47,401 nucleotides of DNA, taken from assembly GCA_016206925.1 (NCBI GenBank), contig JACQQS010000007.1, positions 1 through 47,401 of the forward strand, given 5' to 3'. Made by a program: the position numbers and the translations under genes. Below the pieces are notes generated by a model, which saw nothing but the letters and a program-made list of their open reading frames with translations, had not been told where the DNA came from and ran no database searches. Below are positions 1 through 47,401 of the stretch, one piece after another. Position 1 is the first letter of the stretch, and each line of letters opens with the position of its first letter. The stretch is from Candidatus Omnitrophota bacterium. GTDB taxonomy: Bacteria; Omnitrophota; Omnitrophia; Omnitrophales; JACQQS01.

Positions 1-1
1 A

Positions 2-40
2 GAAAAAACAGAAGAAGCTCAAGAGGCCGGTAGATTTTAA
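2..40 (+). CDS. Possible C-terminal tail of an upstream gene (partial)
   Basis: One frame entering from the left edge is open for 12 codons and ends with TAA at 38-40; its visible residues are EKTEEAQEAGRF. Another frame (KKQKKLKRPVDFNQQP, stop at 51-53) is equally open, so the frame is not certain. The hairpins at 59-107 look like a transposon right end, so this could be the end of a TnpB-type protein, but a dozen residues cannot show that. It is listed only because some gene must end near here. Confidence 0.25.
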   Translation, partial: EKTEEAQEAGRF

Positions 41-58
41 CCAGCAACCTTAATGAAG

Positions 59-118
59 GCCGTCTTTGAGACGGCTCACAACCGTCAAGCCACCCCGTTC
101 AGGGGTGGTGTATGACTT
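59..118 (+). mobile_element. Twin hairpins resembling an IS200/IS605-family right end
   Basis: There are two perfect hairpins in a row: GCCGTC/GACGGC at 59-64 and 70-75, and CACCCC/GGGGTG at 91-96 and 102-107. The second is embedded in an imperfect outer palindrome beginning GTCAAG and ending TATGAC. Known IS200/IS605 and TnpB elements end in short subterminal hairpins of this kind, and their omega RNA overlaps that end; I am relying on general resemblance, not a database match. If correct, an element has inserted at the 5' edge of the following open frame and supplied its first dozen or so codons. The left part of the element lies outside the window. Alternatively this is just a transcription terminator for an upstream gene, although no U-tract follows either stem. 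Confidence 0.35.
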
Positions 119-3100
119 TGAAAAAGAAACGCTTCATGCACCGCCACGCTTGTTCGATACTCAACTTGAATCAGTTGTCACCCCCGCGCAGTTTTTAAAT
201 GTTCGGAATCAGATTCAAGCGCTTGAATCTGAGTTAGCTCTTCCTGCTGCCGGTTTCGGCGCCGAAAAACCGGACGAAGCCGTTCCTGAACTGCCGGAAC
301 AAGTCAAAGCCTGGACAGATCTGATCAGGGGCGCTCAGGAGAAAATAATAGAGGCCAAATTGGTGGAACAACAACTCACACCGCTAACCGGAACGGATGG
401 CGAAACAATGCCGTGGGATGCGGAAACAGTCCTTTCCTTCAAGGGAGAACAAGAGGAAGCTCTGGGGGGAGCAGCAGAGGATTTGCAGGAAGCCTTTTCG
501 GGTGCCGTATTGAATCAGCTTACGGGAGCGCTAGACACTTATTTTACTCAACTCGAAAGTATCGCAAGGAATTTTAGGACGGGCAGAGAAAGCTTTGTTC
601 AGATCAACCGTGATGTTGTTCCTATCGAAATGCTGGTCCAGCAAGCCGTTAACGAGTTTGATTATTTGGAAAGCGCTCTGAAAGACTCTGCGCTGGGAAG
701 ATTAACATGGGTGGGCGTCATCAGGAGCTGGAGGCCCGAGGCAAGCAAAGCACTGGAATCGATAAAAGTTCGCTGGTTTGAATTTTACAAGTCCCTTGCG
801 GATTATAATTTGCAGCGCTTCAGCCGTGCCTTGCGTTTCCCGTGGGATAATCCGGATTTTCAGCGCATGATCGAGCAAATCCGCGCAGAAGGATATCCCA
901 AGGATGCGGAAAGACAAAAAGAGGTCGAAACATTTCTTGACCTTATTCAAATTGACAAAGAAAGGTTTCTTGATTTGGTTCGCTTGGCCGGCGTTGGACT
1001 AGACGCGGGTGCTTCTTTTGATCATCAGATATTCCTGCGAAGCTTGCTGGAGGATTCGTATGGTTTTATTCAAAAGGCGGATGAGTACTTGACGTTGGCC
1101 CAAAAAATTGTTTTGGACGTTAGGAATGTCGAAATAGAAAGAGTAGAAGAAGGCGGAGACCGCGAACTGGCGGATGCAGAAGCCTTAAGCATCTTGCCGC
1201 ATAAGTACCAAGGTTTTTACACGGATCTTGCGGAATTGTACGGAATATGGGCGGACGACAGAGAAGAATGGCTTGCGGATAAGGATGCCGATCGGCAAGC
1301 CCAGGCTGCGAGGGATCGAAGCGATGAAGTATTAAACATTTCCCGTTACCGGGCGGATGATATATACCCGCTTGAAGTTACGCTGGATATGGCGGATAAG
1401 GCGCATGCCCGGGGCCGGGTAGGTCTAGCGCTCAGACATCTGCAGGAATTTCTCAAACTGCCCTTAGCAGCGAGGCTTGTGAAAAACCATGATCTCGCCG
1501 CGATGTATCGAAATTTCCTCGGAAATCTTGTGGCCGCGAGAGTTCTCGTGATACACGGGGACAGGTCGCATAACAAATTGGGCGCTGCCCTGGATCAGGC
1601 GGTCCGTGACCACCTGGATACCGATAAGCTTTCAAAAGATGAAGTTGAACGCTTGTTGGATATCATCGGCGCGAAGCAGAATGAAGGTGTGGATAAAGCC
1701 CGTCAACGAAGGCTGAATTTGCTTGGTGTTGAGAAGGAAACGTTTTTGAATATTCTGGATCAGGTTTTGCGGGAAGTATCCGAAGAATACGGCCGCGAAA
1801 CGTCGTTGGGTATTTCTTCAAGAAGGTTTATCGAACGGCTTCAGGAACTCGAACGTCTCGGCGAGCAATTGAAGAAAGGCGAGTTGGTTAAAAGAGGCAT
1901 AAAAAACGTATTCGACGCGTTTGACCTATTGTTTCCCGATAAGCCGATTCTGGAAGGAGACTGGACACCGCGCGATGAAGGAGTGACCGAACTTTTAACC
2001 ATTCACTATTCCGGCATTCTTGATTGGGACGGTGAAGGAGCGAGTGGTATTGAGAGCGGCACGAAGAAGGCGAGCAAGGCTCTGAGCCACATTATTAACC
2101 GGGGTTTGCTCTATCAAAGGAACAAATATCAATTACGGGAGCATGTGGTGACGATGCGGAGAATTAAAGAGAGAATCCATTCGGACGGAGCCATCCGCAG
2201 CTTAAATATGAGCGAAAAAGAAATGGAATTCCTCGAACGCATTCTGGACAGAGCTCTCCTTCCGGCTCCCGATGCGTGGTTTGAGCAGGCCAAAGCTTTG
2301 GCGGATGAAGTCCGGACGGTCAAGGAGGAATGGTCTGTTTTTGAAGACAAAGATTTTGAGGATGTGCGAAAAATCGTAGCGGAGAAACTTTTGCCGGGGC
2401 TCAGATTGCTTCTTAACGAGGAGAACAGAATTCATGTAGAGCGCGTCATATTTTCCGCGTTTGCGGATCTGGAAGCGGGTGGAATTAAGACGGCGGAAGA
2501 ACAGGCCCTTTTGGCGGGCGCGCGGCGCCATGTCGATCTGGTATTGGGGATACTTCATGCCGTCACCGGATTTCCAAAACCGGCTGTCGGGTTCGAGGAT
2601 CCCAAATTGGCTCGTCCGGATCCGGACGTTGGAAAATTACTCCAGCCCATGTCGGTTCTAAGCCTGTCGCAGGTTGGAAGCGGACAGGAAAAGGATGAAC
2701 TCTTGAGAAAATCTTTGGCTTGGTTGGAAAATATTTATGTGCAGGCTTTTCAGTATTATCGAAATCGCGCACACCGCGAACTCGGTATGTTTGAGTCGAA
2801 TCGCGAGGATGAGGAATATTTTCAAGAGGCAAGGATTACTTTGGATATTGCGAGCAGCCGGCTCGAGACGGCTATTGATATTTCGAAAATAGGCAGGCAA
2901 ACCGAAGAATCACTTTACGCGCGTCAGGCGTCCGCAGGAGAGGCGAAGAAGGGATTGCCCTATGTAAAGAAATTTGACTATTCAACGCTTTCTATAGAAT
3001 TGGCACGTGAATATGTCTATCAGTCTCGATTGCTCGGTTCTCGAACGGATGAAAGATCAGAAGAATTGAGAACTGGAATGGCCGAGAGGGCGTTGGAAGT

Positions 3101-4568
3101 TGTACAGAAGGCCGCGCCACTAGAGGAGGTAGGACCACTTGAAGCAAAGCTTCGTGCGGTCGACAAGGCGTTTATTCCATTCGGCCAGCGAAACATTGCC
3201 ATTCAAGTTTTAGATGATGTACTTGTCGAAGCTTCTATCGATCGGGATTTGGAGGTGGTGCGTAAAGCCATGACCCGTTTTCTCATCTTGGAGAAAATGG
3301 GACCGCGGGCATCTCTGATGGCTTCAGAGATTGACAACACCATCAACGAAATTCTCGATCTCAGAGAGAAGTGGAAGAAAAAGCAGGAACATGTCCGGGC
3401 CGATCTCGTAAGAAGGACGGAAGCAAGAATTCCAAGATTCCTTGAGAGGGCCGACCGGGATCGAGAGATAAAGGCGATTGTCGAAAAGATGATTGAATGG
3501 GGCAGATATGTTGTGGACTTAAGCGGGCGCCTTGAATACGAAACGCGAAAGCTTGAGGCCCGGGAACTTTTTCCCGCGCCGGGCTTTTTTGGAGAATTAA
3601 TCAGGGACCGAAGGCGGGAATCTATTTTGCTTTATGCGCTTGCGCATTGGACAGAAGTTCTGGTCAAAGGTGAAATGAACCATGCGGCGACGGACCGGCA
3701 GTTGGCGTTTATCATTCCCCGCGGCCTTTTTTATGAAGACCGGGAAGAGCATACGACCATTGTTTCTCCTGATGAGCTAAGAAAAATGGCTCAAGCAGAA
3801 CCAAGACACGTTCAGGAGTTGGGAGATGATGTCACTTTTTATGATCAGCTTATGGAATTAGGAGGATTGTATGAGTCCGCCGGATTTGGATTTAGAACGT
3901 CCGGCGAATTTAGAATTGCCGAAGAATTAAAGGCTGTTTATGACAGTTCTGCATTTGCCGGGCAGTCCGTCGATTACGGAAAATCATCTGCCCGATTTGA
4001 AGCCGATTTCGTGCGGTTGCGGGAATTGTCGGAACGATTGTCGCAGACGCCCAAAGCGATTTTCACGGCATTCGACAGTTTGCCGGATGATTTTTCGGTG
4101 ATTCAGAAGTTCCTCGATCAAAATGTTAAGTGGTATGCGGCTTTCAAGGGGTCCGCGGAGGATGCCGCATCGGCGTTCAAGAATCGATTTGCGTTAAGCG
4201 CGCTCCCGGAAAATATTCGCTTTGTTGCTTATTCGGATACACGGGAAATAAACAGTTCTTTCGCATCCCTTCTGCGCCAAGCCGTTGAGGTAGATCGGGT
4301 AGGTTATGAAAATATGCTGGCGTTCTTCGGTCCTCAGTTACGCCCCGTTCTCAAGAAGTTTTCTTCTTTAGCAGTACGATTGTACGATGCGCCGGATGCC
4401 ATTCAGGAAATTAAGTGGGAAACGATTCTCGCACTTATGAATGCCGGTGCCGAGCATCCGGCCGTCAAAGCATTTCTGGCGCGGGAAGACGGCTTTTGGC
4501 GGATTGTAAGCATTGACGAGTTGGCCGAGCGGCTGCGGGCCTCCACAGAAATCGCAGTAGCAGCTTGA
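66..4568 (+). CDS. 1,500-residue helical protein with two AGFG motifs, probably a truncated giant protein
   Basis: I do not recognise this protein. It is almost entirely charged, helix-forming sequence with long coiled-coil-like stretches and no signal peptide or obvious membrane span. Two AGFG motifs (GFG at residues 63 and 1273) match those in the giant protein downstream. The second leaves a C-terminal unit of about 225 residues ending IAVAA, just as the giant ends with about 275 residues after its last AGFG and finishes LIAA. The start is weak: TTG at 66 has AAGG six bases upstream, GTG at 105 or 108 are alternatives, and the first in-frame ATG is near codon 115. The frame opens only after a TGA at 54-56, inside the transposon-like hairpins. 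The simplest reading is the 3' portion of a second giant gene cut by an insertion. It may still be expressed, or it may be a remnant. No catalytic motif was found. Confidence 0.75.
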   Translation: MRRLTTVKPPRSGVVYDFEKETLHAPPRLFDTQLESVVTPAQFLNVRNQIQALESELALPAAGFGAEKPDEAVPELPEQVKAWTDLIRGAQEKIIEAKLVEQQLTPLTGTDGETMPWDAETVLSFKGEQEEALGGAAEDLQEAFSGAVLNQLTGALDTYFTQLESIARNFRTGRESFVQINRDVVPIEMLVQQAVNEFDYLESALKDSALGRLTWVGVIRSWRPEASKALESIKVRWFEFYKSLADYNLQRFSRALRFPWDNPDFQRMIEQIRAEGYPKDAERQKEVETFLDLIQIDKERFLDLVRLAGVGLDAGASFDHQIFLRSLLEDSYGFIQKADEYLTLAQKIVLDVRNVEIERVEEGGDRELADAEALSILPHKYQGFYTDLAELYGIWADDREEWLADKDADRQAQAARDRSDEVLNISRYRADDIYPLEVTLDMADKAHARGRVGLALRHLQEFLKLPLAARLVKNHDLAAMYRNFLGNLVAARVLVIHGDRSHNKLGAALDQAVRDHLDTDKLSKDEVERLLDIIGAKQNEGVDKARQRRLNLLGVEKETFLNILDQVLREVSEEYGRETSLGISSRRFIERLQELERLGEQLKKGELVKRGIKNVFDAFDLLFPDKPILEGDWTPRDEGVTELLTIHYSGILDWDGEGASGIESGTKKASKALSHIINRGLLYQRNKYQLREHVVTMRRIKERIHSDGAIRSLNMSEKEMEFLERILDRALLPAPDAWFEQAKALADEVRTVKEEWSVFEDKDFEDVRKIVAEKLLPGLRLLLNEENRIHVERVIFSAFADLEAGGIKTAEEQALLAGARRHVDLVLGILHAVTGFPKPAVGFEDPKLARPDPDVGKLLQPMSVLSLSQVGSGQEKDELLRKSLAWLENIYVQAFQYYRNRAHRELGMFESNREDEEYFQEARITLDIASSRLETAIDISKIGRQTEESLYARQASAGEAKKGLPYVKKFDYSTLSIELAREYVYQSRLLGSRTDERSEELRTGMAERALEVVQKAAPLEEVGPLEAKLRAVDKAFIPFGQRNIAIQVLDDVLVEASIDRDLEVVRKAMTRFLILEKMGPRASLMASEIDNTINEILDLREKWKKKQEHVRADLVRRTEARIPRFLERADRDREIKAIVEKMIEWGRYVVDLSGRLEYETRKLEARELFPAPGFFGELIRDRRRESILLYALAHWTEVLVKGEMNHAATDRQLAFIIPRGLFYEDREEHTTIVSPDELRKMAQAEPRHVQELGDDVTFYDQLMELGGLYESAGFGFRTSGEFRIAEELKAVYDSSAFAGQSVDYGKSSARFEADFVRLRELSERLSQTPKAIFTAFDSLPDDFSVIQKFLDQNVKWYAAFKGSAEDAASAFKNRFALSALPENIRFVAYSDTREINSSFASLLRQAVEVDRVGYENMLAFFGPQLRPVLKKFSSLAVRLYDAPDAIQEIKWETILALMNAGAEHPAVKAFLAREDGFWRIVSIDELAERLRASTEIAVAA

Positions 4569-4594
4569 TTTAGATCAATATAGGATACACTTTC

Positions 4595-4623
4595 TTGACA
4601 TTTGAGATGCCTTTAGGTATTAT
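4595..4623 (+). promoter_or_regulatory. Near-consensus sigma70 promoter
   Basis: TTGACA at 4595-4600 is an exact -35 match. A 17-base spacer is followed by TATTAT at 4618-4623, one base from the -10 consensus. The predicted transcript starts near 4630, only about 30 bases before a terminator-like hairpin. It therefore serves either a very short RNA or an attenuated leader for the giant gene. Confidence 0.7.
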
Positions 4624-4629
4624 GTCTTC

Positions 4630-4690
4630 ACGTTACCGATAATGTTTTACCCATGCACAGAGGTGAGCGCTTCTGTGCGGGTTTTTATAC
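4630..4690 (+). ncRNA. Candidate short RNA or attenuated leader of the giant gene
   Basis: From the predicted start near 4630 the transcript runs about 25 bases and then folds into a hairpin with stem GCACAGA/TCTGTGC, extended by CCC/GGG across a two-base bulge. TTTTT follows immediately, as in an intrinsic terminator. The product would be about 60 nt with no open frame. A second, stronger terminator follows at 4733-4784. I do not recognise a known riboswitch class and see no obvious alternative antiterminator stem. A discrete small RNA and a regulated leader are both possible. Confidence 0.4.
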
Positions 4691-4732
4691 GTACGCTGGT
4701 CTTAAATATTTTAATAAGTTTGAATTAAAAGG

Positions 4733-4784
4733 GCCTGATTACTCTTTAGAAGTATGAGCTGAAGAGTAATCAGGCTTTTTTTTT
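4733..4784 (+). terminator. Strong intrinsic terminator
   Basis: A perfect 14-bp stem pairs 4733-4746 (GCCTGATTACTCTT) with 4762-4775 across a 15-base loop, and nine T residues follow. It could end read-through from the upstream frame or the short RNA at 4630. Because it lies between the only strong promoter and the giant gene, it must be bypassed or another promoter must exist. Confidence 0.85.
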
Positions 4785-4819
4785 GCGCAAACGTTGAGAC
4801 TTTTTTAAAGCTTAAATCT

Positions 4820-4875
4820 GTCATTCCCGCGCAAGCGGGAATCTAAACTCTAGACCCCCGCTTTCGCGGGGGTGA
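4820..4875 (+). repeat. Class A palindromic repeat, intergenic copy
   Basis: This is the reference copy of a repeat that recurs inside the giant gene. It begins GTCATTCCCGC, folds into two hairpins (ATTCCCGC/GCGGGAAT and CCCCCGC/GCGGGGG) and ends GGTGAC, so its termini are inverted repeats. It carries no gene, as expected for a MITE- or REP-like element. It ends five bases before the GGGGAGG ribosome binding site of the giant gene. Confidence 0.85.
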
Positions 4876-4880
4876 CAATC

Positions 4881-4887
4881 GGGGAGG
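4881..4887 (+). promoter_or_regulatory. Shine-Dalgarno sequence for the giant gene
   Basis: GGGGAGG at 4881-4887 is the only purine-rich site near the start. It abuts the upstream-most start (TTG at 4888, no spacing) and lies 15 bases before ATG at 4903. Neither spacing is ideal, but ATG 4903 is preferred because it gives a normal signal peptide with a basic N-terminus. Confidence 0.5.
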
Positions 4888-4902
4888 TTGTTCTCACAGC
4901 CT

Positions 4903-5016
4903 ATGTCAAAGCGAAATCTGATAAGCGAAGCCCGAACAAGCGGGTGGAGGTTTCTGAGGACAACTGCCTCTGTCTTGGTTGTTGTCTTTACGTTTACCAC
5001 TGTGTCTTGGTCGGCA
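4903..5016 (+). other. Signal peptide or N-terminal membrane anchor
   Basis: After ATG 4903 come a basic segment (SKRN, later WRFLR), a hydrophobic core (ASVLVVVFTFTTV) and a small-residue site WSA followed by PFEP, fitting cleavage after residue 43. Export of at least the N-terminus is therefore expected. Because several enzyme modules downstream look cytosolic by function, the membrane topology of the whole chain matters and is unresolved. Confidence 0.75.
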
Positions 5017-8000
5017 CCGTTTGAGCCAGCGCCGGTCGGGCGCTTGGACCAACGGTACCGAACGGACGGTTCGGCGCCTCAGCTGCCCAATGTGGGAAAA
5101 GCCGATCCGCTCCTTCAGTTAGACACCAATTCAATTTCACTGGCCCACCTTACGGTTCCCTCAGAACTCGGTGTCATTCAGAGAAGCACGCTTTCCGAAT
5201 CGATTTTGAGCCAGGAGACTTTTTCATCCGACCGGCCCTTGGTTGTGCACATCCAAGATGCGCATGGAAATTACGAAGCTCAGAAAAAGATCGCGGCCAT
5301 CCTAGAGTATCTCTCGGAAAAACATCGGGTAAATACGGTTTACGTAGAAGGTTCATCAAGCGCTATTCCTTACGAATTCCTGCGGGCGTTCCCTGACGAA
5401 AAGATACGCGATGAAATAGCCGAGTTTTATCTGAGGCAGGGTTTACTCCAGGGCTCCGAGCTTGCCGCCGTTGCTTCAAAGAAGCCTCTGCGGCTTTTGG
5501 GCGTCGAGCGGTTTGATCTGGATCAGAAGGGCCGCGAAGCGTTTAAAGAGGTGGTCGTAAAGCGGGATCGTGTTAACCTTCCTTTTGACACGTTCGAGAA
5601 ATCCCTGAACAGGATTGCCGATCGTCTGCTTAATCCAAAAATCCGCGCTTTGTTAAAAGCCAAACGAGATTTTGATAACGGGCGGTCAAGCTTCGATTCC
5701 TACGTGCGTTTTCTGGCTAAGGAATTGGAATCTTTTCCCAAAACGGATTTTCCTGCGCTCAAAAATATCCAATCCCTCCTCCTTCAACAGTCTGAAATCA
5801 ATCCGTCAAAACTGGGCGCCGAAGTTGCCGATCTGATCAACCGTCTGGAGCAGTTTTCTTTTAATAAAGAAGAGCGTGAGAGCATCACGGCGGAATTTCT
5901 GAAATTTCGCGAGAAAGGTGAATTATCCCGCGAGCTGATCAAGACATTGGGCACACGTTTGGAGACCCAGCCGTTTTCCATCGAACGATACCGCTTCTTG
6001 CTTTCTTATTATCAGATGCTGAAGCAGGAGGACCGGCTGAACTCAGCAGAGCTGTTTGATGAAATCACCCGGGCGGAGAAATATCTTATTGCGGAGTTGG
6101 CAGAGAGGGCGGAGGAGAGCAAGCTTATCGGGTTCAGCCGCTATGTTGAGCTTATGCGCAAGGGCGTGGCGCTTTCCCAAACCCGGGAAGAATGGGAAGA
6201 ATTTACGGCGCTCCGGAAACAAATTGAATTAAAAGAAATCGTGTCTTGCATCAGAGAAAATGAGAAAAAATTTAACCTGCCGTTCTCGCAGATAGAGGTC
6301 GACCACGGAGCCGTAAAAGAACTTCTGAAGACGGCGGACAAGTTTTATTCAATTGCCGCCGACCGTGATGTGGCCATGGTTGAAAACATTCTGGCTGATC
6401 TAACCCTCCACCGCGAACCGATGACGGTTCTTGTCTCCGGCGGATTTCACTCCAGATCGCTCCAGAAGCTATTTGCCAAAGAAAACGTGGGCGTCGTTAC
6501 GATTACGCCCGCCATCCGCGGCGAAGAGAAGGATAATCCTTATCTGGACTTGATGTTTGGAAAAAGACGGAGTGTGTTTAGAACCCTTCGTCATTCCCGC
6601 CGCGCCGACCGCGCGGTGTCGTCGGACCAAGCGCCCGACCGGCGCTTGAACAAACGGCGCGAAGGCGGGAATCAGCGTGTTCTAGATCCCCGCTTTCGCG
6701 GGGATGACAAAAACAATCAATACCACGCCCCCGCATCGTTTTTTCTGCTTCCGCGAAACCGAGTGGAGATATCAAGGATGCTTTGGGCATCGGCCGTGTC
6801 GGGCCGGCTAAGAGAGATTGGTGTCGGCTTCGGAGTTAGTACTGATGAAACGAAACAGACATTTCAAAATCTGGTTTCCGATTTTAGTGTGAATGGCGGA
6901 AATCTTGCAGAATGGTTGGGCGGCAAGCCTCTTGATCTTATTTTAAACGAACTCTCGCGTAAAAATTTCGTCGCTACCAGGCCCTTCATCGTCAACCATC
7001 TTGATAACAAGTTAAAAGAGATTGCCAGTACTTGGAAAGCCAAGACCGCAGAATTGATACGGGACCGAGTCAAGTCAACGATGGGTGAAACAGCCGATCA
7101 GGATGACATTGACAACGCCGTTTCCGATGAAATCCGTGAATTGACGGTATCTATCGACGGCCTGTTTCCCAGTGCGGTCAAGGATTTCTGGATTGAAGGA
7201 AATTCCGTTTTTCTGATGGGGCCGATGCCGGGCGATGCCAAAACGCTTCGAATCCTCCGACTCACGGACGAGAACCAACGGGCTTCGGATAGCGCACCCC
7301 TTCCCAGCCCGTTTTTGGATGCACTAAAAGATCACGGTCTCAAACAGGTTACGGATCTCGGTCTTATCCCTGCCAAAATTGATTTGATTCCAGCGCAGGA
7401 TGAATTTACTAAGGCGGGAGCCGTATTAAAAGCAGGTTTGGAAGTATACCAAATTGCAAGCGGAGTGCCGTTGCGTTCTATTATGAAAAAACTTAAGCGA
7501 GACGATGCTCCTGCGCCCGTTTCGCTCACAACAGGTGATGTGGGCGGAGCAGCGCGTCCTCCGACAGTTCCACAAGCTCCTCCGGGGTTTGCCGGCGACG
7601 GAGATGGCAGAGAACCGGACGGTTTTTCAAATTGGTTTTGGGGCAGAAGGCCCTTGGGATTTCTTGCGACCTACGTGAGGCTTTCTATACTTGGTGTTTT
7701 ATCTGCCGGGCTTTCATTTGGGATTGGGCTATTAGCTGGGCTATTATTGGGAGCACCAGTTTTTGTAGCCGGTATCTTGAGCGCTATCGTTGCTTTGGTT
7801 TTTACCTATGTCATTTTAAAGAATTTGATCGGTGATTGGTATCTTAAGTACCGGATTGAAAAAGCATTCCATTTGCCGTGGGAAGAAGAAGCAGCAAAAA
7901 TGTTTCTCCGGGAGACAAACTATCAAAGTCTCCAGCAGATTCTTCTCGAACGTTTACCGAGCAGTAAGATAAAAGATTTGCTCAGGCCCAGAATGGCGCG

Positions 8001-11000
8001 CAGCAGAATAGATCAGTACGATTTTGATCGCCGATTTATCAGGGCCGTGCAGTGGCTAAAAGCAGGACTTTATAGAAGTGGTGTTAGAGGTGAGCTGCAA
8101 GCGGCTGATCGTGCGGACCAGCCGGAGCAAATCCGGGAACCCGCGCTACGTGATATCGGCGGGGGACGTTTTACGCTTGATTACGGAAAAGAGTCCGCTG
8201 AACTCCCGACATCGGAATTTACCGGGCCAACGGGCGTAAAGATAAATGTGGTATCGCTCGGCTCTGCTCGTGCCAATCGCGCATTGCTCCATGACGCCGC
8301 TTCGTGGAAAGAGAAAGATGCGGCGCATCGGCATCTTTTCTCCGCGCAGGGCGTGCTGGACGCCTTTGGAGAAAATTTCCAGCGTTACGAAGGCTTCGAG
8401 CAGATTGAAGATTTGGCCGCCGTGAACGCCACACAGAACATTGATTACCGCCAGTACAATCTGGCTGTCGGGTCTTCCTATTACTTAAGTCCGGTGAGAT
8501 TTCTTAAGTTAAAACTTTTTGGCTTTCTTGCAAAACGCGGCTGGATACTTCCGGTTGAATTACAGAGCACACTGGAGCAGTCTTCAAAATGGCCTGTCAG
8601 AAACTCGGTGGACCTGCTGAGAAGCGCGCAATTGATGGACAGCCTTTATTATCAGCGGGGACTTAACGCAGGCGATGAGGTACTCCTCACGGTCAGCCCG
8701 GACATGCTTCCCTTTATCGATTTCTTTAAGAGATATCCTCAGGCCATTCGTGAATTCACTCAGCCGGGAGCTGAGCGGCGCGACATGCCATCTGCCAGGG
8801 AATTAGAAAGACAAGTTTCCGGCAGTGAGCTTGAGAGCGTGAAGGCGGATTTGTTAAGAACGTCTGTCGAGAGATTTCAACGTTTGGTTGAGCAATCGGA
8901 AGCAACCATTGCCCGTATTCCTGGAATTGGAGGAGCCATTCAGAAAGTGGTAGATGCCGGCGTCGAAGAGGCTCTCGGAGTTCTTAAAGTGCCTCGGCCG
9001 GAAGAAGCACCCTTTCTCGTAGAATTTTCTCAGGATTTTGCCGTCATTCAGGATGTGCGCGCGCACGCGGAAAAGTTTTCCGGTCAAGAAGCCGCCGAGG
9101 CTATTCGCCGAGTCTACGAGCAGAGCAACGAATTTGCCAATCCGACGAGCCATCCCAATTTCCTCCACCTTCTTTTAAGGGAGGGTCTGCTTTCGCCCCA
9201 TGATTTTCGGTTTCTTTTAACCAAACGCTCCTTTGATTCCCGCGAGCGCTTCGTGAAGCGCCTGATGTGGTACGTCATGGACGAGCTCGGGTACGATCTG
9301 GAAGCCGAGAACGGGATTGTTGCCGAAGAGGAGTTTACCGTTCCCGACAAAGTCAAGCCTGTCGCCGTTCATTTGGTTGCTGTGCCCGTGGGACGTGAAA
9401 AGGAAGCCGTTGTGCATTTAGATTTGGAACAAGGATTGGAAAATACGCAAATGACGGAGCATTGGATTTTTTCCGAAGGGTTTGCAAGCCATTTGGGTGG
9501 AATCGAGCGCAGCAATCTCACAACGAATACGATTTACGACGGCGGCGCTATTTCGGCTTTAACCGAAGCTGCCGACGGAAAAGGCGGGACCCGGGAGCGG
9601 ATTACGAGCGAAGACATGGCCGAGTTCGCTTTGAGGACGGAGAAAATGGACCGTGTTGTCACGGCGCTTATCCGGGATTTGGTTGTTTTGGCGGTAGGCA
9701 CGCCCAAACAAGTCAGCACGATAACCCAAAGTAAAAATGAAGAGGATGCAGCCGGCTTAGTTAAACGCTTCCGTGGGTTCATGCAAAAACATGTCTACAT
9801 CGTCGAAGACGGATCCGGAAATAAAAACCTGCAAATTACATTAGGTTCGAGTCAGGCGCTTAAGTCTGCGCTCAAGGAACATTCAGAATTCATTCTGCTT
9901 TTGAACCCCATTTTAAAAGGACTTGCCTGGCTTTCGGGTACGAAATTAGTTCCGGGATTAAATGTAAAGGTGACAGGCAATGCTAAGCTCGATTCAGAAC
10001 AAGCCATCGACGGGCTTTTCCAACTTTTAAATATGCTGAGCACTTATTATCAAGGTGCGGGGTTAAATTTTAATTCAACGGATGGCGAGGTTACTCTTGA
10101 ATCCCGTCTCTTTTTTGAAGAGCCTGCTTTGATTGGCGTGGGCCTCCTCGATCAGATGGAAGTGAACGTTACCCAGCATTTGCTGGGCACACTTGATTTC
10201 CGCCGCCACGTTACATACGGTACACCGTCCATAGAGCAATTATCCGAGCTTAAAGAAAAAAGTCCTTGGGCCTGGCTGCTGGCGCTCCGCACCTTACAAG
10301 GATATGCCTTCGCCGATTTATTTATGGATCATCCTGAAATCAAAGCCGGTTCAAACGTCACTGTTTTTGTCCATCCCGCACAATTCCTGGCCGTTTCGCG
10401 CGCCCTTAAAAATCCCACGGAAATTAAAGATGTGTTACGTAAGCAGGGTTATGAATCTACGGGCGACCGCATTCGTGCCCACCGGGGAATGTATTACGGC
10501 TCGGGATTCTGGGAATGGGTAAAACGGTATGAAGGTCAGATCGCAGGAATTGGGATCTCATTTTTGTTCATATTTGGAATGCTCTTCGGTACCGCAGCTC
10601 TTGTTTCCGGCATGGTCTTGTATGCAGCGGCATTCGGCGCTTTTATGCTTGTGACCGTCGGAATTTTGTACACGCTTTATCTCAGCATAGAGAAAAATGT
10701 ATTGCTTGGACGAGCCAAGAAAAGATTTGGAGAAGGATGGAAGGAAAGCCTTAAACGAATCGGGTCTCCGGATGTGGCGCCAACGTATGAAAATGTTGTC
10801 GATGAGTTCAAGCGTCTCGGCATTTTAGAGAAAGATGCAAAACTGAATTACCGGTTAAAAAATGCGATAGATGCGCTCGAGGCTGAAGCTACTCCATTTG
10901 ATCACGCGGATCTTCGCTCAAAGCGGCCGGATGACATTTTGGAGGTGGATGGAAAAACCTATCACTTTGCCACGGCCGTGATGGAATGGATTTCCATCAG

Positions 11001-14000
11001 CAAATCTGCGTTTAAGAGAGTGGAAAATCTTTTAAAAGAAGCCCGAAAGACGCTCACAAATCCCGCTGTTTACCTTCAAGAAGCCTCCAAGAGAAATGCC
11101 CATACGGCGCCGGCTATGAAGAAACTGACATTGCTTGCCGGTCCCGGTGCGCCGAATCTTGCTTCGGACGTATACGCGATGGACGATTACGCCGCACTTC
11201 ATGGTGATAATCAGCCGGTACTTCTTACTGACCCTGAAACAGGTTCCAGAGATGAAGAAAACAAACGCGTTCGTAAATTACTTGAGGAATACATCGCCGA
11301 ATGGAGCATTAAGAAGATCACAGTAAGTTCTTATTTGGTGCTCATTGCCAAAAATATTTGGTGGCGTTTAATTGTCTTCACGGGTTTTCTTGCAAGCCGC
11401 TTGGGCATAAATCCACTGATTTGGAAGACGTACCGCCGCGCTTCCGCGAATTATTCCCTCCACCAAGACGGCCTCATCGATCCGAGATTTACGGGCGAGC
11501 AATTCCGCCGTTATGAAGAACGCTTGAGCAACGATCACGAACTGCCCAGACTTTTCCTGGCTGCTGAACACGCGGAGCGTTTTGTGTCCGATGTTCAGAC
11601 AGGCCGGGAAAAGCACCGTTTTGGCATTTACGACAGCCGGTTTAAATACGACATGATTATGTTTATTAAATACCCCGGTTTAAGAGACGTCATTTTCGGA
11701 AAAGGCGGGGGAAGAGCATTGCAGCGCGCCTGGGATGTGAAAACCCAGAAAACGGCGGCGGTTGCCGATGCGGGAGTGCTTGAAACGGAAGTTCTGGCTG
11801 AAAGCATGGATCAATTTGAAACCGCGGCTGCCCGGGGCGCGCTTCCGAGCCGCGTTTTGCCTTACAAAGATTCGGTGACGGAGCAGTCGCTCGTGCGCAC
11901 CGGACAAATTGCAACCCGTGTGATTTCGAAACTGCTTCCTGGTTTGTCATCGGCCGAGCACGCTCTACGACTAGAAATTATTGCCCGCCGCATTGCTGCC
12001 AACGCCAAGAAGAAACATGATGAGCAGCCGGAGCGGTATCCGGACCCGCCCGCCAAGTGGCTTCATTTGCGATTCCTATCCGAGCATGCGCCTCTGGCTG
12101 GTCCATGGGAATATCTGAGCGATTTTGATCGCTACGGCCTCTTGAATGGAATTCCGGCCGAGACAGTTCAAAATCTTGATCGCCGGGATGTTTACGGAAT
12201 TATAAACGCGCTCGGTGTTTTAGTAGCCCAGGAACTTGCCACGTCCGCACGTAGCCGGGGCGTCTCGCCCCGGACTGCCGGGCAAGACAGCGCCGAAGGC
12301 CAGCCCCCGCGGGGTGCCCGGCCTACGCGTGACGCAGCGGGATTCGGTGCAGCGGCTGCATTCGATGCAACAAAAGATCCGGTCCGCGAGACACACTATG
12401 AAGGCGATTATCTGGTCCAAGGAAGGAAAGGAGTTAAAATTAATAATAAACTCTTTTCTCCCGCTCAAAGAGACGCCATTCGACTTGCCATAAAGAATGC
12501 TCAGCCTAGAAAAATCTTTGTTCCCGAAGGAGAACTCGACCGGATTTTTGATAAAAAAGAGGCCGAAGAACTAAAGAAGCTTGTAATCGAAACAAAAGAT
12601 ATGAAGCTTTTGGCAACGAACGCTCTTGCCGGAAGCCGCTACATTACGCGGGAAGATGTGGACAACTACATCATGAAGCATCAAATTCTAAGTCCTCTGC
12701 TTGCTTTGACACTTCGGTCGCTTGCGGATATCTTGAGTGAGTTTCCCGTTCCCGTAGGGAAAGTTCCGGGCGCCAAAAGTCTTGGTATTTCGCACATTGG
12801 GATCGGCCCGCATGCCGGACTTCAAATAACCGTCGGCGATCCCGCCCAGTTTGGAAAACAAGTCGCTAAAGTGGGCGGATTGATTGCGCAATTGTCCCAA
12901 TATTTGAAGCCGGAAGAATTTCCGGTTCTCCCAAGCGGAGCGACGCCGACGAAGGCTGATGAGATCCGCGCCGCATTGTCCGATCCAAGGCAAACCCGAG
13001 ATTATCTTCAAGACATACTTGAGACATGGAGCGAAGGAAGTATTTCCGTGAGCAAAGCGGATAATACGGGCGTGTTCGATATTGTCATTCAACCTGATGT
13101 TCTCGGCGCATTTTTCATGTCTTCTTCGGAACTTTTGTCTTTCCAGGATTGGTATGCGCGTGAGGTTAAGTTGAACTTCGACAATGGCGTATTTTTGCCC
13201 GCTCCGGTTTGGGCGCGTTTCATAAGCGAAGGACCCAACGGCGAATTCGACGGGTTTGATGTACGTGCTCTGCGTTACTACGCTTTCTTCACCGAGGTAT
13301 TCGGAGAACATTTGGCCAAACTCATCGGCGGCGAACCCTTGGTTGAAAGCGGCGAAGAAGTGGACATCCTGACTTTTGACCCCCTCGGCCACGCTCTTGT
13401 TCAAGATCAGTTCCATCATGCCATGGATTCTTGGTGGGCGCGCAGTGACAACGCCTGGGGCAATGCCGACAAATTCAATACAAACCAGTTTTATCGTAGA
13501 CAGGGCAACACCACGCAGGGCAATTTCTCATCCACATGGGGCATCGGTTGGAAGGTTACCGCTGCTACTCCCTGGTACCGTTCTCTGCATCATTATCCGG
13601 CATTCTTTCTTCGAAAAATAAATTTGTATCTCGATCATTCACTAAGCCCGCCTCAGAAAAGAGCTCTGGGGATTTCAATTATCGTATTGCCTTTATTGGC
13701 TCTTCTTGTTCCCGCATTAATGTCTTTGGCAGGCGTTACCTTTTCATTATGGGTTCTTACCCTTATTCGATTAGCCGCCTTTTTGCCCCTCCTGTTTTAC
13801 CTTGTGGTCGCCAAGCACGGTGCCAGCTATTACGCATGGTTGGCCCTCAGAAATTTGAGTATTCGCGGCGGTTATCGTGATAATGATACTACAAGGGACA
13901 AACGTACCGACAAAGCTCCTTACGAAAGCTTTTTGCGCGCGGATGAGGCGACTTCACTTGAAGAGTATATGAGCCGTTTGAATTTTGCCCGTATCTTTAA

Positions 14001-17000
14001 GCGGGAAAGCATGGAGGATATCGAAAAGATTGCGCGCCAAGCTTTTGCCGGTTATCGCGATAAGGGAGAACTCTTCCTAAGCGAGAAAGATATTTGGGCC
14101 ATGGTTATGGTGATGCAGCATGGTTGGCTTTATGGTGATCCGGAACGGGGTACGGAAGCGCACCTTCCTTTTAGGTTAAATAAGCACGGTTTGCCGGTGA
14201 CGGAACTGGAATCTTTCGGAGACCGGCCCGAAAACAAATCACAGAGAAGGTATTTCGGGCGAGATCATCGCTGGAAAGTATTGAAAAGATCAGCCCGTCT
14301 GCATCCCCTGCATGCAAAAGATGCAGACGAAGAGACGCTGACCATCCAACCTAAAACAGGATATCAGACAACCTTTATCGGCACGCCACCCGTTATTCTT
14401 ACAGATTTGGCAGGTGGCCGGCAGAGAAGGAAAGTACAAAACACACTCATCGACATCATTGTCGAGAGCATGGCCAAGAAAACGCCGGATGTAATTTGGG
14501 GTTTTGAAGGTGAAGCAGAGCGCTGGGATTTATCGGATAAGACACTCACCGAAAAAGCGGTAATTTCGGGGAAAATTCGTGATACAGAAAACGACCGCAT
14601 CCGGTTCAAGGAAGTCTTGGCGAAGATCCGCAATAACTCAAGTGAAGGTTCTATTGCGTATGATCGTTTACCCACAAAAGAAGAACTTGCCGGATATCAT
14701 CGATCTTACGTGAAAGCGCAAGATGCGCAGCTCGAGAAGTTGGGTCTTTCGCGTACCCGGATTGATCAGGAAGTCGAGCGCATGAACCAGGGCTTTGAAA
14801 AGTTTATGGCCAATTTCGATCTTAAAAGAGATTTGACCGAGCATGTTCAAACCTACGGCGTGACAAGCAAGGCAACTCCTCTTGCAAAAGAAAGAGAGTA
14901 TCTTCAGAAAGCGTTCCGGATCAGAATAGTTTCCGCACTATTTACTTATCTAACCCGCTTAAGCGCCTTCAGTGTTGTAACAATGCCGCTTCTTGCGATT
15001 ATTCTGCCTTTCCTATTTCCGGTTCTAACAGGTTGGATTTGGCTGGCTTGGGCGGGATTGTTGGTTGTCGACGGCTTAACAATGTTTCTGACGAATTGGC
15101 TTTCCAGTGGCAAAGGCGGTTTGCGCGGCTGGCTGTGGAGCATTCTTAAAAATTTCGGCGTCAAGGCGGGTGATGGTCTTACAAATGCCATATTTAATTC
15201 GCTGAATCCCTGGACATTCTTTTTAACCGGTTCCGCTGTCATCGGTGCGATTTTTACGGCCGGCGCATTATCCGTTTCACTCTGGATAACCGCGGCGGCT
15301 TTTGTAATCTTAAGTCCGGTTACGAATAGATTCTTGCCCCAGGTTCCTCAATACGGCTTGGGCCTGCTGGACAAGTTCTACGATATTTTCTTCCGCGATC
15401 AGAATTTCAAACTCCATCTGGATACCATTTTCGGCAGAACTCTTGCGTTGGAAAAGTTCAATCTGGACAAAGGCTTCTTAAGCACGAGGAAAGCTTTGAG
15501 TCTTACGGGTCTTCTTCGATATGTTTACGTTACCCAAGCCGACCCGGACCGCGATCACTTTGCGCTTTATTTGCGCGCGGCCATGGCAGCGCGCGAACTG
15601 AATCGCCGGACTTTTAAATATGCCATGACCAAGGACGGCTTCAAGGGGCCGAAGATTTATGTGCTTGCCCCCGAAGATGCGCGTGAAGCTTACCGTCTGG
15701 CCTTTGCAAACCCCTGGCTCCAAGAGTATCTTTTCAAATATCCGGCGGACATTCCGTCCAGCCGTGAAGTGGCCGACCGCCGCGCATTTGATCCGTGGAT
15801 CAGAACAAAAGCCGATGCTATGCGCAATATTCTTGAGTACGCGTCACGGGCCGGTGCGGCGCTGGGGGGTCTGCCGGGTGTCGCATCTATTTTTGCCCCG
15901 CTTGGCCGGAACTTGAAGGAGCTTTCCGAGCTGGACATTGATGCATGGGAATTTCTTGAGAACGCCGTTGACCGGAATAAAGGTAATCGCGAAGCGGCCA
16001 AGAAAGAAATTTATAGTTTTATTGAAGACCAGACGGGCAAAAATTCATCGTATAACTTCCAGCGCATTCTCAAATGGGCGCACGCCAAGGGCTACATGGC
16101 TGAGGAGAAACGCCAAAGCCTCGGCCAGCTTTATGGCGAAGCTCGTGAGCGGTTCGTTCAGAAACTGCGCGCCCAAAATCCGAATCTCACCGATGCCGAG
16201 TTCGATAAATTACTCGAGATCCGCCTTGAGCAGCACATGACCGAGATTCATTGGAAATTCACGGCAAAGTTAAGGGCGCTGGTCGCGCCGGAAGAGACGG
16301 ATCGCGATTGGGAAGTCGAAACATCTGCCTGGACGGTTCATTTCCGCACGGACGAAGCGGGAAGAGAAGGACAGAATCTAAAGCGAGCAGTAGCCGAACT
16401 GAACGGATTGGCTCGCACAAATGCTGAAAACTTTTCGTCTGTGTGGGTGATTCAACAGGGATTTTTTACAAAAGAGAATCAAAAACGTCCGGGAGAAAGC
16501 GATATTGATTTTAAATCGAGACTGGGTCTCGATACGAACCTTCCGCTTATCCGGCAGTTGGAGGTCAAAGACGCAGGAAATCTCAACCAACTTCCGGCGG
16601 ACAAGGAATTGGCCATGGATTCCGAAATGGCCGAAGAGCTCCGGGCCTACACGCGCCGCGTTTATGCTGTTGAGCCCATTGTCAGAAGTGTTTTGGCGCA
16701 TATCAGGGACAATGTGCTGGAAAGCGGCCACGTTGCACGTCTTGGCCCCAAACTTACTTTGACCATACCCAAAGATCTGCCCGCGCTTGCTGAGAATATC
16801 CTTACAACAAAAAATCTTCCGCTCCATCCGAATACGCGCACTGAATGGGTTAAAAGAGCCGAGGCCACTTTAAAAATGATAAGCGCCTTAAAAGATGAAC
16901 TTACGCGCGAAGAGTTGGCCCGCCGTAAAGCCCAATTGACCGAAGCGGTTCATGAAAAACTCACGTGGGCGAATGTTCAGGAAACGGCCACTTCCTTTAT

Positions 17001-20000
17001 TCTGAATCTTTCCGCTGATCCGCTTCTGGAACCGCAGATTTTCCGCGGCGTGGAATGGGTGGAAGGTCTTCGAACGCTTTACCATCGATTGTGGGATATG
17101 GATTACGACGGAGCCAATATGCCGCCGCCGCTTCTCTGGACATTCATTTACCATTCGCTTGCCAAGAAGAATTTGGGCAAGGCAAAGAAAGACCGCCGCC
17201 ACGCCATGGAATATTACGATGCGGCCATGATCGCTAAAATTCTGAACCGGGAAATCTCAAGAGCGGGCGAGCAGGGTAAAAGCACGCATATTTTCTTCTC
17301 GGGCGATCGTTTCCTTGCTCCAATAGTTTCTTCTTTCTTGAATAACTATTTCGAAGTGAGTGAACTCTTTGCCAAGAAGGGAGAATTCCTGCCGGAAGGT
17401 TATCCACGCGCCCACACGAAAGCTCAAGAGGTCGCCGAACAAGTTCCGGGAAGAAAGGAAAGGGTATTTCAAGCTTTAGGATTACAAAAAAGGTTCGATC
17501 CTCTCGCAAGAGGTTTTGGTGCTGCTGTTCCGCCGCCGTTCTATCAACCAGCTTTGGACTTAGCTAAAAATGCGGTTGAATACGGAGCCAATCCCTTACG
17601 CTCTGCTTACGAATCTGTCTCTGCTTTTTTGACGACCGATCCTCAAGTTACAGCCGTTCCCGAACGTGTGCAAACCATGACGGATTACTTTTCTACAAGC
17701 GTTTCCTTAGGCAAAGGTACGCTCATCGGTGTGATTGGCGTTGCAACGGCCGGTCTTGCGGTGTGGTTAGGGTTTAAAATTGCGCGAAAGTTTCCTAGGG
17801 TTTTAACCTTTGCAGAAAGTCTTGCCTTTCCAGTAGCTGCTTATTATTTGGGATCGACGCTGGCCATTTCCGGATTACCGCTTATCGCAATTCTCCTGAC
17901 ATCGGTAATGCCTCTTTTTAGTTTGATCTATGGCCTGGTAAAACGAGGCGAACATTCCAAGAGCTTGATTAGCAAATCAATTAACTACTCACTTACCTAC
18001 GGCGTATTGTCAGCATCTGTTTTGACCGGACTCTCGCTTTTGGCGCGTTATGGTTTGATTACAGCCTTGGCTGCGGCAGTGGCTGTCAAAATTTCGATTG
18101 TGCCCGTAGTTTTTCTCGGGCTGACTACATTCGCAGGTTTTCTGGGGAAAAATCTTAAGCCTATCACTCGAAACCTCTTTCTCAGATGGCCTGCTCTTGT
18201 CGCTTCCGTAGGATTTGCGCTTTATGCGTTTGGCGCTGTTTCTTTGACGGGAACATTTTTTGCAGTTTTAGCCGCAATTGCGTTTGTTCCTGCGGCGGTT
18301 TGGATCGCTCTGAAAGCGGCTTACTACACCCTTAAATTCCTCGTGACTCACCCATTTGGTGTAATGGTTCCGCTCGCGAGCGCCGCCAGCGCCGGGATAT
18401 TGGTGCTCGGCGGAACGGCTATTCTTTCAATCTGGCCGATCACGCTTACTGCCGTCGGTGCGTCTTCCTTGATTATTTCGGGTACACGCGCTTACATTAT
18501 TAAGCGGAATAATCGTCTCCCCACGTACCGCGATCTGCCGAAAGTTAAACAACGGGGGAGCAAGATTGCCTTTCTGCGCGTCGATCACAACACAGAGGAT
18601 AAGGTTGAAGGCAATATTCGAATTTTGGAAACGGTTCCCACAGCAATCGATCTTTGGCTGAAAGGTTACACGTTAATAGTTGCTTCTCATAACGGCCGGC
18701 CCAAAGGAAAGGTAACCAAGAAAGATTCGATGGAAAGAAATGCAATCGAGCTTCAGAAAAGAATTGATGAGGAAGTAGCCCGCAGAGGTTTAAAAGAAGG
18801 GCCTAAAGTTATTCTCTACAAAGGAAGTGTTACTGATAAAGGAGAGCGTGGAATAACAATTACCAGAGGCGACCTTGTACGAGGTCAGGTTAATTATCTC
18901 GAGAACCTTCGCTTCAACAAAGCCGAGGAAAATCACGGGCAGGAATTTGCAAAGGCTTTGGCGGAGCTTGGGGATGTTTACATCGACGACGCATTCAGCA
19001 CCGCTCACCGGGACAACACTTCAGTCTTCGATGTCGTGAATTATTTTGATACAGGCGTCTACGTCGGCGCGCTCATGGAAAAGGAGCTGAAAAAGCTCGA
19101 GCGTGTCAGAAAACGTCCGACCGCACTTATCTTTGGTGGCGGCCCCAAGATGGACGAGAAAATTCCGCAAATCCTCATGCTCCTAGGCGAATTAGGGGCC
19201 GACGGGAATTTGGTGCGCGAAGGTACCATGCCGGAGGGAAGCAAGATATTCATCGGGGGCGGGCCGACAACCGCATTTCTCCATGCGGCAGGCCATAAGG
19301 TAAAGACAAAAGGCAAAGTTTCACCTAAAGATTTGCGGCAGGCCGGCATGATTCTCCGGTTGGCGGAGTTGCGGGGTGTCCGCGTTGAAATGCCCACAGA
19401 TTTCGTTGTTTCCAAGGTCGATATCTTCGACAAGAAAGCTCCTACGGCGCTCAAAAATAATCCGCCCACAGAAGTTGTAACGCTTGATGATCTTTTGAGC
19501 GGTAAATACGCCGACTATTTTATCTACGACATCGGTCCCGAGACAGCGGCGCGCTATGCAAAACTCATCGGCAAACTCGGCAGGCGTGACAGTTTGTTCT
19601 GGAACGGTCCGCTGGGTGTTACGGAGTATGCCGGATTGGATAAAGGTTCGAGAACCGTGGCGCAGGCAGTTGCAGAAACCAAAGCCTTTACCGTAATCGG
19701 CGGAGGCGACACGGCCGACATGATCGATAAATTCGGTTTTCACGATAAGATCGACCACGTTTCAACCGGCGGAGGCGCTTCACAAACGCTTATTGGCGGC
19801 GGCACTTTATTTGCGGTTGAAGCCATTCGCAACTGGTGGAAAATTCGCGGCGCTCAAAAGCGCACGCATGGATTTTTGAGCATAGATAAGATCCTTGGTC
19901 TCCTTCGCGCAAGGTCGTACCGTACGATCGAAATGGGCGGCCAAAGTTACGCTTATTACGGATCGCGGCGGCTCAAGAACGGATTCCGCGTAGCCAAACT

Positions 20001-23000
20001 AGATGCGAAGTACAATACGGAATTCGATCAGAAATTTGGCGAACGTCTGGCGCGTGGCGAACGTTATGAAATTCTAATGGATAGAAACGGCGTGGCCGTA
20101 TCCATCCTGAGAGATAGTGACAAGGAATATCGCTTAGCCACCACATCCGCTCCGGGCATCGATTTAACCAACGATATTGATTTGAGAAGTTATGCGGGAA
20201 CCGTTCTCGAGTACGTCAATTTCACGGTAACAAAAAAGAAGCTTCAGCTACGCTGGACGGATACCGAAAATCCCCGTCTGCATAACCTGATTACCGACGG
20301 AAAATTTAAGTCAAATCCGGAAATCCCGAACATGTATGAATCCAAGCTCGCTCTTCCTGGAATTCGTGGTGATCAACGTAAACACGGCGATAAGACGTAC
20401 ACTACGGGCAAAGACGTCACTACGTTTGATCCGGTTTTCCAATTTGAATACCACGCCGAAGCTGTCGGAGGGAAGTCAGTCACGTTGGTGACGAAACCGT
20501 CGGATCAGCCGCAATCGGGTGGTTTTGAATTCCTGATACGTCCGACGACAACCGTTCTTCAAATAGGGGGTGGCACCATCGGCTTAAAGGCCGCTTACTG
20601 GGCGCTTGCCGACGGATTTAAAGTTGTGCTGGCCAACCGTTCACCCAGCGCGCAAGGTATAAATCCATTTAACGTTGGCATACCGATGATTTTTATTGCC
20701 GACTACACGCCGGGCAAAAATATGCCAAAGCAGAATGCCGCCATGCGCAGGCATTTCAAGGAAGCGGGAGTTGTTCTTGCGGGAGGGGAAAATTACGATG
20801 TTGAGAAATTCTTAAGCGGCGTTCCGCTTGAGGCCGGCTCCTACATTGCCGAAAAGCCTGCACTGGTCGACGAAGGGCTCGATAAAAAGTATAACCCCAG
20901 CGCGGCGGAATTAGCTGCGCTTCCAGCTGATCTGCGGGCCCGCACGGAGAAATATGTGGGGAAGACAAACACCCACGTACTGCTGAAAGAACTGCTTGAA
21001 AAATTTGACGTCCCCATCTTTATTCAAGGTTCCAACGAACCGGCCGATGCCGACGTGGGCATCGAAACCGTCTTCATGAATGCGGCAGGCCTGAGTTTTA
21101 AATTTCACACCTGGGTTAAGGATCTTAAGAAAAAACTCAAGGCCAAGGGGAGAAAAAAGCCGCTCGTGTTTTTCTGTCCGTCCTGTAATACAACAAACCG
21201 GATTAATGATGATGCCCTCTTTTTTGAAATCGAGAAAATCATAGGAAAGGGCAAGATAGCCTATATCGAGACTCACGTTAATACCATACGGCGTATCAGT
21301 GATACGGGGGGAGCGGAATGGGGTACTAAAGAGAGGGAAGGCGCCAAGTTTGAGGTAGGTTATCATCATGCGGAAGACGCTCTGGCGATTACCGAACAGA
21401 TAAAACTTTTTCATGCACACCCCGCTTGGTGGGCGGCCGGCATAGCATTACCCGTCACAGTTTATTTTCTAACAACTTCCGTTTTTGCTCTGGCCGGAAT
21501 ATCTTTTCTTGCATTGATGCTCGTTTCTTTCGTGCCTTTAGCTTATGCGCTTTATCGTTTGATTCGTCCCGACGACCGAAAGATCCGGTGGCTTCGCGAC
21601 AGTGATGGCAATGTGATTTCTTATAGAACAGATGCCACCTCGGGACCTCAGCATCACCACCATATTGGACATGCAGTTCACAAAATAGTTTTAAAGGATG
21701 GAACTACGGTACCACCTAAGGTTATGAAATTGGTCGTCGCACGAGCTCGTCGGCTGGCGCTCGTGTATTTTGACGGAAAATCATTTGATCCCACTAAGTA
21801 CCACACGGAAATCACCGAAAAGAAGAAAATCCGCCATCCATTCGTAGCTCCCATGTCGGTTATTGAAGATGTGGGTGGTGTGATTACGACGGATTATTTA
21901 ACGGAACAGGAGTCCAACGCAGTGCCCAATATTATTACAGCCATGGAAGGTGTCCTGGGCGGATTTCGTCCGCGGCAGATATCGCAAGGTCTTGAGAACG
22001 TGGACCAGGTGATGATGGTGGACCAATACAAAAAAATGGCGGAGGAAGCTCGTCCGGATCCGGAAGTTCCTCCCGTCGAGCAGAAATTCCGAGATCAGCT
22101 TAGAACGCCTGCTAAAAAATCCTTTAAGGGTCGCGTTCCGGATATCAAAGGAAAAATCGTAAATCCTTCCGTGCGCATTAAAGTTCCTGGAAAAACAAAG
22201 GCGGCGGGAGACAAGAAAGCCGCAAAGCCCGTTGATACTTTGTTCGGGACCAAGGGAGCAGAAATTCCATCTATTGCAAGGCCGCAGCCATTAAATGAAG
22301 AAGAACTCGACAAACTTCTCGAAAACGCACAAGTGGTTGATTCAACTGTACGTAAGCTTGTAGATCAACTTCGTGCAACCGGTTTGAATCACACTTGGGA
22401 TCCTCAGAGAGAAATATCCCGAGAAATGATGCAGGAAGCCGGCCGCCTGCCCGGACTGGCCGAGGACATTTCTGCGCTTACCAAGAATGCCGATGCTCAA
22501 AATCGAAAATCCGATGAAGCGCTTTCCCGGCTGGGTAGCCTTGAAAAAGATCTCGACTCCATTGCCGGCGCCGTAAGGAGCCGTTCGAATCAGCTTAAAG
22601 GCGGAGAGCTCGAAACGGTTGTTGCGCTCGAAGTTCTATTTAAGGAACTCCGGAAAACCTTTGAACATGTAAAAGCAGCAAGCGAACCGGATGTAGATCT
22701 TTCTTCTGCCCAGGGTCCTCCGGCCGAATTTCCTGCTTCCGAACTTCCTGCCGAGAAATCTCCTTCCGATAAATTAGTCAAAGTTTTATTCGATCCTGAA
22801 GCAACCGGCGTTGATAAAGACGGAAAATTAATCAGCCGCGATCAGCTCGAGAAATTCATCAAGGGAAATTTCAAAGATATCGAACTGAGCCTCCGTGCCG
22901 TCGAAGGCTCGCGCAAGTGGAGCACGCAGTACGATGACATCCGCGGCCGTATCCTACAAATTCTGGAAGCCGTTCATACGACTACGAAGGATAAAATTTG

Positions 23001-26000
23001 GAAAATGCTCGTCAGCTACGGAATTTCCCCTAAATATTGGCTTCCCATCATGCAAGTGCTAAAGGCAAAAGGCGAAATTGGGGACGTCATCGTTCAAGAA
23101 ATAAATCCTCATCACGATCTTACCTTAAGAGCCGACATTGAAACCAATACAAAATTGGGCAGGCCCACGATCACTGCTCTTGCTTTTACGGAAGGCGGAT
23201 ATCCGGACGGCGGTTATACAAACCAACCGCCAGTTCCGTGGAATGAAAAATTGCGGCGCGAGGCGCTCGCTCATTACGAAAGAACAGGCGAAATATTCCT
23301 TTATGCTCCGCACGCCGATCACGCTGTTATCTCGAAACTAACGGCCAAAGATATGAGAAAGATTCGTGAGCATCTGGAACAGCACGTAATAGCCGGAACG
23401 ACAGCAATGAATATTGATCCTTCACATTTACGTGATGAAAATGCGATGATCGAACGCGCCGAAGAAATTTCCCAAAGAATCGATGAAATTGTCGCACAAG
23501 ATCCGAGCCTTAGAATGGAATTTGGCGTGTTGGGATCTCTTGAAGATTATGTTGATTCCTTCTTAACCGGAGGAAAGATTCCGGGCGATGATAGCGAATC
23601 GGATGATGTGAATGATTTACTCAGCACCGGTACGTTGACAGAAAAAGAAGCGGTCACTATTGCTCATAATGAATTTAGGAAGACGGTGAGAGACCGTTAT
23701 GTAAGACTTCGCTCAATGTCGGAGGATATTACCGCTGAAGATGCCGGGTTTGATTTTGATTACGATCTGGCGCATTTTAGCATCGGTACAGTCGTCGAAG
23801 TCTTTAACGAATTCGCCAAAAGACTTCCGGAATGGATGATGTATGAGCTTGAGATCGGAGAGGTCCGCGCAGGCATTTTAGAGCCGACCAATGCCGCAGA
23901 AGTTGTTTATGCCTTTGAACGCGTAACTCCGGAGCGGCGCGATCTTATCGCCATTGCCGACGGCGGCGCGCATGGGGCCGTTTCGGGTGATCCGGAGGTT
24001 ATTCTTAAGACTTACGAGATCAAAGCGGAAGCTGAAAGACGGCTTAGAGCCCGCGGCGTACTGAAAGCCGGAGAAGAAATTGCATTTGCCAAACACGGCT
24101 CGAGCGGTCTTACCATGGAAGCGTTCAGCGCCTTGCCTCCCAAAGGAGTCCAGAAAATAAATTGGGCAACGATGGGTTCTATTCTTTTGATCACAGGCTT
24201 GGACAAGATCCGAAATGAATATCCCGAAGCAGGCGAGCTCTACGATAAATTTGTTGCAAAGGTGCTCGAACGGCATGGGGTAGCTGTCGATGAATCCGGA
24301 CTTCCCATGGCCGGGCAAACCGCGCGAACTATTCCATCAAATACTCTGCCTTCCTATGATCCTGAGTTGGCAGCAATCTTAAACCGTTGGTGGAAGGAAA
24401 AATATGGACTCCACCGGGTGCCAACCGATTGGGATCCGGACAAGAATGTTCCTGAAGTTTACAAAGCGCGTTTGATTAAATCGGCCCGGGATAATTTCCT
24501 TCTCAATGAATTAAAGCGGCAGCTCAAGTTTTTTGTTGATGATCTTAATAATCTTCCCGAGGATGCCAAGCGAAAACTTATCGACCGCGTTAAGTATTCT
24601 GAAGAAAAAGGCAGAGAAGGAATGTTTGCCGTCTTGAAGGCGCTCAATACTAAGCGATTGTCCGACGGTACTACCGAATCGCGCAATCTGGACGGGGTAA
24701 GTACGCGCATCGAGAAAATCCTGAATGAAACGGGCAAGCCGCGCGAGAAAACAGTGCGCTTAGTACCAAACGACATCGATGAAATTTTGGGAACGGTGGC
24801 CGAGCGTCTTGAAATTCCCTGGCAGCCGCCCATTCCAAGTATTGTTGAGGAAGGGGAAGACCTCAGCGGGGTACGTTTGACAGCCACCGGCGCAGGATTC
24901 GGTTCAGAGGCGGGCAAATTGGCGGCGTATACCAAAGCGCTTCAAAGTGCAAGCGGTCTTGAGTTAATTCCCACTTCACTTGCCGGTGCAGAGACAGATT
25001 TTTCTGCTTCCGCGACGACAAAACTTTTCCCACTTGAAGGGGAGACCGGCGGGGTACGTACAGCCGGCGATATGAAAAAGAGTTTTGCCGATCGCATGCC
25101 GCTTCCTTTGCGTTTCGGCCCTGGAAGTGCGCCCGTTTACATCATGAACCGCCACGCGCATCGTGTTGACTTTAAAGATTCGGCAACCTCTCTTAATCGT
25201 GCAAAAGCAGAAAGAATAGTTCCAGATCACACTGTTTTGGTTGCCGTTCCTATGCAGCCCGGCGAGGAATTTCCTCATACGATCGGCCATTTCCATCCGA
25301 CCGGAGAGTTCTATCAATTTTACGGAAAAACAATTCAGGTTCATCCCGATATCGACCGGAACACGGGCAAGATTCGCGGTGTTCGCGTTGTCATCAGCGA
25401 GCCCGGCGATATTGTTCCAACAGGCGCGCGCTACGGTCATGTCACCTACAACCTAAGCGAAACCCAGCGGCTGGATATGTTCGATTGGAATGCTTCTCAA
25501 GCGGATTCGGATTACGAACCTTATTGGTCAAAGGGAAGTCCAGTGATTGTTGTAAAAGGTAAAGATGGGAGAATTCACTGGCAATGGAATCCCGCCTACG
25601 CCGCTTCTGATTTTGATGAAAAAGTTTTCGGCGGAATTGTGCCAGGCACGGACAAGATTGAAGTGGTGCGCGTAAAGCGCGATCTCAGCCATTGGGAAAA
25701 ATTTGGTTTGAAGATTGGCCACGGCCGACCTCTCTACGATCAAGTAAACGACGGTCCATCCATAACGGCACTCGGTCAGATTATTCATAATCCCGATTTA
25801 TTTGAAAGCGCCTACGAAGCAAGCTTCGAGAAAGTGGATGCCAAGTCGCTTGAACCGCCTGCTTTGGAGGATTTCACCGTAGAAAAGACCTGGTTGAGCA
25901 GCTTGGCCGACCGTCTGATGACCTGGACCATCCGCATAGCCATAGCGATTTTAACAAGCCGCTTTTTCCATTGGATTGCCCCATGGGCGGCCGATTGGGT

Positions 26001-29000
26001 CATTGATAAAGCGGATAAGATTATTGAAACGGCGGCTGGTTGGTCGGAGGAAACCTTTACACCCCTCATCAGCGCCCTGGAGGAAACGAAAACGGGCAAA
26101 AGAGCCATCGATTTCTTCCGCTGGGTCCAAAAAAATACATCTGTTCAGGAGGATGCTACTGAAAGTTCTCCGTTTATTGACCATTTGAATCGCGGAGAAG
26201 TCCGCCTGATTTATAGCGCTGCGCTTTTGACTTTGCTTCGTGAAGAAGTGGCCAGGCGTCGCGGGGGACGCTCCGTCACGAAGATGCTGGGCTGGATACT
26301 GCCAAGCGACCGGGAAGTGGCCGCGAATGCTTTTAGCGATGTGCTGGATCGCGTGCGTGAAATTGAAAATCGCGGAACGGTAAATGCCGGTGAAATTCGA
26401 GTCATACAAGACGAGCTGAATAAGTCCGTAGAGGCATTGGGTCCGCTGGCCGGCGAGATCAAAGCTTTGGAGGAAGATCCGGCCGCCCTTACCATTGACC
26501 GCATGATTTCTCTGATTCGTCAGGCATTGATGTATGCGGAAGCTTTCAGAACCATCGATGAAATTAATGACGCCCTCGCGCGGAAGACGATGGGCGAGGA
26601 TAGTGATGCTTACAAAGCCTACACAAAGCGGATGGGCGAAATCGGTGAGGCCGTTGCAACATTGACCGAACGGCCCGTGGAATTGCTAAAGCGAAGCGGG
26701 CTCGGACTTCTCACGGGTGCTTTAAATATCGCCGAGCCTGGGAGAAAGTGGGGAACCCGCCTTAAAACCGTTCTTGAAACCGGCGCTGACCACTCGAAAC
26801 CCCTCAGCAAATCGGAATATTTCATGCTGAATTTGGTCAGGCGTTCTTTTGCGCTCAAGATGGCGGATCGAACCATTTTGCTTGCCGTTAAAGCCGTTCG
26901 CGGGACCAAAGAATATCTGGTTCCAAGCTTGAGTTTGGAATCCAGAATTCAAGCGCTTGCCATTGTAGACCAGGCGTCGCCGACGCGTTTCTATCAGCTT
27001 CAAAAAATAGCCAAAGAGATTCTTTATTACTTGACCGGCGGTCCGCTGAGCCGCTCCTTCTTTAAAGCAGCCAAGCGGCGAGCTCTTCTGACGGCAGCAC
27101 TAGGCGCAGGCGCATCGCTTGCCGCCATTTTCATCGGCATTGTCTGGAAAAAATTAGAACCTTCGGACATTCAAGATGTATACAAGGACAAGAGCAAGGC
27201 CGTCTATGATTCGGTTAAAAATTTAACGGCCGCAAGAAGCGTTAAAGATATCTATAAGGGCGTCAAAGAAGTTCTGGCGAGCGTTTTCCTCCCGCAGCAT
27301 TTGAAAGGAAAACTGTCGGGCCAGGTTCTAAATGTAGCGGCGCTTACACTGCTTGCCGGTGCGGTAACCACGGTTATCGTTTCGGTAGCGCGCATACTCA
27401 GCCGCGAGCTGAAATGGCATGCTGATGTGGATTCGCCGTCCAGCCGTGTCTTGGCGGAGTCCCGAGTAACTGACCAAGACAAGAATGAATTGGCTTTAAC
27501 CAAAAATCTTAGCGGCTTCCTCGAAAATATGATTAACGATCCCGATTCTACCCGCAGAAAACAGCGCCTTGCCATTTTACTCCAAGGCCGCGACGGCCTG
27601 CGCCAAGAGATCGCCGCTCTTGTCGATGCCCTTTATTCGCGGAAAAATGAAGCTGGCTTTGGTGCATCCGTCCCGGATCTGTCATTCCCGCGAAAGCGGG
27701 AATCCAGTCTGGGGCAGGCTCCAGTGGGAATCGAGTTCGTGGGCCCCCGCCTTCGCGGGGGCGACGTCCCTGTCGGATTTGGCGCCCAGGCTCCTATTCC
27801 TGAGGGTCGTATTAGTGATCGTGAGCTGGTTGAGACACACCGGGCTATCGTTGTAGTCCGAGCGACCAGCAAGGCCGAAGTCATATTGCAGGGCGTGACC
27901 GCTTGGCAGAGCGGCGCGCGTCTCATCGGAGTTTCGGTAACAACGCCGGATGCGGAGGATGCTATTGCGGAACTTAGAGATGTTGTAAAGGCAAGTCCGT
28001 ATAAGGTGTTGGTGGGAGCGGTTTCCATTACTGAGTTATCCGAGGCTCAACGAGTTCTCCAGAAGGGAGCGCAGTTTCTCTCGAGTTCGGTATTAATACC
28101 GCAGTTAATTTCGCTGTCAAAGCAGCACAAAGTGCTAAGCATAGTTGGCGCATTCAGTGAAGACGAGGTGCGGCAGGCCGTGGCATTGGGGACGGACTTT
28201 GTAAATTTATTCCCCTCCGGGATTGATACGGGAGATCTTGAAGTAGACCTTAAAACATATCTCAGGGTGCTGGAAGAGACACAAATGGCGCTGGGTTTCT
28301 TACATCAAACCGTTGCTTTTTACGATCCTAATGAAGCTGAACCCGGCGAAGTTATTGTAAGCACTCCCACGGATGTTTGGAGAGCGCTCCGAACCGGAAT
28401 TGATCCGGGGGCCGCTTTGCTTATCAAAAAGCCAGATCAAGTTGGTCTAAATCATGTGATGGCTATTGCCAGGGCGGTACCGGAAGCCAGGCTTATTCCC
28501 GGCGGCGCCATACGGCTGACACACCTAAGTGCCTTGGGTATGTTGCCGCATCCGGTTTCTACCGAAAGGAAATTAGCAAGCGCCGTCATGATCGGCGGTG
28601 CCATTTTTGGTGATCAACCTTCTACCGAAGAGGCCGCTGAAAGAATTAGAAGAGTGGCGCGTGCTCTTAAAAGTCCTACGGCAGCAGGTTTTGGAACAAG
28701 CAGGGAGATTCCGGATCCGGCTGAGTTTATAGGTGAAGATGATTTAGCGCTTCTTGAGCACGCGATTGCACAATCTTTGGATAGAGAAAGCCCTTATGTG
28801 GAAAGAATGGTGCGTACGGTTACGGGCCGGCAAATTTCTACGATCGAAGAGGCGCTTGCGGTGGGAGATGAAAACGGAAATGGGCCTTGGGCAACCGTTC
28901 GGAAAGTTTACCGGCAGGAAATTCCGCCAGCTCTTAAAGATGCCGTCGATGCAGAGGACAGTTTTGCCGAAGGTGTGCGCAGAAAATTGATGAGCGTTTA

Positions 29001-32000
29001 CACGGCTCTCGAAGCTTCGCGGATCAGTGCTGTCCTTGCTGATGAAGTGGTCAAGAAAACCACGGACAAGAGTCTCGTTAACCTTGTTCAACTTATTACG
29101 GGGTGGGGAAGGGGCCGGCGGGGCGCGGTTCGGATAGAAAAATGGAGACGGTGGTTTTTCCAAAAACATGCCGGTGTGCGGCAGATTACAGCGAAAGCCA
29201 TCGATACGGTCTTTGGCAAACCGAAAGACGGTACCGTTCGCCATGCTGTTAAAGAGTCCACTCTTGATTTTCTTTTCTCCCGGATTCCTCCCGAAAAAGG
29301 CGCGCTCCGTAGCGAGGTCATTCCCGCTCTGTCATTGCGAGCCAACGTTCCGGGTGAAGGCGAAGCAATCTCAGGGCAGGCAGTTGTTCATAACTTAAAA
29401 CTAGGCGATGAAACATTCCAAGTCCGTATGGAAGAGCATGGGAGATTGAATGCATTTCACCTCAAATGGATTGATCCGACTGTTGTAGTTACTGAGCGCT
29501 TAACGCCGAGCCCCGTCGTTTCCGGAGGAATATTTGAATTTGAGGGCAATTATTATGTCGTGCGGATCCGGGACAATGCCGAAGACGAAAAAGACATTCC
29601 GGAAATTATTCATTTCAAGCATTTTGCGTATCATACGGAGCGTTCCATTCAATTCGCGAGGCGCTGGCTCGGTATTCTTTCCATCGCCATGTTTGCCCGC
29701 GATGGCTGGAAACGGTTTTCCAATTGGAGGGGCCGCCGCCAAACGCAGAAAGGCCTCCGCCAGCGCGTCCAGCGTCTAAGAGAACTGGACGAAGCCCTCA
29801 CCTCGGGCGCTCTTGCGCTTACCCAGCAAGAATCCATTGTAAGAATCCAGGAAGAAATCTCTGGGATTAAAAATGAGGCGGAAAGAGAACTGCGCGTTAT
29901 TGAGAAAAGTCTTCGCATTCTCGAACAGAGAGCCGTAGAAGCCGGCATGGATGGCGAGCGCGGCGTAACGCTTGAGTCGATCTCGGATTGGTTATGGCGC
30001 TATATGCTGGCCATGCGCACAGCGCAGGCGATGGAACCGGTTCTCTCTGCGCTGGCTCGCAAGTTTTTGAAGGATGAACGCACTGAGTGGATCGGCGCTC
30101 AAATCAACTCACTCCTGGCCGGTCAATTAAGACTTCTCGATCAGCCCATCGAACTCAGCGAAAAGTTGACAGGAAAGCTTGAAAAGCCCCTCAATGCGAT
30201 AGGTTATCGCACCACAGTTCCAAGCACATTCGATCCGGAAGTTAAACGGAAGGGCAGTAGAAGTCTCATGCTCGGAACGCGGCTGGCTGTAATGACACAC
30301 GCCTTAAAGGCGGATGATTTTAAACCGCATACCGATTTGATTGAACTCGTACAAGATTTGATCCTGAACATTATTTTCTTCCTCACCGTTTTAATTGACT
30401 ATACGAGTGTTGCAGCAGGCGTTTCGAGACGCGCGATCGGAACAGGCCGGCAAATCGGCGTTGGCGTGCTCGGCATTTTAGGTTCGCTTAGAAACTTCTT
30501 AAACACCCTGATCAGTGAGGGCGGTATTTGGCATATCTACAACGAAATTAAAAACTGGGTCAAAGAAAAACCGTGGCGTCGCAGTATTTTCGTTGCCTGG
30601 CACTCGTACGCCATTGCTTACGCTTTTTACGTAATCTTGGGAGGAATTTTCCGCCATAATCTAAAAGGCGCATTGGCCGGCGAAATCTTGGAACGCCACA
30701 AAGGGCTCGCGAAGGACATTTATAAATTGCGCGAGGCCGTGGAAAGCAAGGAAAACCGCGTGGAGAAAATGCGCGAGCATGCGAAGGAAATAGTTAAGAA
30801 ACTTCTTCCGCGTTCTTTCCAGGATGTCGGATTTGATCTTGTAGTAGCCATGGCCGTTTACCATGTCGTGACGCAAGCCGCAATTCCTGCCGTGAAGCGG
30901 TCGGCTGATTACCTGGAACAGCGGAAAGTAAAAAAACCATATTTTGTTCTCGATGTGAAGGACCGTGAGGGAATTCAGAGGTATTTAAGCAGCCCCGGCC
31001 AATTGTCACGCATCTTATTTGCCGCAGAGCACGGCAGCCATCCACGTCTGCGCGAAGTGGCTTACCGCACGCTTGAAGCCGCGTATCCGGAAACGGTTGG
31101 CCGTCTCATTCAAACTTTTCTCCTCGAGGAGGGAACCGGTCTTTACCCGCGGCAGTCCACCCCGCTGGATTCCGAAACAGCCGAGGAGATTCGCCAGATT
31201 TTCCAGATGGTAGCTCAAGGAAAATCCGAAGATGAAATACATTCAGTTGTTTCTCGCTGGATACAAAAGAAAAAGTCTGTTGTTCCGCCGGCTCCGAGAC
31301 CTTACGACCGTTTGGCCAAGCCCGTTATTTTGCCCGTGACTCAAAGGGGAGCGGAAGATCCTCGAAAGAATCCTCTTCTGGATATTGTGAAAGCTCTCCA
31401 AGACGGTGGCGCTGCTTTAAACGAAGGCCGGCTGGCGCTACCTGAATTGTCTGATGATGCAAAACGCGAACAAGGTTTATCCGCCGGCTTTGGTGCGAAG
31501 AGTGGATTGAATGCAGGATATGTGCATATTGAAACGTTGGCCAATGCGCCAAAGCGGATTCAAACTTTACTGAATGCGGGCCGGACGCCCATTGTGCACC
31601 TAAAATCTACGACATTGGAAACCGGCGCCGATTCCATCAGGCAGGAAGTGGAACAGATGACCAAGGGGCTGAATGGCCTCAGCGACCGCATCATATTCCT
31701 TTACCGGCCGGCTATTCCTCAAACTGTGGAAACCGCATCGCTCTTTGCATCTGAGATTCGAAAAACCGTCGGAGCTAATGCCACCGTTCTTTACGGTGGA
31801 AATTTAACGAAGGATAATTTAGCCGGATTTCTGAAATCGCGCTTACTTGATGGTGTCCAGCTCTCCGATCCGGCTTTAGCGAAGAAGGCGGCAGACATTC
31901 CGCTTACAAGACATCAAACTCCTCTTTTGGACGCCAAAGATCCCAATCAGGCATATGAAATGTCGCTGGCTGTTAAGGCCGTTAACGATCATCACACTGC

Positions 32001-35000
32001 CCGCAGAGATTCTTTCTGGCGGGGCATTTATTTTTCGATTCGTTATCTAGCATTGCCCGCGTTAGCGCTCCTTTCCGGAATGTTCGCAGTAGGAGTTTTA
32101 GGCGCCAGTCTGGCGTTTGGAATCGGTGCGTTCGTTGTTGCGTTCTTCCTCCTGCTTCCCGCTGAATTAAATATTACCAATCAGGTCTCGAGCGGTTGGA
32201 TGAAATGGACGGCCGGAGCATTCCTGCCGGCAGCTCTCGGTACTCTCTACGCGTGGGCTGTCGTGGCGGGTGCGCTGCCGGCTACGTTTGCCGTTCTTGC
32301 TGTTTCTCCTGTTGCGGCAATCGCGATCGCCGTCGTACTGGCTTTGCCGTTCTTGATCAGCATAATCAAACTTATTAAACCATTGACTAACCTGTTTGTG
32401 GCAGCTCAAAAGGCCTTAGTTGATTTTGTGCATAATATTGCTCCGGTCAAATTCACTGTCTTTACCCTGCTTGCCGGATTGGCCGGATCGGTTTTTGCGG
32501 CTTTCACTTCAGCACCGATCGGCGCTCTCATGCTTGTTTCGGCATCGGCGTTCGTACTTCTTTATCTGGCTGATTGGGCCGGAAGGAATTATTTCACTCA
32601 TATTGAAAAACAATCGATTTGGCGTCGCATGGCGGAGCCGCTTGGATTTTTCGCCGGCTCACAAGCACTGGCTTTTTCATCTGTGCCTTTAAGTGCTTTA
32701 GCTGCGGCTGCTGCCGGAATGAGCTGGCTTGGCTGGCTGACCCCGGTTCTTTCGGGTTTGGCTTTAGTCGCCGCTTTACCGATAGTCACAGGTTTTTTAA
32801 CGGTTTTAGGCATTTTGCCTGCGTTGATTATTGTTCTCGGGTATGCATACCAAAAGTCACAAATTCTCCTTAATGCGATTGGAATGAAATCACCCGCAAA
32901 GCGCACGGCCGCTTACATTTTACTGGGCGTAGCGGCTTTATTTTCCGTCACCGGCGTGGGTGTTCTTTTGACAGCTTTTGTTCCCGCGATCGTCGGAGGA
33001 TCTGTGGTTGCGAAAGTCCTTACCTCTTTGGTGGCCGCTCATTATTTTCTGCACGGCGGAGTTTTCCATCCGGAAATGCTCCTGCTTATTCCCGTGATCG
33101 CCAAACTTTTGCGGTTGTACGATCGGCAGCCCTGGTCCAAGTTTGTTCTTTATCTAACACTCACCGCCGTATTTGGCGGGGTCACCGTCGGTCTCTTAGG
33201 ATATTACGTTTATGGTCTTCAATATTTACTTGGTGTTAGCCAAATAGCGCCCGCTTTAGGCGGTGTTCAGTGGCCCCACATTATGGAAGGAGCATTCGTT
33301 GCGGTTGCAGGCCTCTATCTCGTTTCCAAATCCGGCCATTGGCTTTACCACCGTTATTTTGCGCCGATACGCCCAATTTATCTGCTCGGCCGTTACACAC
33401 GTCCGATGCCGGTCGGCCTGGAAAAAAGCTTAAAGGAAGCCACGCTTCAAATGGCCCGCTTTATTAATGACCGGGACAAATTCAACGACCTTTACGGCCC
33501 CTTCATAGAGGATTTAAGGACACACCAGGCCGACCTTCCGGAAGCCGCGAAGTTTTACATAAATCATTATCTGAGTCACCCGAAAGCAGAATACCGGATG
33601 CTTGCCGTTGATATTCTCGATGAAATTTACGGCGAACTGGGTAAGTTTGACCTGGCTACGCTCCAGGAAGTCGACCGTGCGCTCGCACGCAGATTAAAGG
33701 AAGAAAGCGATCTGGACATTCTAAAACTTCTGGCCGGCGTTTTGAAAAACCACGGCCGCGAGAATTTGGTTGCCGATGTCATGTATGAACGGCTGGTTAA
33801 AGCTCGGAATAAAATGGATGTCACCCCCGCGAAAGCGGGGACCCACGGCACATGGATTCCCGCTTCCGCGGGAATGACACAGCAGCCGGAAGATGCCGAG
33901 AAGAATTTCCAAGGGACTTACGCCATTCTGAACATAGCCGGCATGCTTTCGGCCGGCGCGATTAAACATATTGGCAGTCAGGATGTTCAGGGTGTATCGA
34001 AATCAAAATTAAGTACTGAACTGGAATGGTTTGTGCGGAACGCACGTCTTAAGAAACCGGCGGGGCTTATCCTTCGTCACCGCGCATTTGCCGCCCTCCA
34101 GCAGATCGAACGTGCTCAAAAAACCGAGCAAGCCGAACAAAAAGCTAAGAAAGAGAATAGAAAACCTACCCAAAAGGAACTTAAAGACGCACTTAAACCC
34201 AGCCCAACTAACGCTTCTCTTGAAAGAGAGTATCGCCACGAATTAGAACAAGGCCGCGCCGAAGAAATCAAGGCTTACGCTCGTTCTCTCGAAGGTCTTG
34301 ATCCCAGCTTAATCCGCATGATCGATATAAAAGTGGTTAAACGTTACGGAAAATTCAAGCAAAATTCGGGCTCCATCGAAAATCTGCCGAGCACGATTCT
34401 TGGGGTCATTTTAGCCGTTGCGGCTACGCGCCGTTTTCATAACAATTTCAACAATCCTTTCACGAAAAAACCCGCCGATGGCGCCGCTTCAAAAGCAATT
34501 ATCGAAGGTGCCAACCAGGAAGGGCGGCTTGCCGCAAGAAGTGTAGTGGCCGAAGGGTATCGTGACGATGCTCCCACCGTTACGCCGGGTTTGAGGCTGG
34601 GCGGGGCTTGGGTCTATTTCCGCCGGAAGAGTATCGATCGGGTAGAAGCCGACTCGGCCACTGATCCGCTGGAGCTAACACAAGCCGAGCTCAAGATTTT
34701 AATATTGAACCAGATTAACATCTTTGGGTTGGGCCAGAAGGGAAAAGTTTTGGAGGCGCCCGATCTTCACGCGCTTTTGTTTGTCGGACCTAAGGGCGCT
34801 CGCGTCGATATCGGCATCAAGGAAGATCCGATTACCGGCGAAGCAACCGCCGACTTTAGGTTAAAAGAAAATCTGCTGGAAGAAGCGCGCGTTCGAGGTA
34901 AAGATGTTTCCGAGCTTCACAATCTGGTTTTGCTGCGTGAAAGAAATTATGAACTGGTTGGTCAGGCTTTGGCGTTTGTTCATCAAGCCAAGAAGAACCG

Positions 35001-38000
35001 TTCTCTGGCAGGACAAATGGCCGGCGCTATCAGACAAGGGCTTCAAATTCGGAGTCGTGCGCGGGGAGAGCTCATCAAGCAAGGTGCCGACGAAAGCGAT
35101 CAGGATTTTCTGAAGCGCGCGATGGCATATGTAGTAAATCGCATCGAGCGGACGGGAACATATACATTGCGGGATGAAGAAGGGAGAAAGCTCCTTACCT
35201 TTGTGATGGACGGAGATCTTACGCCCGTTTTGGCTGTTCATGCGGGTAAGCTTGACGGTGTCTTTGGTGTTACGGCGCTACCCGAAGCCGTTTTGCGCGC
35301 CATGCTTTCGAAGGGCAAGGACTTCGAGTATGTCGCTGTAATGTCTTCCTATGAAATGATGCGAAAACTTCCCAAAGGTTTAGGCTTCACGAAATTGTTT
35401 GCGCTTTACCCCTATGAAGAAGTTGAGCTCCTGGCGGATGCCGGTTTTACGCATCCGGCCATTGTCGAGCTTAAGCGTGCAAACGATATGACGATTGAAA
35501 ATGTGACTCAAGTTCTGCAAAATCATTTAGGCCGGGTTTCTGCCGTATTAGAACAAGCCATTCGGGACAGCGCCGATGAAAAGACGGCAACGCATTTCAA
35601 AAAATTGAGAGACAAACAAAAAGTACCGGCCGGGGAATTAAGAAAATTGGCCAGGCAAATCGTCAATACAACCGAGCTTCGCAAGTGGACCACGAAATAC
35701 AGCTCCTGGGACCCCCAGTCTGAGAAACTGGCGGGCGGAAACGACGGCGTGGTTTACATCGGCGCCACGAAGCGCAATCAATTCATTCCCGGCATGAATG
35801 TGGAGCCGAGAATCGAGCTGGGTCCCGCAGGCATTCCAGGCGTTTACACGTACCGGATTACGGAGAGCGGGGATTCGGGCCGCGGAGTCGTTTATGAAAT
35901 TACGATGGAGACAAGGCTCGCCGATCTTCTGAGACATGAAAGCGAGTACCGGGCGAAATGGGGCAAGGCCCGCTTCGCTTTTGAAGTAGGAAAAGCTTAT
36001 CTGGCCGAAGCCAACGGCACGCTTGCCGGATTTGAAATGTTTAACCGCGCCGAAGAAGAATTGGTCAAGGCCGAGCGGTTGACACTAAAAACGCTGCGTA
36101 GCCAGGGCGTCCCGCCCCAGATTGAATTCGCGGGCCAAGATGCCTCGCCTACGCGCGCGAGGGATTTTGAAAATGAAATATTCCTGCGTGAAATTCGGGC
36201 GGAGAAACTTTTACTCGAAGCAAAGAAAGCCATTTTAGGATTAAACCGGGAAGTCCAGGATGTCGATCAAGCCAATCAACGGGCCGAGGATATTTTGGGA
36301 CATGCGCTGGCGCTTGTTCCGACCCATGAAGAAGCCCGTTCGCTTCATACCCAGCTTTTGACCTATCACGGCAAGCGGAAACCGGCATTCAGAACGAAGG
36401 GCATTGAGAAGGAATTCGACGGCTCATTCCTAATCCATCCGGAAATCCTGCCCGTCCGGAGCGCAGCTGAAATTAATCGGGCGTGGAAGGAAGGTATTGA
36501 TCGAGGTGACACGCACTTTTTAATCCGGGTCCCGGCAGCGGATGCGCTAACCATCAATACTTTGGTTGACGGCATTGACGAAAATATTATTCGGGATACT
36601 TCACGCACCGTTTTCTTCTGGGAAGAACCTTCTAATATAAGTCAGGAAGGACAGCTGAAGAAGTCGGACGCGGAAACTACGAATGAGTCCATGGGTCGCA
36701 TCCGCGTACTCTTGGCAGAACGGTTTGGAGAAGCTTACGCAAAGCAGGTTCGTCTGGCCACGGGCGGGAGCATGAGCAGTATTAATGCCGAAGAGTTTGC
36801 GCGCCAGGAGCATATCGATATCCTTGTTCCGGGTACCAGTTCAAGAACCTCCATAGAATTTGCGGATATTGCCAAAGCGGTAGCTTCCGTGCCCTCGACG
36901 AGCGGAAGACGGAAAGGTGTAATTGGCGTTTGGAAAGGGAAAGTGCAGAAATATCGTTTTGGTCCGTGGCTTGAGCGAGCTGTCAAAGCGGGTCTTGATC
37001 TTAACGCCCTAGACATATGGATCGTTCCGGGAGTAGACCGGCGCCGTCTCATTAATGTCAACAAATACGCCGCCGAACTTGAGGGCGCGCGCCTAAGCGA
37101 TGAACGCCTGCCCCTGGTTTTGCCGCATGATTTAGATCTTACCCAAATGCGCGATGCTCTCGATGAGCTTTTGACCGAAGCTGAACTTATTCTTTGGCAG
37201 TACAAGCGCCGTGAAAAAGAACTGGTGATCAAGAAGAAGGCGGACGGAACTTCCGTTACGAATGCTGATCTTGACATCCAGACAAAACTGCTCGAGCTAA
37301 TCAAAGCGCACCCCCTGCTTTCCAAAGCGCGCATTATTTCAGAAGAGGGGATGGATGATGAACGGATTAAGAAAATCAACGAAGAAAATGCTCATTCTGA
37401 TTGGACCATTGTTCTAGATGAGATCGACGGTACCAATAACTTTATCCGCTGGATCGGCGGTGAAAAATCGCGGACACCTTCGAAAGTTCAGGGATCCGGC
37501 ATAGCGCTCGGTCTGCTTTTTAGAGGCGAGCCCCTCATTCACACATTTTTAAGCCCCGATCTGGATATCCCCGGCGAAGAGGGCGGCATCCGCGCCGTGG
37601 CCGTTCGCGGTCAAGGCGTAACGGTCAACGGAAGACTGGTACAAATGGCCGATGATTTTGATCCCAAGACGGCGCAAAGCCACATTCGCTTTAGCAGCCG
37701 CGTTAAAAGAAGTAAATCCATGCAGGAAAAGATAAAGGCGGTGCGCAAGGCTTTTCCGAACAGGAACCAACTCCTAGGCACTGCGGCGTCGGCCATACAA
37801 ATTGCGGCAAGCGGTACGTTTAATCTGCCGGCCAGGCTTGTGATAACAACGGACGGATATATTTGGGATGAATTAAACATGTTCTTTATTGAAGAGACAG
37901 GCGGGCAGATTATTCGTCTGGAGGATGGTCAGCCGTGGCGGTTTTCGCGCTCGATGCTTGATCAGGTGGCGGACGGGAAAAGATTGCCTGGATACATTGC

Positions 38001-41000
38001 AGGATCGCCAAAGGCGGTAGCTTATGCGGCCAAAGTGTTCGGGCTTCCCCAGCCGGCTAGAAGCCGGGCCGAGAGGTCGGCGCTTGAAGGCCGAAGAGAA
38101 AATATACCTCCCCATATCTTCCGTCAATACGACATCCGGGGCGACGTAACCAAAAACGAAATTACCGTAGAGGATGCCGCGCTATTCGGTGAATCCATAG
38201 CGCACCGCTTGCTTGAGCAGGAGCAGCCCGGCAGTTCCGCGGATAAGCCGTGGTTCCTGCTCACCGGTGATGAACGGCCCGTAAACCGGCTGCTTGTCGA
38301 TGCTTTTGCCAAATCACTCAGCGAGCATGGAATAAATGTCGAGTTTACGCGCGAATATGTACCGACGCCTGTTTCCCACAGGCGCCAGCTTTTAGGAAAT
38401 ACAAAGCAGGGGAGACGGTATGTAGGGCGCGGCCAGGCTACGGCTTCTCATCTCGCGCGCTGGATTTTTGGCGGTTTTAAATTGGAGCTCTTCATCAACG
38501 GGGAGTGGGTTCCTTTTGCCGGCGATGATTTAAGGGATCTGTATCACAGAATTAAAGAGACGCGCGTGCACGATGAGCCGGAAGGCCGCCGAGGGAAGCA
38601 GGAAGAAATTGCCGACGTATTGCCGGGATATCAAGAGCAGATCATCCAGCGATTTGGAAAAGTACTGAGAGAAGCTGCAAAACGATACAAGATTTTGACC
38701 GATCACGGAAACGGGACCACTGGAGTTCTCGCGGAAATCCTAAGGAATTCCGGCGTTGACGTCACTACGCAAAATGAGTTAGCCGATCCCAATTCCAAAA
38801 TTATTGCCGATCCCATGAGGCTTGAAGCTCAGGTACGATTTACTCAAGCATTGCTTGCTCTGAAGGGCACGCCATCCGAGCGCGATTTGGGTGTAGCGTT
38901 TGACTCTGATGGAGACAGGCATCGTCTCATAGATGAGCGGGGGAAGGACTTGAAACCTGTTGTGATCGGGGCGGCCCTTTATCACAATTTGTTTGAGAAG
39001 CATAAGCGGTTTCTTACGCATGATAAATTAGCCAAGGCAGGAATTGCTGTAAACATCGGCTTGGACAGCCGCATGCCCAATCAGATTTTCGATTTGATCA
39101 ATCAGCATATTGAACAGGGTTACCAGTTAAAAATTAAAGACATTGAGTCCGGCCAGCCGGCGGTTAAACGGTATTTAAAGGATGAGGTGAGAAGGCTTAA
39201 GAAAGCCACCCAGGAAATTCCGATTCTGAGGGACGACCCGGAGATAAAGCGGCTCTTCGCAGCGTTCCTGGAAGATTTCTTCGCATTCGAAGTTTTGGGC
39301 CACTTTGACTTCCTGCCTTTTGCCGATCGGCCCGGCCTCGAAGCGGAACCGGTTGATGACGCCATGTATACATTCCTGAAGGAGCTGGAGATACTGACCA
39401 GCGCGCCGGCTGGAACGAAGATAAGCGAATTTTTCAAGCCTTTCGCACCGGCTTCCATTGCTTCCGACACCTTTATCGATGATTTTCGAATCGATTCTCC
39501 AGACGGTTTCAAGAAAGAAATTGCCGAGTCCCTGACCCGCTCGATTGAAGGCGGCCACGTCTCATTTAAACAGCGGGTTGCCTCCGTTAAGAAGTACCAG
39601 GATGGTGTGCGCGTCAACTTTGAAGATCGCAGCTGGGTAGTTCTGCGTTATTCCAATACCGAGCCCAAGCTTGCGCTGGCTTTGGAAGGCCCGAGCAACA
39701 AGCGGTTGGCTGAATTGATTGGCGAAGTTTTGCAATTGCTTGAACCGTTCCGCCAGCAGAATAAAGTCGGCAAGCGGGAGCGCGGCGGGACGGAACTTTC
39801 TCTGGACGCGCTCCGCACTTTGCAAAGCGAGAGAGCGGTTCGAGCCCATGCCGAAGAGAATGCCCGGTTAAAAGTGAAAGATAAAGCGCCCCGCGGAAAA
39901 GTGATCGGAAAAGCTCCCGAGCGCCGCATTTTGAAGCTGAGCGACCTTTCATGGGAAAAGAACCCCAAACAGCGCGCGTATTATATCCGCCTGGCCATCG
40001 AAGCTTTCCATAAAGGCATGGTCATATTGAATCCTCTTCTAGCCGGCGCGAGCGCCCGCATGCGTGACGCGAAAAGTCTCGACCAGGTTCCGGAAGAGCT
40101 TCTGCGGCATTATCCACGCTCGGTTCTTGAGTCGATCGAATACAAAGCGTTCATGCCGGCCGCAGTCGTGGATGGCGCACCGCTGACATTTTTGGATGTC
40201 ATTTTTATGAATATTGCCAATTTTCAGAAACAAATCGGCGTGGATAACATCCCCATTACACCTCTTGCTAATCCGCGTAACATCGAGGAACTCGAAGCTT
40301 ATTTTGACAAGTTGGGAAGATGGGGTATTCATCCCGAAAATGTGCAACCGTATTTGCAGCCGCTTGTGCCGAGATTTGATGATCAGGGGCGGTTGACGGA
40401 CACCCTCGCCCCCGAGGGGCATGGTGAATCTCTGCATCAATTTGTAGCAAGCGGGCTCGTTTTGAAATTTATGAAGAGTAGTTCACGCAAAGATCGGCCC
40501 GTTATTTACACATGGCAAGTGGATAATCCTGGCGGAGGACTTGATGAAAACGCGCTTTTCGAAATCGGGTACTTTTTGTCGTTGAGAAACAGGAAACTGT
40601 CACTGCGCGGCCGGCCTGACGTGCTGTATATTGCAGCCCGCCGACCGGAAGAAGGGCAAGGTGCTGTGGGCGGCGGTATGGTAACTTGGAAGTCCGGCAC
40701 TTTGAGGAGGAAGCAAGCCATCGTTGCAGAAGACGATCAATTGAGCGGGAGAACGGATATCAACGTACGAAGCTTGTTGGCTAATACCGGGTCACGCATT
40801 GCAAGCTTGAGCATTTTTGGCAAGCATTACGCGCCTGAAGAGACATTTTTTGAATTGCAAGAGATGCGAGATGCAAGCCTGCGTGATCGCGAACTGGTGA
40901 AAATTGCAGACAGCGGACGGGCGCGATTCTCACGAAAAGCAAGCACGCGCGAAGGCGGAACGGTTATCGAAACGCGCGGGCATGATATTGTGACTGCCGA

Positions 41001-44000
41001 GCCTCTTCACGGGCAGATTGTGACAGCAGTTGTCCAGACAACTTCGATCGATGAAATACGTGATGTTGCAGATGAGAAAGCGCGCAGCAGGGCCATTAGA
41101 GATGTTGGTTTTATTCCCAACAAGGATTTTGGCGATGTGAGCAGAAATTTTAAAATTATCAACGAACGTGCGGCCTATTTGACCAAAGGCGACTTGCTCA
41201 GTCCCCAGGCCAAAGCCCTCGCCGATGAAATTTCTTCCGGCTCAAAAGGCTTTGGTTCTGCTGAAATTGCTCCGACCGCCGGATTTGGGGTAGAGGCCGT
41301 GAGCAGCGGAGAACCGCTTGCAATACGGTCGCTTGACGATGTCCAGGCCATAAGCGTTCTCCAGGAAATTATCAGTCGTAAGTCGGGAGATAGAATTTCT
41401 CTGAGGGAAGCACAAGCTCAATTACTGGAACGGGTGGCGAAACTTCAGCGTGAATTAAAAACTTCCATACAGGTGCCTCTCGGCATGTTTGATAGAACGG
41501 ATGACTTGCTTCTTGCAGTACTTACAGACAAAGGATCCAAGCAAAGGCATGAGATTACCCTTACACAACTGTTACGTTCCTTTGCCAATCCAGCTATTGA
41601 TGCGGCCCTTTCGATTAAGCCGCGGGTCTTGATTGGGTTGAGCGGAGCAGCGGGCGGCGGGAAAACCACCATAACCCGCAAGGTAAACCGCTGGCTCGAA
41701 GCACATTATCCGAGTGTCAAGGTCCGGGATTTCTCTTTTGATGATTTCCTGATCGATCCGGAAGATCGCGATCCCACAAAAAGGCACAGCGAATATATGG
41801 AGGACAAGGTTTCTATGGACCGGTATGTTGATTTTGTTGATGCGCTCAGAAGAAACGAACGCGCGACAAAGCCCATTTACGACACAACCGGCAGGGGCCG
41901 GCTGAAATTTGGCTTGGTACACAAAGACAAAGGCCAAACCCTCACCATATTTAATGGCTACCGTACTATTTTTATCGAACCTCTCGACAATGGAAGATTC
42001 AATTTGAACGAAATTTGGAAGCGAAGTCATGAGCCTGATTTGAATGTGACGGAACAAAGCGGCAAGCCGTATTTGAATGTGAAATCGACCGAGACATTTG
42101 TATCGGGTACGACTCCGATCCGGCTGGAACGTTTAAAAGACAAATCGTTTCGAATTACCATTCGGGAGTCTGTTTTTCATGTCCGCTACACGGATACCGG
42201 AGTATTCCTGGATATTGAAGGGGAGAATCCCGTTCAGCTTAGTGAGAAAGCAAAAGTCGAAGCGCTCGAGGTCTGGAATCCTGTTAAACCCGGAGAAAAG
42301 CAGATCGTAAACGGCGAGGGCGCTTTAATTCTGGTATCGGACAGGCGCGATCCCAAAATCTGGGACCTTACGGTGAGCATCAATGTGTCGGCGCGAGTGC
42401 GTAATTACAGGAGAGTGAAGCGGTCCCTTCAGCGGCAGATGCCTTGGGACGAGATCGACAAACAGGCCGAATTATTCTGGCAGAGGACCCTTACCGAAGA
42501 TCTGCCGGTGCATGAATTGGGTTGGCAGGCTTTTGAGACACGCGGTACTGCCACCTTGCGTAGGACGGATAGCGGTATTCCCCTTCATAGGCATGTGGAG
42601 GTCAACGGCCTTACGCTATCGGAGCAGATTTTCCGAAACGATGTTTATGGCCGACGTACCATCGGGGAAGAAGAAATATTCACGACACATGGAATTGATC
42701 TTCGCCGCATCTTAAGCGACAGCGCCAAAGCGGGAGAACAAACGCTCATTGATTGGATTGAATCCGTACGCCAGCGCGCAGAAACAGAAAGGAAACTGCT
42801 TAGAGACCCAAGGCCATTTCCCGGCGAGCCAGACCTTGAAACAAGAGAACGCTTTGAACGATATTTTGGAGGCACGTTCAGAACGCTCGCCCTCGGTCAG
42901 TATCTACTGCTTAAGTTCGAACTTTCATCCCAGGGCGGGACCGGCTATCTTGATCCCGATACCGAAGCGCATTTGAGAAATATCTTAAGGCGTACGCAGG
43001 GCCTTTTTGCAGGTGGACAGATTTTGGATTTATCGAACCGATTAAAAGGAAAACTGCGGTATCGGGCTCTGGAAGAAGTTGCTGAAAGACGCGGTAATTT
43101 CCAGGAAAGGGATCATGAAGTCGATCTCCGGCATGTTTTCATCATGAACCAGCTTCCTTTCATTGAAGGAAAGCTAAACCAGTTAAGCGGCCGGTACGAG
43201 GAACTTCTCCGGCAAGCCGGTGCAGAAAATGCTCAAAAAGCTCAGGCGAAGCTTGGGGAAGCACAAGAGATCATCGATCAATTTTTTGACGTTCAGTACA
43301 ACCTGTGGAGGCTCGGCATTGTAGATGTCGCACCGGATTTTGCGCGGCGGTATGGTTTGGGTACTCATCACGGAGCGCTGACCGTACAGTCGGTTGCGCC
43401 GGGAAGCCTGGTTGTGGATGATGAGAATTTGGAGCAAAAGCTGGAGGTGATCGTGCAAGAAAACAAACAGCGTCCCTTGCCCGAACCGGATAAGGATGAG
43501 CAGTTGGAAGGCTACGATAAACTGGAGGGATTCCAGAAACGGTTTATTTTTAATGCACGCACGGGAGAAAGTTATTTCAAACGGATTCCAAAAGCCTTTC
43601 GCCCGTATTACGTCAGGCAAATCCTGCAGCGTGTTCCCGTTGATTTTGAGGAGATGAAAGTCCGATACGGTTTTAGAAGGATTTGGGAAGAGGCTCTTAA
43701 AAATGGCACAGCCGAGCATTTTCAAAATTCGGGGGTCTCTTCTGCCCGTACAGATTACCACCGGATTAGCTACATCGAAGGTGAGCTGGCGCATCATAAC
43801 GTAGCGGTTCTGAGCAGGCTATTTTTAGAAACGTTGGGCCAAAGCGTCGAGCGTCCCGGCACGCCGCCTCTGGTATGGTCGGTGCTTTACGGGATGTCGC
43901 TTTCACAGGATCCCAATGACGCGCTTTTCGCTCTCGCTGATATTTTTTATCATCGCTTAAGCGGTGATTCTCTTTGGCTTGAACGGGAAAAAGTTTCTCA

Positions 44001-45084: not shown

Positions 45085-45093
45085 AAGTGGTTT

Positions 45094-45144
45094 CACAAGT
45101 ACCAGCGTTTTTGGATGGCATAAAGGCTAAGAGCAAGACTTGTG
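45094..45144. other. Short intergenic gap between convergent stops
   Basis: The gap between the two convergent genes is 62 bases. CACAAGT at 45094-45100 is inverted as ACTTGTG at 45138-45144, and a weak GAGCA/TGCTC stem overlaps the end of the minus-strand gene. There is no T-tract on either strand, so I do not call a terminator with confidence. Confidence 0.3.
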
Positions 45145-45146
45145 CT

Positions 45147-46466
45147 CTAAGCCGGTAGTGTCAAGGTTTTGAGAAGGGAAAGGGCATAAAGCGGGAGGTT
45201 GAGGATCTTTTGGTCTCGTTTGAGATTCAAGAGACTAGAGCGAATCAGCAAGTGAGGAGCAAATTGACTCGCGTAGGATGCGAGACTCCGACTCCGGGGG
45301 TTGACTCCCGACTTAACTTCAAGAGGGTAAATGTGATCTTTTAGCTCAATGAGAAAGTCAATTTCTGCTCGGCCTCCCTCACTGCGCCAATAATAAAGAT
45401 TTTTAGTTTCCAAAAGGGCAACGAGCTGCTGGGCCACATAGTTTTCCGCTAAGGCCCCCTTATATTCTTCAAAGAGCCGGTAACGCTCCACGATAGCAGT
45501 GGTTGGTGTCTGGGCCATGGCTCCCAAAAGCCCGACATCAAGGGCATAGACTTTGAAACAACTTTGGTTGGCGTAATGCTTGAGAGGCAATTGACTTTTC
45601 TCAACCGCGCTGGCCCGATAAATCAATCCTGTATCGTCCAGCCAAGCGAGCGCGTTTTCATACTCTCTTGCCCTGGCTCCTTTTTTGATCGCTGAAAAGA
45701 TAAATTTTCTATTCTCCCGAGCCAAATGTTGAGGGAGAGAGTTCCAAATCAAGGTGAGCTTCGCGATATCAGAAGGCGGCGCGTGCTTGGCAAAGTCCAA
45801 CACATACGAATCGATCACCTCACGTTGAATTTGACGGATTTCTCCGGGGTCCCGCTTCTCAGCATAGTATTGGACCGCTTCAGGCATTCCACCGACGAAA
45901 TAATACTGATGCAGAAGATCAATGAGATCCCGATGGAAGGGCCCGGCGTAGGGGTGAAAGCCCTCGGTCTCTTCTAAGACCTTTCTGTAGCGGGATTCTC
46001 CTACGGCATCGAGGAACTCTAGAAAGGTTAAAGGATGAAGGTCAAGGAAATTTACCTTTCCTACGGGGAAAGATCCTGGCGAGGAGAGTTTGACGCCAAG
46101 AAGAGAACCGGCAGCGGCGAGGTGATATTCCGGGGCCTGTTCGTGGAAATATTTCAGCGAATTGAGAGCCGCATTCGAGGTTTGAATCTCATCGAAAACG
46201 ATGAGGTCCTTTCCGGGGCGGATTTGGTTTTTGGAATAAATGGCAAGATCGGACAGGATCCTTCGTGGATCTAAGTTTTTTTCGAAGAATTGGCTGAGCT
46301 GAGCGACTTCCTCGAAATTAAAATAATGGACTTTTTCGTACTCCTTTTTGCCAAATTCAATGAGGAGATAAGTTTTGCCGGTCTGTCTTGCGCCCTTAAG
46401 GAGCAAGGGTTTTCGTCTTTCTGAATTTTTCCAGGTAACCAGATTTTGATAGGCGTCCCGTTTCAT
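45147..46466 (-). CDS. AAA ATPase with DUF4143 nuclease-like domain
   Basis: This 439-residue protein has the AAA_14 plus DUF4143 layout of a widespread, poorly characterised bacterial family. The N-terminal half carries Walker A GARQTGKT (about residue 28) and Walker B LIVFDEIQ; the central part has the family's GGMPEAV turn. The C-terminal half ends with AEIDFLI and PLEVKSG, a PD-(D/E)xK-type nuclease pattern. Members occur singly, are frequently transferred between bacteria and archaea, and have been suggested to act on DNA or in defence, but function is not established. The ATG at 46464-46466 follows a good promoter with almost no leader. It converges on the giant gene and shows no link to it. 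Confidence 0.92.
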   Translation of the reverse strand: MKRDAYQNLVTWKNSERRKPLLLKGARQTGKTYLLIEFGKKEYEKVHYFNFEEVAQLSQFFEKNLDPRRILSDLAIYSKNQIRPGKDLIVFDEIQTSNAALNSLKYFHEQAPEYHLAAAGSLLGVKLSSPGSFPVGKVNFLDLHPLTFLEFLDAVGESRYRKVLEETEGFHPYAGPFHRDLIDLLHQYYFVGGMPEAVQYYAEKRDPGEIRQIQREVIDSYVLDFAKHAPPSDIAKLTLIWNSLPQHLARENRKFIFSAIKKGARAREYENALAWLDDTGLIYRASAVEKSQLPLKHYANQSCFKVYALDVGLLGAMAQTPTTAIVERYRLFEEYKGALAENYVAQQLVALLETKNLYYWRSEGGRAEIDFLIELKDHIYPLEVKSGVNPRSRSLASYASQFAPHLLIRSSLLNLKRDQKILNLPLYALSLLKTLTLPA

Positions 46467-46472
46467 GCTGTA

Positions 46473-46501
46473 ATTATCAGTCTATTCAGGCGCCTTGTCA
46501 A
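46473..46501 (-). promoter_or_regulatory. Promoter of the DUF4143 ATPase, nearly leaderless
   Basis: On the minus strand TTGACA (complement of 46496-46501), a 17-base spacer and GATAAT (complement of 46473-46478) are followed only six bases later by the ATG. Transcription would start at or next to the start codon, giving a leaderless or near-leaderless mRNA. No Shine-Dalgarno sequence exists. Confidence 0.65.
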
Positions 46502-46518
46502 TGTTTAATAGCTATTTT

Positions 46519-46534
46519 TGTGATAAAAATCACA
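46519..46534. promoter_or_regulatory. Perfect CRP/FNR-type palindrome between divergent genes
   Basis: TGTGA-N6-TCACA with spacer TAAAAA is an exact match to the CRP half-site consensus. Its centre (46526.5) lies about 60 bases upstream of the minus-strand start and about 41 bases upstream of a start predicted from TATATT at 46556-46561 on the plus strand. Those are the class I (-61.5) and class II (-41.5) activator spacings. Which CRP-family protein binds is unknown. Confidence 0.5.
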
Positions 46535-46555
46535 GTTTATGTTACAAAAATGAGA

Positions 46556-46561
46556 TATATT
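46556..46561 (+). promoter_or_regulatory. Likely -10 element of the 249-residue gene
   Basis: TATATT lies inside a small palindrome (GAGATATATTCTC). No good -35 lies 17 bases upstream, which fits activator dependence on the adjacent CRP-type site. It would start transcription near 46568, about 29 bases before the ATG. Confidence 0.4.
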
Positions 46562-46596
46562 CTCACATTTTAAATCATTCTTACAAGCATATTTAG

Positions 46597-47346
46597 ATGG
46601 ATAAGAATCAACTGCTCGATTATTTAGCGGAACACGGTTATGCTCTTATGCAGCCCGAAGCGGTTGTGGAGCCGGAGGAAGTGCTTGAAAATCTGCCCAG
46701 GCAAAATGATGCCCGGCTGCTTAAAGGATTCCCTGTCGTTCTATTTAATGCGCTTAAAAAGAAAGATAGGTTAACGTGGGAGAGTCGGGATTGGGATCCT
46801 TTCAAACGGTTTAACGGCAAAGAAGCGACGCGATGGCTGCATCTCGTGGCGCTCAGCTTTCTTTTGTTCCGTCTTTTTGGTCTTGAAAAGCATTACCAAG
46901 AAAAGGTTTTAAAATTGTTCAGGAAATGCAAAGTTGGCAAGACCGTTCTCAGCCGACTCGAAGGTCCTTTCCTGAAATCAGAACAAGTTCTTGTCGGAGA
47001 CGTTCGGCTTTCTACCGAGAGGCTCAAGAACAGTTTTCGTCGTTACGTTACGCTTGTTTCAGATGAGAAACAAGCAAGTCAAAAGAAACATGAGCTGGAG
47101 CTGGAACTTCTCCTCTCCGAATTGTTTACACCCCGCCAGAAAGACCTTCTGCGCAAGAAGACGGACGCCAAGGTTTTTACTAAGACGGAAAGGGAGTATT
47201 TTTATCGTGTGGTGAAGAAACGTCTTCGAGCTTTAGCCAGTGACGAGCTGCACCAAATGGCAAAGAGTTTGCTTTTAAAACTCATTTTCGACACTTCGGC
47301 GTTGGCGATTTTCGTCTACTGGGTTTTCGTGAGAGGCCAGATCTGA
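46597..47346 (+). CDS. Unrecognised 249-residue protein
   Basis: I do not recognise this family. It begins at ATG 46597 without a visible Shine-Dalgarno sequence. It has an acidic N-terminal third, a central hydrophobic helix (LHLVALSFLLFRLFGL), a basic middle and a C-terminal segment ELFTPRQKDLLRKKTDAK followed by TKTEREYFYRVVKKRLRAL, which looks like a helix-turn-helix. The last 20 residues are hydrophobic (ALAIFVYWVFVRGQI) and might form a membrane anchor. A DNA-binding or regulatory role is only a guess. It is transcribed divergently from the DUF4143 ATPase and shares its intergenic CRP-type site. Confidence 0.75.
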   Translation: MDKNQLLDYLAEHGYALMQPEAVVEPEEVLENLPRQNDARLLKGFPVVLFNALKKKDRLTWESRDWDPFKRFNGKEATRWLHLVALSFLLFRLFGLEKHYQEKVLKLFRKCKVGKTVLSRLEGPFLKSEQVLVGDVRLSTERLKNSFRRYVTLVSDEKQASQKKHELELELLLSELFTPRQKDLLRKKTDAKVFTKTEREYFYRVVKKRLRALASDELHQMAKSLLLKLIFDTSALAIFVYWVFVRGQI

Positions 47347-47401
47347 AATTAAGGAAGGGTACGTTGTTCTTTGAATAACCAGAAGCGCGGATGTTTCAGC
47401 C

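What the first reader, a model, noticed from the sequence alone, without database searches (positions are those of the whole stretch)
18541..42460. Gluconeogenesis to UDP-glucose encoded on one giant polypeptide
Read N to C, the domains are PGK, GAPDH, class II aldolase, (cupin PGI), KDPG-aldolase-like, TIM half, GlpX half, TIM half, IMPase/FBPase-like, PGM/PMM, UDPGP-family and uridine-kinase-like. Apart from PGI coming early, this is close to the order of gluconeogenesis from 3-phosphoglycerate to UDP-glucose, with the kinase able to feed UTP. Motifs and most catalytic residues are seen directly. That they act together, or channel intermediates, is inference. I know of no described protein with this content.
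Basis: partly seen in the sequence, partly recalled or inferred. Interest (0 to 1): 0.95.

Follow-up and report, generated by a model that had tools for sequence, protein, structure and literature searches.

The report
Exported gluconeogenesis on one giant protein
One bacterial gene encodes a 13,398-residue protein that carries recognisable enzymes for the steps from 3-phosphoglycerate to glucose-1-phosphate, and because it starts like an exported protein, is almost free of cysteine and has relatives with export-like signals, it is likely to run a second copy of this core pathway outside the cytoplasm, an arrangement of which I found no report.

The parts
4888..45084 (+). giant ORF, 13,398 aa; likely start ATG at 4903
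4903..5019 (+). signal-peptide-like N-terminus MSKRNLISEARTSGWRFLRTTASVLVVVFTFTTVSWSAP
   Evidence: hydropathy 2.09 against at most 0.99 in 29 stand-alone PGKs; own heuristic, no trained predictor
5119..6603 (+). N-terminal head domain (IQDxHxNYEAQ ... GGFHS), EreC/ChaN/Tiki-like fold
17719..18477 (+). cluster of 9 transmembrane-like helices before PGK
   Evidence: hydropathy only
18562..19800 (+). phosphoglycerate kinase, 13 of 13 scored catalytic positions kept
20545..22047 (+). type II (archaeal-type) GAPDH
21184..21186 (+). GAPDH nucleophile Cys5433 (PSCNTT), one of 3 Cys in the protein
21415..21567 (+). hydrophobic helical hairpin inserted inside the GAPDH domain
23065..24267 (+). class II fructose-bisphosphate aldolase (Pfam match 23836-24222)
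25168..25542 (+). cupin glucose-6-phosphate isomerase
27832..28233 (+). KDPG/KHG-aldolase-like domain, probably inactive
   Evidence: loss of catalytic Lys judged by eye against a recalled motif
31534..31869 (+). TIM C-half, catalytic Glu lost (LYRP)
32038..33198 (+). cluster of 12 transmembrane-like helices
   Evidence: hydropathy only
34465..34974 (+). GlpX-type fructose bisphosphatase, partial match
36325..37137 (+). circularly permuted triosephosphate isomerase (H in YHGKR, E in WEEP, K in GVWKG)
37138..37923 (+). inositol monophosphatase / FBPase-like phosphatase
38116..39732 (+). phosphoglucomutase/phosphomannomutase
39865..41217 (+). UDPGP-like segment (motif only, unconfirmed)
41629..41892 (+). 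P-loop kinase, uridine-kinase-like (sub-threshold)
6826..44256 (+). recurrent joint peptide xGFGx; GFG codons start at 6826, 12340, 17512, 24895, 27655, 27775, 28687, 31486, 41248, 41281, 44248; none inside an enzyme domain
66..4568 (+). upstream ORF, 1500 aa, no Cys, two GFG motifs, no family over cut-off

Best explanation
This is a 13,398-residue, almost cysteine-free polypeptide with a signal-peptide-like start that carries PGK, GAPDH, class II aldolase, cupin PGI, TIM, IMPase/FBPase-like and PGM domains with key catalytic residues kept, and it is predicted to be exported and held to a membrane by helical hairpins, where it would likely convert 3-phosphoglycerate to glucose phosphates outside the cytoplasm. 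SHOWN by sequence: the frame, the domains, the kept residues, the cysteine depletion, separate ordinary gap-pgk-tpi genes, and relatives with the same enzyme classes behind signal-like N-termini, fused to different degrees. INFERRED: Sec export; that large domains lie on the outer side with hairpins as tethers; that the enzymes are active; the gluconeogenic direction (FBPase-type phosphatases and PGM, no PFK found in this protein); use of 3-phosphoglycerate, ATP and NAD(P)H from a host, prey or the cell's own periplasm; possible cutting at the xGFGx joints.
For: Domains. PGK catalytic positions 13/13 against 55/93 other invariant positions (P 0.002); over ten embedded or exported PGKs 110/127 against 500/886. 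3 Cys in 13,398 aa against about 128 expected from 9 ordinary genes of the same genome. Two of the 3 are in FFCPSCNTT; all 3 Cys of the 14,650-aa G001 giant and both of the 8,448-aa G025 frame are in GAPDH active-site motifs; nucleophile kept in 11 of 11 large GAPDH frames examined and in all 4 GAPDH-bearing proteins of the database search. Signal-like N-termini in 20 of 27 distinct genes with a glycolytic-family match and a closed 5' end, and in 0 of 29 stand-alone PGKs. Database search (capped at 7,994 scored candidates): 11 of 15 PGK-bearing proteins of 1,155-3,675 aa have such a start and 0.06-0.52% Cys; the other 4 lack it and have 1.06-1.69%. Own gap-pgk-tpi cluster. Different lineages fill steps with unrelated families: GAPDH I or II, aldolase class II or DeoC type, FBPase GlpX/IMPase or PFK, PGI cupin or classical.
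Against: No expression, localisation or activity data. No trained signal-peptide predictor was available. 7 of 27 testable genes show no signal-like start: a stand-alone enolase, two frames with masked bases near the start (G042, G214), two that directly follow another long frame (G183, G056:C7), a short iPGM frame of G222, and G043 without explanation. Cys depletion is not universal: G128 0.66%, G183 1.14 and 0.82%, G056:C7 0.64%, P0001 0.64%. Positive charges outside the helix pairs, read naively, would put the large domains in the cytoplasm; 15-residue windows overlap the next helix, so I count this as uninformative. Embedded PGKs evolve very fast (end branches 2-8.9 against a median of 0.34), and those of G001 and G025 lost the D and N of RVDFN. 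TIM half 1 and the KDPG domain look dead. An ATP/ADP translocase family is in the genome but not enriched in carriers (my tally: 8 of 15 against 24 of 41). G001, 79% complete, showed no PGK match at the threshold and no stand-alone GAPDH over cut-off, so its giant may be its only copy. No ATP source outside the cytoplasm is known.
Confidence: 0.57

Rival explanations
1. A cytoplasmic, membrane-bound metabolon: the N-terminus is an uncleaved anchor, the domains face the cytosol, and fusion keeps the enzymes together for substrate channelling.
For: ATP and NAD(P)H are available there; charges flanking the hairpins fit the positive-inside rule if read naively; 7 of 27 testable relatives lack a signal-like start.
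Against: Cysteine depletion of the whole chain; four signal-bearing relatives (G056:C54, G222, G054, G058) with none or one further hydrophobic helix; ordinary gap-pgk-tpi genes exist.
Confidence: 0.17
2. A structural coat or adhesin protein that absorbed enzyme genes: the domains are inert modules.
For: Fast evolution; dead TIM half and KDPG domain; Omnitrophota giants are proposed to be surface or adhesion proteins (passages of PMC10066038).
Against: Catalytic residues kept above other invariant positions; GAPDH Cys kept where nearly every other Cys is gone; function replaced by non-homologous families.
Confidence: 0.15
3. A polyprotein: it is cut at the recurrent joint peptides (xGFGx here; R[SA]EVR in G001, GARLA in P0002, KPASSDL in P0001) into separate exported enzymes. 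This can hold together with the best explanation.
For: Joints are over-represented (11 GFG against a shuffled mean of 3.2, maximum 10) and avoid domains: 2 of 38 inside in three proteins against 10.9 expected; codons vary between copies; relatives have separate ORFs for the same enzymes.
Against: No protease was identified; motifs differ between lineages; GFG also occurs in other Cys-free ORFs of the genome, so it may be a general linker. Domain limits were set by me; P for the window alone is 0.023, for G001 and P0002 alone about 0.07 each.
Confidence: 0.25
4. An assembly chimera or a chance open frame.
For: Draft genome in 87 contigs, 86% complete.
Against: 13,398 sense codons with coding GC periodicity; giants with a similar order in separately assembled genomes.
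Confidence: 0.01

Closest known systems
Giant ORFs of Omnitrophota (Seymour et al. 2023, PMC10066038; passages seen)
   Same: Same phylum, ORFs over 20 kb, transmembrane helices, proposed extracellular location
   Different: The passages describe few annotated domains, adhesion or polysaccharide degradation; my term search in that text found no 'phosphoglycerate', 'gluconeogenesis' or 'fusion'
Bifunctional PGK-TIM fusion (NCBIfam NF010569 model, matched by parts of G222 and G025; the Thermotoga example is recalled)
   Same: Glycolytic enzymes fused on one chain
   Different: Two enzymes; as recalled, cytosolic
AROM-type pentafunctional pathway proteins (recalled)
   Same: Consecutive pathway enzymes on one polypeptide
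   Different: As recalled cytosolic, about 1,500 aa, no export signal or membrane hairpins
Surface 'moonlighting' GAPDH and enolase of bacteria (recalled; one related abstract in the listing)
   Same: Glycolytic enzymes outside the cell
   Different: As recalled these are single cytosolic enzymes without signal peptides, not a duplicated pathway
EreC / ChaN / HopBA1 / Tiki superfamily
   Different: Large helical insertion, heads giant proteins, function unknown

Membership tests
Phosphoglycerate kinase | Pfam PF00162 over cut-off | tested here: met
   261.7 bits against 27
Phosphoglycerate kinase | substrate and nucleotide site residues | tested here: met
   13 of 13 scored positions kept; AHR Arg and GxxE Glu not scored there, seen kept in the alignment to 1php
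Phosphoglycerate kinase | kinase activity | not testable with these tools
   needs purified domain
GAPDH, type II | curated profile match | tested here: not met
   no Pfam or NCBIfam GAPDH match; therefore called a divergent relative by alignment and fold, not a profile-defined member
GAPDH, type II | SCNTT nucleophile, RR.D, HH..D, QES.VPN | tested here: met
   alignment with 28 type II sequences
GAPDH, type II | fold | tested here: met
Triosephosphate isomerase (second copy) | Pfam PF00121 | tested here: met
   28.8 bits against 20.1, C-half only
Triosephosphate isomerase (second copy) | native strand order | tested here: not met
   beta-1 motif with Lys lies after the C-terminus; permuted own TIM scores 20.1 against 15.9 bits
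Triosephosphate isomerase (second copy) | Lys, His, Glu | tested here: inconclusive
   all three placed by a low-identity alignment
Class II FBP aldolase | PF01116 and metal ligands | tested here: met
   36.7 bits against 25.5; HADH and both HG shared with G001; role of ligands recalled
Cupin PGI | PF06560 and HxH...E...H | tested here: met
   26.5 bits against 20.7; both His pairs invariant in six sequences; the Glu is read by eye and is not invariant (G025)
UDPGP pyrophosphorylase | profile match | tested here: not met
   not filed as a member
Omnitrophota giant ORFs | ORF over 20 kb in an Omnitrophota genome | tested here: met
   40.2 kb; same-order and same-phylum contigs match by length to records named Omnitrophota
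Exported protein (Sec) | signal peptide | tested here: inconclusive
   own hydropathy and cleavage-like motif score only

The most novel reading that the evidence does not exclude
Omnitrophota run a complete second glycolytic/gluconeogenic pathway outside the cytoplasm, on Cys-poor exported multi-enzyme proteins assembled independently in different lineages from non-orthologous enzymes, and in this genome fused into one membrane-tethered 1.5-MDa protein: a central-carbon metabolic machine of the cell surface.
Probability: 0.48. Interest if true: 0.98.

Novelty: categorically new. Interest (0 to 1): 0.93.

Why it matters
Central carbon metabolism is taken to be a cytoplasmic affair, or to sit in an organelle. 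A duplicated, exported pathway on giant proteins would overturn that for one phylum, would give a testable function to a class of Omnitrophota giant proteins whose role is called poorly understood (PMC10066038, passages), and would raise direct questions: where ATP and NAD(P)H come from outside the cell, whether prey or host metabolites are the substrate, and how a 13,398-residue enzyme chain is secreted and folded. The kept GAPDH cysteine in otherwise nearly Cys-free giants makes activity directly testable.

Tried and rejected
Chance frame or chimera: rejected (13,398 sense codons; similar giants elsewhere). G005:C43 '24,209-aa frame': a run of masked N, dropped before counting. ATP/ADP translocase as the ATP source: present in the genome and in 32 of 56 genomes, but no association with carriers. 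Topology from charges: uninformative. PDB sequence searches for GAPDH, aldolase, PGI and UDPGP gave no significant true match, and IMPase none at E 0.001. Foldseek found nothing for the head domain at E 0.001; the second look gave EreC/ChaN. One origin of embedded PGKs: neither shown nor excluded, long branches. Class II aldolase was found only in the giant of this genome, but other aldolase classes were not searched and the assembly is 86% complete, so I draw nothing from it. Close orthologues for dN/dS: none found (nearest genomes are other families of the same order). Literature: searches of an open-access library without preprints; passages of three papers seen, none read whole; the West-Roberts preprint on giant genes was seen only as a reference.
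Full report
THE FRAME. The window is contig C55 of a 2.01-Mb, 87-contig, 86%-complete genome. Its main feature is one + strand frame, 4888-45084, 13,398 aa, stop only at the end, with coding GC periodicity. The genome itself is unnamed; contigs of same-order and same-phylum genomes match by length to records named Candidatus Omnitrophota (L103 = G031:C60, same order; L143 = G053:C58, L095 = G054:C111, L097 = G056:C54, same phylum; kinship).

TIM. The first 'half' has lost the catalytic Glu. The second reads H, E, phosphate loops and then the beta-1 'NWK'-like motif (GVWKG), that is, circularly permuted; the same permuted order is seen in G048, G222 and G035 and, by the position of NWK alone, in P0059, whereas G025 and G001 have the native order. 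The evidence in the window itself is modest (20.1 against 15.9 bits).

CATALYTIC RESIDUES. PGK: 13 of 13 scored positions in the window. Over ten embedded or exported PGKs 110 of 127, against 500 of 886 at other columns invariant in 30 stand-alone PGKs (Fisher P 5e-12). The cells are not independent, and two copies (G001, G025) lost D and N of RVDFN. PGM keeps the Ser, DGDR and SNTEP motifs against 1k35. Aldolase HADH and HG motifs are shared with G001, the PGI histidines with five relatives. Which residues are catalytic is recalled from family knowledge.

CYSTEINE. Three Cys in 13,398 aa; 9 ordinary genes in a fetched stretch of the same genome have 29 in 3,032 (two overlapping spurious frames left out), so about 128 would be expected. 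Two of the three are in FFCPSCNTT of GAPDH. In the G001 giant (14,650 aa, 3 Cys) all are in GAPDH motifs; in the G025 frame (8,448 aa, 2 Cys) both are. In 11 large frames with a GAPDH domain the nucleophile is present in 11 (in G043 the motif is SCTTT, seen by eye); one further frame, G046:C264, below the cut-off, was not examined. The 4 GAPDH-bearing proteins of the database search (P0055, P0056, P0059, P0066) keep it too. Against this, several relatives have ordinary or middling Cys contents: G128 0.66%, G183 1.14 and 0.82%, G056:C7 0.64%, P0001 0.64%.

RELATIVES. PGK lies in frames of 800 aa or more in 7 of 58 genomes (masked G005 left out); GAPDH in frames of 2,000 aa or more in 9 of 56 (the window's own GAPDH is not detected by that family); cupin PGI in 36 of 384 genomes, of which 14 have it in frames of 800 aa or more (the window's own PGI is missed by that search). 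Contents: G025 PGK-GAPDH-DeoC-type aldolase-PGI-GlpX-TIM; G001 TIM-...-PGK-GAPDH-GAPDH-PGI-aldolase-aldolase-TIM-PGM; G048 PFK-TIM-enolase-PGK-PPDK-PGM; G056 PPDK-PGK-iPGM-enolase; G222 neighbouring ORFs PPDK / PGI-TIM-GAPDH-PGK / TIM-enolase. The protein database adds P0002 (head domain, PGI, FBPase, a weak PEP-synthase-like match, PGK) and 11 smaller proteins, 10 of them with more than one enzyme (only the 7,994 best candidates were scored). The same step is filled by unrelated families in different lineages, which points to selection on the pathway.

EXPORT. My score is simple: a hydrophobic 12-mer behind a positive start and before a small-x-small motif. Of 39 fetched frames with a glycolytic-family match, 11 are open at the 5' end and cannot be tested; the other 28 are 27 distinct genes (L103 is a cut copy of G031). 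20 of 27 score at least 2.09; 7 do not: a 440-aa stand-alone enolase (G214), two frames with masked bases near the start (G042, G214), two lying directly behind another long frame (G183, G056:C7), a 342-aa iPGM frame (G222) and G043. All 29 stand-alone Omnitrophota PGKs score at most 0.99 or nothing. P0001 scores 3.19 and P0002 1.82. In the database set 11 of 15 have such a start with 0.06-0.52% Cys, and 4 of 15 (two fungal) have neither (a looser score). Start codons were not verified. The genome also holds an ordinary gap-pgk-tpi cluster at C38 and enolase at C54.

HEAD DOMAIN AND JOINTS. The first 500 residues after the signal-like start form a domain found in 113 of 236 phylum genomes sampled, often heading frames of 1,000-35,000 aa (list cut), with an EreC/ChaN/Tiki-like core. 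Joint peptides (xGFGx) occur 11 times, none inside a domain (P 0.023); with two other proteins 2 of 38 against 10.9 expected. Four copies of a dispersed repeat sit in frame in the giant.

READING. An exported, membrane-tethered multi-enzyme, possibly processed, most simply gluconeogenic in this genome because it has phosphatase-type domains and no PFK was found. Direction, substrates, energy source and activity are not shown.

Noticed in passing
window 6658-6710, 27677-27706, 33819-33879, 44374-44431 and intergenic 4819-4877; L046:11389-11446: A dispersed repeat is inserted in frame four times in the giant, with copies upstream of the giant and of the genome's gap gene.
   Followed up: partly
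G001 and G042, P0001, P0002: Each lineage has its own recurrent joint peptide: R[SA]EVR, KPASSDLG/KPEAAN, GARLA.
   Followed up: partly
L050-L052 (G183:C14): An 11,663-aa frame with eight to nine repeats of a unit containing ILYHELISHI, an HExxH-like motif.
   Followed up: no
G000:C65:26892-27869: ATP/ADP translocase family match in a 921-aa frame, longer than the domain.
   Followed up: no
loci L096, L122, L126, L127, L130-L134, L137, L139-L141, L144: The head domain also occurs in records named Elusimicrobia, Endomicrobiales, Firestonebacteria, FCPU426 and Auribacter.
   Followed up: no
L154 (G000:C17): A second large frame of this genome (3,584 aa, open at the 3' end) with the same head domain and no Cys at all.
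   Followed up: no
window 45147-46466 (-) and 46597-47346 (+): AAA_14/DUF4143 ATPase gene and an unknown small ORF downstream of the giant.
   Followed up: no
L121, Candidatus Omnitrophus magneticus SKK-01; L053-L054 (G001:C8, 5,231-aa frame): ORFs with signal-like start and head domain plus a weak PGM match (L121) or an iPGM match (G001).
   Followed up: no
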